Positions 1 through 64,000 of a DNA stretch of 64,000 nt are shown here, in pieces. Each line of letters opens with the position of its first letter. Positions within the stretch are counted from its first letter, which is position 1. A program made the position numbers and the translations under genes. Under the pieces are notes generated by a model. That model saw only the letters and a list, made by a program, of their open reading frames with translations, ran no database searches and had not been told where the DNA came from. This DNA is from Chlorella sorokiniana (lineage: Eukaryota; Chlorophyta; Trebouxiophyceae; Chlorellales; Chlorellaceae): positions 2,170,001 to 2,234,000 of the forward strand of contig CP084614.1 of NCBI GenBank assembly GCA_025917655.1. Direction: 5' to 3'.

Positions 1-107
1 GTTACTCATCAGCACCTCTCGCATGTGCTTCAGACTGGCCAGAGCTGGACCTGCCTGCTGGATGGCAAGGAGGCACGGCAGTCATTCCCCCTGACTACCT
101 GCATGCC

Positions 108-2213
108 ATGGAGCCGCCACCAGCTGACGCTCCCATCCTCACAGTATTCCAGCCCAAGCTGCTTGAGGGCAGCTTGCCAGCAGACGAGATCCCTTCCTAT
201 CTGCATGGCTTGCAGCACGATGGAGATGTGCCCGTTGACCTGCGTCGGGAGCGGCCAGTGTGCGAGCTCTGGTACCAGATGCTGACTGGCAGCGACAGCC
301 TCGCTGACTTGTTGGACGATGAGCTGCGCAGCCTGCACTACCTCCAAGGCAAGACTGCTACATTGCTCACAACAGCATGAGGCGCTGCCATGCATGCTGC
401 CCAGCCTTCTCTGCGCCCTGCCCCCACCTCAGCAGGCACCATCCCCAAGCTCACCAGTGCTTCAGGACAGGCCCTGCTGGCGGAGGAGCGGGAAGGGCTT
501 CTGGCAGCCCTGGAGAAAGTGAAAGCAGGCAGCTGGTGCATCAAATACGTGTGCGCCCGAGCATCCGATTGCTGCTGCCCCTATTCCATCCAGTTCAAGC
601 ATAACGGCAATGGCACCGTGGCCGTCACACAGCTGGAGACGCACCAGTTTCACAACCCTGGCAGTGCCGAAGACATGGCGCGCCTGAGGATGCACCCAAC
701 TCTGCAAGCCATGGGCAGCACGCTGCTCAAGTTGGGGGTGAAGCCCATGCAGGTGTGCTGCGAGCTGAACGACATGGCGCTGCGGCAGGGGTTGCTGGGT
801 ACGGGCAGCAGCGCCCTGCAGCAGGCCAGCAATGCCAGGGCCAGCATCAGCCTGCATCAGGTGTATGCGCTGGCCAAGCAGTACAAGCGGCAGCAGGGCG
901 TGTTTGGCAACGTCAAGTACATTGACCTGTCCCGCAATGCACAGAGCTCAGTGATCCAGCTGATGGACGTGCTGCTCATAAAGACGAACTCCAGGCACAT
1001 GCAGCAGCGTGCCTTGCAGCTGGTGGGCCGTGCCAGCAGCGACCAGGTGCAGCAGGGCCTGCGCATACAGCGGATAGTGGATCACCTGGTCAACAGCGGG
1101 GCAGTAGCCAAGGAGGAGGGCAGCAGCTGCGGCAGGGCGAGTGTGACTAGCGACAGCGGCAGCGCCATGGTGGTCTTGGGGGACATGACCTGCACGTGCT
1201 CATACAGCGGTGAGGCTGGGTGCGAGGGACCAGTGCTGTCTTTGGCAGCAGCGAAGCGCAGCTCTTATTAGATTGTTGTCCACCACTGATTTTGCAGTGG
1301 AGCATATGTGCGTGCATCTCAAGGCGGCGGGCAGTGTTGTGGGCTTCACGCACGGCATGCGGGCAGCCACAGCCACTCACCTGGTTGACAGCGGCTACAT
1401 CAAGGTGGGCGAGGCGGGCATCTGCACCGCCCCAATGCTGGCGGACATGTCGCGAGAGCACACCTTCCGGCCGGCTGAGCAGTTCTGCACCTGCCTGGAC
1501 CGCATGATGCATGGCGTGTGCTGCCACCTGCTGGCTGCGCCCTGGCTGATTGAATTTCAAAACGTGGAGCTGCTGTCGGGGCCGCCACTGCAAAGCAGCA
1601 ATGAGGAGGTGAGAAGCTTGGTGAGGCAACAAGCAAGGGGGCTTGGGCAGAGCGAGATCAGCACTGTAGGGCCTGTCTCACACCTGCCTCCCCCTGCCTG
1701 CATGCAGCGCATCGACATCAGCGCAGCGCGCACCTTCCAGCAAGCCAACAAGGAGCCGCTGGGGAGGACTGGCACGCTGAAGTGCGCAGCCTGCATGGGG
1801 CGAAGCAGGCTGCCAGTGCCGCAGTTCAAAAGCTGCAAAGCAACGCCGACCCCGGCATGGCGCAGCTGCGCAGTGACGCTGCCCAGTTCCAGCGCATTTA
1901 CGCCGGTCTGCCTGACAGCAAGGCGCAGGAGGGGCTGCTGCAGCGTTCAGCTGACCTCCTGGCTGAGGCGAAAGAAGTAGCCTTGGCTGCTGGGCTGCAG
2001 CCTACTGAGGTGCGAGCTGGCAAGCAGGCACGCCGCAGGGCGGGACGCAACCCCGAGGACAGAGTGGTGAAGCCGCTGCTGCCGCACCGCCGAAAGCGGC
2101 CCCAGGCGGACCCACCTGTGGCGCCTGAGGACCGCTGCGATGAGCTGCCAACCTTGGCGAAGAGGGGCAAGGCTGTGAATAAGGTCAGGCCTGGGTCTGC
2201 ATTGGGGCAATGA
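108..2213 (+). CDS. SWIM zinc-finger protein, possibly Mutator-transposase derived
   Basis: Split gene. Readable blocks run from about 108-350, 430-1215, 1290-1610 and 1710-2213. The second block has a Cys/His cluster (WCIKYVC, then CCC, then THQFH) that resembles a WRKY/FAR1-like DNA-binding finger. The third block contains EQFCTCLDRMM followed by GVCCHLLAA at about 1477-1533, a C-x-C-x8-C-x-H SWIM finger. The C-terminus is basic (KQARRRAG, PHRRKRP), fitting a nuclear localisation signal. SWIM fingers following a FAR1-like domain are typical of Mutator-like transposases and their domesticated relatives; I do not see the DDE catalytic core, so this may be a domesticated protein or a remnant. 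The frame breaks at the GGGG run at 1761: one extra G restores GEDWHAEVRSLHG. The start codon and exon joins are uncertain, and the gene may begin left of the window. Confidence 0.45.
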
Positions 2214-3110
2214 GTAGGACAGGTGCCTGGCGGCGGGCGGCAATGAGAGGCACTGACGTGCTCATTCATCTAATGCGGGCGCGTTGCAGGTACGGGGCCC
2301 GACGGTGCCAGGCAACCTGGATGGCACAGTGCTGCGGAATGGTGCAACCCATCACAGGCGGCCCAAGACCCAGCCGTGACGCAGCGGCGGCACGATGAGT
2401 GAGGCAGGAGGCAGTGTTTGCAGTGAACCTGATGCCAACGCATGCAGCAAGCACCAACATAACATGCAGCTAAGGCCAGCAGGGAGCCACAGCAGGCAGG
2501 CCAAGTCAGAACCTAGACTGAGTTTGTAGTTTTCATGCGCACCTCATCTTTCTATGCATCAATGTGAATACTCCAAGCGTTCCATGCATACACAGGGAAG
2601 TTCTGACCTGCACACGAGCAAACTCGTTCAGTGAGTCCGCTTAAGGCGGGTGCATAGCGCTTTTGCCCATCTTTAATTTATCACTTCGATATAATTGTTG
2701 TATTTCTTGCGTGGTCTAAGCTATAATGGCGGGTGGGCGGCACACGAAATTGGCTTGAGCTACAGAGGATGGTAGAGTGTCCTTGAACGCCGCCTCTTAT
2801 CCGCAAAAAGCGCAGAGAAGTGCTGGTGGTGGCCGCAGCCAGCAGCACCAAGCACAGGAGTGCTCCCAGCCTTACAGGGGGATTGGTGGACGTGGCAATG
2901 GTGCCAGGGACGTCACGTCAGCGCCAGCGGGCGGCTTCCTTCGTGTGGCTCACCCCAAAACCCTTTGCATGTCCAGCCGGAATTTTGAATCGTTGTTTAT
3001 ACATATTGGGTATCATCTTAACGAAGCACTGGTATTGTTATGCAGCAGGCTGGGGCGCGGGTTGGCAGGGGCTAGGCGCCGGGCGCCGTCGTCTCAACGA
3101 GTTCTAGCAG
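2214..3110. other. Intergenic region
   Basis: About 0.9 kb between two plus-strand genes. It contains a relatively AT-rich stretch near 2520-2760. No conserved coding frame is visible. The part near 2800-3110 probably holds the promoter and 5' leader of the propeller gene. Confidence 0.4.
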
Positions 3111-5721
3111 ATGCAACATCGGTCGGGAACACGGCCAGCACGCCTGGTAGCACTGCTGCTGGTGCTGCACTCGCTCACCGCGTGTGCCGCGACAATACAG
3201 GTGTGCCTACGGTCAGCCGCCACTGAGCCTCAACTCGCTTCAGCTCCTCCATGCCAGCATCCACAGCCAGCCGCCCGCCTCACGCGCTCAACTGCTGCCG
3301 GCGCTCCAACTGCCGCTCGCCCCCTTCCATGGGTCCTGCTCCCTGCGAATGCGCTGCAGTGGAATGCCACTGGCGCATACGTGAACTTCCCGTTCGCGTC
3401 GCCCTACCCGCCAGTTGTGTTGCGCACAGTAGAGGGGCCGGATCCAGACAAAATTTTGGTGGTTAGCGACGTCAGCGGCGGCAGCTACACGTTTTCTGCG
3501 TATGATGCTGCCACGGGTGCGCTTGTCCGCCCACTGCCAAGCCTTGCCATGGCTGAGGAGCCTGCATTTAGCCAGTCTACCAGCAATGCAGCCAGTGCTT
3601 TTACGCTCACCTGCAGTTCTGCAGCGCCTGCCTGCCTTTCAGCTCCCTCAGCCCCCACTGCCGCTGCCTGCGCCCCCGTGTGTCGCCCCCGCAGGCGCCG
3701 TCAACTACACCTTCACCGTGCAGTCGCCGGAGGGCGGCAACTCTGCGCTCACCACGCTGACAGGTGGCACGCCCCCGGGGCAGCAAGCGAACAACAGCCT
3801 GGCGCTGCTGTTCATGCAGATTGGCAGCACCGTGCTGGCCGTCGACCCTGCCAGCGGGCGCCAGCTGTGGACACACGCGACCTACAACGAGTCCACCCCC
3901 AAAATCACGGGGTACAGGTGAGCGCCTCCCCGCCTCCCTGCGTGGGAGTCCAAAATCGGAGAGGGGTGGCTGGCCGCTGTGTGGGCCTGGGGCCTGTCGG
4001 GCGATCACTAGCACTGCTGGTTTGGGCCGCCCCACGGAGCGGCCATGAGCCAATCGATCGCCCGCCCACCACCTCCACGCCGCGACCGCTGTTGCGCACC
4101 AGCTCGCCATGCCACGCGGCCCCGCTCACATTCCCGTACGGCCCGCCCAACCCCTCGCAACGTTTGCTGCAGCGGCCCCGACGGCAGCGGCACCGTCTAC
4201 CTGACGTCCAGCTTTATGGACACCAGCCGCCCGGTGCCCACCCCGTCAACTACGTGGAGGCGCTGGACGTGCAGACGGGGGCGGTGCGGTGGGCCAACTC
4301 CACCGCGCGCCCACCCACCTCGGGCACCCCCACCTCGGACACGGCGGCGCTGCACGGGGTGACGCCGCTGCCGGGCGCCGCCGTGTACGCGCAGGGCCAG
4401 CGCCTATACGGCCTGTCGGAGGCCACCGGGGAGCAGCTTTGGTCGGTGGTGGTGGCCACGGGGGCGGCGTTTGGCGGCACCACCGCAAACGTGTCAAGCG
4501 TGACGTACGTCGAGCCGTCGCCGCCGGACGCGCGCACCGGGGTGCCCTACCCCCAGCTGCTGCTGCAGTCAGTGACCTTCCAGCAGACGCGGTTTGTGGC
4601 CTACCGCTTCAACGGCTCGGTGGAGGCGGCGCCCACGGCGGCGTGGCAGAACCGGGGCAACCAGGACTTCGAGGGGACGCTGGAGGACCCGCTCACGCGG
4701 CTGGGCCTGCAGCTGCCCACCGTGTCGCAGCTGGCGGGCGCCTTTGTCTTCTGGTCCAACCGCACAAGTGAGCGGGCCGCGGCCTGCATCTGGGGCTTGT
4801 GCAGTGTGGAAGGGGGCTGCCAGGCCGCAGCCGGCTGCTGCCAGGAGGGCCGGGCCGCCCTGCCACAAGGCCGTGTAGTGCGGGCAGCCAGCACCGCTCC
4901 GTGGCGACACCGCCCCCGTCCCGGCAAGCACGTTGAGAGTCATACATGCCTCCGCATTGCGCCTGCCCCTCGCCCGCAGCTTACGATGTCGCCAACGGCG
5001 GCCAGCCCGTGTACAACACCTGGCTCGTGGGTCGGTCTGTGGCCACCGGCAACGTGGTGTGGGCGCGCAGCACGGCCGCTTCCGGCTGGAGCCAGCTGCC
5101 GGTGTCGCGCCCAACGGTGCACCTGAGCGTGGCGGCGGTGGCGACGGGGGGACAGGCGGTGCTGCTGGATGCGGCCAGCGGGCAGACGCGGTTCCAGTAC
5201 GATGCAGGTGGGTGGGTGGCGGGGAGTGTGTTTGTGCGTGGGGGAGGCCGGGGGAGGCCCATTGGAGGCGCAGCGTGGCAGGACAATGGATTCAAAGCAG
5301 CGCAGGGTGAAACCAGGAAGATGACTGCGTAGAGTCGGAGGCCGAGGCGTTTGCTGGTGTGCTGGCCTCGCCCCGCCAGCAAGTGCTGGCTTCTCTGATG
5401 CGTCTTTTTCAGTTGGCGCCGTGGGCTGCTTGTCGGCCAACCTGCACGTTCCTTCGCTGCCGCTCCCGCTCGCGCCACGCAGCCCCGTATCAGCCGCTGG
5501 CGGCAGGCGGCCAGAACTCCTACATCCCCGTCAGCAGCTTCGCCAACAACATTGGGCAGCTGCTGGCGGTACGCTGCCTGGGCAGCGAGCAGCCGGGCAG
5601 CCTGTGCGTGTACAATGGATACGACGAGCCGGCGCCCATGTCGGCGGGACAGCGCCAGCTGGCGGCGCGTGCGGCGACGGCGGCAGCAGCAGCGGTGGCG
5701 TGCCTGCTGCTGATGCTTTGA
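3111..5721 (+). CDS. Secreted PQQ-like beta-propeller protein, probably GPI-anchored
   Basis: The start at 3111 gives a good signal peptide (basic RSGTRPAR, then VALLLVLHSLTA). Phase-consistent exons: 3111-3200, 3360-3594, 3695-3917, 4173-4767, 4980-5207, 5413-5447 and 5494-5721. The last intron is only 46 nt and is the least certain. The mature protein carries repeated blades of the quinoprotein type: VLAVDPASGRQLW, VEALDVQTGAVRW, LYGLSEATGEQLW, GRSVATGNVVW and VLLDAASGQTRF. These match the A-x-D-x-x-TG-x-x-x-W pattern of PQQ-like propellers. The C-terminus ends in a short hydrophobic run (AAAVACLLLML) after a polar spacer, as in GPI-anchor signals. No PQQ-binding or dehydrogenase active site was recognised, so the role is open; a cell-surface binding or scaffold role is an inference. 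The frame breaks at the C4 run at 4241-4244; one extra C restores VPTPVNYVEAL. Confidence 0.7.
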
Positions 5722-6294
5722 GGCAGCACGGGCGTGCAGGCGGCGGGCCGTGACCGCCCGTTGGCTGCCCTGCCGCAGCCGCTTGCTGGGCACCGCTCCT
5801 TGAAGTGGTTTGGCCTTACAGTATGGCATCGAAAGTAATGCTGCGGCAACAGATATGGCAAGGTAGAACAGAAAGGCTGTGTTCAACTCCGCCTGAAAGG
5901 GAGCGGGTCAAAACTGGACAGTAGCGGCACAGCAGGAGGCGGTACAAGTATCTTTACGGCAGGTGCACCAAAAAGTTGGGAGGTACTCTAAACAGGGCAC
6001 TCCGGAGGCAGAGGGCAGGGGCACAGTGACTGGACAAAGTGCGGCGACGGCCCTCTCCGAATGAAAGCATGCAGCGCTCAAACACACACATACACACACA
6101 CTCGCACGTACGGCGGAGATGCATTGCCTCTTAACTGCATGTCAAAGCAGAGGCGGCAGGCCGACATCAGAGGGCATGCTCAGGCAAGGCAGCGGGGCTC
6201 GGTTGGGCTCTCAACACGCTGAAAATGAAATGCGGGCGCGCCAGCTCTGGCGGCGTGGCAGCAGCGGGGACGATGATGCAAGCAAACGCCGCCG
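5722..6294. other. Convergent intergenic spacer
   Basis: Space between the 3' ends of the propeller gene (+) and the PP2C gene (-). It contains a CA-rich microsatellite and otherwise nothing I can support as coding. Confidence 0.4.
6081..6105. repeat. (CA)n microsatellite
   Basis: Imperfect CA dinucleotide run interrupted by a single T, in the spacer between convergent genes. Confidence 0.8.
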
Positions 6295-9200
6295 TCAGCT
6301 GCCCCGCGCGGCCACCCCCAGCAGGGTGTCGGTGGAGCGGTGGCGGCGCATGGCCCCGCTGCCCGCCTTGGTGTGCATGCCGGCCGTGATGGAGTAAGCG
6401 GAGAGCCAGCGGGTGTTTGGGGAGGCCTTGTCTTGGGCGGGGGTGCGGGGTGCAGCTTCAAGGAGGGAGCGTCGTCCAGGGAAGTGCGCGGCGTGGCGGT
6501 GGGGGTGGGCGCGCGGCGGGGCCCCAGCCCCGCAGCGCTGCTGGCCCGCCGCGGCAGCGGCGGGCGGCGGGAGCTGCCGCCGCTGCCGGCGTCGCCGTCG
6601 TCGCTGCGCCCGCTGCCGGGCCCTGAGGCCTGCGCAGCACCGGGCGGGTCTGCAGCGGGGCAGGCGCCGCCGCTGGGAGGCCAGCGCGTCCACCGCGTTG
6701 CTGGCGGGCGGGGCATCGTCGCTGGGGGCCAACGAGCGGCGCAGCTGAACACTGTGCGCCCGATTCGCTGCCGGCGTCCTCCTCGCTGTCGCTGCTGCGC
6801 GCTGCAGCGTTATGGGCGGCGCCGCGTTCCCCGCGGGGCAAGGGGTGGGCGGCAGCGGCGGCAGGCTGCGCTGCCGCGCCAGCGAACCGCCGCGAGAGGC
6901 GAGGGAGCCGCTGCGCAGGACCAGCGGCGCTGCGGAGGACAGCGCGGCGCGGTGCCGCGCCAGCTGGCCCGGCGGCAGCGCCGGCGCGCCCTTGGCCGCC
7001 GCCGCCGCAAACGGCGACGGCTTGGTGCCCGCCTCCGAGCCGGCGTTGCCGTCGCTGGCGCTGGCGGGGGAGCGGGGGCCGCCTGGGGGCAGTGCACCGC
7101 TGGCGCTGGCCTCGAGCCACAGCAAGTCGGTCTCCGAGTGCCGCGTCACCGAGCGGCGGGGCGGCGGCGGCTGGGAGGCGCGCCGCCGCTGCCGGGCCAG
7201 GCGCCACAGCATGTGGGCTTCAGCCTGTGGATTCAGGAACCGGGGCGGGGGAGGGTCTGGTGAGCTGCTGGGCCTCTGCCGGGTGCACTGCGGCCCTGTT
7301 GCGCTCAACGATGAGGTGCTCAAACACGACGCGCAGTGCGGCATTTGCAGTCCAACAAAGGGCCGCAGCAGCAGCCGCTTCGGCCGCGACCACAGCATGC
7401 ACAGCGCCTCACCAGCGTAGCGTGCAGCTGCAGCTCCGCCTCCTCGTCAAACCAAGCCGGCGGCTGCGCCTGCTGCTGCCGCCTGCAGCTCTGCTGCGGC
7501 TCCAGGCCAGCCTCCCTGGCCGCGCCGCCCGCCGCGGCGGCCACAGCCTCGCGCGCTGCGGCTGCCGCGGCCGCCAGCGCGGTGCTGCTGCTGCTGCGGC
7601 TCACGCTGGGGCTGCCGGAGCGGGAGCTCTCCAAGCTGGCGGTGGCATCAGCCCCAGCGGTGCCGCCGAGTCGAAGTCAGCAAGGAAGGTTGGGGCTGTG
7701 GGTGGCGCGTGGGGCGGCGCCAAAGCTGCGGCTGCAGCTTCGTCGGGCGCGGGGGCGAGCCGCTTGCCGCTGCGCGAGCGGCCCAGCCCCAGCAGGCCCA
7801 GCAGGCCCTTGCCGCCGCTGCGCTGGCGCTGCAGCGGCCGCTGGGCGGCCGCGGCCTCAGCCGCCGTCGCCGCCGTGCGCTTGCAGAGCGAGGGGAAGTC
7901 GCTGCCGGGGGCAGCATGTCGGCGACGATGATTGCGGCGTCCACGCTGCTGGTCCGCCCCGTGCTGATGTGCTTGATGACCTCGTGCGCGGCGGTCTTGA
8001 GCGGCGCAGCGTGCATAGCGCGCAGCAGGCGCTCTGTCGCCAGGCTCCACACGCCGTCAGAGGCCAGCACCAGGCGCGCCCCGCTGGGCGGCAGCAGCAC
8101 CTGCGGCAGGGATACGCAGAACGTCAGCTTTGCAAAGTGGTGCGCGGCAGCAATAGTCAATGTTGTAAAAAGAACGTGGCGTGAACTGCACGTGTGGCGG
8201 CAGCCCACAGCCTGCAGGAAAGCACGCCTTGCCCCTTCCCAGGCCACCGCACTGCCGGCTCAGCCTGGGGCACGCAGCGCGCTTGCCTGCTTGACGTGTG
8301 GCAGCGGCAGCACCGCCTCGCCGATGGCAAAGTCGCCCAGGGCTCGGCTGAGCGTGAGGCCGCCGGGCCACAGGCGCAGCACGCCGGTGCCGCGGCAGTG
8401 GGTGGGCGCGGGGCCTGTGCCGCACGCGTCCACCGCCGCCACGTGGCAGCCCGCGGCGGCGAGGCGCCGCCGCTCGGTCGTGTTGTGCGAGATGCGGTGG
8501 TCGGCGCTGAGCGTGCACAGCGTGCCGTCGCCGCCGTCCAGCGCGCAGCGGCTGCTGCCCAGCGAGGCCACGGTGAGCAGGCGTCCCACCTGTGGAGGGC
8601 AGATGCGGAGGGGTTGTGGGTGCGAGGTGCAGAGCGTGCACATGTTTAACAAATACAAAGTCAGCCTAGGCGGCTGTCAGGCCTGCTGGGCTGCCAGGCT
8701 TGCCGCGGCGCTGCATGCGGTCGAGGCGCAGAAACAGAGCTGCTGCTGCATGCCCTCCCCCTCCCCCGCCTTTACACTCAACAAGGGCTCTTTCTGAGGC
8801 CTCGAGGCGCACCTGCAGCGCTATCGTTGCGGTGCACCCCGCCATGTGCCCCGTGCCCGCAAACTGGCGGTGCAGCTCGGCGCAGGCCAGCACCAGTGCC
8901 TGCTGCACCTGGGCGCCCAGCGCGGCCCCCGGCTCAGCCACCAGCGCAGCCTGTGTCTGGCACCAGGGCGGCAGGAAGACCTCGACGGCGGGTGCCACGC
9001 TGTGGGCTGCAAAGCGCGCGGCCTCCGTGCCGTTGTGCCCGTCAAACACGGCAAAGAGGTGGTAGGGCGGCGGCGGCCGCCGCGGCGAAGCCAGCACGGC
9101 AGGCTCATCCCCGTGGGCCACTGACGCCGCATAGCCACGATCCGGTCCTGCACAAAGCAGCGCGTAAGGGGAACGAGGGCATTCTTGCTGGAGTTGAGGC

Positions 9201-9594
9201 ACCGCCGCAAGAGTCAACGTACGCCGTCCCTCCGGCACTACCACGGCGGCGGAGCGGTGCGCGCCCAACAGCCTCCTCCAGGGAACCCAACCCGGCAAGC
9301 CCCCTGCCGGCCTTAACAACCCGCCCTCACCTCTCCACGCCTGCCCGCCCACACAGCGCTGCTCCAAGAGGTGAGCAGGCCGCAGTGCACGCCCTCAGGG
9401 CTGCCTGCCATATCGACGTCGCTGTTGGTAACCCCTTGGGGCGAGAAGCAGCTGCTCTCGGGGACCTCCAACGCCTCGTCTTCCTCGGGAATGGCGGAAA
9501 ACTGGGCTATTCTCCTCCTCAGCTCGGCAGCCAGCGAGGCGGGAAGCCGCTTCCGCTCGGCTCGCGCCAAGCTGACTGCACCATCGAGCGCCAT
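6295..9594 (-). CDS. PP2C-type Ser/Thr protein phosphatase with long low-complexity tail
   Basis: Metal-dependent protein phosphatase. Start chosen at 9594 (MALDGAVSLARAE). Exons: 9339-9594 (or to 9331), 8813-9147, 8287-8589, 7413-8100, then tail exons down to 6295. PP2C landmarks in order: DRGYAASV, FAVFDGHNG (metal-binding Asp), GCTATIALQ, LSADHRIS, LSRALGDFAIG and LVLASDGVWSL (metal-binding Asp). After VDAAIIVADML the protein continues as several hundred residues rich in Ala, Pro, Arg and Ser, with two HMLWRLARQRRR/LARHRAAL-like basic segments, ending near MRRHRSTDTLLGVAARGS. The tail could instead be a separate gene. The 8287 boundary reads CAG|GCAAGC, a GC-AG intron in the correct phase. 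Frame breaks occur at the run 7907-7911 (one more C on the coding strand gives MLPPGSDFPSL) and at 7652-7655. Substrates are unknown. Confidence 0.72.
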
Positions 9595-10702
9595 GATATC
9601 ATTAAGCGACTGCGCTCCGTTCGTTGTATCGTTCGCCCATCGCGGGTGCGGTGCGCGGTGCGCGCACGGGCGGCGTGAGCACAAAGTGGTAGCCTGACGG
9701 AGGGGCTTGCAGCCGCTTGGGTGCACACCTAAATGTGGATGAAAGCCATGTCAAGGCAACGTGAGGAGGTGTTGGCATGTGGTAGGCGCATGCTGGCACT
9801 GGAGTGCGCCAGCGCAGCAGGCAGGGCCGCTAGGGGTCGGAACAGCATCTTGTGTTTGACATCAGGTTGGGTAAGTCAGGGAGCCAAAGGAGGCATGTGC
9901 ATCACTACCGTAGCCGATCCAACTTGTTTTACGGAAGTTCTTGCAGTGGATGCGCCTTGAAAGCGTCGACACAACGGGTCGTGGACACGAGATGCATTAT
10001 GCAGTTGCTCAGATGGCAAATCGCGTTGCAACTGTGGCCGCCCTTCTTTCTGCGGCGTTGCAAGCAAGGCCCAGATTTCCAAAACGGACCAGCCTGCTGC
10101 GTGCCAGCTTAGCAGGGCCAACACAGCTAACTGACGCAGTGGCGCCGGCGCCCGGTAGCAGAAACCTTGGGGGATCCCTTGCGCCATCGCTTTACACTGC
10201 ATCCGCCTGCACATTGGGCGCGTCAATGGGATAAACCTACTGTCGGCGGATCCATGTCGCCTTCCATGTGAGCCTGACTGGGCTGCAGGCGAAGTAGGCT
10301 TTCAAAGTCCATTGTTTGCCAACCCCACCACTGTATCGCGACCGATGGATGGTCAGTATGCTGCAGTAGTCCTTTGCGGTCCTGTCGCGATGGCGCTGGT
10401 GTCTCTAACACTAGACAGGCTGGTAAACGCCAAGCCCGGCGGCAAGCGCTCCCCTCGCCCATTCCACAGTCACGAGTCATCCTCTCGGCGTACAGCGCCA
10501 AGTCAACGTGCGTAGTTTTCAACCCTCCCTGCGCCCCGGCTGGCGGCGGAGCGGCAGCCTGTATTCCAGCCAGGTTTTCATTTGAACACAATGTTGCAGT
10601 TTTCCAGATGCACTGATCGATCAATAGATGGAGATGCCCTGTTTGATAGTTTGTAACATGTCACAACCCAACATGTGTTCCGGAGCGGCTTCGGGCGGGG
10701 GA
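9595..10702. other. Intergenic region, 1.1 kb
   Basis: Lies upstream of the PP2C gene and downstream of the syntaxin gene, both on the minus strand. The part next to 9595 should contain the PP2C promoter and leader. No conserved coding frame, RNA gene or repeat is visible. Confidence 0.4.
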
Positions 10703-12914
10703 TCACAAGAATATTGCCTTGAACACAACCAGCAGCAGCATGACCACAATAGCCACCAGCAGCAGCATGATGCACAGCACCATGCCGCTCTGCTTCTGCT
10801 TCCTCTCCGCCTTCTCCAGCTGCCGCACGCCTTCCTCCACCTTCATCACCGTCTGCAGGCAGCTCCAGGGACGGCGGGGGCGCCAGGCATGTCACATGTC
10901 AATTGGTGCTTGCAGCGCATTGCACGCAGCGGCATGGCACTAAGCTGCTCTTCCCTTGCCCGGCAGCAGCTTGGTCCCGTGGTGCAGGCCTTGGCAGGGC
11001 AGGGAGCGGCAGGTACAGGCGCCGCCCGCCCGCCCCCGCCCCACCTGCTCCATGTTGTAGTCTATTCTGTCCAGAATGGTGCCCTGGTCTATGACCAGCA
11101 CGCTCAGGTCCTTCATGATCTGCAGGAGGCGTAAAGCAGAAAAAGACAAGGTGCGGTGTGGGTGGAGGTGGGATGCAAGGGTGGGATGGTGGGGACGGCG
11201 GTGCGGAGCATGCGGGGCAGTCGGGCTTGGCACGGAAGCAGGAGCTTGCTCATGACTGTGTTGGCTGGCCAGGCGGCAGCCGCCACCCTTCCCTCCACGC
11301 TGCCCCCCCACCTGCGCCAGCTCGTTGATGCTGGCCACGATGTTGTGCACCTCCCGGTCCCGCTCATCGATCAGGCTGGTCATGGTGTCCACCTGGAGGG
11401 CCTGGGCACCAGCAGCCGCGCAGGGTGGCAAGCGTGGGTGCACAGCACGGCTGCCCAGCTGTTGCCAAACCGCAAAGCAGCAGCAGCCAGAGGGCAAAGC
11501 CGTGCGGCCACAAGCGGCTTGCAGAGGCAGCACACGAGCACGGCCATGAAGCCGGCAGCTTTGGGCAAAGGCACTGCACGGCCGATGAGCTGTGAAGGAG
11601 CTGAGCAGGTAACGGCAGACCGTGGAGGCAGCCCGTGGCGCTGACGCAGCCACGTCCGCCTGCCCTGCTGCCTCACCTGCACATCTGAGAAGCCCGGGTC
11701 GAAGTCGTCCTCCTGCCGCCCCCGCTGCCCCTCGTCCAGCAGGGTGAAGCTGCTGCCGTTGCCGCCGCCGTCTTTGCTGCGCAGGCGGTTCAGGTATGCC
11801 TTCTGCTGCTTGCGGAACTGCACCGACAGCCGCTGCAGCTCCACCGCCAAGGTGCGCTGCAGCAGGCAAGCCACGGGAGCCGGTTGCGCCATGCACATGG
11901 CAGGCGAGCAGGGGAGCCCGGTCCCAGGTGGAGCTGAAGGTCGGCACCAGGCGGGACGCCAAAACGCCGCCGCTGCAGCAGCCCCACCTGCACGTTGAGC
12001 TTGACCTTTTCATCCGCTTCTCCGGCGCTCGGCTCGTTGCCAAACTGCTGCAGTCGCGCCTCGCATTTGCGGAACATGCGTGTGATCTGCTGCGTCAGCA
12101 CCTCCACCTGTCGGGCACAGCACAGGAGAGCGTGTGGGCAGCGCTGGAGGTGACAGGCCCAGTTGGGCGCCAGCAGCTGCGCACCGTCCCAGTTGCAGCT
12201 TAGCCGACAGCACCATCTGATTGAGAGCCTCTGCATCGTCCCATGCAGCAAAAGGCGCAACGTCCACCTGCAGCTCATCCTCGTTTGTGTCGTCAAAGCG
12301 GCTCAGCGTGGCCTTGCTGTGCATAGCGCGAAGCTCTGCCATCCGCTCCTTGATGCCCAGCATCTCTCTGCACCCGAGGCGGCAAGTAATAGTGATGCCT
12401 GTTGAGATACCGTGCAGGCAGCTGTCACGATGAACAGCTGTCACAACGTGCCCGCAGTGAGGCAGGGCGCAACAAACGCCACGCGCCCAGCCACTCACAG
12501 CCGTATCTGCTCCTTGAACTCTACATACTGCGGCGGCAGTGCCGCTGCCACGCCCGAATGCCCTGCCTCCGCGCTGTCCATGCCTCCCAGGGCTGATGCC
12601 ATCAAGCGCGCAGTTTCTAGGCTGCGGTGTGTGCAGGGCAGACTTTGCGTTACAAGAAGCGGGTGAAGCTGGTTGCTGTTGCTGGCTGGAACACTAGCCC
12701 CTCCCACTGCCCCATCACCTTTCTGTTTGCAAGCCGCCTGGTGGCGTGAGGGGTCTGCTGCTGCCGCGCGCCTGTCGCCGGTACTTCAAGAACAGCTCTG
12801 TGCGGTTGCGGGTGGTGCCCAACGGGCGCCGCTGCCGCTCGTGGACGGTCCTCCGCCCCTCGCATCCACCTCCACCGCGCCGCCATACGAGGGCTTGCCC
12901 CGCACGGCTGCCAT
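10703..12914 (-). CDS. SYP4: Qa-SNARE, syntaxin of plants SYP4 / syntaxin-16 type
   Basis: Membrane-fusion t-SNARE of the trans-Golgi network. Eight phase-consistent exons: 12719-12914, 12499-12621, 12268-12367, 12107-11988, 11856-11677, 11401-11312, 11119-11045 and 10852-10703. Diagnostic parts: TRNRTELFLKYR near the N-terminus (typical of this group), PPQYVEFKEQIR, VEVLTQQITRMF and VQFRKQQKAYLNRL in the N-terminal helical domain. The SNARE helix reads DREVHNIVASINELAQ, then IMKDLSVLVIDQGTI, then LDRIDYNMEQ with the central Gln layer. It is followed by VEEGVRQLEKAE and a C-terminal membrane anchor (IMLLLVAIVVMLLLVVF). The likely start at 12914 opens MAAVRGKPSYGG; joining it to TRNRTEL needs one extra base in the run at 12824-12826 (GSGAPLGTTRNRT). 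Divergent from the CID gene. Confidence 0.88.
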
Positions 12915-13712
12915 GTTGCCCCGTGCGAGCCCAGCCCGCCACCCACACGCGTTGCTGGTCTCCGGCGCGCTTCAAAGAGGCGTTTGACTGTCGCTGCTGC
13001 TGTGTCTCAGTGATATCGCAGATGGGATAATGCCGGGCAAGGCGTGCTCTGGCTTCTGTTGGCTGGGAGGCAGAGAGGAAATGGGAGGTCGACGATCTGC
13101 GCGCAGTAAGGCTCTGACAGCAGTCGGAAGGTTTCGGAGCGTTTTGCAGGAGTGGGTGCAAGGTGCAGATCAACATTGAAAGCAACACCTTGCGCCCCGC
13201 CCATGTGGCGCAGACGGTAGAGCGCGGCGGTGAGGCAGCACATTTGCCATCATCCTGCAGGCTGTTGCGATGGCTACTGTCAAGGCCACCTTTCAACCTC
13301 AGTCAATGGCGCTGAAAGCAAACGGCGTGCACAACGTTTGAGTGCCATGGCTGGGAGGTGCTCAGAGCCAGACGTTGCTCCAAACGGACGTATATCAGAT
13401 CAAGACAATGAGTCGAGAAAACATGCAATCGCCCTCTCTCCACATACACGCTGCGCACCGGCTATTACAGTTTTATTGGGCAGCAAAGCGGCGGCCACAT
13501 TGCCGCTGATTCGCGCCGCAGTGGTCACGCGTGTGACGCGTCGTGGCCAGCAGGCGGGCGACTGAACACGGGCTGCTCATTCCAACTTCACCTCGAGCCT
13601 GTTTCGACTACTCAACGACAATCCTGATCCGCTCAACAGCGCCGACAGGGTTGTCTTGTAGAGACTTAACGGGCGCCGTTCGCGAGCCTGCAGCCCACAG
13701 TCACTTTTCACC
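12915..13712. promoter_or_regulatory. Divergent promoter region, SYP4-like (-) and CID gene (+)
   Basis: About 0.8 kb between two divergently transcribed genes. It should carry both 5' leaders and promoters. No specific box could be assigned and no coding frame is supported. Confidence 0.4.
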
Positions 13713-15258
13713 ATGTCGGTGAAATGGGAGAAGGAAGCAGAATGGCGGCAGCTTCTGCAACGGGCAGCAAAGAAAGCCACCCGCGATTCTGTGGACACTC
13801 TTGCCGATATGGCTGTGCGCGACGATAAAGTGGTGGGCGAATTATGCTGAGCTCGCCGCCCCGACCTGCAGAGCCGCCGCTCGGCTCTTCACTTGCCGCC
13901 TTCCTTACCGCCTGGCCGCAGGCGTACAAAGCCGTGTGCGCGCTGATTGTGCACGAGATGAAGCATCTCAAGCCCGTTTACCGCTTGAAGCTGTTTTACG
14001 TCATGTCGGCAGTGCTCAGGGCCTCAAAAACGCGGCGGGCGACCGCGACAAATATGGTAGGCAGCCTGAACTGGGCTTCCGCTCTGCACTCGTTCCATCA
14101 CCAAGCGCAGCATTCGCCCTTCTTTTCTGCCTGCCAAACCCAGCCACCACCCCCTTGCATTCCCCGGTGCTGCAGCCGCGCGCTTCGAGCCGCTCCTGGG
14201 CACCGTGGCGGAGCTGCTGGAGCCGCTGCCAGCCGACCAGCTGCCCTCTGTGCTCAAGGTGCTGGACCTTTGGTGGTGCGACGACATCTTCAACCCAGCT
14301 ACCATCGCCGGCCTGCAGAAGCGGTTCAAGGCGCTGGTCGCGGCCAGCGCCGGCGGCGCCAGCAGCGCTGGCGGCAGCGCGGCCGCGGCGGGCGGGGCGG
14401 CAGGCCCCGCGGCCCAGCAGCCACCGCAGGAGCAGCAGCAGCAGCCGCGCTTCCAGATGCAGTACCAGCAGCCGCAGCAGCAGCTGCAGCAGTACCAGTA
14501 TCCGGCTCAGCAGCAGCAGCAGCTCAGCCCCGCCGTTGCGCTGTCATCCATGTCACCGGGCAGCCTCTCAGCAGGCCTGTCTCGCGACGGCCCTACCAGC
14601 GCTGCCGTCAGCCTGGGCACGGCGCCACCAGCCCCGCCCGGCCCCCTCAGCAGCCAGCCGCGCGCCGGGCGCGGGAGGCGAGGTGTTCAGCGGCTGGGCA
14701 GGCGCATCGGCGGCGGCGGCGCCGCTGCATGCGGTGGGCAGCAGCAGCCGGCTCCTGGAGCAGCAGCACCAGCAGCAGGTGCCAGCAGTGCAGGCCACGG
14801 TGCAAGGGCAGGCGCCGCAGAGCCAGCAGGGGGCGTATGATCCATTCAACCCAGACCCGACCGCTTACTTGGCGGCAGCTGCGGCAGCACGGCTGCCACC
14901 GCCGCCGGTGGGGCAGGTGCCGCCGCCACCGCCGCCGCCAGCACAGCAGGTGCCGCCGCCACCGCCGCCGCCAGCGCAGCAGGTGCCGCCGCCATTGATG
15001 CCTGCAGCGGGGCAGGCGCCCGGCGTGCCGCCACTGCCGCCTCCTGCAGCACCTGTCGCCCCTGTACCCGCTGCAAATGGAGCGCCGCCGCTGCCGCAGC
15101 AGCTGCCCAGCGCGGCGGCGGCGGCAGCAGGCGCGCAGACGCCCGCAAGCGCAAGTCGCGGTGGGCCGACTCGTGATGCGCTCAACTTGGTGCAGGCCGT
15201 GTTTTTGACTGACGCCACTGCTCACAGGACTTCCGGGTTGGTCTGCTTCCATCCCTGA
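13713..15258 (+). CDS. CID (RNA polymerase II CTD-interacting domain) protein, SCAF/RPRD-like
   Basis: Likely binds the phosphorylated C-terminal repeat of RNA polymerase II and couples transcription to RNA processing. Exons: 13713-13829 (MSVKWEKEAEW, 39 codons), 13922-14056 and 14176-15258. The CID helices read VCALIVHEMKHL, YRLKLFYVMSAVLRASK, RFEPLLGTVAELLEPL and VLKVLDLWWCDDIFN. After the CID comes a long Q/A/P-rich region with polyQ, two near-identical 33-nt repeats encoding PPPPPPPAQQV, and VPPLPPPAAPV. No RRM is visible, unlike SCAF4/8. The frame breaks at the A5 run 14026-14030 (one more A gives SKNAAGDRDKY) and again near 14670-14690. The downstream end of the protein is less certain than the CID. 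Confidence 0.7.
14917..14990 (+). repeat. Two tandem 33-nt coding repeats (polyproline/AQQV)
   Basis: Near-identical consecutive repeats in the low-complexity tail of the CID gene, encoding a proline run followed by AQQV. Confidence 0.75.
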
Positions 15259-15702
15259 CGCCATCGATCTGCAATGCACTCCTGTGGCCATTGACTCGCT
15301 CCAGGTCACCATCTCGGGCCAAAGATCACCTTCTTAGAAGCGTTCACAAGCAGCAGTTGTTGCGGAGGAGGTCAAAACCGCAACAAAGGCGAGTCTCTAC
15401 CGCAACGTGCAGGGCGGATCACAGCAAAAGGCGGGGCAGCGCACGGTTCGGCGCTGCGGGTGGCGGGGGCTGAAGAGCAGTGAAGGAGCAGTGCTGGGGT
15501 GGTGCCGCGCGCGCAGGCCTCTCAGCTGGAACAAAAAGAGCAGGCGGTGTACAGCGGTGCAGGAAGGAGCGGGGGCCAAGCAGGCGCGCGAAGCAAGTCA
15601 AACAACCGCGCAATCGTACAGAGCAGTCACAAGGGGGCGGCGAGGGCTCACAAAGGGCGGCACGGGCGCAAGGGTCGGGGCCAGGGCCGCCGTCAGCCGC
15701 GC
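15259..15702. other. Convergent spacer
   Basis: Between the CID gene (+) and the low-complexity tail region of the triphosphatase locus (-). Nothing recognisable is seen. Confidence 0.35.
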
Positions 15703-16036
15703 TCACATCATGGCGCAGGTGCCCTGCCCTTTCGGCAGCGGCACGCGGGCGCCCTGCGCGCCCACGGGGGGCCCTGCTGCTGCTGCTGCGCCGCCAGGCC
15801 CGTTGCCGCCGGCATGGCGATGCCCCGCGCAGCAGCGCCGCCGCCGCCGCGTCCTCCACCACGCGCGGCAGGGGCCCAGGCACGGATGGGCTGTCGCCGC
15901 CGCTGGCCCGCGCCAGCGCCGCCAGGTGCTCCTCCACATCCGCCTCTGACAGCTCTCCCGACTGTCCTGCCGGAACAGGTCAGCCAGCGCCTGCGGGCCG
16001 CGCACGTTGCTGGCCCGGGGGCGGTGCCCAGCCTGC

Positions 16037-16067
<31 letters not shown>

Positions 16068-16870
16068 AGGTGTGGGGTCAGCAGCCAGCCGGCGCAGCCA
16101 GGGTGTTGCGGACCCGGGGCAGCATGCCGAGGCCTGGCGGGCCGCAGAGGGGCAAGCGGTGTGAAGGCCACGCTCAGCTGGCAGCTGGGCCTACGGCCTG
16201 CGCCCCTCCCTGCCGCTCCCGCACATGAAGCCGATACCACCACCGGCCCCCATGCCCACCTCAAGTGGTGCAGCGCCTCGCGCATGCCAAACCCCAGAGA
16301 AGGGTTGTCGCTGTCCAGGCTGACAGAGCGTGGGAAGCCCTGCCGCTGCCCCGTGCTGCCCAGCACGGAAAGGGCGGCGCTGCTGGCGGGGGTGGCCGGG
16401 GTCCCGGGCTGCCCCAGCAGCGACGTCCCGTCCAGCAGAGCACTGTGCTGCTGCTGGTGCGGGAAGGTGCACTGCGGCAAATGCTGCGCCTGCGGCTGGG
16501 TGCCTGGCGGCGCCGCCGCCGCGCGCAGCGCAGGCAGCGGGATGCCGCCACGCCGCGACGGTGAGCTGCCCAGCTTGGGCGGGCTGCCCGCCTTCAGCTC
16601 TGCCACGCCGCCACACCGCTGGGCGGCTGCCACACAGACCGAGGCGTCTGCCGGCTCAGGCACAGCATCTGCTGGCTCAAGCCCCTGCTGCTGCTGCCGC
16701 GTCGCTGCCTGCTGCCCCTCCTGCAGCGCGTCAGCCGGGGCTGGCAGCCCACCGCCTGCGCCGCCCACATCGCCGCCAGCTGCGCAGAGCCCAGGGCTGA
16801 GATCGGGCGCCGGCGTTGGGGGTTCCGTTGTTTTGCAGGAAGTCTTCAGAGAGGGCCCTGCAGGGTGGCG
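15703..16870 (-). CDS. Low-complexity Ser/Pro/Ala-rich C-terminal region, unassigned
   Basis: Minus-strand coding-like sequence downstream of the RNA-triphosphatase exons. It has good amino-acid composition and ends at a stop at 15703-15705 (GTCAMM). Readable pieces include ELKAGSPPKLGSSPSRRGG, TSLLGQPGTPATPASSAAL, RSVSLDSDNPSLGFGMREA and EADVEEHLAALARASGGD. Frames change several times, probably through small indels plus introns. It may be the end of the triphosphatase gene or a separate gene. No domain was recognised; the S-P and R-S sites suggest a disordered, phosphorylatable tail (inference). Confidence 0.35.
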
Positions 16871-17068
16871 GAGCGCACAAAGTGGAGCAACGCGCAGCTG
16901 AGCGTGTGAGGAAAGCGCGCCGGCAGGGAGGAAGCGGCACAGCCAGGACGCAGGTGTCTAGTGTGGCAACAGGCTGAGACAGCAGCCGAGACAGCAGCCG
17001 AGGCAGCAGCGTTAGCCAAGGCAAGGGCGAGGGCTGTGGGCGGCTGCGTGCACCAAGCTGCGGCTCAC

Positions 17069-19472
17069 CTCGCCAGGCCCAGGCTGGTGGCACGCCGCAT
17101 GCTGCCGCTGCCGGCCCGCCCCTCGAGGTGGGCCGCCGCCCGCGCAAAGTCGCTCATGCTGGAGGCACCGGTGCGCTGGCCGCTCTCCGGGCTGGCGCCG
17201 CCGGGATCCGACGTGCCGCAGCTGGCGGCTGGATGGGGTTGGGACCCGGGCTGCTCGCTGCCGCTGCCGCTGCCGGCGAGTGCCTGCGCCAGGGCGCCGC
17301 CGCGGGACGGCTTGCGCTGCAGCAGCCGCCGGCTCGCCGCAAAGTCGCTGCCTGCCAGGGAAGCCACGGCCTCGTCGCCAGCACCGTCCTCCTGCGGCGC
17401 CTCGCCACCGCCGGCTGCTGCCTCGACAGCAACGCTGCCGCCGTGCCGGCTCGCATTGCGGCTGCTGCAGGCGCTGCCGGGCGGCTGCCGGGGCGGCTGG
17501 TGCAGGCCGCCGGCGAGGCGCTCGGTGGCAAGGCGTCGCCGCCGCCGCTGCCGCTGCGCACCGACAGGGTGAGGCGTTGCTGCGAAGAGCGTCGCACCAT
17601 GTCAGCGGCATCCTCAAAGTGATGGTCCTCCTCTTCCCCTGGCGCCAGCTGCGCACGCGCCAGCCCGGCATGCGGCGGCATGCTTGCAGCCGGCGAGCCC
17701 CCTGCCGCCGCCGAGCCCCCGTCACGCTGGGCACGAGCTGTGCGGCTGCAACCGCGGCCGCGGCGGCGCCGTGCTGCAGCAGCAACTCCGCTTCGGCAGC
17801 CAGCCCGTCCACCCGCTCTGGCGGCGGCGGCGCGCCAAGCGGCGGCGCGTCCTTTGGCGGCGAGGTTGCGGGGCTGGCGGTACGGCTGGCGGTGCAGCTG
17901 GCGGTGCCGCCACCGTACCGCGCATACAGCTCCCGAATAAACTTTTCGTGCTTCACTCCTGGCGGCCGCGACGCGGCAAAGCTCTCAAGAGCTTGGTCCA
18001 CGGTGAGGCCGCAGGCCTGGCAGAGGAACGAGCACACGACAAAGCCTGTGCGGTTGAAGCCTGCGGGGGGATGGGCGGGGACGACAAGGTTCAGGGGTTG
18101 GCCAGCTCCATAGCTTATGCACAAACACCTCTGCCGCACACGCAGCACAGGCGCCGAGGGGGCCGTGCCGTGCCGCCAGGCGAGCGAGGGGGCAGCGCCT
18201 GCTGGCGACCGGCAGGCGCCGCCGCGCGCCGCCGCCTCACCGTAGGCGCAGTGGATGGCGATGTACTGGTCCGGGTGGTCGTTCCAGAAGCTGGTCGCGA
18301 TGCGCTGCACCTCGTTGATGGCCTCCCGTGACGGCAGCACCTTGGCCACGAGCTGCATGGGTGGGGGGTTAGGGGGGGGAGTGCGTGTGAGTTTGTGGTG
18401 GTGGTGGTGGTCGCGGTATTGGCTGGTGGGAGCGGGGGCAACAGCTGGGTGCTGAACGCTGCAGCAGCGCCCCTCTGACCGCCCACGCTGATGCTGTTCA
18501 AGCCAGGCATTGCTGGTGCACTGCGCCATTGCAGCGCTGGTGTCAGCGGCGGCGGCGATGATGCAGCGGGGATTTGGGAGCAGGGTGCAGTCGCCAAACG
18601 GTGCGCTCGTGCAGCACCCACCTGCACATGCTCGTACTCGAGGCAGTCGGGCATGTCGTCAGAGTACCTGCAGGCGCAACATTCCCAGGGGGCTCAGGGA
18701 AAGGGCGGCCTGCCGACAGGGCAAGCCATCAGTGCAGGCTGCCAGCACCAGCCCTGCCACAGCAGCGTGTGGCAGGCCCGGCCACAACTCCCCGCCGGAC
18801 CAGCAGGCAGCGATTGAGGCATCCAAGCCCCCAGGCGCTGTCACAGCTTTGTGTTGAAAGGCCCTAATCCCTCGACGCTCCCTCGACGCGCGGCTCACAG
18901 GCAGTCGTGGTTGGCGAGGTCGATGATCAGCCCGACCTGGCGCCCCTCCGCCGCCTGCGCCTCGAGAAGCACGGGCACCGTCAGCGCGTGCCGCGGCGCC
19001 TCCGCCAGGCTCCAGTTCTCCAGGATCTCGTTGCTCATGGGGGTCTTGCAGGGGACAAACCGGGTGGGCCACACGGGGCTGCCCATAGCCTGGTAGTCGG
19101 CCTGCGGCGGCGGCACGCACGAGAGGGTGGTGGGGCAGGAGGGGGCGGGGGGGACCCGGACGAGCATCCAAGGCATGCAGCTGCTGTCAGCCCTACATTG
19201 CTACCGACAGGTCAGTTTACAAACTGCACATGTCCTGCAGGATTACGCAGCTGCCTGCAGCGCAGCAGCAGGATACCAGAACGGGAGCGGGCAGGTTGCT
19301 GGCAGCCGCCGAATGCCCCGCCGCTGCCGCTGCCGGCACCCACCCATTTCTGCAGCTTGTTGAGTACCGAGGGCGCGGGGTTCTCCTCCTCCGTGGACTC
19401 CTGAGATGTTGGCTCCGCTTCCCGGCCTGGGTTGAAGCCCACGAGCGAACGTGGCGGCTCTGGTGGCGACAT
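17069..19472 (-). CDS. mRNA-capping-type RNA 5'-triphosphatase (cysteine phosphatase fold)
   Basis: N-terminal half of a plant/animal-type capping enzyme, which removes the gamma phosphate from nascent RNA. Exons: 19344-19472 (starts MSPPEPPRSL, 43 codons), 18899-19101, 18622-18667, 18241-18352 and 17069-18060. Family landmarks in order: PVWPTRFVPCKTPMS, VGLIIDLANHD, LEYEHVQ, the P-loop HCAYGFNRTG (C-x5-R with catalytic Cys and Arg, split by the last intron), FVVCSFLCQACG and FAASRPPGVKHEKFIRELY. After this the last exon is disordered and rich in Ala, Ser and Pro. I do not find a guanylyltransferase KxDG motif in the window, so this looks like a stand-alone triphosphatase or one with an unusual tail. 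Several frame changes occur in the tail. Divergent from the reductase gene at 19885. Confidence 0.75.
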
Positions 19473-19884
19473 TGGTGGCGTTGCACTGCGAGCAACAGCT
19501 GCGTTACGTGCTCCGCAGCATCAAGCGATTCTCGGCGTTCATTGGAGGACGGCTTGGCCGGAAAGAGGCAGCAGGGCGACCAAAGCTGGGGAGGTTCGAC
19601 TGCCTACTGTTGCCTTTCAATTGCAGCGGGTTGGTGTGTATTCTCTTGCTGTTTGGGTTCCGTCTGCGATGCTCCTGGCACTGCATACACGTGCCTCCCG
19701 TTTTCTTACGTTCCAAACCTTTCTAATGCCCGTTCCCCGACGTTTGATATCGAGCTGCTCCTGTGTTAGGCTGTCTGCCCCAATCTTCATTAGTATTAGC
19801 CGGTCGGGAGGCCCCAACAGCACCACGACACTTTGATCATTCTCTTCTGTTTGGTGCTGTCTGGTATTTCCCCTATTCCTGATA
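19473..19884. promoter_or_regulatory. Short divergent promoter, triphosphatase (-) and reductase (+)
   Basis: 412 bp between two divergent start codons. It must hold both promoters and leaders. It is less GC-rich than the neighbouring exons. No defined box was recognised. Confidence 0.45.
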
Positions 19885-22800
19885 ATGAGGGTTCCAGAGC
19901 TGTCTGAACTGAAGGAAAACAAGGCCCTGCTGGGCGCAGCAGCAGTCACTGCCGCTGTGGGTGGCGGCCTACTGCTGCGGCGCGCATTGAGGTGAGCAGT
20001 GCTGCAGTCCGATCTTCCAAGCGTGCATACTTCGCTGCAGACCACTAATGGTTGCCCTGTTTGCTAAACCTCGCCTGAACCGACCCCCTCCCGCAGGCAA
20101 ACCAAGCCCCTTCAGGGCCCTTTCAAGCCTGACACACTGCCCGAGGGCGCGTACGATGTGATCATCGTGGGAGCGGGTATGCCGACGGGCTCTGCCGCCG
20201 CTGCTCCCGCCCGCTTGCCGCCTGCCGGCTGTCAAAGTTCTGCTGTTTTGGCGCATGCCAGATGCGTTCCTCCATCTCTAAGCTGCAGCCACTGTAGCAT
20301 CAAAAGCTGCATTGCAACCTGCTCATCTGGCACGCCTGCACAGCAGCTTGGCACTCCGTCGCAGCCGCAACCGCCGCTCTGGCCGCTCCTCTTCCGCTGC
20401 CGCAGGCCCCTCTGGCTCCGTGTGCGGCTACTACCTGGCCCAGGGCGGCGCCAAGGTGGCGCTGCTGGACAAGGAGCATTTCCCGCGGGACAAGATCTGC
20501 GGCGATGCCGTCTGCACCCGGCCATCCACATCCTCGAGGTGCGCCGCCGCGGCAGGCCGCCCGCCTCGACGTGGCTGCGTCCGCCCCTGCTGTCGTTGGC
20601 ACGGCTGGCGCCTGCCTGGGCTTGCAGGGTGTTGAGTCTTGACCCCACTGCCGTCTCCATCAGCTGGCATGCACACAACCTACCCCCAAGCCCCTGGCAA
20701 TCTGATGTCCCCACCTTGCACCCCACCTGTGGTAGGACATGGGCGTGATTGAGGAGCTGAAGGCCGCAGACGAGGTCAAGTTCGCCGACAACGGCGGCTT
20801 CATCTCCCCCTCTGGCCTCTCATACATTGGTGCGCCGCCGCCGCAGGGGGCTCGCGCCGCGCAGCAGCGCCCTGCAGCATTCACACGTGCTGGCATGCCG
20901 CGCACCCTTCCCATCAGCGGCCCCATCTGCCAGCCGCCTTTTGGTACCGTGCCCTCACAACTTCCCCGCCCTTTCCCCGGGCAGGCAACTCGCAGCACAA
21001 GCTGGGCACGGCGGCGGCATGTGCTGTGCGCCGCATCGATCTGGACGCACGCGTGGCGAAGGCCGCCAAGCGCGCGGGCGCCGAGCTGATGGAGGGCTTC
21101 GAGGTCGGCACCGACGTGTCGCTCAGCAAGGAGCAGGGCCTGTGGACAGTCAAGTCCACCGACGTGAGCGGCGGCACATGCCTGTGTGTGTGCGTGCGTG
21201 CGTGTGGGTGGTACTGGTGGAGGCGGTGAGGCCGTGAAGGCATCCAGCCAGCCTCAGCAACTTCTGCTGACCTCCGGGCCCACCCCGTGGCCACGGTTCC
21301 TGCTGCCTTTTCCCCCCACATCCTTTCCCAACGACCCCCTGCCCCCAACAACAACGACCACGCGCAGGGCAAGGTCGTGCGCGGCCGCGTGCTGGTCTGC
21401 GCCGACGGCTCCACCTCGCGCCTCGCCACCCAGCTGGGCTACTGCGTGGCGCCCCCAGGGCGTCTCCTCCCGCGCCTACATCGAGGGCGGCACCCACAAC
21501 GCCGACTTCGACGGCCTCGTCTTCTACCCGCGCTGGTCGCTGCCGGGGTGAGGCACGCGGCTCCTGCTGCGCTGGCCTGCTGCTGGCAAGCGCTGCTCCG
21601 CAGCGGCACCTCGTGCAAGCCCGCACACCACGTGTCCCCGCGTGTGCCACACGCACACACCCCGCATACGCTGGCCCCGCGCCCCCCGCCCCTGCAGCTA
21701 CGCCGCCATCTTCAAGCACGCCAAGGACGAGCTGGGCTTCTGCTACTACCTCATCCCCTGCGGCAAGAAGGAGGGCCAGATGGGCTCCTGCACGGTGCGC
21801 CGCTGGCCTCCGCTTCAGCAGGGGCCGCCCGAGCGACAGCAGCGGCTGCGCCACGGTGCCCGAAACGGGACAATGTGTGCATGCACGGGCGGCCCCTACA
21901 CAACCGCAACCACTGCCTGCCTGCCGTACCTTGCCTGCCCACGACTTCCGCCCTTTCCTTCACTCCCACATGCTGATCCCTCCTGAGCCCCCCACGCCCA
22001 CACACGCACACACACACATGCACGCATTCTCGCCCCCACCCCTTCCCTCGCCCGTCCACGTGTCTTGGGAGCAGGCCGACGACCTGAAGCGGCTGCACGA
22101 GAACGCGATCAAGCACGACCCCTTCATTTCGCGCGCCATGGGCCCCAACCCCAAGTGCGAGCGCATGCGCGCCCGGCTCGCTGCGCGTGGGCGGCCAGGG
22201 CCTGCGCACCACCTACGACGACCACCTCATCATTGTGGGCGACGCCGCCGGCTTCATCGACCCGCTGACGGGTGGGTGCGGGGGATGAAATGTGATGGGT
22301 CCAGGGCGGGCGGGGGAAGGCAACGGAGGGGGCTGGGGTTGCGCATGCTGAAGAACAGAGCTTGCAGGGTTTCTTCCCACCGCATGCGAAGCAAGCAGTC
22401 ACCCCCCGCCCACACTCCCATGCGCGACGCCCCCATCCCCCATCCCCCTCAGGCGAGGGCATTCACACCGCCATGATGGGCGGCAAGGCGGCGGCGGAGG
22501 TGCTGCTGGAGTGCCGCGACGCCGGCGACTTCTCGGCCAGGTCCACCCGCCTGTACCAGCGCCGCTGGATGGAGCTCTTCGGCCACGACTTCAAGCTGGT
22601 GAGCGCTGCGCCGTGGGGCGCTCCCTCTCTGGCGCTGCTGCATGCTGCTCTTGAATGCGAGGGGCAGGATCGCAGTCCTTTGTAAGGCAAAGCAGCGTTG
22701 CCCACCTACCCTGCCTCCGCATAGAGGCCCTCAGGCTGCTGAGCCTTCTGGCCCTGCGACCTGAATGTCTCCCTTTCCGCCCGCCCAACCATCGCGTCGG

Positions 22801-23626
22801 GGCCCCCACCACCCACCCCTACTCCCCCTTGCGGCCACCCACCCCCAAGCCCCTGCTGCCTCCTGCTGCCTGCAGTCCCAGAAGGGCGCTGAGCTGATCT
22901 GGAAGTACCCCATCCTGCTGGATGCCTGCGCCAACGAGGTGCAGCGCCAGGGCGATGCCATGATGTCCAAGTGGGCGGAGGTGCGCTGCACAGCGGAGAG
23001 GACCACCCATGCCGGGCCGGGCGTGTGCCCCCAGGGGCACAAAGCAGGGATTGCGGCCGTAGGGATTGCACAGCAGGGGTTGCGCGGTGCACAGGGCCCG
23101 GGAAGGGGGCAAGGGGGTGGTGAGGGGGATGGCGCTCGGAGGCAGCTGCCCGCGTTCTCTCTGTGTCCACTTATGCCCGCGTTCTCTCTGTGTCCACTTA
23201 TGCTGTCAAAATTCAGCCGCACCCCCACGCCCCTGCCCACCCACCCACCTCGCCCTCCAGGTCATGACCAACATGCGGCCCAAGACCTACTTCCTGCGCC
23301 CGATGTGGCCATCCCGCTGGGCTTTGCCCTGATGCGCGAGATCTGGCTCCAGAAGGTGGGCCACGGCGGCCGCCCTTTCTTGTTATCTCCTTTATCCCAG
23401 GCGCTAAGAGCCTGGGAAGGCTGGCCCTGGGGCATGCGTGGCATGGACACCCCTGGTGCACCTGCTGACACAGCTGTCCGGGCACAATGAGTTCAACCCG
23501 TGCCAGCACGCCCTGCTGGTGGCGCTAGGCTTCACGCTTCGCCCGCCTGGCGACGTCCCCCGCTGGCTGCAGGTCATGAAGCGCCCCAGCCAGTACGTCA
23601 TGCCCCCTGAGGTTGCCACCAAGTGA
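19885..23626 (+). CDS. FAD-dependent oxidoreductase, geranylgeranyl-reductase family, membrane-anchored
   Basis: Twelve phase-consistent exons: 19885-19991, 20097-20176, 20406-20538, 20735-20829, 20985-21163, 21368-21547, 21698-21794, 22075-22271, 22453-22598, 22876-22980, 23261-23355 and 23474-23626. The N-terminus has a hydrophobic segment (GAAAVTAAVGGGLLL) before the FAD domain. Family motifs: YDVIIVGAG/PSGSVCGYYLA (Rossmann GxGxxG, split by an intron), LLDKEHFPRDKICGD, VLVCADGSTSRLA, and LIIVGDAAGFIDPLTGEGIH, the second FAD motif. The DKICGD and GDAAGF signatures fit the geranylgeranyl-reductase/halogenase-like group rather than the canonical chlorophyll ChlP (PCGGAIP type), so the substrate is open. 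Frame breaks: 20517-20519 (one more C gives CTPAIHILE), 21452-21456 (one C too many), near 22172, and the CCC run before GATGTGG near 23300. Confidence 0.78.
23149..23202. repeat. 27-bp direct tandem repeat in an intron
   Basis: Two exact adjacent copies of a 27-bp unit inside the intron between reductase exons 10 and 11. Confidence 0.85.
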
Positions 23627-24332
23627 GCAGGCGTGGCCGGCTGCTTCACGCGCGGCGCAGCGCCCAACCAAACGCGCCCGCGACCCGTCCCCCAGCTGGC
23701 TCCTCCAGCGATCTTCCTCCGCCATGTTCCGCCTGCTCTGGTCCTGCTTAGAACTCCCCCGAGCAGACATCAGCACTGACCTTGACACTGGCTGCCAACT
23801 GCTGCGTATGCTTTCCTCTCCTGTCATTTTATGTTTGTTTGTTTTTCTGACCTCCTATCTCACTCACGAGCAACTCATCCTCTCTTTCTGGATCAGGCGT
23901 TGGTGTCTCGCGGTCTCCCCGCTTTGTAACTGCTAGGTATCTGCGTGGTTACAGGCCCAGCAAATGTGCGGCAGTCTGTGCAGCGCCGCAGGGTATCAGG
24001 CAGGATGACACAACTGATATGGTACATTGCGGCAGAGCGGGGTGCATAACCAAAGGAATTCAATTGCAGCAACGAGTCGAACGATTCACGCACTAGCGCA
24101 ATAGGAGGCAACAAGGGAATATGCACACAGTAGGGGCGTGGTAACAAGATGCTGTACTGTCCATACGCAACGCCATCTTGCTGCTTGCAGTCGCTACGAG
24201 TGGACGGTGATTGCTGGATGGCCGAAGGGGGAGTTGCTTCAGTGGTTGGGTTCTTCAGGGCGAGGGTGGCTTTGAGTACCTGGCATTGGTGGGCTCCAGG
24301 CCCTGTGAAATGAAGCGAGCCCACAGCAAGCT
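23627..24332. other. Convergent intergenic spacer
   Basis: 0.7 kb between the stop codons of the reductase (+) and the membrane-protein gene (-). Less GC-rich than its surroundings, consistent with two 3' UTRs. No gene seen. Confidence 0.4.
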
Positions 24333-26091
24333 TCACACTGCAGCCCCTCCTGCGGGGGCGGCTGCGGTGGTTGTGGTGGTGGTGGCGGTGCCAACTGGCA
24401 CCGTGGTGTAGACAGTTCCGCGCCCCTCTGCACAGCGCATCAGGCTTCCTACAAAGTCAGCGGACAGCTAGCTCCGGAGCGCTCCGGAGGCATCCCAAGC
24501 CTGGACTTGCCAGTCAGAACCTGTGCGGCTGCACGCTGCATGCACCAGGCACCCTCCTCTTGCTTCACAGGCAGCAGGCACGGACGCGCACCGTCGTAGG
24601 AGCCGCCGCGCTCCGCTTGAGGCGTCTTTTCGTCACTGTAACCCGCCACCAGAATCAGCAGGAGGTCGGCAATCGCGGCGATGACGGCGCCCGCCACTGT
24701 GGTGCGAGTGCGGGATGCCATGGTGCCTGAACAGGTATGGGGTATTTGGTGGGCGGGTGAGTGGGGGCAAAGGTGAGGTTTGAGAGGGGCAGCGCATGCA
24801 TAGTGTATAAGCTGCATTGAACCCTTCATGCTGAGGGGCCAGGCAACAGCCGCTCCTTCGGTAAGAGTGAAAGGTGCCAGTCGTGGCTTACCCGACAAGC
24901 CCGGGACATAGTTGAAGTACAGATAGGTGTTGGCTGCAGGACATGGGAGGAGGGCAGGCGTACATGTGTGTGTGTGGGGGGCGGGGGGGGGGGCGGCGCC
25001 GCTTGTCTGCTTGGAGGCTGTGATATCAAGTGTGATGGCGTATACTGGACCGCCCCCACCCACCGGTGTCCATCAGCAGCACGGCGGCGACGGCAAGGAT
25101 GCCGCAGAGAGCGGCCCTACGGGGCATCGAGGGAGCCGAGGGACGGGGAATAGGGGGCTATGAGCGGGGGCAGTGCCCGCAAAGGCGTGATGCCCTTGGC
25201 ACTCGATGCTCTTGCAAGAGCGCTCCCATCAACGCAGCCGTGGCCACCTGGCCTTGTGGATGACTCCCAGCAGAAGGTACACGAGCACCAGCAGCCAGGT
25301 GAAGAAGTGCAGGAAGGTGATCCACCCTGCATGCGGGAGGCCGCGAGGGGGCTCGGCCACGTGCATGGAGGATGAGCCACCCGGCCCTGCCACCGAGCGC
25401 GCTCACACAGCGAAAGCGGGCGGGCACAGAGCGGCGCACATGTGTACTGGAAGAAGTGGTCGCAGCTGACGGGGGCCAGGTAGCTGCGCAGCGGGGCAAA
25501 GGGCAAACACATGTGAAGGCAGGGAGTCATAGCAGTGTTTGTCGTAACGGGGGTGGCAGGCACGACAGGGGGGGGGGGCGCGCGCGGGGGGGGGGCCACA
25601 CACCACAGGAGTTGGGAGCTTGGAGATGGGCGCCGCACAGGGCGCCGAGGACCTGTGCCAGCACCCCGCTGGCAGCACAGCGTTGCCACTGCTGAAGCCA
25701 AGGCCCCTGGCCTCTCAACCCACCCCACAGTGCCGCCGCCGCCCTGGGTCAGCATGTTGATGGTGCTGCCACCGCAGTCCTGCAGGCAACGGCGGCAGGT
25801 CGAGGGCTTGGCAAGTGTCAGGCTTTGGTCAGGGTGGTTGGACCACTGCACTGCGGGCACAGGAGAAGCGCTGCCAGACAGCTCCTGTCTTGGCGCGTGC
25901 CTGTGCCCCCCCCCCCCTCCCCCCCACCCCCACCCCCACACACACCACCCCCAATCCCCTGGGCTGCCACCCACGTTCTGCATGGCCGCCACGCCGCCCA
26001 GCAGGATGCCAAAGCCGCATGTAGAGAGGAGCCAGGCGCCCCAGATGAGGCCCTTGTTGCCGGTGGTGCCACCCAGCTTGCCCTTGGCCAT
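24333..26091 (-). CDS. Four-helix membrane protein of unknown function, copy 1
   Basis: Not a family I recognise. Start at 26091 (MAKGKLGG). Exon blocks in order encode TM1 (LLSTCGFGILLGGVAAM after GNKGLIWGAW), a Cys-containing loop (DCGGSTINMLTQGG), SYLAPVSCDHFFQYTC, TM2 (WITFLHFFTWLLVLVYLLLG), TM3 (AALCGILAVAAVLLMDTG), NTYLYFNYVPGL, and TM4 (TTVAGAVIAAIADLLLILVAG). The last exon (24333-24427) encodes VYTTVPVGTA, a run of six Thr and PAGGAAV before the stop at 24333-24335. The conserved loop cysteines and four helices suggest a tetraspan-type plasma-membrane or endomembrane protein (inference). It is one of a tandem pair; all seven exon blocks have a counterpart in copy 2. Introns contain long G/C tracts. 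Confidence 0.6.
24976..24993 (+). repeat. G-tract in intron
   Basis: Run of G interrupted by one C in an intron of the first membrane-protein gene (C-rich on the transcribed sense strand). Confidence 0.8.
25568..25595 (+). repeat. G-tract flanking a short CG run, in intron
   Basis: Two runs of about ten G separated by a short CG alternation, in an intron of the same gene. Such a tract is both assembly-error-prone and G-quadruplex-capable. Confidence 0.8.
25906..25952 (+). repeat. C-tract / CCCCCA repeat in intron
   Basis: Long C run grading into CCCCCA repeats in the first intron of the first membrane-protein gene (G-rich on the transcribed sense strand). Confidence 0.8.
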
Positions 26092-27121
26092 GTTAGCGGA
26101 TGCCGCTTGCGTTCGTGCGTGTGCAGGAGGGCCGTGCGAAGGAGGTGGGTGGTGCGCAGGGTGGTGGTGGCGCGGGCTGTCTGTCTCTTCTACAGCAAAC
26201 AGCAACAAGGGAGTGCCTATGCCTGATCCATTGCAGTCCAACTGAAGCAGGCAACAGCGATGGAGGCCAATGGGAATCGCTGGCAGCTTCACAAGTGTCG
26301 GCGTTAGGGGCCATCGCCAGCTGCCGCTGGTGGTCAGAGGGCCTTGGACCCGCCCTGTGCAGCCCTTGGAACGAGCAGACTGCAAGCGGAGCGGCAGGCT
26401 GACAGACAAGAACCTTAAACAGCCCTGCACAGCGGGCAGTCACCTGAGCTGGCCACTGAAGCGGCCTGCTGAGCGCTGAGGAAGGCAAGGGTGAACAGTT
26501 TGAACAAGACACAACCTGGATGAAAGGGCGAAGACACTGATCCGAGACCTGGAGGCACATTCAGCAGCGGCAGTCTGTGTACCCCAAGGGGCCTGAAGTA
26601 CATGTAGGCAGGTTGCTCTCTCGTGTGCGTGTCCGTTGTTTCTGTACGATTGCTGTAGATTCCAGATGGTCGTTAACGTTTGTAGCTTCAAGCCGGACGA
26701 CAGCAGCGGCCAGGGACCCGCCAAGGGAGTGACTCCTGCACTTCCTTGGACACAGCGTTGCCGTCCCGAATCTGCTGTCTCTGGAGCGGCCAGTTTAGTT
26801 TGCATGCCAAGCAGCAGAGATGCTGTACAGTGCCTGGAATAACACAACTGGAAAAGTACATGGTGGGATGCACCTAGAGGGGGTTTCAGGGTAGCAACGA
26901 GCTCGAGGCATGCAGACGCGCTGGAAGCAGCACGTTATGAAAAGGGCGCGTGCATCTTGTAGGCTTTTCACTCGATAACAAAAGAATGCGTCGTGCTGGA
27001 TAATCAAAGCACTGCCTTCCCAGTGCAATCACTAGTGAAGAGGCAGCGAAAAGATGAAGGGTTGAGTTTCCGCGCTTGTGTGGCTGTCAATGGTGTGCAC
27101 AGCGCGCCGGACTGGGCATGC
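26092..27121. other. Spacer between the tandem membrane-protein genes
   Basis: 1.03 kb containing the promoter of copy 1 and the 3' UTR of copy 2. No additional gene is supported. Confidence 0.4.
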
Positions 27122-28794
27122 TCACACCGCAGCGTGGGCTGTGGGGACGGCAGTGGTGGTGGTGGTGGTGGCCGTGCCCACAGGCCCAGCGGTGTACATG
27201 TCGACTCGCTCCCCTGCGCGGTCTGGGACAGTTATATATGCGCATATGACGTGAGCAGTGGCCAGTCTCCAGCTTCAGCACGTGCCCTTCACAGCTATGC
27301 CTGATTGCACACCACAAGCGCCTTGCGAGGAACAGGAGCGAGAGCAGAGCTTTGCAGCTGTGCAGTGCGCACCGTTGTGGTAGTCCCCACGCTCAGCCCG
27401 CTGCGTTGTGTCGTCGTTGTAGCCGCACAGCAGGATGAGCAGAAGGTCAGCAACAGCAGCGATGATGGCGCCGGCCACGACAACGCGAGCCCGAGTCAGC
27501 ATGGTGCCTGAAGGATAAAAGCATCAGACGCGGGGGAAGGCCTTCAGCAGGGCTGTGAAGCGCAACCGTAAAGCAACAGGCAACACCTGCAACTGCAAGG
27601 CGGGCACTGCCCGCTGTGATCCGACGGGCATGCTGGGCTGGTGCGCGCCGAGCGCACCAGTCAGGCCAGGAAGGTAGTTGTACTGCAGGTAGGTGTGGGC
27701 TGTACAAACGGAGGGGGAGGGGAGGGGGCCATCGGTCAAGAGGTCTTCTATGACTGTCAATGCGGGCCAGGGATTGATTCCAAACATCAGCGGCAAAAGC
27801 TCCCAAGGCCTGATGCACGCTCATCGCCCTCCCCACCCACCGGTGTCCATGAGGAGCACGGCGGCGGCGGCGAGGATGCCGCAGAGGGCGGCCCTGCGGG
27901 GCATCGAGGGGGTCACACATCCGCAGTTGAAGCGGCGGCTCGCTCCACATGCACCCAACACAGGCAGTGCAGCGGCGGGAGGCCACACCCCTTCACCTCC
28001 ATCCACCCCTTTCAGGCAGAACCTCCCGTCCATGGTCAGCCTGCAAGGCATGGCGCTGACAGTTTGTGCTGCCCTGCCACAGCCGCCCCACCTGGTTCGG
28101 TGCAGAATGTTGGTGAGCAGGTACACGAGCACCAGCAGCCACGCAAACCAGTGCAGGAAGGTGATCCACCCTGCACAGGGGAGTAGGCGGGCGGCGGCAA
28201 TCGGCGGGGGTGGTCGTTCGCAACGGCAGTGAGGCCTGAGGGCAGGCGGATTTAGTGCAGCTGGACTGGACAGCAAGGTGAGAGGGCAGCTGAAGAGCAG
28301 CGCACATGTGTACTGGAAGAAATGGCCGCAGCTGACGGGGGCCAGGTAGCTGCACAGCGGGGCGGAGGGCACACACAAGTGAAGTCCAGGAGTAGTAGCG
28401 GTAATTGTCGTAAAGGGGGTGGCAGGCACGACAGCTGCTGCGAGTCGCTCGACAGTAGCGTTGCAGCCACCAGGTGCCCTCACCCCCAAGTGCGCCCTGG
28501 GCAAGGCCGTTGAGGTTGCCGCCGTTGCAGCCCTGCAGTGAGAGGGGCATGGCAGGCAGGCAGAGAGAGGGGATTGGGCACGCAGGGGGTGACCAAGGGC
28601 CGCGCTCTCAGAGCGAGCAGCAGCGCTTTGCAGCAGCTTCTGCCTCGGCCCCAACCACCACCTACGCTCTGCAAGGAGGCCACGCCGCCCAGCAGGATGC
28701 CAAAGCCGCAGGTGGAGAGCAGCCAGCAGCCCCAGATGAGGCCCTTGTTGCCGGTGAAGCGGCTGGCAGCCCTGCCAGTGCCTTTGCCCATCAT
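27122..28794 (-). CDS. Four-helix membrane protein of unknown function, copy 2
   Basis: Tandem paralog of the gene at 24333-26091 with the same exon order. Start at 28794 (MMGKGTGRAASRF). First exon 28666-28794 encodes GNKGLIWGCWLLSTCGFG and ILLGGVASLQS. It is followed by GCNGGNLNGLAQGALG, SYLAPVSCGHFFQYTC, WITFLHWFAWLLVLVYLL, AALCGILAAAAVLLMDTG, HTYLQYNYLPGLTG and ARVVVAGAIIAAVADLLLIL, then NDDTTQRAERGDYHNG. The last exon encodes VDMYTAGPVGTA, six Thr, AVPTAHAAV and the stop at 27122-27124. Residues kept in both copies (loop Cys, HFFQYTC, D in TM4, the Thr tail) are candidates for function. No database family assigned. Confidence 0.6.
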
Positions 28795-29418
28795 GGCCAC
28801 TGTTCTTGTGCTGGTGGTTGTGCGGAGAGCGGTGTGGCAGGGTGCCGAGGAGTGCTATCTGCTGCTTCTGCTGCGATTCAGAGAGTTTCGGCAAAGAGGG
28901 CCAGTAAGAGTGGTGAGCATGTTGCATGACAGCAGCCATGTACACTGCTGGGCCAGGTGGCAGCCGTGCTTTAAAATCAAACTTCCACGGAGGCGGCGGC
29001 AGCGAGGCAGCCGAGCGGCAGCTGCTGCAGGCAGCACGTTGCCGGCTGTAGACTTCACTTGGAAATGGATTCGCGGCCTTATACAATTTATAAACCTCAA
29101 AAGTGCAGCGGCAGCTTGACAGAAACAGAACCTTGATCAGCCGGGCGATGTCACCTCAGGTCCAACTCCAACCGACTGCTGAGTCCAAAGATGGCGAAAA
29201 GAAGCTTTGTTAGAAGAGGCCAAGAACCACGACTCGGGGACACCGCTTGCGTCGTCAGAAGGGGCTGACAAGGCGCGCTTGTGCGCATGCTGCCACCACT
29301 GCCGCCACCAGAGGCAATTCCGTTACAGGTTGCTCTGCTGCAGCTCTCAATCATGATTGACACAAGGAATACTGTCAACGGTTTGCAGTAGGGGTAAGAT
29401 GACACGATACGTCACGGG
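28795..29418. other. Intergenic region
   Basis: 0.6 kb between the promoter side of membrane-protein copy 2 and the 3' end of the CemA-like gene, both on the minus strand. No coding frame supported. Confidence 0.4.
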
Positions 29419-32400
29419 TCAATGCCGATCCATTTGCTTCAAGGTGACTGCGGCTGCAGGGTCCTGCTTGTTCAGGCCGATGAAGATCCACACCTGCAGC
29501 CAATCAAGGGCACAGCGCGCGGCCTGAGACACGAGCCGCGCTGCCTGCTGCAGCCCAGCATGCAGACAGCCGGGGCAGGGAGGTGGCGATCCCGGGCCGC
29601 AGCCCCCTGCACTGGCTGTGGCTGCTGCCAGCGGCGCCCAAGCTGCCTAGGGGCCAGGCCAGCGGCCAGCACCCACCTTGAACAGCGAGTCGAAGAAGAC
29701 GGGCACCGTGGCCACAAAGATCTTCAGGGCCTCATTCTGCGGGGCGCGCGCGCGCCAGGAAAGGCGTGTCGGGCGCTGAGCTGGCGGTCCCTTGCCGCCG
29801 CACAGGACCAGGGCAGGGCATCTCCGAGCGCAAGCCAGCCATGCGGATCCCCGACTGGCCCCGCGCTTGTGCCCCGGCCCCACCTCTGCCTCCAGCCCGT
29901 AGTGGCCCGAGAAGAGGCGCAGGAAGGCGGTCCAGCCCTCCTCGGAGTGGTAGCCCAGCAGGATATCTGCAGCGCGCGTGTGTGTGTGTGTGTGTGTGTT
30001 GTGGGGGACCGGGTGCTCAGCAGGCTGCGCTGCCGCCAACAGCCCTGCTGCAGGGTTGTACTCAACGCCCTGCCACCAGCTGTTATGCACAGTGCTCAAG
30101 GCAGGCAAGCAGGCGGGCAGGCACAGGCGGCCCGCAGCCGATGCAGGCGCGGGCTGGAACGAGGGTGGGCGGGGCGAGAGGGGCGACGCACCCGTGGTGA
30201 GGATGATGAGGAACGCCTTGGCGGTGTCGGACAGGCCAGTGAACACGCGGCCGATGGTGCGGAACAAGATCTGGCGCTGCGGCACCTGGCGGGCTAGCAT
30301 GATGAAGAAGACGGAGGCGGAGGTGAGGTCTGCGACGAGGGGGGGGAGTGGAGGGGGTAAGAGGTGTGTGTGTGCGGTGGTGGTGGTGTGCGAGTGAGTG
30401 GGGTGGGGGAGGGGGATGAAACAAGGGGGCGGCCAACACATCCGATTGCCGGCTGGCGGAAAAACAATTCATTTGGCTGGAAGGCTGGAAAGCTGCACCG
30501 GAAGGCTCCTCTGCATCGTCCTATCCTCATGCATCCCTGCTGCTGCGTCCCCTGCCGTGCCCTCGCACCGCCCTGCCAGCGCTGCCGTGCGCCCCCACCC
30601 ACCCGACACCGCGTTGAGCATGGATCGCTTGTTGACCTCCCGGAACTCGTGGTCCAGCTCCAGCGCCTTGTGCCGCAGCATGGAGTGCACCTGGGCGTCG
30701 GTGAGGGGCGGGGAGATGCCCAGCGAGGCCTCCTGCAGCCGCCCGGGTGGGGCAGCGCCGCCGCGGGGTTGGTGGGACTGGGGAAAGCGCTGCTTGCAGC
30801 CATTGCTGCATGGTTAAGCTGCAGAGATGCAACTTGACCACCTGCCCGTGTGCCCGACCGCAGCGATCTTGGCGGCTGATGCTCAGTTCCGTCTGCCGAC
30901 ACAGTCAGCATACCTTCAACTCACAGAGCCCCTTCCACACCATCCACCACTAAAGCCCCGATCCCCACCCCACCCACCCACCCGCCCACACACCGGAAGA
31001 AAACCATGCAAACAGACACAGAAAATCGGCAGCTGCGAAACAAACACAGCCACCCATGCTCTCGGGGGCGTGCACCCACTCACCATGCGCAGGCGCAGCT
31101 CCTCGACGTGCAGCTCATGCGCCCCCTCCACCTTCTGCACATCCGACGGCGCAAACGCGTTGCGGTCCATGCCCTCCGCGTAGGACCAAAGCGGCTGCGC
31201 CACCATGCGGCTGATCACAAAGCCGATGAGCAGCGGCACCGCCACCAACAGGCCTGGCAGGAGGCAGAGACAAGGGGGCAGAGGGCTCAAGGACGACAAG
31301 GGGGAGAGGTGGGGGCGTTCCCTAGCAGCAGCGCTTGAAGGGGAGCTGTCGCCGTGCTGGCGGGCTAGCCGCCGCCTGGCCAGAGTGTCTGGCATTTGTC
31401 CTGCCGGCCCAACCGCCTGGCTGCCGACTCAGACCAGCTGCCGCCCAGCATTCAAACGCCACCTGGCACGCGGCGCGCAGAGCTGCCTGCAAGCCTGGGC
31501 CCCGCGGCCGCCCCTACAGCAGCGCCTCGTCCGTCCCGCTGGCCCAGCCCTCTTCAGAGCTCACCCGCATATTTGACAGCCTCTCGCGACTCATACTGGT
31601 TGGTGATGGCCTCGACAAACACCCGCTCCTCCACCTCGGCTTCGTCGATGGCCAGACGGTTGACGATGCCCTGGGACGCAGGGTGGAGGCGAGGTGGGGG
31701 AGGGGGTGAAGGGGAGGGTTGGGACTCACGATGGGTGCACGCGAGATCCCAAGCCGTTATTGCAAGGTCTGGTTTAAAAGGAGGCAGCGCCGACGGCAAG
31801 GATACGCTTGTCATCACCCGCAGCAGCAATCAGTGTACGGGCTTCCGAGGCTCGACTGTCGAGGCTGGATGGAGCAAGCCAGCAAATGCTGACCGTGCAG
31901 GCGCCGCGGCATCTGGCGGGCGGCGGCGCCTCCCCAGCAGCAGCAGGATTCGCTGTTCTGCGCATCCCGGCCGCACCTGAGCATCCACTATGGGGCGGAT
32001 GTACTCGTCCCGCACGTTCCTGCGGCGGCCGCCGCGCATGCGCCGCCGCTCGATGACCGCCTCCCGCAGCTCCGCCACCTCGCTGGAGTCGTCCAGGTCA
32101 GCGACGTTCAGCCCCTCCCACTCCTCCCAGTCCTGAGACGTGGCGTCGGCTGCAGGCAGCGGCAAGCGCATGGGGGTGTGCGAGTCGAGTCGAGGCCGGG
32201 TGGGGGTGACTAATGGCGCTGCCCGGCAGCCATTTGAATGTGCCGGCTGCGGTGCGATGCAGCCTGCCCACCTTGCCAGTCGCTCCACACGCTTGGCTCC
32301 TCCCCGCTACCCCCTGGGCCACCGCTGTTGCCTTGCGCGCCGCCCTGCTTGCCTGGCGGCTGCTGCCGCTGAGCGGCGCCTTCCCGCAGCCGCCGCAGGT

Positions 32401-32689
32401 TTTCTCCTACCCCATTGGGCAGGTTGAAACTGCGGCAGACGGGCAGCCTGCGGAGCAAATGCCGCCGTAGCAAGGGCTGCCAGGGCCGCTGTTGTTGTTG
32501 CTGCTGCTGCTGCTGCTGCTGGGGACTATGCTGCTGCCGCGAGGCGGGAAGGGCTGCCGCCGACGCCGCCTGGCACCGCTGCTGTTGGAGGGGCTGCAGG
32601 TGCTGCCATCGCCCCGTCAAACGCCCATGCCGCGTAGCCTCGAGGCTGGTGGCCACGCCTGTGCGAGACGCGGCCAAGAAGGCCTCCAT
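29419..32689 (-). CDS. DLDG1: Nuclear CemA/PxcA-family chloroplast envelope protein (DLDG1-like)
   Basis: Homolog of plastid CemA and cyanobacterial PxcA, which act in light-dependent H+/K+ balance across the envelope; the nuclear plant member is DLDG1. Nine exons: 32272-32689, 31977-32149, 31565-31670, 31084-31253, about 30604-30732, about 30192-30329, 29884-29966, 29677-29736 and 29419-29493. The N-terminus (MEAFLAASRTGVATSLE, then polyQ) looks like a chloroplast transit peptide. The body has LLVAVPLLIGFVISRM (TM) and ASVFFIMLARQVPQ. It ends in the family signature GLSDTAKAFLIILTTDILLG, YHSEEGWTAFL, FVATVPVFFDSLFK, WIFIGLNKQDP, which lines up with CemA NLSDTIKAF / GFHSPHGWE / TFPVILDTILKYWIF. 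Divergent from a second plastid-type gene. Confidence 0.85.
29978..30000 (+). repeat. (GT)n microsatellite in intron
   Basis: GT dinucleotide run directly upstream (on the coding strand) of the exon encoding DILLGYHSEEGW of the CemA-like gene. Confidence 0.85.
32489..32520 (-). repeat. Coding CAG/CAA run (polyglutamine)
   Basis: Trinucleotide run in exon 1 of the CemA-like gene encoding about eleven Gln between the transit peptide and the mature region. Confidence 0.8.
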
Positions 32690-33115
32690 CGTTCCAGCGC
32701 CTCGCCAAGGGGCCACACAGGAGGCTTGAGGAAGGAAGCTCCAGTACCACAATTCGGAACAAATGAAATGAATGTGCTCAAAGGGGCACCGGGGTAGTGG
32801 TGACTTCGCGTCAGGCTCACTCACAGCTCTCTCAGGCACGGAGAGGGTGAGCTTGCAGTGCCGCTCAAACCCACGACGATGCAACTACTAGTTGACCGTC
32901 GAGCTAGGATAATAATGCTCGCAATGCACGCAACTCAGAGAGGTTCGCCCTGCGTCGTGTGCTGCGCACTCGGCAGCTCAGCTGGCAGGATATCGCTGAG
33001 TGGCACCGTGTTTGAATGTGGCTTACAGCGTCGCATTGCTTGTAAAGTGAGCGGCGCAGCGACTCTTTGAAAGGGTCCACCGATAGCCGGCCAGCGCGAG
33101 CCAACCCCATCCAGA
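32690..33115. promoter_or_regulatory. Divergent promoter, CemA-like (-) and DUF1997 (+)
   Basis: 426 bp between two divergent start codons, both of probable plastid proteins, so a shared regulatory region is plausible. No specific element was identified. Confidence 0.45.
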
Positions 33116-33811
33116 ATGCCTTGCACATCAGCAGCATCGCTTTGTGCATTGACAACAGCGGCGAGGATCCCCGCAAGTAGCCGGCAGCAGCGGCTCGGCT
33201 GGATAGACAAGACGCGAAGAGCCTGCCCAGGGCGCCAGCTATCGGGGCTTACCTTGCAAGCGGTAGCCGAGACAGAGCAGCTTGGCAGCAGCAGCGGGGC
33301 GACGCCACAAGACCAGCAGCAGCAGGATAGCGGCGGGGGCCGCCTGGCGGCGGGTGGCAAGCGGGTTGCTGTCCTGCAAGCCTCCAAGAAGGCCACCTTG
33401 GATGTAATTGAGCAGGGGCGGCCTCTTGGTGAGCCTGCTGGGCCCGCAAACCCATCAGCAGTGCCGCCTTCCCCCTGCAGCGACCGCCACCGCCGGCTGC
33501 CGTTGCCGCATTTGCTGCCGTGCCTCACCAGCTGCTCGCCCGGCACACAGCCCTCCTCCACATGCTGGCATGCTGCCTCCCATCCCCCCCACCCCGCAGC
33601 CGACTACATGGTGCTGCCTGCCAGCCAGTACTCGGTGCTGGACGCACGGCGCGTCGAGCGGCTGGACGAGGACACGTTCCGCTGCCACGTGGGCGCGCTG
33701 CGCTTCTTCTCGCTGGAGGTGGAGCCCGTCATCACGGTGTCGGTCACGGTGCAGGAGCGCGGCCCCACCGTGCGCCTGCTGTCCACCAAGGTGCGCAGGG
33801 AGGCAAGTGTG

Positions 33812-33851
<40 letters not shown>

Positions 33852-34472
33852 GCCCTTGCGGTGCGCAGCAACGAGGTCTGCCGCCGCCGTTCTGGCCTTC
33901 CTTGCAAACCATTTTTGCTATGCTGCGGTCCCCCTGCTCCCTGATTGGCTGATTGCCCCTGCCGGCTCTCACCCTGCCCACTCCCCCTGCCATGCCCCCC
34001 CCAGCTCAAGGGCTCCAAGGCGGTGGAGGCAGCCAACGAGCGCTTTGACGCCACCATGACCAACGTCGTGCGCTGGCAGGAGGCGCCGGGCGGCGGCGCC
34101 GCCAAGCAGCTCGTCTCCGACACCTTCATCTGCGTGCAGCTGCTGGTGCCCGCCTGGTTTGTGCTGCCCGTGGCCACCATCGAGCGCACAGGTGCGGGGC
34201 AGCGGTGCGCAGCACGGTCAGCAGGGCTGCAGGCGCTGTGCCGCTGGGCTTGCTGATGCACGGCCGCCCGCCCCGCTGGTCCCCCTGCAGGCAGCGCGGT
34301 CATGGCGCGGGTGCTGGCCACGGCGGTGCCGCGCTTCCTGCAGCAGCTGGCCGCCGACTACGGCGCCTGGGCCGCCGGCGACGACTCGCGGCAGCCGGTG
34401 GGCGATGGCGGCCTGCTGGATGACGGGATGGACGGGTGTCCCAGGCAGGAAGATGGGCAGGGCGGGGCATGA
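33116..34472 (+). CDS. DUF1997 family protein, probably plastid-targeted
   Basis: Four phase-consistent exons: 33116-33428, 33600-33790, 34005-34191 and 34291-34472. The start at 33116 gives a Ser/Ala/Arg-rich N-terminus without early acidic residues, like a chloroplast transit peptide. The domain reads ADYMVLPASQYSVLDA, FRCHVGALRFFSLEVEPV, TVRLLSTKLKGSKAVE, NERFDATMTNVVRW and VLPVATIERTGSAVM, then RFLQQLAADYGAWA. This matches the DUF1997 pattern (Y-x-LP-x-x-QYSVLDA, LRFF-LEVEP) found in plant plastid and cyanobacterial proteins of unknown function. The reading frame is intact through all exons, unusual in this window. Confidence 0.78.
33807..33849 (+). repeat. (GT)n microsatellite in intron
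   Basis: Long GT run just after the splice donor of the second DUF1997 exon. Confidence 0.9.
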
Positions 34473-34897
34473 GGGGCAGGCCCTCTCTTTTCAGCGGCCC
34501 AGCGACAAGTCAGCCCCAACCTGTTCTTGCAGCCGCGTTGTGTATTCCTAGGCTTCCCTGCATTCCTCTACGTGCGTTTGCAGCAGATGGCTGCTGACTA
34601 TTTCATGCCGCCCCTTTTGCCCCCTCGCCTCACATTCCATGCTGCACCCAAGTTTGAGTGTGTGTGCAAAGCGCTGCGCTGCCACTACTGTGGTTTTGTT
34701 TTTCCTCCACTCATTCTGCCTCCTCTCCTGCCTGCCTGCCTTGCCTTTGCTGCACCACACCGTGCCGCTACTGGAACACAGAACCAAGAAGAGGTAGCGC
34801 ATGAGGGCATAGGCAGCCTTCAGCAGAGTTGTACCGTCAACAGCGATGCAAGTTTGGTATAATCACAGGACGCGCATACTGACAGCTGAAGCCACCA
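34473..34897. other. Convergent spacer before the GATA array
   Basis: Between the 3' ends of the DUF1997 gene (+) and the first array gene (-). Less GC-rich; no gene seen. Confidence 0.4.
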
Positions 34898-36132
34898 TCA
34901 GCTGAGCAGGTCGACAGCCAGGGGCAAGCCCATCCCTTCCAGCGCGGTCGTCATGAACCGTGACACAACACCGTAGCGCCCACCCTCCAGGCAGGCACAC
35001 AGGAAGCTGCCCTGCTGGCATGGGGAGGGCATACGGCAGGTCTGAGACCACAATCCATCCATGCACCGAGGATGGCAAAGCTTGCTAGCGTGGTTGGGAG
35101 TCTGCTCCTCCGTTCCCACCTGTTCTGCGGTGACGTGGGGCATCAGCGCGTCAAACGCGGCCACCAGCTGCGGCGTCAACCCCGCCGCTGCCGCAGCTGG
35201 ATGCTGAACAGAGTGCTGTAAAGCTTCAACCACACTGTGCAGCGGGCTGCTGTTTGCATTTGGGTCACCGGGCTGAGCCAGCGCTGGAGGTTTCTTGGGT
35301 GCTGGCAACAGGGTGGGCGCTGTGCTGTGCGGCGCTTGCTGCAAGGCATGCAGCTCAGCCAGAGCAGCCAGCACATCAAGCAGCTCGTGTGCCTCATCAC
35401 CCTCCTCAGCCTCAGACCAGGGCTGCTCGCTGTCGCCGCTGCACAGAGCACCAAGCCTTGCCTTCCTGCGCTGCTCGGGCCGCTTGAATGGGCGGAGGGT
35501 GGGCATGCTGACGGTCCTGGACGCAAGCAAGCAGCATGCCTTGCACAGCGCAATCGTGGCCCCAGGGTTCGGTCTGCGTCTCTTCGCCGATGCAGTCTTG
35601 AAGCCGCAGTGTGTGCAGCGGTGGTTCTGTGCCAGGGTCCCCTGCTGAAGGCAGCAGGCTCCACGGCCAGCAAGGGGTCGTCCATCTCCGCCGCCAGCAC
35701 AGCCAGCCCAGCAACCTGTCCGCCACTGCCCTCATTGCTGGGCTGCTGTTGGTGGAGAGTGTGCAACCGCTGCTCACTGGCCTGCCTGCTGCATGCAGCT
35801 GGCGCTTCCAGCGCTTGAACGGTGCTCGTGGCGCGCGCCGCGGCCGCCGCCACTCCATCGCTGCCATGACAGGGCCCCTTGATTTGCTGCAGCAACCTGC
35901 GAAATCTTGCAGTCAGCCAGACCTCAGCCCGTCTTGAAAGTTGCCGGTGAGCAGGAGGTGCGAACTGAAGGGAGGCCCGTTGCCCGAGAGTGGCTGAGAC
36001 CACGCCAATCCCACAGACTTCGGTCCAAGGGTGCTTATCAGGCAGCCTGAGAAGTCCTAAGAGAGGAAATGGTGCAGCTTGAACGACTGAAGGAAACTCG
36101 TACCTGTGTGCTGCTGCCTGCTTCACCCTCAT
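34898..36132 (-). CDS. Divergent single-finger GATA protein at the edge of the array
   Basis: Exon 35120 to about 35640 contains one finger, CTHCGFKTASAKRRR then ALCKACCLL (C-x2-C-x20-C-x2-C, no Trp), followed by basic FKRPEQRRKAR, an acidic stretch and GLTPQLVAAFDALMP. The last exon 34898-35011 (38 codons) encodes FLCACLEGGRYGVVSRF and GLPLAVDLLS. The split helical C-terminus is homologous to that of the other array genes (CLVELLQRRQYSLAAALI). The N-terminal part upstream (about 35650-36132; MRVKQAAAHR, VQALEAPAACSRQASEQ, DDPLLAV) is shared with the modules at 39.8 and 45.4 kb. The join between DDPLLA and AQNHRCTHC needs a tiny 23-nt intron or an indel. It could be the founder-type gene of the array. 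Confidence 0.6.
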
Positions 36133-36304
36133 GCTTTGAATGTCTTGTTAAGGTGGAGACTCACAGACTGCACACTGAAAACTTTTCTACACCAGAGAGT
36201 GTGGCGGCAGGAAAACAGTGGCAGTACAGGATTCAAACGCATGTACAGCTGCACGCAAGACGACAAGGTTCAGCAAGGATTGCTGGCTCTTCTTGTTTTT
36301 GACC

Positions 36305-39300
36305 TTAGAGCTGGTGCTGAAGACCTGCAAGAGCAAGCTGATGGGACCCGTGCACGGCGTTGATCAAGGCCGCTGCCAGGCTGTACCGTCGACGTCGCAG
36401 CAGCTCCACCAGGCAGCGCTCCTGCAGAGAACCTCAGCAATGCAGTGTGACGGGAGCAACTTGGCGATCCAAGATCCACTTACAACAACAAAGAATTTGC
36501 AAGTCACCTTCCCTGCTTGGACCGGCAGCAGGTCCAGGAACCCAGCCGCCATTTCGGCGGTCAGCCCTGCTGCTGCTGCCGCTGGCTGCTGCATGACATC
36601 CATGAGCAAGTCGTACAGGCTGGGCTGCTGCACAGCTGGCTGGGGGCAAGCTGCTCCGCTGCCTGCGGCGGTTCAGTGGGCATCTCGGCCAGCGACAGTC
36701 GTGATGCTTGTTGGGGCTGCGGCTGCTGCCCGGCATGAATGCTAGCTGGCTGCACACGCTGAGGGGCATCCGGAGCAGTGGGCGCAGAGTGCTGGTTGTT
36801 GCGCTGGGCAGGCTGTTCTGAGACCGATGCAGGGGCCTCCTGGCGCTGGCGCTTGCTGCTGTGAGGCAGCAGGCCCTGCCCAGAACGCTTCCTGCACCAA
36901 AGCGTCGGATCTTCAGGCTCGCCCTGCAGTTCTCGGGCTGTGGAGGCTGAACCGTGCAGCAAGGCTGCAGTGCTGCTGGGCTGAGGCACATCTTGGGGCT
37001 GCTGCACCTGAGCGCTGTTTGGGGCCGCCAGCAAAGCATGGCTGGTGCGCTGCTGCCCATTGCTCGCATCAATCGTAGCTGCTTGCTGGTCTTTGCCGGG
37101 TAGCTGCATCTGGCGCTTTATCATGAATCGAATCCGGTTCCCACATGGCATGCACAGCCACTGGGCAGGATTGGCTGGGTGCCGGTGCCAGTGAGCCTTT
37201 GCATAGCTCCTGCCGCTGCTGGGGTCGGATGAGCCGCACTCTGTGCACTGCCGTGGGCCCGGTTCGCATGGCGGCATTTGCCGCAGCCGCTCGCGCCTCT
37301 CAAGCACGCCCTTGTCAGGCAGCTGCCCTGCGTGTCCTTTAGCAAACTGCCAACAGGCATTGCACAGCTGCGCCTGCGTAACTGGGTGCCAGCACCAGAC
37401 GCCAGCTGTCCATTTGCAGCTGCAATGGGAGCAGCGCCGTGCCTCCTCCTCTTCCTCTGGGCTGTGCCCCTCCTGATGGTTGCCTGACGTGTCTTGCATG
37501 AACGAGGCTGTCCCCTGCTTTTCTGGCTCTGCCGTGCCTGCAAGCTGAGCTGCACGCTGTGCCTCTGGTGCAGGCAGTCTGGGTGGCGGCTGCAAGCGGG
37601 GATCGCGGCTACTGCCAGGAGTCCTGTCAGGGCTGGGCAGGGCTTTGCTGGGCGGCTTCTGCGGTGCGACTTGGCTGCCTCCGGCGGGCCGCAGCGGCGA
37701 ATCCTTGGGCTGCAGCATCTGCTTGTTGTTTTGGGCCGCCAGCACAGTGTGGCTGTCGCGCTGCTGCCCATCCGCCGCATCAACTGGGGATGCTTGCTGG
37801 CCAGCTGCGTTCAGCTGCATCTGGCGCCTGAACCTGCATCCAATCCTTGAACCACAGAGCATGCACAGCCACTGGGCAGGATTGGCTGGGTGCCGGTGCC
37901 AGTGAGCCTTTGCATAGCTCCTGCCGCTGCTGGGGTCGGATGAGCCGCACTCTGTGCACTGCCGTGGGCCCGGTTCGCATGGCGGCATTTGCCGCAGCCG
38001 CTCGCGCCTCTCAAGCACGCCCTTGTCAGGCAGCTGCCCTGCGTGTCCTTTAGCAAACTGCCAACAGGCATTGCACAGCTGCGCCTGCGTAACTGGGCGC
38101 CTGCACCAGGCGCGAGATGTCCATTTGCAGCTGCAGTGTGAGCAGCGCTGTGCCTCCTCCTCTTCCTCTGGGCTGTGCTCCTCCTGCTGGCTGCCTAATC
38201 TGTCGTCCTCCCCCAGAAGTGCTGCCCGCTCATCTGGCTCTGCTGCGCCTGCATGCTGACCTGCATACTGTGCCTCTGGTGCAGGCAGTCTGGGTGGCGG
38301 CTGCAAGCGGGGATCGCGGCTACTCCTGCCAGGGCTAAGCATGCCGAAGCTGGGCAGCAACGGCTGCTTGGCTTGCCTGCCTAAGGCAGGCCGCAGCGGT
38401 AATGCTGCGTCGAGTGGATCGCCGGCGCTTCCCATCTGAAAATGGACAAGGACATCAGCTTGCATGAGTAAAGGGCGGCAGTGGAACGGTAACTGTCTTT
38501 GCAGCAATCACATCCAGCAAGCCACCGCAACAGTCTACATCTCACCGTGTCTGCTTGCACCGGCAGCAGGCCCAGGAACCCAACCGCCATCTCGGCTGTC
38601 AGCCCTGCTGCTGCCGCTGGCTGCTGCATGGCATCCATGAGCAAGTCGTACAGGCTGGGATGCTGCAGAGCTTGCTCGGGGCCAGCTGCGGCGCTGCCTG
38701 CAGCGGTGCAGTGGGCATCTCGGCCAGCGACAGTCGTGATGCTTGTTGGGGCTGCGGCTGCTGCTGGGGATGAATGCGGGCTGGCTGCTCCTGCTGAGGG
38801 TCCTCAGGCGCTGTGGGCGCAGCATGCTCGTTGTTGCGCTGGTCAGGCTGTTCTGTTGCCGATGCAGGGGCCTCCTGGCGCTGGCGCTTGCTGTTCTGCG
38901 GCTGTGGGCCCTGCCGGGAACGCTTCCCGCGCCCATGCGTGCGACTTTCAGGCTCGGCCCGCACCTCGGCGGTGGCAGCTGGACCGCTCAGCAGGGCTGC
39001 TGCACTGCAGGGCTGGGGCACATTCTGGGGCTGCTGCACCTGCGCGCTGTTTAGGGCCACCAGCGCTAGCGCAGCCTTGTTGTAGGGTTGCTGCCCAATG
39101 CTTGTGTCCTGTTGAGCTGCTGGCCTCTCTGCGCCGTTCAGCTGCATCTGCCGCTTGAACTTGGATTTTACCCTCCAACCACAGGGCATGCACAGGCTCT
39201 GGGCCTGATTGGCTGGGTGTCGGTGCCAGAAAGGCCTGTCATAGCTCCTGCCGCTGCTGGGGTCTGCCGAGCCGCACTCTGCGCATTGTCGTGGTGCACC

Positions 39301-40088
39301 GTGCCTCAGCTGCTCACGCTTCTCCAGCACGCCCTTGTCAGGCAGCCGTCCAGCGTATTTTTTAGCAAACTGACAACAGGCAGCGCACAGCCGCGCCCGC
39401 GTGGCTGGATGCCTGCGCCAGGCACCTGATGTCCATGTGCAGCTGCAGTGGGAGCAGTGCTGTGCCTCCTCCTCTTCCTCTTGGCTGTGCCCCTCCTGCT
39501 GGTTGCCTGACATGTCGTCCTCGCACGGTGACGCTTGCTGCTCGTCTGGCTCTGCTGTGCCTGCATGCTGAGCTGCCTGCTGTGCCGCGGTCCCCTGCTT
39601 GAAGGCGGGCTGCACGGCCAGCAAGGGGTCGTCCAACGTCGCCGCCAGCACAGCCTGCCCAGCAACCTCTTTCTTGCCTGTGCTTCCTCCATTGCTGGGC
39701 TGCTGTTGGTGGAGAGTGTGCAACCGCTGCTCACTGGCCTGCCTGCTGCATGCAGCTGGCGCTTCCAGCGCTTGAACGGTGCTCGTGGCGCGCGCCGCGC
39801 CGCCGCCACTCCATCGCTGCCATGACAGGGCCCCTTGATTTGCTGCAGCAACCTGCGAAATCTTGCAGTCAGCCAGACATCAGCCCGTCTTGAAAGTTGC
39901 CGGTGAGCAGGAGGTGCGAGCTGAAGGGAGGCCCGTTGCCCGAGAGCGGCTGAGACCACGCCAATTCCACAGACTTCGGTCCAAGGGTGCTTATCAGGCA
40001 GCCTGAAAAGTCCTGACAGGGGAACCGGTGCAGCTTGAACGGCTGAAGGAAACCCGCACCTGTGTGCTGCTGCCTGCTTCACCCTCAT
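36305..40088 (-). CDS. Multi-module double-GATA-finger protein (modules 3 and 2)
   Basis: Three coding parts on the minus strand: a first module exon (38546 to about 39830, leader possibly to MRVKQ at 40088), a second exon 36508-38435 that itself holds two modules, and a C-terminal exon 36305-36421 (39 codons, ERCLVELLRRRR to HQL). Six zinc fingers in total. In exon 2, CSHCSCKWTS and LCNACWQFAKGH form finger 1, and CTECGSSDPSSGRSY and WHRHPANPAQWLC form finger 2, then the set repeats. The first module starts with the leader of the 34.9-kb gene instead of MGSxGD. Exons join in phase 0 (VQADT|MGSAGD and VQAGK|ERCLV). Frame breaks lie at the GCCCC(C) run near 38685 and again near 36645, after which the frame returns to SLYDLLMDVMQQP. 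A nuclear DNA-binding role is inferred from the fingers. Confidence 0.62.
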
Positions 40089-40192
40089 TATTCGAGTGGT
40101 TCTTTTATTTGGAGACTCACAGACTGTACACAAAACATGTAACACGTAACACCAGAGAGTTTGGCGGCGGAGAAACAGTGGCAGTACAGGAT

Positions 40193-41652
40193 TCAAACGC
40201 ATGTACAGCTGCACGCAAGACAAAAGGTTGAGCAAGGACTGCTGGCTCTTCTTGCGTACTGGTGCTGAAGACCTGCAAGCGCAAGCCGATGGGACCCGCA
40301 CACGGCGTTGATCAAGGCCGCTGCCACACTGAACTGTCGGCGTCTCATTAGCTCCACCAGGCAGCGCTCCTGCAGAGAACCTCAGCAACTGAGTGTGATG
40401 GGGGCAATCTTGCAATCCATTTGCAATGGCAAAAAAACAGCGCCCCACCTTCTCTGCTTGCACTGGAAGCAATCCCAGGAACCTAGCTGACATCTCGCCA
40501 GTCAGCCCTGCTGCTGCTGCCGCGGGCTGCTGCATGGCATCCATGAGCAAGTCGAACAGGCTGGGCTGCTGAAGAGGTGGCTCGGGGCCAGCTGCTCCGC
40601 CTGCGGCAGTGCAGTGGGCACCTCAGGCAGCATCAGCTGCATGGCTGGTCGGCGCTGCTGCTGCTGCTGGGCATGAATGCCTGCTGGCTGCTCCGGCTGA
40701 GGGGCCTCCTGCGTCATGGCTGCGATGGGCGCGGCGTGCTTGTTGCTTCGCTGTTCAGGCTGTTCTCTGACCGATGCTGAGGCCTCCTGGCGCTGGACCT
40801 TGCTGCCATGTGGCTGCGGGCCCTGCCCAGCACACTTCCTGCGCCCATGCGTGCGACTTTCTCGGCCCGCACCTCTTTGGCGGTGGCAGCTGGATCGCTT
40901 AGCAAGGCTGCAGCGCTGCTGGGCTGAGGCACATCCTGGGGCTGATGCACCTGCGCGCTGTTTGGGGCCGCTAGCGCAGCCTTGTTGTAGGGTTGCTGCC
41001 CAATGCTTGTGTCCTGTTGAGCTGCTGGCCTCTCTGCGCCGTTCAGCTGCATCTGCCGCTTGAACTTGGATTTTACCCTCCGACCACAGGGCATGCACAG
41101 GCTCTGGGCCTGATTGGCTGGGTGTCGGTGCCAGAAAGGCCTGTCATAGCTCCTGCCGCTGCTGGGGTCTGCCGAGCCGCACTCTGCGCACTGCCGTTGT
41201 GCACCATGCCGCACCCGCTCTCGCCTCTCCAGCACGCCCTTGTCGGGCAGCTGCCCAGCGTTTTTTGTGGAAAACTGCCAACAAGCGTTGCACAGCCGCG
41301 CCCACGTGGCCGAGTGCTTGTACCAGCCACCAGATGTCCATGTGCAGCTGCAGTGGGAGCAGCGCCGTGCCTCCTCATCTTCCTCTGGTCTGTTCCCCTC
41401 CTGCTGGTTGCCTGGCGTGTCGTCCTCGCACGGGGCTGCATGCTGTATGTCTGCCTCTGCTGTGTCTTCATGCTGAGCTTCATGCTGTGCCTTTAGTGCA
41501 GGAGAAGAGAGTGCTGGTGGCTTCAAGCGGGGATCACGGTCGCTGCCAGGGCTGGGCATGCCGTCGCTGGGCAGCGATAGTGGTGCGGCGTGGCCGTTGC
41601 CGGCTGGCTGCGGCGGCACTGCTGCATCGCCTGAATCGCTAGGGCTTCCCAT
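40193..41652 (-). CDS. Double-GATA-finger protein (module 4)
   Basis: Single-module gene. Module exon 40449-41652 starts with ATG directly after a CAG acceptor (MGSPSDSGDAAVPP). Finger 1 (about 41285-41363) is CSHCSCTWTSGGW to LCNAC, spacing C-x2-C-x19-C-x2-C with the GATA hallmarks W and LCNAC. Finger 2 (about 41083-41186) is CAECGSSDPSSGRSY to LCMPC, C-x2-C-x27-C-x2-C. Then come basic RRVKSKFKRQMQ and a Q/P/A linker. A frame break at about 40582 (CCCC run) precedes the conserved helix region. C-terminal exon 40193-40369 (ERCLVELMRRRQFS). Because its HQ is not followed by a stop, this copy runs on to a TGA at 40193. A leader exon (41761-41839) and its GTGAGCGGGT intron lie upstream and are probably 5' UTR. 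Confidence 0.65.
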
Positions 41653-41760
41653 CTGGGAATGATATGGGATGCTGGCTAAAGCTAACGTTTGGGGCTCACT
41701 GCCTGGCTTCGTGGTGGGGTCCTCGTTCGGGCGGAAGCCCCTGCGGTTGCACCCGCTCAC

Positions 41761-41839
41761 CTTCAAAGCGCCCTGAAAAGCTGCATTCCACAAGCACTTG
41801 ATTGACTGCCTTGTGAGCGGCAGGCTTCGAGCGAGCAGT
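41761..41839 (-). other. Conserved untranslated leader exon of an array gene
   Basis: Bounded by a CAG acceptor and a GTGAGCGGGT donor, then an intron ending CCCAG|ATG. Similar exons occur at about 47329-47407, 51005-51083, 54970-55047, 57340-57425 and 61008-61095. Their lengths differ by amounts not divisible by three, and no single frame is open in all, so I read them as 5' UTR with translation starting at MGSxGD. Confidence 0.45.
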
Positions 41840-41942
41840 CTGTTGTCGGTGTCCTTATCTCTTCACACAATCACTGACAACAACAAGAAGACAATGGGTC
41901 ACACAGGCCTTCCAACGACAGCTTCAGTGACAGAGCAGCGCC

Positions 41943-42290
41943 CTACTGCAGCTCGTCCAGCAGCCTGCCCAGCATGCGGACCGCGTTCAGGGTCTCCTGC
42001 CGCTTCTGTCGCAGGCGAGTGCGTCAGCTGCCTGCTTGCCGCCTCCACCTCCTGCCCCCGCCGTTTCAGCATGCCACAGCCTGGGTGGGCGTGGGCAAAG
42101 CCCCGGCCGCGCTGGCGGGCCCCGCCTGCTGGTCGCTGCCAGACTGCAGAGCCCGCTGGAGCCGGGCAGCCTGTTTCCTCCTCAAGCCATGCAGTGTGAG
42201 CATGCAACGCCGTCGCCTCCTGCTCCTGCCCCTTGATCGCCGCGCTTTGCGGCGGCGCCAGCAGCCGCAGCAGTCAGCGGACTTCAGTAT
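41943..42290 (-). CDS. Small coiled-coil reading frame, copy A
   Basis: Lies 5' of the module-4 gene. Encodes a heptad-like stretch (LKRRGQEVEAASRQL; ends LLDELQ before TAG). Frame breaks are present, so start and integrity are unclear. It could be a separate small protein or an upstream reading frame of the GATA gene. Confidence 0.3.
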
Positions 42291-42324
42291 CTGCCAACTC
42301 TAGCCACAAAACAGTGCTGTCTGC

Positions 42325-42329
42325 TTACA
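42325..42329 (-). terminator. Candidate TGTAA polyadenylation signal
   Basis: TGTAA on the coding strand about 265 nt after the stop of the gene at 42593, the usual chlorophyte signal. Equivalent copies sit at the same distance in the duplicate and in two other array genes. Confidence 0.35.
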
Positions 42330-42592
42330 TGCTATTGCCAGCATCACCGTCATGCCTGCTGTGGCTTGTGCCAGCTGGTGAACTGCATCCATCAGGAGGC
42401 TGGAACATACCCTAGAGGGCTCAATTCTTCAAATGTCCTTTCAATATGGAGGCGCACAGACTGTACATTGTCAAGCTGTAACCCAAGAGGCACTGGCGGG
42501 AGGGGGTGGCAGTACTGGAAAAAAAAAGGCGTGTACAGCTGCATGCATGACGACCAGTCTCATAAACGATTGCTGACTCATCCTCTTTCGCT

Positions 42593-45500
42593 TCAGCGCT
42601 GGTGCTGAAGACCGGCAAGCGCAAGCTGATGGGACCCGCACACGGCTTTGATCAAGGCCGCTGCCAGGCTGTACTGTCGACGTTGCAACAGCTCCACCAG
42701 GCAGCGCTCCTGCAGGGATACTACAGCAACTCGGTGTGACGGGAGCAACTTGACGATCCACTTACAACGACAAAGAACATGCGCCTCACCTTGTCTGCTT
42801 GGACCGGCAGCAGGCCCAGGAACCCAGCAGCCATCTCGGCACTCAGACCTGCTGCTGATGCCTCTGGCTGCTGCATGGCATCCATGAGCAAGTCGTACAG
42901 GCTGGGCTGCTGCTCAGCTGGCTGGGGGCAAGCTGCTCCGCTGCCTGCGGCGGTTCAGTGGGCATCTCGGCCAGCGACAGTCGTGATGCTTGTTGGAGCT
43001 GCGGCTGCTGACCGGCATGATTGCTAGCTGGCTGCACACGCTGAGGGGCATCCGGAGCAGTGGGTGCAGCGTGCTGGTTGTTGCGCTGGGCAGGCTGTTC
43101 CGAGACCGATGCAGGGGCGTCCTGACACTGGCGCTTGCTGCTGTGCGGCTGCCGGCCCTGCCCAGAACGCTTCCTGCACCAAAGCGTCGGATCTTCAGGC
43201 TCGTCCTGCAGTTCTCGGGCTGTGGAGGCTGAACCGCGCAGCAAGGCTGTAGTGCTACTTGGCTGATGCACATCCTGGGGTTGCTGCACCTGCGCGCTGT
43301 TTGGGGCCACCAGCACAGCCTGGTTGTCGGGCTGCTGCCCATCCCTCGCATCAATCGGAGATGTTTGATGGCCAGCAATGTTCAGCTGCATCTGGCGCCT
43401 GAATTTGTATCGTATCCTATCACCACAGGGCGAACACAGCCACTCGGCTGCATTGGCTGGGTGCCGGTGCCAGTGACCTTTTGCATAGCTCCTGCGGCTG
43501 CGGGGATCTGACGAGCCACACTCTACGCACCGCCGTGGTGCCATCTGCCTCAGCCGCTCACGCCTCTCCAGCATGCTCTTGTCAGGCAGCTGCCCAGCGT
43601 GTCTGCTTGCGAATTGCCCGCATGCATGGCAAAGCTGCGCCAGCGTGGCCGGGTGCCTGCGCCAGGCATAATATGTCCATGTGCAGCTGCAGTGTGAGCA
43701 GCGCTGTGCCTCCTCCTCTTCCTCTTGGCTGTGCTCTTCCTGGTGAGTGCCTGGCGTGTCTCCTTCCCCCAGTACTGTGCCCTGCTCGTCTGGCTCTACT
43801 GCGCCTGCATGCTGAGCTGCATGCTGTGGCTGTTGCGTGGGCGGTCTGGGTTGTGGCTTCAAGCGGGGATCGCGACTGCTGCCTGAATTCCTGCCAGGTC
43901 TGGGCATGCCGTCACTGGGCAACAACGGCTGCTTGGCTTGGCTGCCTCCGGCGGGCCGCGGCGGTACTGCTGCGTCGAGTGGATCGCCGGCGCTTCCCAT
44001 CTGAAAATGGACAAGGACATCAGCTTGCATGAGTAAAGGGCGGCAGTGGAACGGTAACTGTCTTTGCAGCAATCACATCCAGCAAGCCACCGCAACAGTC
44101 TACATCTCACCGTGTCTGCTTGCACCGGCAGCAGGCCCAGGAACCCAACCGCCATCTCGGCTGTCAGCCCTGCTGCTGCCGCTGGCTGCTGCATGGCATC
44201 CATGAGCAAGTCGTACAGGCTGGGATGCTGCAGAGCTTGCTCGGGGGCCAGCTGCGGCGCTGCCTGCAGCGGTGCAGTGGGCATCTCGGCCAGCGACAGT
44301 CGTGATGCTTGTTGGGGCTGCGGCTGCTGCTGGGGATGAATGCGGGCTGGCTGCTCCTGCTGAGGGTCCTCAGGCGCTGTGGGCGCAGCATGCTCGTTGT
44401 TGCGCTGGTCAGGCTGTTCTGTTGCCGATGCAGGGGCCTCCTGGCGCTGGCGCTTGCTGTTCTGCGGCTGTGGGCCCTGCCGGGAACGCTTCCCGCGCCC
44501 ATGCGTGCGACTTTCAGGCTCGGCCCGCACCTCGGCGGTGGCAGCTGGACCGCTCAGCAGGGCTGCTGCACTGCAGGGCTGGGGCACATTCTGGGGCTGC
44601 TGCACCTGCGCGCTGTTTAGGGCCACCAGCGCTAGCGCAGCCTTGTTGTAGGGTTGCTGCCCAATGCTTGTGTCCTGTTGAGCTGCTGGCCTCTCTGCGC
44701 CGTTCAGCTGCATCTGCCGCTTGAACTTGGATTTTACCCTCCAACCACAGGGCATGCACAGGCTCTGGGCCTGATTGGCTGGGTGTCGGTGCCAGAAAGG
44801 CCTGTCATAGCTCCTGCCGCTGCTGGGGTCTGCCGAGCCGCACTCTGCGCATTGTCGTGGTGCACCGTGCCTCAGCTGCTCACGCTTCTCCAGCACGCCC
44901 TTGTCAGGCAGCCGTCCAGCGTATTTTTTAGCAAACTGACAACAGGCAGCGCACAGCCGCGCCCGCGTGGCTGGATGCCTGCGCCAGGCACCTGATGTCC
45001 ATGTGCAGCTGCAGTGGGAGCAGTGCTGTGCCTCCTCCTCTTCCTCTTGGCTGTGCCCCTCCTGCTGGTTGCCTGACATGTCGTCCTCGCACGGTGACGC
45101 TTGCTGCTCGTCTGGCTCTGCTGTGCCTGCATGCTGAGCTGCCTGCTGTGCCGCGGTCCCCTGCTTGAAGGCGGGCTGCACGGCCAGCAAGGGGTCGTCC
45201 AACGTCGCCGCCAGCACAGCCTGCCCAGCAACCTCTTTCTTGCCTGTGCTTCCTCCATTGCTGGGCTGCTGTTGGTGGAGAGTGTGCAACCGCTGCTCAC
45301 TGGCCTGCCTGCTGCATGCAGCTGGCGCTTCCAGCGCTTGAACGGTGCTCGTGGGCGCGCGCCGCGGCCGCCGCCACTCCATCGCTGCCATGACAGGGCC
45401 CCTTGATTTGCTGCAGCAACCTGCGAAATCTTGCAGTCAGCCAGACATCAGCCCGTCTTGAAAGTTGCCGGTGAGCAGGAGGTGCGAGCTGAAGGGAGGC

Positions 45501-45656
45501 CCGTTGCCCGAGAGCGGCTGAGACCACGCCAATTCCACAGACTTCGGTCCAAGGGTGCTTATCAGGCAGCCTGAAAAGTCCTGACAGGGGAACCGGTGCA
45601 GCTTGAACGGCTGAAGGAAACCCGCACCTGTGTGCTGCTGCCTGCTTCACCCTCAT
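42593..45656 (-). CDS. Two-module double-GATA-finger protein (modules 6 and 5)
   Basis: Exon 1 (44111 to about 45380, leader possibly from MRVKQ at 45656) is the duplicate of module 3. It is intact through SLYDLLMDAMQQP, where copy A is broken. Exon 2 (42790-44000) begins MGSAGDPLDAAVPP and holds fingers CSHCSCTWTYYAW / LCHACGQF and CVECGSSDPRSRRSY / LCSPCG, then RIRYKFRRQMQ. The C-terminal exon 42593-42709 encodes ERCLVELLQRRQYS to HQR. Exon 2 crosses the duplication junction: its first codons match the start of module 2. Frame break at the GCCCCC run near 42920. Four fingers in total. The leader lacks the coiled-coil and leader exons seen upstream of the other genes. Confidence 0.62.
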
Positions 45657-45760
45657 TATTCGAGTGGTTCTTTTATTTGGAGACTCACAGACTGTACACA
45701 AAACATGTAACACGTAACACCAGAGAGTTTGGCGGCGGAGAAACAGTGGCAGTACAGGAT

Positions 45761-47220
45761 TCAAACGCATGTACAGCTGCACGCAAGACAAAAGGTTGAG
45801 CAAGGACTGCTGGCTCTTCTTGCGTACTGGTGCTGAAGACCTGCAAGCGCAAGCCGATGGGACCCGCACACGGCGTTGATCAAGGCCGCTGCCACACTGA
45901 ACTGTCGGCGTCTCATTAGCTCCACCAGGCAGCGCTCCTGCAGAGAACCTCAGCAACTGAGTGTGATGGGGGCAATCTTGCAATCCATTTGCAATGGCAA
46001 AAAAACAGCGCCCCACCTTCTCTGCTTGCACTGGAAGCAATCCCAGGAACCTAGCTGACATCTCGCCAGTCAGCCCTGCTGCTGCTGCCGCGGGCTGCTG
46101 CATGGCATCCATGAGCAAGTCGAACAGGCTGGGCTGCTGAAGAGGTGGCTCGGGGCCAGCTGCTCCGCCTGCGGCAGTGCAGTGGGCACCTCAGGCAGCA
46201 TCAGCTGCATGGCTGGTCGGCGCTGCTGCTGCTGCTGGGCATGAATGCCTGCTGGCTGCTCCGGCTGAGGGGCCTCCTGCGTCATGGCTGCGATGGGCGC
46301 GGCGTGCTTGTTGCTTCGCTGTTCAGGCTGTTCTCTGACCGATGCTGAGGCCTCCTGGCGCTGGACCTTGCTGCCATGTGGCTGCGGGCCCTGCCCAGCA
46401 CACTTCCTGCGCCCATGCGTGCGACTTTCTCGGCCCGCACCTCTTTGGCGGTGGCAGCTGGATCGCTTAGCAAGGCTGCAGCGCTGCTGGGCTGAGGCAC
46501 ATCCTGGGGCTGATGCACCTGCGCGCTGTTTGGGGCCGCTAGCGCAGCCTTGTTGTAGGGTTGCTGCCCAATGCTTGTGTCCTGTTGAGCTGCTGGCCTC
46601 TCTGCGCCGTTCAGCTGCATCTGCCGCTTGAACTTGGATTTTACCCTCCGACCACAGGGCATGCACAGGCTCTGGGCCTGATTGGCTGGGTGTCGGTGCC
46701 AGAAAGGCCTGTCATAGCTCCTGCCGCTGCTGGGGTCTGCCGAGCCGCACTCTGCGCACTGCCGTTGTGCACCATGCCGCACCCGCTCTCGCCTCTCCAG
46801 CACGCCCTTGTCGGGCAGCTGCCCAGCGTTTTTTGTGGAAAACTGCCAACAAGCGTTGCACAGCCGCGCCCACGTGGCCGAGTGCTTGTACCAGCCACCA
46901 GATGTCCATGTGCAGCTGCAGTGGGAGCAGCGCCGTGCCTCCTCATCTTCCTCTGGTCTGTTCCCCTCCTGCTGGTTGCCTGGCGTGTCGTCCTCGCACG
47001 GGGCTGCATGCTGTATGTCTGCCTCTGCTGTGTCTTCATGCTGAGCTTCATGCTGTGCCTTTAGTGCAGGAGAAGAGAGTGCTGGTGGCTTCAAGCGGGG
47101 ATCACGGTCGCTGCCAGGGCTGGGCATGCCGTCGCTGGGCAGCGATAGTGGTGCGGCGTGGCCGTTGCCGGCTGGCTGCGGCGGCACTGCTGCATCGCCT
47201 GAATCGCTAGGGCTTCCCAT
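45761..47220 (-). CDS. Double-GATA-finger protein (module 4 duplicate)
   Basis: Copy B of the gene at 40193-41652, apparently identical in the coding part: module exon 46017-47220 and C-terminal exon 45761-45937. The same frame break is present at about 46150, so for this gene the two copies agree. That argues either for inheritance of the break before duplication or for a systematic basecalling error in the same run. Confidence 0.62.
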
Positions 47221-47510
47221 CTGGGAATGATATGGGATGCTGGCTAAAGCTAACGTTTGGGGCTCACTGCCTGGCTTCGTGGTGGGGTCCTCGTTCGGGC
47301 GGAAGCCCCTGCGGTTGCACCCGCTCACCTTCAAAGCGCCCTGAAAAGCTGCATTCCACAAGCACTTGATTGACTGCCTTGTGAGCGGCAGGCTTCGAGC
47401 GAGCAGTCTGTTGTCGGTGTCCTTATCTCTTCACACAATCACTGACAACAACAAGAAGACAATGGGTCACACAGGCCTTCCAACGACAGCTTCAGTGACA
47501 GAGCAGCGCC

Positions 47511-47858
47511 CTACTGCAGCTCGTCCAGCAGCCTGCCCAGCATGCGGACCGCGTTCAGGGTCTCCTGCCGCTTCTGTCGCAGGCGAGTGCGTCAGCTGCC
47601 TGCTTGCCGCCTCCACCTCCTGCCCCCGCCGTTTCAGCATGCCACAGCCTGGGTGGGCGTGGGCAAAGCCCCGGCCGCGCTGGCGGGCCCCGCCTGCTGG
47701 TCGCTGCCAGACTGCAGAGCCCGCTGGAGCCGGGCAGCCTGTTTCCTCCTCAAGCCATGCAGTGTGAGCATGCAACGCCGTCGCCTCCTGCTCCTGCCCC
47801 TTGATCGCCGCGCTTTGCGGCGGCGCCAGCAGCCGCAGCAGTCAGCGGACTTCAGTAT
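47511..47858 (-). CDS. Small coiled-coil reading frame, copy B
   Basis: Duplicate of the reading frame at 41943-42290, with the same TAG after DELQ. Confidence 0.3.
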
Positions 47859-47892
47859 CTGCCAACTCTAGCCACAAAACAGTGCTGTCTGC

Positions 47893-47897
47893 TTACA
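47893..47897 (-). terminator. Candidate TGTAA polyadenylation signal
   Basis: Duplicate of the element at 42325, about 266 nt downstream of the stop at 48163. Confidence 0.35.
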
Positions 47898-48162
47898 TGC
47901 TATTGCCAGCATCACCGTCATGCCTGCTGTGGCTTGTGCCAGCTGGTGAACTGCATCCATCAGGAGGCTGGAACATACCCTAGAGGGCTCAATTCTTCAA
48001 ATGTCCTTTCAATATGGAGGCGCACAGACTGTACATTGTCAAGCTGTAACCCAAGAGGCACTGGCGGGAGGGGGTGGCAGTACTGGAAAAAAAAAAAGGC
48101 GTGTACAGCTGCATGCATGACGACCAGTCTCATAAACGATTGCTGACTCATCCTCTTTCGCT

Positions 48163-50884
48163 TCAGCGCTGGTGCTGAAGACCGGCAAGCGCAAGCTGAT
48201 GGGACCCGCACACGGCTTTGATCAAGGCCGCTGCCAGGCTGTACTGTCGACGTTGCAACAGCTCCACCAGGCAGCGCTCCTGCAGGGATACTACAGCAAC
48301 TCGGTGTGACGGGAGCAACTTGACGATCCACTTACAACGACAAAGAACATGCGCCTCACCTTGTCTGCTTGGACCGGCAGCAGGCCCAGGAACCCAGCAG
48401 CCATCTCGGCACTCAGACCTGCTGCTGATGCCTCTGGCTGCTGCATGGCATCCATGAGCAAGTCGTACAGGCTGGGCTGCTGCTCAGCTGGCTGGGGGGC
48501 AAGCTGCTCCGCTGCCTGCGGCGGTTCAGTGGGCATCTCGGCCAGCGACAGTCGTGATGCTTGTTGGAGCTGCGGCTGCTGACCGGCATGATTGCTAGCT
48601 GGCTGCACACGCTGAGGGGCATCCGGAGCAGTGGGTGCAGCGTGCTGGTTGTTGCGCTGGGCAGGCTGTTCCGAGACCGATGCAGGGCGTCCTGACACTG
48701 GCGCTTGCTGCTGTGCGGCTGCCGGCCCTGCCCAGAACGCTTCCTGCACCAAAGCGTCGGATCTTCAGGCTCGTCCTGCAGTTCTCGGGCTGTGGAGGCT
48801 GAACCGCGCAGCAAGGCTGTAGTGCTACTTGGCTGATGCACATCCTGGGGTTGCTGCACCTGCGCGCTGTTTGGGGCCACCAGCACAGCCTGGTTGTCGG
48901 GCTGCTGCCCATCCCTCGCATCAATCGGAGATGTTTGATGGCCAGCAATGTTCAGCTGCATCTGGCGCCTGAATTTGTATCGTATCCTATCACCACAGGG
49001 CGAACACAGCCACTCGGCTGCATTGGCTGGGTGCCGGTGCCAGTGACCTTTTGCATAGCTCCTGCGGCTGCGGGGATCTGACGAGCCACACTCTACGCAC
49101 CGCCGTGGTGCCATCTGCCTCAGCCGCTCACGCCTCTCCAGCATGCTCTTGTCAGGCAGCTGCCCAGCGTGTCTGCTTGCGAATTGCCCGCATGCATGGC
49201 AAAGCTGCGCCAGCGTGGCCGGGTGCCTGCGCCAGGCATAATATGTCCATGTGCAGCTGCAGTGTGAGCAGCGCTGTGCCTCCTCCTCTTCCTCTTGGCT
49301 GTGCTCTTCCTGGTGAGTGCCTGGCGTGTCTCCTTCCCCCAGTACTGTGCCCTGCTCGTCTGGCTCTACTGCGCCTGCATGCTGAGCTGCATGCTGTGGC
49401 TGTTGCGTGGGCGGTCTGGGTTGTGGCTTCAAGCGGGGATCGCGACTGCTGCCTGAATTCCTGCCAGGTCTGGGCATGCCGTCACTGGGCAACAACGGCG
49501 GCTTGGCTTGGCTGCCTCCGGCGGGCCGCGGCGGTACTGCTGCATCGACTGGATCGCCAACGCTTCCCATCTGAAAATGGACAAGGACATCGACTTGCGT
49601 GAGTTTGGGGCTGCAGAGGGTCGGTAACTGTATGTGCAGCAGTCACATCCAGCAAACCACCGCATAAGTCTGCACCTCACCATCTCTGCTTGCACTGGCG
49701 ACAGGCCCAGGATCTCAGCCGCCATATTGCCAGTCAGCCCTGCTGCCACTGCCGCTGGCTGATGCAGGTCATCCATGAGCAAGTCGTAGACGCTGGGCTG
49801 CTGCACAGCTGGCTGGGGGCAAGCTGCTCCCCTGCCGGCAGCAGTGCAGTAGGCACCTCAGCCAGCCATAGCTGCGGGGCTGGCTGGCACTGTGGCTGCT
49901 GCTGGACATGAATGCTAGCTCGCTGTTCCTGTTGATGGGCCTCCTGCGCTGTGAATGCGATAGGCGCGGCGTGCTCGTAGTTGCGCTGGTCACGCTGTTC
50001 TCTGACAGATGCAGGGGTCCCCTTTCTCTGGCGCTTGCTGCTGCGGGGCTGAGCGCCCTCAGACTGCTTCGTGTTTCTATGCAACTCATCTTCAGTCACG
50101 GCTTCCAACTCCTCGCCCATGGCACCTGGGCCGCTCAGCAAGGCTGCTGCGCTGCAGGGCTGAGGCGCATCCTGGGGCTGCTGCACCTGCGTGCTGTTCG
50201 GGGCCAACAGCACAGCGTGGCTGTCGTGCTGCTGCCCACCACTCGCAACAATCGGAGCTGCTTGCTGGCCAGTGGCGTTCAGCTGCATCTGGCTCCGGAG
50301 CAATCTTTGTATCCTTGGACCACACAGCATGCACAGCCACTGGGCAGGATTGGCTGGGTGCCGGTGCCAGTGAACCTTTGCATAGCTCCTGCCGCTGCTG
50401 GGGTCTGACGAACCGCACTCTGAGCATTGCCGTGGCGCATTATGCCGCACCAGCGCGCGCCTCTCCAGCAGATCATTCTCAGGCAGCTGCCCAGCATGGC
50501 TACGATTGAATTGCCAGCAAGCATTGCACAGCCGCGCCCGCGTGGCTGGGTGCCTGCACCAGGCACCAGATGTCCATGTGCAGCTGCAGTGTGAGCAGCG
50601 CCGTGCCTCCTCCTCTTCCACCCGGCTGTGCCCCTCCTGCTGGTTGCCCGACTCGTCTTCCTCCCGAGGGATGGCCCCTGCTCGTCTGGCTCTGCGCCTG
50701 CATGCTGAGCTGCGTGCTGTGCCTCTGGTGCGGGCGGTCTGGGTGGCGGCTTCAAGCGAGGATCGCGGCTGCTTCTGCCCGGTCTGAGCATGCCGCCGCT
50801 GGGCAGCGACAGTGGAGCGGCGTGGCTGCCGCTGGCTGGCTGCGGCGGCGCTGCTGCATCGGCTGGATCGCCAGGCCTTCCCAT
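48163..50884 (-). CDS. Two-module double-GATA-finger protein (modules 8 and 7)
   Basis: Exon 1 is 49681-50884 (MGRPGDPADAAAPP; fingers CSHCSCTWTSGAW / LCNACWQF and CSECGSSDPSSGRSY / LCMLC). Exon 2 is 48360-49570 (MGSVGDPVDAAVPP; fingers as in module 5). The C-terminal exon is 48163-48279. All joins are phase 0 (VQAEM|MGS). Exon 2 is the copy-B partner of module 5. Here the C run is complete, so QPSLYDLLMDAMQQP is in frame, but one G is missing near 48686, which breaks the frame elsewhere. Exon 1 has its own break after ERRALVRHN and at the run near 49817. Four fingers in total. Confidence 0.63.
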
Positions 50885-51119
50885 CTGAAAATGGATACAT
50901 ACATCAGCGTAAGTTAAGGATGGGGGCGGCAGTGGGTTTCCTCGGCTGGCTTCGTGGTAGGGTCCTCGTTCGAGCCCAAGCCCCTGCGGTTGCACCCGCT
51001 CACCGATATCGCGCCTTGCACGAGCTGCATCCTACAAGCATTCGTCTGGCTGCCTTGCGAACGGCTGGCGCCGAGCGAGCAGCCTCGGTTTCCCGTGTAT
51101 TTTTGTGGGTCTCAAGCAG

Positions 51120-51652
51120 TCACTGACGACAAGGAGACGATGGGCCACTTCCCTTTGAACGACAGCTTCAGTGACACAGCTGCGCCCAAATGCAGCTCGT
51201 CCAGCAGCGCGCCCACCATGCCGGCCATGTTGGCGTTCAATGCCTCCACCTGCTGCCTTTTCTCTCGCAGGCGGTGGCGCCACCCTCCTGCTGGCTGCCT
51301 TCACCTCCTGCGACCGCCGCTTCAGCATGCATGCCCACAGCCTGGGGAGGCGTGGGTGGTACCGCTGCCGCGCTGGACGGTCCTGCCTGCTGGTGGCCGC
51401 CAGCCTGCAGAGCTGGAGCAAGGCAGGCTTGTCCTGCTCAAGCCGTGCAATGCGGGCCCGCAGCGTTCCCGCCTCCTGCCCCTGCTCCCTGACCGCCGCG
51501 TTTTGTGGCGGCGCCAGCAGCGGCAGCAGGCAGCGCAGCGCAGCTGCCCGGATGTCAGCGCTGCTTAGGTGCAGGCACACAAGCAGGCGTGTGCTGAGGG
51601 GGACCCCGTGATGCTCCCCGGGCTCCCCAGGCAGGCGCTGCGTGATCTCCAT
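51120..51652 (-). CDS. Small coiled-coil protein, longest copy
   Basis: Starts MEITQRLPGEPGEHHG and continues STRLLVCLHLSSADIRAAAL, LLAPPQNAAVREQGQE and RARIARLEQDKPALLQ. A frame break follows, then MLKRRSQEVKAASR and MVGALLDELH. TAG is replaced here by a sense codon, so the frame runs to TGA at 51120. No family was recognised. The heptad pattern of L, I and A suggests a coiled coil. It sits 5' of the module-8/7 gene on the same strand. Confidence 0.35.
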
Positions 51653-52143
51653 CGCCAGCCTGAATTACCTTGCAGTGACGTCATCGTAGCTGCATGCCAG
51701 GTCAGGCCCAGGTGGCTGTGATTGGTTGGTGCAGCCAAGTGACTGCCAGCTCAAGCCACAGCCCTGCCTGCTGACATGCTCCCGCCAGCAAGCGTACGAA
51801 GTGCATGTACTGCTAGACCGTCAATCCTGCTGTCGTTCCTGCCAGCTGCCGAACTGCATCTATCGAGAGGCCACACGGGCTCTCCTTTGCCCCGCTCCCC
51901 CGCACTGTACGTTGAAAACCACACCTGAACATGCAGCAAACTATGATCAGTGTCAAGGGGGTACAGCTAAGGTTAGACCATCCCCTCGCTCTTCGCATGC
52001 TCAATGTGGAGGCTCATAGACTGTACATAATGAAAGTGTAAAACCAGGGGCACTGGCTAGAGGGGGGGCAGTCCGGGATGCAAACGCATGTACAGCTGCA
52101 TGCACAACGAACAGTTTGAGCAAGGTTTGCTGAATTACCCTCT
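51653..52143. other. Spacer between array genes
   Basis: 3' flank of the gene ending at 52144 and 5' flank of the coiled-coil frame. Conserved in parts with the other inter-gene spacers; no separate gene. Confidence 0.35.
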
Positions 52144-54851
52144 TTAGTGCTGGTGCTGAAGACCTGCAAGGGCAAGCCGATGGCACCCGCACACGGCTTT
52201 GATCAAGGCCGCTGCCAGGCTGTACTGTCGACGTTGCAACAGCTCCACCAGGCAGCGCTCCTGCAGGGATACTTCAGCAACTCGGTGTGACGGGAGCAAC
52301 TTGGCAACCCACTTACAACGGCAGAAAATCCGTGCCTTACCTTCTCTGCTTGGACCGGCAACAGGCCCAGACACCCAGCTGCCATCTCGGCGGTCAGCCC
52401 TGCAGCTGCTGCTGCTGGCTGCCGCATGGCATCCATGAGCAAGTCGTACAGGCTGGACTGCTGCACAGCTGGCTGGGGCCCCAGCTGTGAGGCTGGTTCG
52501 GGCTGCGGCTGCTGCAGGGCATGAAGAAGTGCTGGCTGCTCCTGCTGAGGGGCCTCAGGCGCTGTGGGCTGGTTGTTGTTGCGCTGGTCAGGCTGTTCTC
52601 TGACGGATGCATGCGCCTCCTGGTGCTGCTGCTTGCTGCTGCGCGGCTGCGGCCCTGCACAGAACGCTTCCTGTACCCATGCGTTCGACTTTCAAGCTCG
52701 TCCTGCACTTCTGGGGCTGTGGAGGTTGGATCGCTCAGCAAAACTGCAGTGCTGCAGGGTTGAGGCACGTCCCGGGGCTGCTGAACCTGTGCGCTGTTTG
52801 GGGCCACCAGCACAGCGTGATTTTCGCGCTGCTGCCCACTGCTCGCATCAGCTGGAGCTGCTTGCTCGCTTGCATCAATCGGAGCTGCCTGCTGGCCAGC
52901 TGCGTTCATCTGGCGCCGGAACAGTCTTTGTATCCTTGCACCACAGAGCATGCACAGCCACTGGGCAGGATTGGCTGGGTGAACGTGCCACTGAGCCTTT
53001 GCATAGCTCCTGCCGCTGCTGGGGTCTGATGAGCCGCACTCTGCACACTGTCGTGGGCCGGCCTTGCATGGCTGCATATGCCGCATCCGCTCACGCCGCT
53101 CCAGCACGCCCTTGTCAGGCAGCTGCCCAGCGTGTTTATCAGCAAACTGCCGACAGGCATTGCACAGCTGTGCCCGCGTGGCCGGGTGCCTGCGCCAGGC
53201 TCCATAAGTCCATGTGCAGCTGCAGTGGGAGCAGCGCCGTGCCCCCTCCTCTTCCTCTTGGCTGTGCTCCTCCTGCTGGTCGCCTGACATATTGTCCTCC
53301 CCCAAGGCTGGCCCCTGCTCGTCTGGCTCTGCTGCGCCATCATGCTGAGCTGTATGCTGTGCCTTTGGTGCTGGTGGTCTTGGAGGCGGCTGCAAGCGGG
53401 GATCGCGGCTACTCCCGCCAGGGCTGGGCATGCAGTCGCTGGGTAGCAACGGAGTCTCGGCTTGCCTGCCTAAGGCGGGCCGCAGCGGTAATGCTGCATC
53501 GACTGGATCGCCAGCACTTCCCATCTGAAAATGGATAAGGACATCAACTTGCGTGAGTTAAGGCGGCAGTGGGACGGTAACTGTCTTTGCAGCAATCACA
53601 CTCAGCAAGCCACCACAACAGTCTACATCTCACTGTAATTGCTTGCACCGGCAGCAGGCCCAGGAACCCAGCCGCCATCTCAGCTGGCAGCCCTGCTGCC
53701 GCTGCCGCTGGCTGCTGCATGGCATCCATCAGCAAGTCGCGCTGGCTTGGCTGCTGCACAGCTAGCTCGGGCGCAAGCGGCGGCGCTGCCTGCAGCGGTG
53801 CAGTGAGCACCTCAGGCAGCATCAGCTGCGAGGCTGGCTTGGGCTGCTGCTGCTGCTGCGCATGAATTTGTACTGGCTGTTCCAGCTGAGGGGCCTCTGT
53901 CGCAGTGGGGGCAAGGGGCGCAGTGTGCTTGTCGTTGCGCTGGTCAGGCTGTTCTCTGACCGATGCAGAGGTCTCATGGCGCCGACGCTTGCTGCTATGC
54001 GGCTGCGGGCCCTGCCCAGAACGCTTCCTGCGCCCAAGCGTACGACTCTCAGGCTCGGCCCACACCTCCGAGGCTGTGGCGGCTGGACCCCTCAGCAAGG
54101 CTGCGGGGCTGCAGGGTTGAGGCACATCCTCCAGCCGCTCGTTTGGGGCCACAAGCACAGCATGGTCGTCGCGCTGCTGCCCATTGCTCACATCAACTGG
54201 ACATGCTTGCCGGCCAGCGACGGTCAGCCGCATCTGGCGCCTGAACTTGTATCGCATCCTATCACCACAGGGCATGCACAGCCACTGCGCAGGATTGGCT
54301 GGGTGTCGATGCCATGAAGCCCTAGCAAAGCTTCTGCGCCTGCTGGGGTCTGACGAGCCACATTCTGCGCACTGCCGTGGGCGGGTCGTGCATGGCGGCA
54401 TTTGCCGCTGCCGCTCACGCCTATCCAGCACGCCCTTGTCAGGCAGCCGTCCAGCGTGTTTGTCAGCAAACAGCCCGCATGCTCTGCACAGGTTCGCCCC
54501 GGTGGCCGGATGCTTGTGCCAGGGACCAGATGTTGGTGTGCTGCTGCAGTGGGAGCAGCACGGTGCCTCCTCCTCTTCTTGTGGGCTGAGCCCCTCCTGC
54601 TGGTTGCTGGACATGTCGTCATCGCACGAGGATGCCCCCTGCTCATCCGGCTCTGCTGCGCCTGCATACTGAGCTGCATGCTGTGCCTCTCGCGCAGGCA
54701 GTCTTCTTGGAGGCGGTTTCAAGCGGGGATCGCGGCTCCTACTGCCAGGGCTGGGCATGCCGTCGCTGGGCGGCGACAGCTGTGCGGCGTGGGCGCCGCT
54801 GGCTGGCAGCGGCGGCACTGCTGCATTGGCTGGATCGCCAGAGCTTCCCAT
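52144..54851 (-). CDS. Two-module double-GATA-finger protein (modules 10 and 9)
   Basis: Exon 1 is 53634-54851 (MGSSGDPANAAVPP; finger 1 CSHCSSTPTSGPW / LCRACGLF, finger 2 CAECGSSDPSRRRSF / LCMPCG). It reads in frame through DLLMDAMQQP and LGLLPVQA. Exon 2 is 52341-53524 (MGSAGDPVDAALPL; fingers CSHCSCTWTYGAW / LCNACRQF and CAECGSSDPSSGRSY / LCMLC). The C-terminal exon is 52144-52260 (39 codons, ERCLVELLQRRQYS to HQH). The donor after PVQAEK is GTAAGG. In exon 2 a frame break at the GGCCCC run near 52480 precedes the helix region. Linker sequences (KRQRQE-like, SVREQPDQRN) match other members. Four fingers; leader exon and coiled-coil frame upstream. Confidence 0.66.
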
Positions 54852-55149
54852 CTGGAAGTGCACACGGACATCAGCTTGAGTTAATATTGGGGGCGGCAGT
54901 GGCGCTCACTGCCTGGCTTCGTGGTGGGGTCCTTGTGCGTGCGAAGCCCCTGCAGCTGCACCCGCTCACCTTTAAAGAGCCTTGCGTGAGCTGCAGCTTG
55001 CAAACACTTGTTAAGTGCCTTGTGCGGCAGCCTCTGAGCGAGCAGTCTGTTGTCGATGTCCTTATCCCTTCACACAATCACTGACAACACCAAGAAGACA
55101 ATGGGTCACACAGGCCTTTCAACGACAGCTTCACTGACAGAGCAGCGCC

Positions 55150-55525
55150 CTACTGCAGCTTGCCCAGCATCTCGCCCAGCATGCCGACCGCGTTGGCGTC
55201 CAAGGTCTCCTCCCTCGCCAGCTGCTGCCGCTTCTCTCGCAGGCGGTGTTCCAGCTGCCTGCTGGCCCCCTCCACCTCCTGCGACCGCCGCATCAGCCTG
55301 CCCACAGCCTGGGTGGGCGTGGGCGGTACCGCTGCCGCCCTTGACGGCCCTGCCTGCTGGTGGCCTGCAGCCTGCAGGGCCCGCTGAAGCCTGGCAGCCT
55401 GCTTCCTGCTCAAGCCATGCAGTGCGAGCATGCAGCGCTGCCGCCTCCTGCCCCTGCTCCCTGATCGCCTCGCGTTGCGGCGGCGCCAGCAGCGGCAGCG
55501 GCAGCGAAACTTCAATAACTGCCAT
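55150..55525 (-). CDS. Small coiled-coil protein, clear copy
   Basis: Start MAVIEVSLPLPLLAPPQ at 55525, then REAIREQGQEAAALHAR and WLEQE. One missing base follows, then QAARLQRALQAAGHQQ, QEVEGASRQLEHRLREKRQ, LDANAVGMLGEMLGKLQ and TAG at 55150. About 125 residues with strong heptads on both sides of a Pro/Ala linker. Function unknown. It lies 5' of the module-10/9 gene, downstream of a TGTAA element. Confidence 0.4.
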
Positions 55526-55552
55526 CTCTGACCACAAAGCAGCCTCGTCTGC

Positions 55553-55557
55553 TTACA
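55553..55557 (-). terminator. Candidate TGTAA polyadenylation signal
   Basis: About 263 nt after the stop of the gene at 55820, in the same context as the elements at 42325 and 47893. Confidence 0.35.
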
Positions 55558-55819
55558 TACTCTTGCCAGCATCCGTCATGCCTGCTGTCGCTGCTGCCAG
55601 CTGCTAGCTGCATATCTCAAAAGATCCCACAGGCTATCCTCCGCCCCTCAACCCCACAATGTACGATGTCTTTCTAATGTGGAGGCCCACAGACTGTACA
55701 ATGTAAAGACCAAGAGGCACTGGCAGGAGAGGGTGGCAGTACAGGATATCAAACGCATGTACAGCTGCATGCACAACGACAAGCTTGAGCAAGGATTGCT
55801 GGCTCATCCTGTTTTCGCT

Positions 55820-57230
55820 TTAGTGCTGGTGCTGAAGACCGGCAAGCGCAAGCCGATGGCACCCGCACACGGCGTTGATCAAAGCCGCTGCAAAGCTGTA
55901 CTGTCGATGTTGCAAAAGCTCCACCAGGCAGCGCTCCTGCAGGGATACTTCAGCAACTCTGTGTGATGGGGGCAACTTGCAACGTTCCACTTGCAACGGC
56001 GAAGAAGCTGCGCCTCACCTTTTCGGCTTGCACTGGCAGCAGGCCCAGAAACCCAGACGCCATCTCGCCAGTCAGCCCGGCTGCTGCTGCTGCTGGCTGT
56101 TTCATAGCATCCATGAGCAAGTCGTACAGGCTGTGCTGCTGCCCAGCTGGCTCGGTGGCAAGCTGCGGCGCTGCCTGCGGCGGTGCAATGGGCACCTCAG
56201 TCAGCCTCAGCTGCATAGATGGTTGCCGCTGCTGCTGCTGAGGGGCATGCATACGTGCTGGCTGCTCCTGCTGAGGGGCCTCCAGTGCAGTGGCTGCAAT
56301 GGGCGCAGCATGCTGGTTGCTGCGCTGGTCAGGCTGTTCTTTGACCGATGCAGGGGCCTCCTGGCGCTGGCGCTTCCGTCTGTGCGGCTGCGGTCCCTGC
56401 CATGAACGCTTCCTGCGCCCATGCATGCGACTTTCAGGCCTGGCCCGCACCTCTCTGGAGGTGGCAGCTGGACCGCTCATCAAGGCTGCAGTGCTGCAGG
56501 GCTGAGGCGTATCCTGGGGCTGCTGCACCTGAGCGCTGTTTGGGGCCGCCAGCTCAGCGTGGCTTGTCCGCTGCTGCCCAATGCTTGTGTCCTGTTCAGC
56601 TGCTGGCATCCCTGCGCCGTTCAGCTGCATCTGGCGCTTGAACTTGTATCTTATCCTCCCACCACAGGGCTTGCACAGCCACTGGGCTGGATTGGCTGGG
56701 TGCCGGTACCATTGAACCTGAGCATAGCTCCTGCCGCCACTGGGGTCTGCCGAGCCGCACTGTGCGCACTGCCGTGGCGACATTTGCCGCTGCTGCGCAC
56801 GCCTCTCCAGCACGCCCTTGTCAGGCAGTCGCCCAGCGTGTCTATCAGCAAACAGCCAGCACGCCCTGCACAGCTGCGCTTGGGTGGCCGGATGCCTGCG
56901 CCAGGCACCAGATGATGAAGTGGAGCTGCAGTGGGAGCAGCGCTGTGCCTCCTCCTCTTCCTCAGCGCTGAGCCCCTCCTGCTGGCTGCCTGACGTGCTG
57001 TCTGGGCTGGGGGCTGCCTGCTGCTTGTCTAGCTCTGCTGCGCCTGCATGCTGAGCTGCCTGCTGTGCTTCACTTGCAGGCAGTCTGGGTTGCGGCTGCA
57101 AGCGGGGATCGCGGCTACTCCTGCCAGGGCCGGGCATGCCGTCGCTGGGCGGCGACAGCGGTGCGGCGTGGGCGCTGCTGGCTGGCTGCGGCGGCACTGC
57201 TGAATCGGCTGAATCGCCAGGGTTTCCCAT
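55820..57230 (-). CDS. Double-GATA-finger protein (module 11), uninterrupted frame
   Basis: The best-preserved single-module gene. Module exon 56019-57230 (MGNPGDSADSAVPP) is open throughout. Finger 1 is CSHCSSTSSSGAW / LCRACWLF, finger 2 is CAQCGSADPSGGRSY / LCKPCGGRIRYK. A linker with KRKRQRQEAPASVKEQ is followed by SLYDLLMDAMKQP, LTGEMASGFLGLLPVQAEK and a GTGAGG donor. C-terminal exon 55820-55936 (39 codons, ERCLVELLQ to HQH). Predicted product about 440 residues. Leader exon at about 57340-57425. This copy is the best reference for the family. Confidence 0.72.
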
Positions 57231-57517
57231 CTGGGAATGATATGGGATGCTGGCTTAAGTTAACGTTTTGGGGCTCATTGCCTGGCTTCGTGGTAGGGTC
57301 CTAGTTCGGGCCGAAGCCACTGCGGCCGCACTCGCTCACCTTTATGGAGCCCTGCACAAGCTGCAGCTTGCATACGCTTGTTTGACTGCCTTCTGAGCGG
57401 CACCTGCCTGGGCTCTGAGCAAGCAGTCTGTTCGTCGGTGTTTGTACACCTTCACACAAAAGAAGACAATGGGTCACACAGGCCTTCCAACGACAGCTTC
57501 ACTGACACAGCAGCGCC

Positions 57518-57850
57518 CTACTGCAGCTCGCCCACCGGCCTGCCCCGCATGCCCGCCATGTCGGCTGTCAAGGTCTCCTCCGTCTCTTCCTGCTGCCGCT
57601 CCTCTCGCAGGCGATGCGCCGCCTGCCTGCTGGCCGCCTTCACCTCATGCGCCCGCCGCTTCAGCATGCCCACAGACTGGGTGGGCATGGGCGATGCCGC
57701 TGCCGCGCTGGAGGGACCTGCCTGTTGGTCGCCGCCAGCCTGCAGAGCCCGATGCAGCAGGGCAGCCTGATCCTGCTCAAGCCGGGCAATGTAAGCCCGC
57801 AGCGCTGCCGTCTCCCGCTCCTGCGCCCTAATCGCCGCGCTTTGCGGCGT
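57518..57850 (-). CDS. Small coiled-coil reading frame, uninterrupted copy
   Basis: One open frame: AAIRAQERETAALRAYIARL, EQDQAALLHRALQAGG, SVGMLKRRAHEVKAASRQ, HRLREERQQEETEETL and RPVGELQ before TAG at 57518. No ATG is obvious at its 5' end, so the start is unresolved. It shows the full intended frame of this element and that the Pro/Ala-rich linker separates two helical halves. Confidence 0.38.
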   Translation of the reverse strand, partial: TPQSAAIRAQERETAALRAYIARLEQDQAALLHRALQAGGDQQAGPSSAAAASPMPTQSVGMLKRRAHEVKAASRQAAHRLREERQQEETEETLTADMAGMRGRPVGELQ

Positions 57851-57920
57851 CTATAGCAGTGGCGGCAGGCAGCGGAGCTCCAGTAACTGCCACCTCTAGC
57901 CACAAAGCAGCCTCGTCTGC

Positions 57921-57925
57921 TTACA
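57921..57925 (-). terminator. Candidate TGTAA polyadenylation signal
   Basis: About 360 nt after the stop at 58285, in the conserved context CTTGCCAGCAT found in the other spacers. Confidence 0.3.
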
Positions 57926-58284
57926 TGCTCTTGCCAGCATCCGTCATGCTTGCTATCGCTGCTGCCAGCTTCTGAACTGCATCTATCAAAAGGTCTCACA
58001 GGCTCCCATCCGCCCCTCCACCCCACAATGTACGTTGAAAAAGACAGTTGAACATGCAGCAACCTTAGTACATCAGTTCAGTGGCAGGGGAGAAGGCTGG
58101 AACATACCTTCGAGGGTTCAATATTCAAATGCCCTTTCAACGTGGAGGCGCACAGACTGTACAACGTAAAGCTGTAACCCAAGAGGCACTGGCGGGAGGG
58201 CAGTACTGGATTTATAAAAGGCATGTATCGCTGCATGCATGCCGAGAAGTTTGAGTACGGATTGCTGACTCGTCCTCTTTTGCT

Positions 58285-60886
58285 TTAGTGCTGGTTCTGA
58301 AGACCTGCAAGCGCAAGCCGATGGCACCCGCACACTGCGTTGATCAAGGCCGCTGCACCGCTGTACTGTCGACGTCTCAAGAAGTCCACCAGGCAGCGCT
58401 CCTGCAGGGATACTTCAGCAACTGGGTGTGATGGGGGCAACTTGGCGATCCACTTGCAACGGCAAAGAATTGCGGCTCACCTTCTCGGCTTGCACTGGCA
58501 GCAAGCCCAGGAACCCAGCCGTCACCTCGACTGTCAGCCCTGCTGCTGCTGCCTCTGGCTGCTGCATGGCATCCATGAGCAAGTCGTACAGGCTGGGCTG
58601 CTGCAAAGCTGGCTTGGGGGCAACCTGCGGCGTTGCCTGCGGCTGAGCAGTGGGCACCTCAGTCAGCGTCAGCTGCATGGCTGGTTGGAACTGCTGCTGC
58701 TGCTGGGCATGAATACGTGCTGGCTGCTCCTGCTGTGGGGCCTCTGGCGCAGTGGGCGCAGCGTGCTGGTTGCTGCGCTGGTCAGGCTGTGCTCTGACCG
58801 ATGCAGGGGCCTCCTGACACTGGCGCTTGCTGCTGTGCGGCTGCGGGACCTGCCGAAGACGCTTCCTGCGCCCAGCTGAACCGTTCAGCAAGGCTGCTGC
58901 GCTGTAGGGCTGAGGCACATCCTGGGGCTGCTGCACCTGCGTGCTGTTGGGGGCCTCCATAACAGTGTGGCCGTCGCGCAGCTGCCCATCCCTCGCATCC
59001 ACTGGAACTGCTTGCTGGCCAGCTGCGTTCGTCTGCGACTGGCGCCTGAACCTGTATCTTATCCTCCCACCGCATGGCATGCACAGATACTGAGCAGGAT
59101 TGGCTGGGTGCCGGTGCCAGTAAGGCCTTGCATAGCTCATGTTGCTGCTGGGGACTGACGAGCTGCACTCTGCGCACTGCCGTGGTGCCTTTTGCCGCAG
59201 CCGCTCACGCCTCTCCAGCACGCCCTTGTCAGGCAGCCGCCCAGCATGTCCTTTGGCAAACTGCCAACAGGTTTTGCACAGCTGCGCCCGCATGGCCGCG
59301 TGCCTGTGCCAGCCGCCAGCTGCCCGTGTGGAGTTGCAGTGGGAGCAGCGCTGTGCCTCATCCTCTTCCCCTTGGCTGTGCCCCTCCTGATGGTTGCCTG
59401 ACATGTCGTCCTCCCCCAGGGGCTCTGCTGCGCCTGCATGCTGAGCTGCATGATGTGCCTCTGGTGCAGGCAGTCTGGGCGGCGGCTGCAAGCGGGGATC
59501 TCGGCTGCTTCTGCCAGGGCTGGGCATGGCGTTGCTGCGTTGCGATAGTGGTGCGGCGTGGCCGTCGCTGGCTGGCCGCGGCGGCACTGCTGCATCGCCT
59601 GGAGCGCCAGGGCTTCCCATCTGAGGATGGTAGTGGACAAAAGAAAATGCTCTATTTAGGGACGGCAATTGGGCACTTACTGTGTTTAGCATTCACATCC
59701 AGCATGACACCCCAAAAGTCTACACCTCACCGTGTCTGCTTGCACCGGCAGCAGGCCCAGGAACCCAGCTGCCAACTTGGCAGTCAACCCTGCTGCTGCT
59801 GCCGCCTCTGGCTGCTGCATGGCACCCTTGAACAAGTCGCAGTGGCTGGGCTGCTGCAGAGCCGGCTTGGGAGCCAGCGGCGGCGCTGCCTGCGACGGTA
59901 CAACGGGCACCTCAGTCAGCGACAGCTGCAAGGCCGGTTGGCGCTGCGGCTGCTGCTGGGCATGAGTACGTGCTGGCTGCTCCTGCTGTGGGGCCGCTGG
60001 CGCAGTGGGCGCAACGTGCTGGCTGCTGCGCTGGTCAGGCTGTGCTCTGACCGATGCAGGGGCCTCCTGACACTGGCGCTTGCTGCTGTGCGGCTGCGGG
60101 ACCTGCCGAAGACGCTTCCTGCGCCCTGCAGAACCGTTCAGCAAGTCTGCTGCGCTGTACGGCTGAGGCACATCCTGGGGCTGCTGCACCTGCGCGCTGT
60201 TGGGGGCCTCCAGCGCAGCGTGGTTGTCGGGCTGCCGCGCATCCCTCGCATTGACTGGAGCTGCTTGCTGGCCAGCTGCGTCCGGCTGCATCTTGTGTCT
60301 GAACTTTGAGCGTATCCTCCAATTACAGGGCATGCACAGCCACTGGGCCGGATTGGCTGGGTGCCGATTCCAATAAAACGGGAATAGGTCCTACCACTGC
60401 TGGGATCTGACGAGCCGCACTCTATGCACTGCCGTGGTGCCGTCTGCCTCAGCTGCTCACGCCTCTCCAGCAGATCGTTGTCAGGCAGCCGTCCGCCATG
60501 GTGTAAGGCAAACTGCCCACACGCATGGCACAGCTGTGCCTTTGTGGCCGGGTGCCTGCGCCACTGGCCAGCTGTCCGTGTGGAGCTGCAGTGGGAGCAG
60601 CGCCGTGCCTCCTCCTCTTCTTCTTGGCTGTGCCCCTGCTGGTTGCCTGACGTGTCGTCCACCCCCCGGGCTGGCCCCTGCTCGTCTGGCTCCGCTGCGC
60701 CTGCAGGCTGAGCTGCCTGCTGTGCCTGTAATGCAGGCTGTCTGGATGGCGGCTGCAAGCGGGGATCGCGGCGACTCCTGCCAAGGCTGGGCATGCCGTC
60801 TCTGGGCGGCGACAGCGGCTTCGCTTGGCTGCGCCGCCTGGTTGCAGCGGCACGGCTGCATCGGCTGGAACGGTAGGGCTTCCCAT
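58285..60886 (-). CDS. Two-module double-GATA-finger protein (modules 13 and 12)
   Basis: Exon 1 is 59731-60886 (MGSPTVPADAAVPL). Its finger 1 is CSHCSSTRTAGQW / LCHACGQF and finger 2 is CIECGSSDPSSGRTY / LCMPC. Two breaks: one early in the exon, and one in the T4 run (plus 60375-60378), where one more T restores RFYWNRHPANPAQW. Exon 2 is 58481-59620 (MGSPGAPGDAAVPP), open through both fingers (CSHCNSTRAAGGW / LCKTCWQF and CAECSSSVPSSNMSY / LCMPCGGRIRYR) and the helix region. In exon 2 LCNAC has become LCKTC and the second finger reads CAECSSS, so the finger loops are diverging. C-terminal exon 58285-58401. Joins are phase 0 (VQADT|MGS). Confidence 0.64.
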
Positions 60887-61144
60887 CTGAGAATGAACAC
60901 GGACATCAACGCGAGTTCACGTTGGGGGCAGCAGGTAAGGCTCACTGCCTGGCTTGGTGGTGGTGTCCTCGTTCGGGCCGAAGCCCCTGCGGTCGCACCC
61001 GCTCACCTTCGAAAAGCCCTGCACGATCGGCGCCCTTCAGGCACTCGTTTGCTGCCTTGTGAGCGGCGGGCACTGAACGAGCAGTCTGATACACGGTGTC
61101 CTTTGCACCTTGAGGGTCTAACACATTCACACTGACACACAACA

Positions 61145-61320
61145 AGGAGACGATGGGTCACACAGGCCTTTCAACGACAGCTCCACTGACAGAACAGCGC
61201 CCCACTGCAGCTTGCCCCGCAGCGCGCCCGGCATGCCGCTGACTGCGTTGGCGTTCTAGGTCTCCTGCGCCACCTGCCTGCTGGCCGCCTCCATCTCCTG
61301 CGCCCGCCGCTTCAGCAGCC
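61145..61320 (-). pseudogene. Truncated duplicate of the coiled-coil 3' end
   Basis: Repeats the last part of the coiled-coil frame and its 3' flank (the stretch complementary to GGGTCACACAGGCCT onwards), a second time next to the fuller copy at 61440-61863. An apparent local duplication remnant. Confidence 0.45.
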
Positions 61321-61439
61321 TGGGCGGGCGCCGAACAGCAGTCTGCTCTCGAATCCCCTTGTAACTTGTGTGGCCCTCACGCAGTACTGACGACAAGGAG
61401 ACGATGGGTCACACAGGCCTCCTGACGACAGCTTCAGTG

Positions 61440-61863
61440 ACAGTGCAGCGCCCAACTGCAGCTTGCCCAGCAGCGCGGCCAGCATGCCGGCCATGTCGGC
61501 ATTTAAGGTCTCCTCCTCCCCCACCTGCTGCCGCTTCTCTCGCAGGCGGTGCTCCACCTGCCAGCCTCCCTCCTCCACCTCCTGCGCCAGGCGCTTTTGA
61601 GCATGCCCACAGACTGGGTGGGCGTGGGCGGAACCGCTGCCGCAGAAAAGGGCCCTGCCTGCAGGTGCGCGCCAGCCTGCAGAGCCCTCTGGAGCCTGGC
61701 TGCCTGGTTCCTGCTCAAGCGTGCAATGCGAGCCCGCAGCGCTGCCGCCTCCTGCTCCTGCCCCCTGACCGCCGCGCTTTACAATGGCGCCAGCAGCGGC
61801 AGCAGGCAGCGGAGCTTCAGTAACTGCCACATCTGACCACAGAGCAGCGTTTCCTGCGCTCAT
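61440..61863 (-). CDS. Small coiled-coil reading frame
   Basis: Contains KRLAQEVEEGGWQVEHRLREK, QVGEEETLNADMAGML and ALLGKLQ. The TAG of other copies is TTG here. Upstream half in another frame, so at least one break. Confidence 0.3.
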
Positions 61864-62233
61864 GCTAATGCCAGCACCACCGTCATGCCTGCTGTCGCTG
61901 CTGCCAGCTGCTTAAAACTGCTGCCAGCTGCTAAACTGCGCATTTCAAAAGGTCCCACAGGCCTTCCTCCGCCCCTCTTCCCCGCATTGTACGATGAACG
62001 CGACAGGGGAACATGCAGCAACCTTAGAACATCGATTCAGTGGCAGGGCAGAAGGTTGAACCATAACCTCATTCTTCGAGTGCCTATTCAAAAGTGGAGG
62101 CTCACAGACATTGTAAAGTAGTTACCCAAGAGGCCCATGCGGGAGGGGGGCAGTATATAAACAAAAACGCATGTACAGCTGCAAGCATGACGACAAGGTT
62201 CAGCAAGGATTGCTAGTTCTTCTGTTTTTTGCT
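61864..62233. other. Spacer between array genes
   Basis: 3' flank of the gene ending at 62234. Nothing separate recognised. Confidence 0.35.
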
Positions 62234-64000
62234 TTAGTGCTGGTGCTGAAGACCTGCAAGAGCAAGCTGATGGGACCCGCGCACGGCGCTGATCAGGGCC
62301 GCTGCCAGGCTGTACCGTCGACGTCGCAAAAGCTCCACCAGGCAGCGCTCCTGCAGGGATACTTCAGCGACTCAGTGTGATGGGAGCAACTTGGCAATCT
62401 ACTTAACGACAAAGAATATGCGCCTCACCTTCTCTGCTTGGACCGGCAGCAGGCCCAGGAACCCAGCAGCCATCTCGGCTGTCAGCCCTTCTGCCGCTGC
62501 CGCTGGCTGCTGCATGGCATCCATGAGCAAGTCGTACAGGCTGGGCTGCTGCATACCTAGCTGAGGCCCCAGCTGCGGCGCTGCCTGCGGCGGTGCAGTG
62601 GGCACCTCAGTCAGCGACAGCTGCGAAGCTGGCTTGGGCTGCGGCTGCTGCTGCGCATAAGTGCCAGCTGGCTGCTCCTGCTGAGGGCCCCCTTGCGCCT
62701 TGGCTGCAATGGGAGCAGCGTGCTGGCTGCTGCGCTGGTCAGGCTGTTCTCTGACCGATGCAGAGGCCTCCTGGCGCTGACGCTTCCTTCTATGCGGCAG
62801 CGGGCCCTGCCCAGAACACTTCCTGCGCCCATGCGTGCGACTTTCAAGCGCGGCCCGCACCTCTCTGGCGGTGGCAGCTGGATCGCTTAGCAAGGCTGCA
62901 GCGCTGCTGGGCTGAGGCACATCCTGGGGCTGCTGCACCTGTGCGCTGTTTGGGGCCGCCAGCGCAGCTTGGTTGTCGCGTTGCTGGCCAACGCTTGTGT
63001 CCAGTTGAGCTGCTGGCCTCTCTGCGCCGTTCAGCCGCATCTGGCGCTTCAACTTGTATCGTGCCCTCCCACCACAGGGCTTGCACAGCCACTGAGCTGG
63101 ATTGGCTGGGTGCCGGTACCATTGACCTGTCACCAAGCTCCTGCCGCCGCTGGGATCTGCTGAGCCGCACTGTGCGCACTGCCGTGGGCCAGTCGTGCAT
63201 GGCGACATCTGCCGCTGCTGCACACGCCTCTCCAGCAGACCCTTGTCAGGCAGCCGCCCAGCGTGTCTATCAGCAAACACCCAGCACGCTCTGCACAGCT
63301 GCGCTTGCGTTGCCGGATGCCTGCGCCAGTGGTCAGATGTCCATGAGCAGCGGCAGTGTGAGCAGCGCTGTGCCTCCTCCTCTTCCTCAAGGCCGTGCCC
63401 CTCCTGCTGGCTGCCTGACGTGTCGTCCTTGCACGGGGCTGAATGCTGCTCGTCTGGCTCTGCTGCGCCTGCAAGCTGAGCGGCATGCTGTGCCTCTAGT
63501 GCAGGCAGTCTGGGTGGCGGCTTCAAGCGGGGATCGCGGCTGCTGCCAGGAATCCTGCCAAGGCTGGGCATGGCTTTGCTGGGCTGCAACAGCAGTGCGG
63601 CTTGGCTGCCGCCGCCTGGCTGCCGCGTCACTGCTGCATTGCTTGGATTGCCAGGGCTCCCCACCGGAGGATGGTATTGGACATCAGCTTGAGTTAACGG
63701 TTGGGGCCTGCAATGGTGAACGAAATCACCATACTCTGGCACAGGCAGGAAACCGTGCCTCACCTTCTCTGCTTGCAACGTCAGCAGATCAGAAAACCCG
63801 CCCGCCGACTCGGCTGTCAGCCCTGCTGCTGCTGCCGCCGGCTGCTGCCTGGCATCCAGGAGCAAGTCGTTGTTGCGCTGGTCAGGCTGTTCTCTGACCA
63901 AAGCATGAGTCTCTCTGGCGCTGGCGCTTGCTGCTGTGCGGCTGCGGGCCCTGCCCAGAACGCTTTCTGCGCCCATGCGTGCGACTTTCAGGCTCGGCCC
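62234..64000 (-). CDS. Double-GATA-finger protein (module 14 plus partial module 15), 5' end outside window
   Basis: C-terminal exon 62234-62350, module exon from 62429. Fingers: CSHCRCSWTSDHW / LCRACWVF and CAQCGSADPSGGRSL / LCKPCGGRARYK. In frame through SLYDLLMDAMQQP and LLPVQAEK. At its 5' side the usual CAG|ATG acceptor is replaced by CCTCCG|GTGGGG, and the reading frame stays open through the former intron into another module end (AAAAAGLTAESAGGF, LTLQAEK). Modules 14 and 15 are thus one continuous frame of over 500 codons. Module 15 has lost most of its Q-rich linker between REQPDQRN and DLLLDARQQP. Its fingers, if any, lie beyond 64000. Confidence 0.62.

Follow-up and report, generated by a model that had tools for sequence, protein, structure and literature searches.

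GATA factors are a standard example of conserved DNA recognition, and conserved contact residues for (A/T)GATA(A/G) define the family. The question raised by this locus of Chlorella sorokiniana is why a green alga should carry a tandem array of genes for double GATA-like fingers, and what has shaped the differences among its copies. For comparison, the available text of PMC4827209 counts 12 GATA factors in Chlamydomonas reinhardtii. The explanation that we favor, and consider moderately probable, is that the array encodes proteins with predicted DNA binding that multiply by unequal crossing-over, with selection favoring new DNA specificities.

A tandem array of two-finger modules on one strand

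The stretch analyzed here, which we call the window, comprises 64,000 bases (C6:2170001-2234000) of a 38.8-Mb, 15-contig genome. A first finger (F1) of the form C-S-H-C-X19-C-X2-C occurs 15 times between 37353 and 63364, each time followed by a second finger (F2) of the form C-X2-C-X27-C-X2-C (frameshifted in module M14), and of the 11 last exons found, nine are inside the window and two beyond it. Both counts agree with an earlier note on this DNA, which had described nine genes sharing 15 two-finger modules, together with a single-finger relative; its observation of a single orientation also holds, as all 15 first fingers and the single-finger frame lie on the minus strand. The 29-kb array of about ten genes that it delimited is present but slightly too small: as assembled, it extends a further 7.7 kb past the window end, with five further modules at 64422, 66427, 68734, 70070, and 71352 (window-extended coordinates), and comprises 20 modules and 11 genes over 36.8 kb. 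A genome search with one module protein placed 39 of at least 40 matches in C6:2206469-2241669 and one weak match on contig C1. Compared in 136 pairs, the 17 distinct modules show 74-93% DNA identity in their finger regions, with a mean of 80%, so chance is excluded and, given such diverged copies, the array as a whole is real.

The split into 11 genes was inferred from the last exons and module spacings and gives, from the far end, 3, 1, 2, 2, 1, 2, 2, 1, 2, 1, and 3 modules per gene. In window order, and all on the minus strand, the single-finger relative at 34898-35731 (C-X2-C-X20-C-X2-C at 35534-35617) is followed by a three-module gene at 36311-39879 (M03 at 39376-39456, M02 at 38064-38144, M01 at 37353-37433; last exon 36424-36311; 5' end approximate), a one-module gene at 40259-41652 (M04, F1 41281-41361, F2 41086-41190; last exon 40372-40259), a two-module gene at 42599-45447 (M06 at 44942-45022, M05 at 43620-43700; last exon 42712-42599; 5' end approximate), and a one-module gene at 45827-47220 (M07, F1 46849-46929; last exon 45940-45827). 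Two two-module genes come next, at 48169-50884 (M09 at 50517-50597, M08 at 49190-49270; last exon 48282-48169) and 52150-54851 (M11 at 54477-54557, M10 at 53153-53233; last exon 52263-52150), then a one-module gene at 55826-57230 (M12, F1 56859-56939, F2 56664-56768; last exon 55939-55826), a two-module gene at 58291-60886 (M14 at 60519-60599, its F2 frameshifted in the assembly, M13 at 59267-59347; last exon 58404-58291), and a gene entering the window at 62240-64000 with M15 (63284-63364; last exon 62353-62240) and continuing beyond it with M16 (64422-64502).

Each module corresponds to one exon, repeated one to three times per gene ahead of a conserved last exon. The module exon begins at a CAG/ATG boundary in 16 of 20 modules (ATG-GGA in 14, ATG-GAA and ATG-AAA in one each; M15, M06, M03, and M01 have no such start) and ends at a GT donor in 19 of 20 (15 GTGAG, two GTGGG, one GTAAG, one GTGAC), both ends being in phase 0. 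Introns between joined modules measure about 110 bases (seven measured), and M02 and M01 share one open frame with no intron. From its start the exon encodes a Pro/Gln-rich leader with R-D-P-R-L, an acidic stretch, and the two fingers, which a basic helix connects; a Gln-rich linker and a helical motif at the C-terminus follow. The last exon follows the pattern Q-E-R-C-L ... S-.-A-A-A-L and is supported as coding because it resembles the end of a Chlorella vulgaris protein, P0009 (52-71% over 24-27 residues).

At the array edge, the single-finger frame is degenerate, with no Pfam match, and carries the Ala-rich C-terminal motif common to the array family. About 2 kb of DNA upstream of this gene is 81% identical to that of the M03 gene (window 35627-37698 versus 39580-41617), so this edge gene shares its 5' end with some genes of the array. 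The earlier note had also placed a coiled-coil frame between the genes. A segment of about 500 bases with such a frame does recur, at 41883-42375, 47451-47943, 51151-51539, 55081-55604, 57407-57938, and 61142-61911, but its coding is doubtful: the frame is open throughout only in the copy at 61312-61911 that served as query, the other window copies having in-frame stops, and the segment may represent a promoter region common to the genes, or else the remains of a gene. The window contains no structural RNA at gathering score. Outside the array, two segments of about 300 bases, window 25272-25568 and 28116-28434, repeat each other in direct orientation at 75% identity, and a 27-base unit stands in two perfect tandem copies at 23147-23203.

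Kinship of the fingers with GATA factors

The Pfam GATA profile, PF00320, matched seven of the ten window frames scanned at 12.2-26.8 bits, with one reaching the cut-off of 26.8; in a genome search, five of eight matches inside the array scored at or above it. A profile of the modules searched against the PDB returned GATA factors, AreA among them, as 14 of 19 matches, at a best E of only 0.0021, and GATA chains were the first matches to the predicted module fold, which is itself a GATA fold. The GATA-like identity proposed in the earlier note thus finds support from the profile, from the PDB matches, and from the predicted structure, with most profile scores under the Pfam cut-off. The set of eight cysteines is complete in 19 of 20 modules; in M14 those ahead of the frameshift are intact, and none has been lost by substitution. 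The available text of PMC10302256 gives a GATA finger loop of 17-20 residues; F1, with X19 in all 20 modules, fits C-X2-C-X17-20-C-X2-C, and F2, with X27 in the 19 readable modules, does not.

Set beside GATA1/3, AreA, and plant GATA factors, the array shares the C-X2-C ... W-R-R/H ... L-C-N-A-C core and the fold, and differs in its 27-residue F2 loop, two-finger exon modules, local clustering, and unconserved contact residues. The equivalents of GATA3 Leu327, Asn339, Leu343, and Leu347 are not conserved across the 17 modules, and WGATAR binding should therefore not be assumed. Basic residues follow both fingers. By fold, the array fingers belong to the GATA class, and they are predicted DNA binders. 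Elsewhere in the genome, at C1:3318555, a 568-residue frame encodes a single GATA finger whose core reads W-R-R-H-P and whose tail reads K-H-G-K-L; it resembles the array F1 and could stand near its origin.

Rapid change at predicted contact positions

Selection was tested on 17 of the 20 modules, leaving out M03, M04, and M05 (finger DNA identical to M06, M07, and M08); M14 was masked after its frameshift and omitted from the F2 tree. As a contact set we took the 11 finger residues equivalent to Thr326, Leu327, Arg329, Arg330, Asn339, Ala340, Leu343, Tyr344, Lys346, Leu347, and His348, mapped through a HMMER alignment from the GATA3 contacts given in the available text of PMC8611019, a list that mixes DNA contacts with contacts to a second GATA3 molecule and in which Arg329, Arg330, Asn339, and Lys346 form the hydrogen bonds to DNA.

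Wherever they are readable in the 17 distinct modules, the eight cysteines and two tryptophans are invariant, whereas variability peaks immediately before the tryptophan and in the helix after the fourth cysteine of both fingers. The two fingers vary in parallel, entropy at 17 equivalent F1/F2 position pairs being correlated (Spearman 0.70, p 0.002). When the 124 columns are ranked by variability, ten of the top 11 belong to the contact set, whose mean entropy was reached in one of 20,000 draws of random finger positions without Cys/Trp. M01 and M02 are an example of modules with strongly different contact positions. Omega was 1.39 at the contact set versus 0.31 at other finger sites (LRT 127), and with one tree per finger it was 1.37 versus 0.40 and 1.45 versus 0.37 (LRT 53.5 and 58.9), where the comparison was with every remaining site of the part concerned, including its tails. 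When 22 finger sites were drawn at random, 62 of 5000 draws reached the contact beta. Beta was above alpha, with an LRT above 2, at 17 sites, of which nine lie in the contact set, including the three strongest. Among the codons that had changed between the members of five close module pairs, 37 of 45 at contacts and 73 of 114 at other positions were non-synonymous (one-sided Fisher test, p 0.018). Omega was 2.70 for a narrower contact set that was picked with the data in view and is given for description only. The predicted DNA face of these fingers is thus changing rapidly, and positive selection on the contact set as a whole is likely; whether omega exceeds 1 depends on the model. Between the selection for diversity and that for dosage which the earlier note had offered as alternatives, fast change at the GATA3-contact equivalents speaks for diversity; dosage is not suggested by that pattern.

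The dependence on the model gives room to an account by neutral birth and death, in which a redundant family drifts in a recombination-prone array and its contacts are the least constrained positions once a target has been lost. When the synonymous rate was left free, omega at the contacts was 1.30 and not significantly different from 1 (LRT 1.9; other finger sites 0.31; fingers apart, F1 contacts 0.93 and F2 contacts 2.18), a single omega over all finger sites was 0.57, and exon and intron similarity are close (without M01-M05 and one of the seven introns), all of which speak for drift. Yet the proteins are still under selection, with omega at 0.3-0.4 in the scaffold and 0.32 in the C-terminal helix (the six of 20 modules open from F1 to the exon end), no cysteine has been substituted in any module, and sites 90 and 112, which correspond in F2 to Thr326 and Lys346, remain above neutrality when corrected for 124 sites (LRT 17.3 and 13.1). 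We consequently regard neutral drift as rather unlikely, although it deserves the most weight among the alternatives.

A variable face might also recognize variable partners that are protein or RNA and not DNA. Protein binding by a GATA finger is exemplified by 1y0j, one of the fold matches; the loop of F2 greatly exceeds those of GATA factors in length; and part of the GATA3 contact list, as available, consists of protein partners (PMC8611019). We think this improbable, since the equivalents of the four residues that form DNA hydrogen bonds in GATA3 vary like the rest of the set (omega 1.32 versus 0.31) and basic residues stand behind both fingers. More doubtful still is selection to escape some binder of the DNA-facing side of the finger, of the kind that the phytoplasma effector SAP05 represents for plant GATA18: a solved complex of such an effector with a plant GATA finger (8j48) is among the fold matches, but we know of no such parasite of this alga.

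A barely diverged tandem block and the accuracy of the assembly

The turnover of the array appears to have left a trace. Two tandem blocks, copy 1 with M03-M05 (38403-43967, 5565 bases) and copy 2 with M06-M08 (43968-49537, 5570 bases), abut head to tail; a single substitution (43930/49500) and six differences in length set them apart, so that the copies of the array range, as the earlier note had said, from nearly identical to clearly diverged. The junction lies at 43960-43980, early in the M05 exon, and M05 is chimeric, M02-like on its 5' side and M08-like on its 3' side, with six shared bases between. As read from the sequence, and in the assembly as given, this switch is the expected trace of an unequal crossover between homologous exons; with the barely diverged block, it lends support to the birth-and-death expansion that had been proposed, with unequal crossing-over as its means.

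Frame breaks are common in the window: of the 19 modules for which an exon end was found, 12 end in a frame other than that of F1. Seven jgi-sourced proteins (P0001-P0003 and P0005-P0008) belong to the array, the longest of their contigs having 65,730 bases (M09, M20, M10) and 16,242 bases (M01 and the single-finger gene), and five of them, P0001, P0002, P0003, P0005, and P0006, read through window frame breaks (P0001 and P0002 by eye). The six length differences between the block copies, seven bases in all, fall in or beside single-base runs. Because these proteins read through the breaks and the length differences sit at single-base runs, the frameshifts are probably for the most part assembly errors in base runs and not marks of pseudogenes; some may reflect a strain difference.

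That the array was inflated in assembly from one or two real copies has a probability close to negligible: the 5.6-kb block with its single substitution, the base-run errors, and the absence of the new M06-M05 junction from the outside proteins compared (P0006 fits, by eye, the old M03-M02 junction and not the new one) would be in its favor, but the 17 distinct modules differ by 7-26%, array proteins are found on jgi contigs, and the six bases shared by M02 and M08 at the block junction, where the longest identical run is 31 in 231 bases compared, are ill-suited to an overlap-driven misjoin.

Discussion

The best named relative of the array is a hypothetical protein of C. vulgaris, ACK3TF_006064 (P0009), the only C. 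vulgaris-named protein among nine matches from 7993 candidates scored. It shares the R-D-P-R-L leader, two fingers, the A-A-A-A-G-L-T motif, and a last exon with Y-S-G-A-A-A-L, and has one module only, unlike the multi-module genes of the array. Its model places the fingers at block means of 67-96 pLDDT (residues 111-230); we claim no fold for the C-terminal helices, with block means of only 50-62. A search with this relative also found a further locus, smaller than the array, on C1, where two multi-finger genes lie on opposite strands at a distance of about 15 kb (C1:1516768-1517451, plus strand; C1:1531893-1533193, minus strand). By pattern they have four and two fingers, and stretches of them are 43-61% identical to P0010 (826 residues, source ena), to which the two genes are closer than to the array. 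P0010 and these genes have the finger types of the array, and P0010 also its C-terminal motif, with finger numbers and spacings unlike those of the array (five fingers in P0010 by eye). Scans of viral contigs and genome contigs, from which records near this genome may be absent, returned no viral or prokaryotic relatives, and the family has so far been seen only in Chlorella-like algae. Titles and abstract openings, in a search that mostly does not cover subscription papers, gave no published account of such an array.

Among known systems, KRAB zinc-finger proteins offer a parallel, their clusters combining, in the available text of PMC4592553, a conserved scaffold with positive selection at specificity residues. 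The array is likewise clustered, with a conserved scaffold and fast change at predicted DNA-contact residues, whereas KRAB proteins have C2H2 fingers and a KRAB domain, neither of which Pfam found in the ten window frames or in P0001-P0003, P0007, P0009, and P0010. The NCL cluster of Chlamydomonas reinhardtii, also a single cluster in a green alga, is described in the available text of PMC8226300 as recurrently duplicated genes, at least 32, for nucleic-acid-binding proteins of the RNA-binding OPR type, in contrast with the GATA-type fingers and 11 genes of the array. By analogy, the array would work as both clusters do, through a copied and re-tuned recognition scaffold, and is a member of neither.

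The reading that we prefer, of predicted DNA-binding proteins diversifying under selection, suggests how the array may operate. Phase-0 exon ends would let module exons join in series, yielding proteins with two, four, or six fingers before a common last exon, and unequal recombination between homologous exons would add and remove modules and genes. The finger scaffold would be kept as predicted DNA-facing residues change at a rate that is close to neutral or above it, and new copies would thus most likely gain new DNA specificities. We further suggest, as an unlikely analogy, that the array is a GATA-finger counterpart of the KRAB clusters, a set of proteins that renews itself and whose DNA-reading residues are driven by an arms race with changing DNA, for instance that of mobile elements or of the large DNA viruses of Chlorella-like algae. 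If a fixed scaffold with turnover of contact residues is indeed what this locus holds, it would represent a natural series of GATA-finger variants, in which one could test directly how a unicellular alga acquires new DNA specificities and whether an arms-race role is open to a finger that is not of the C2H2 type.
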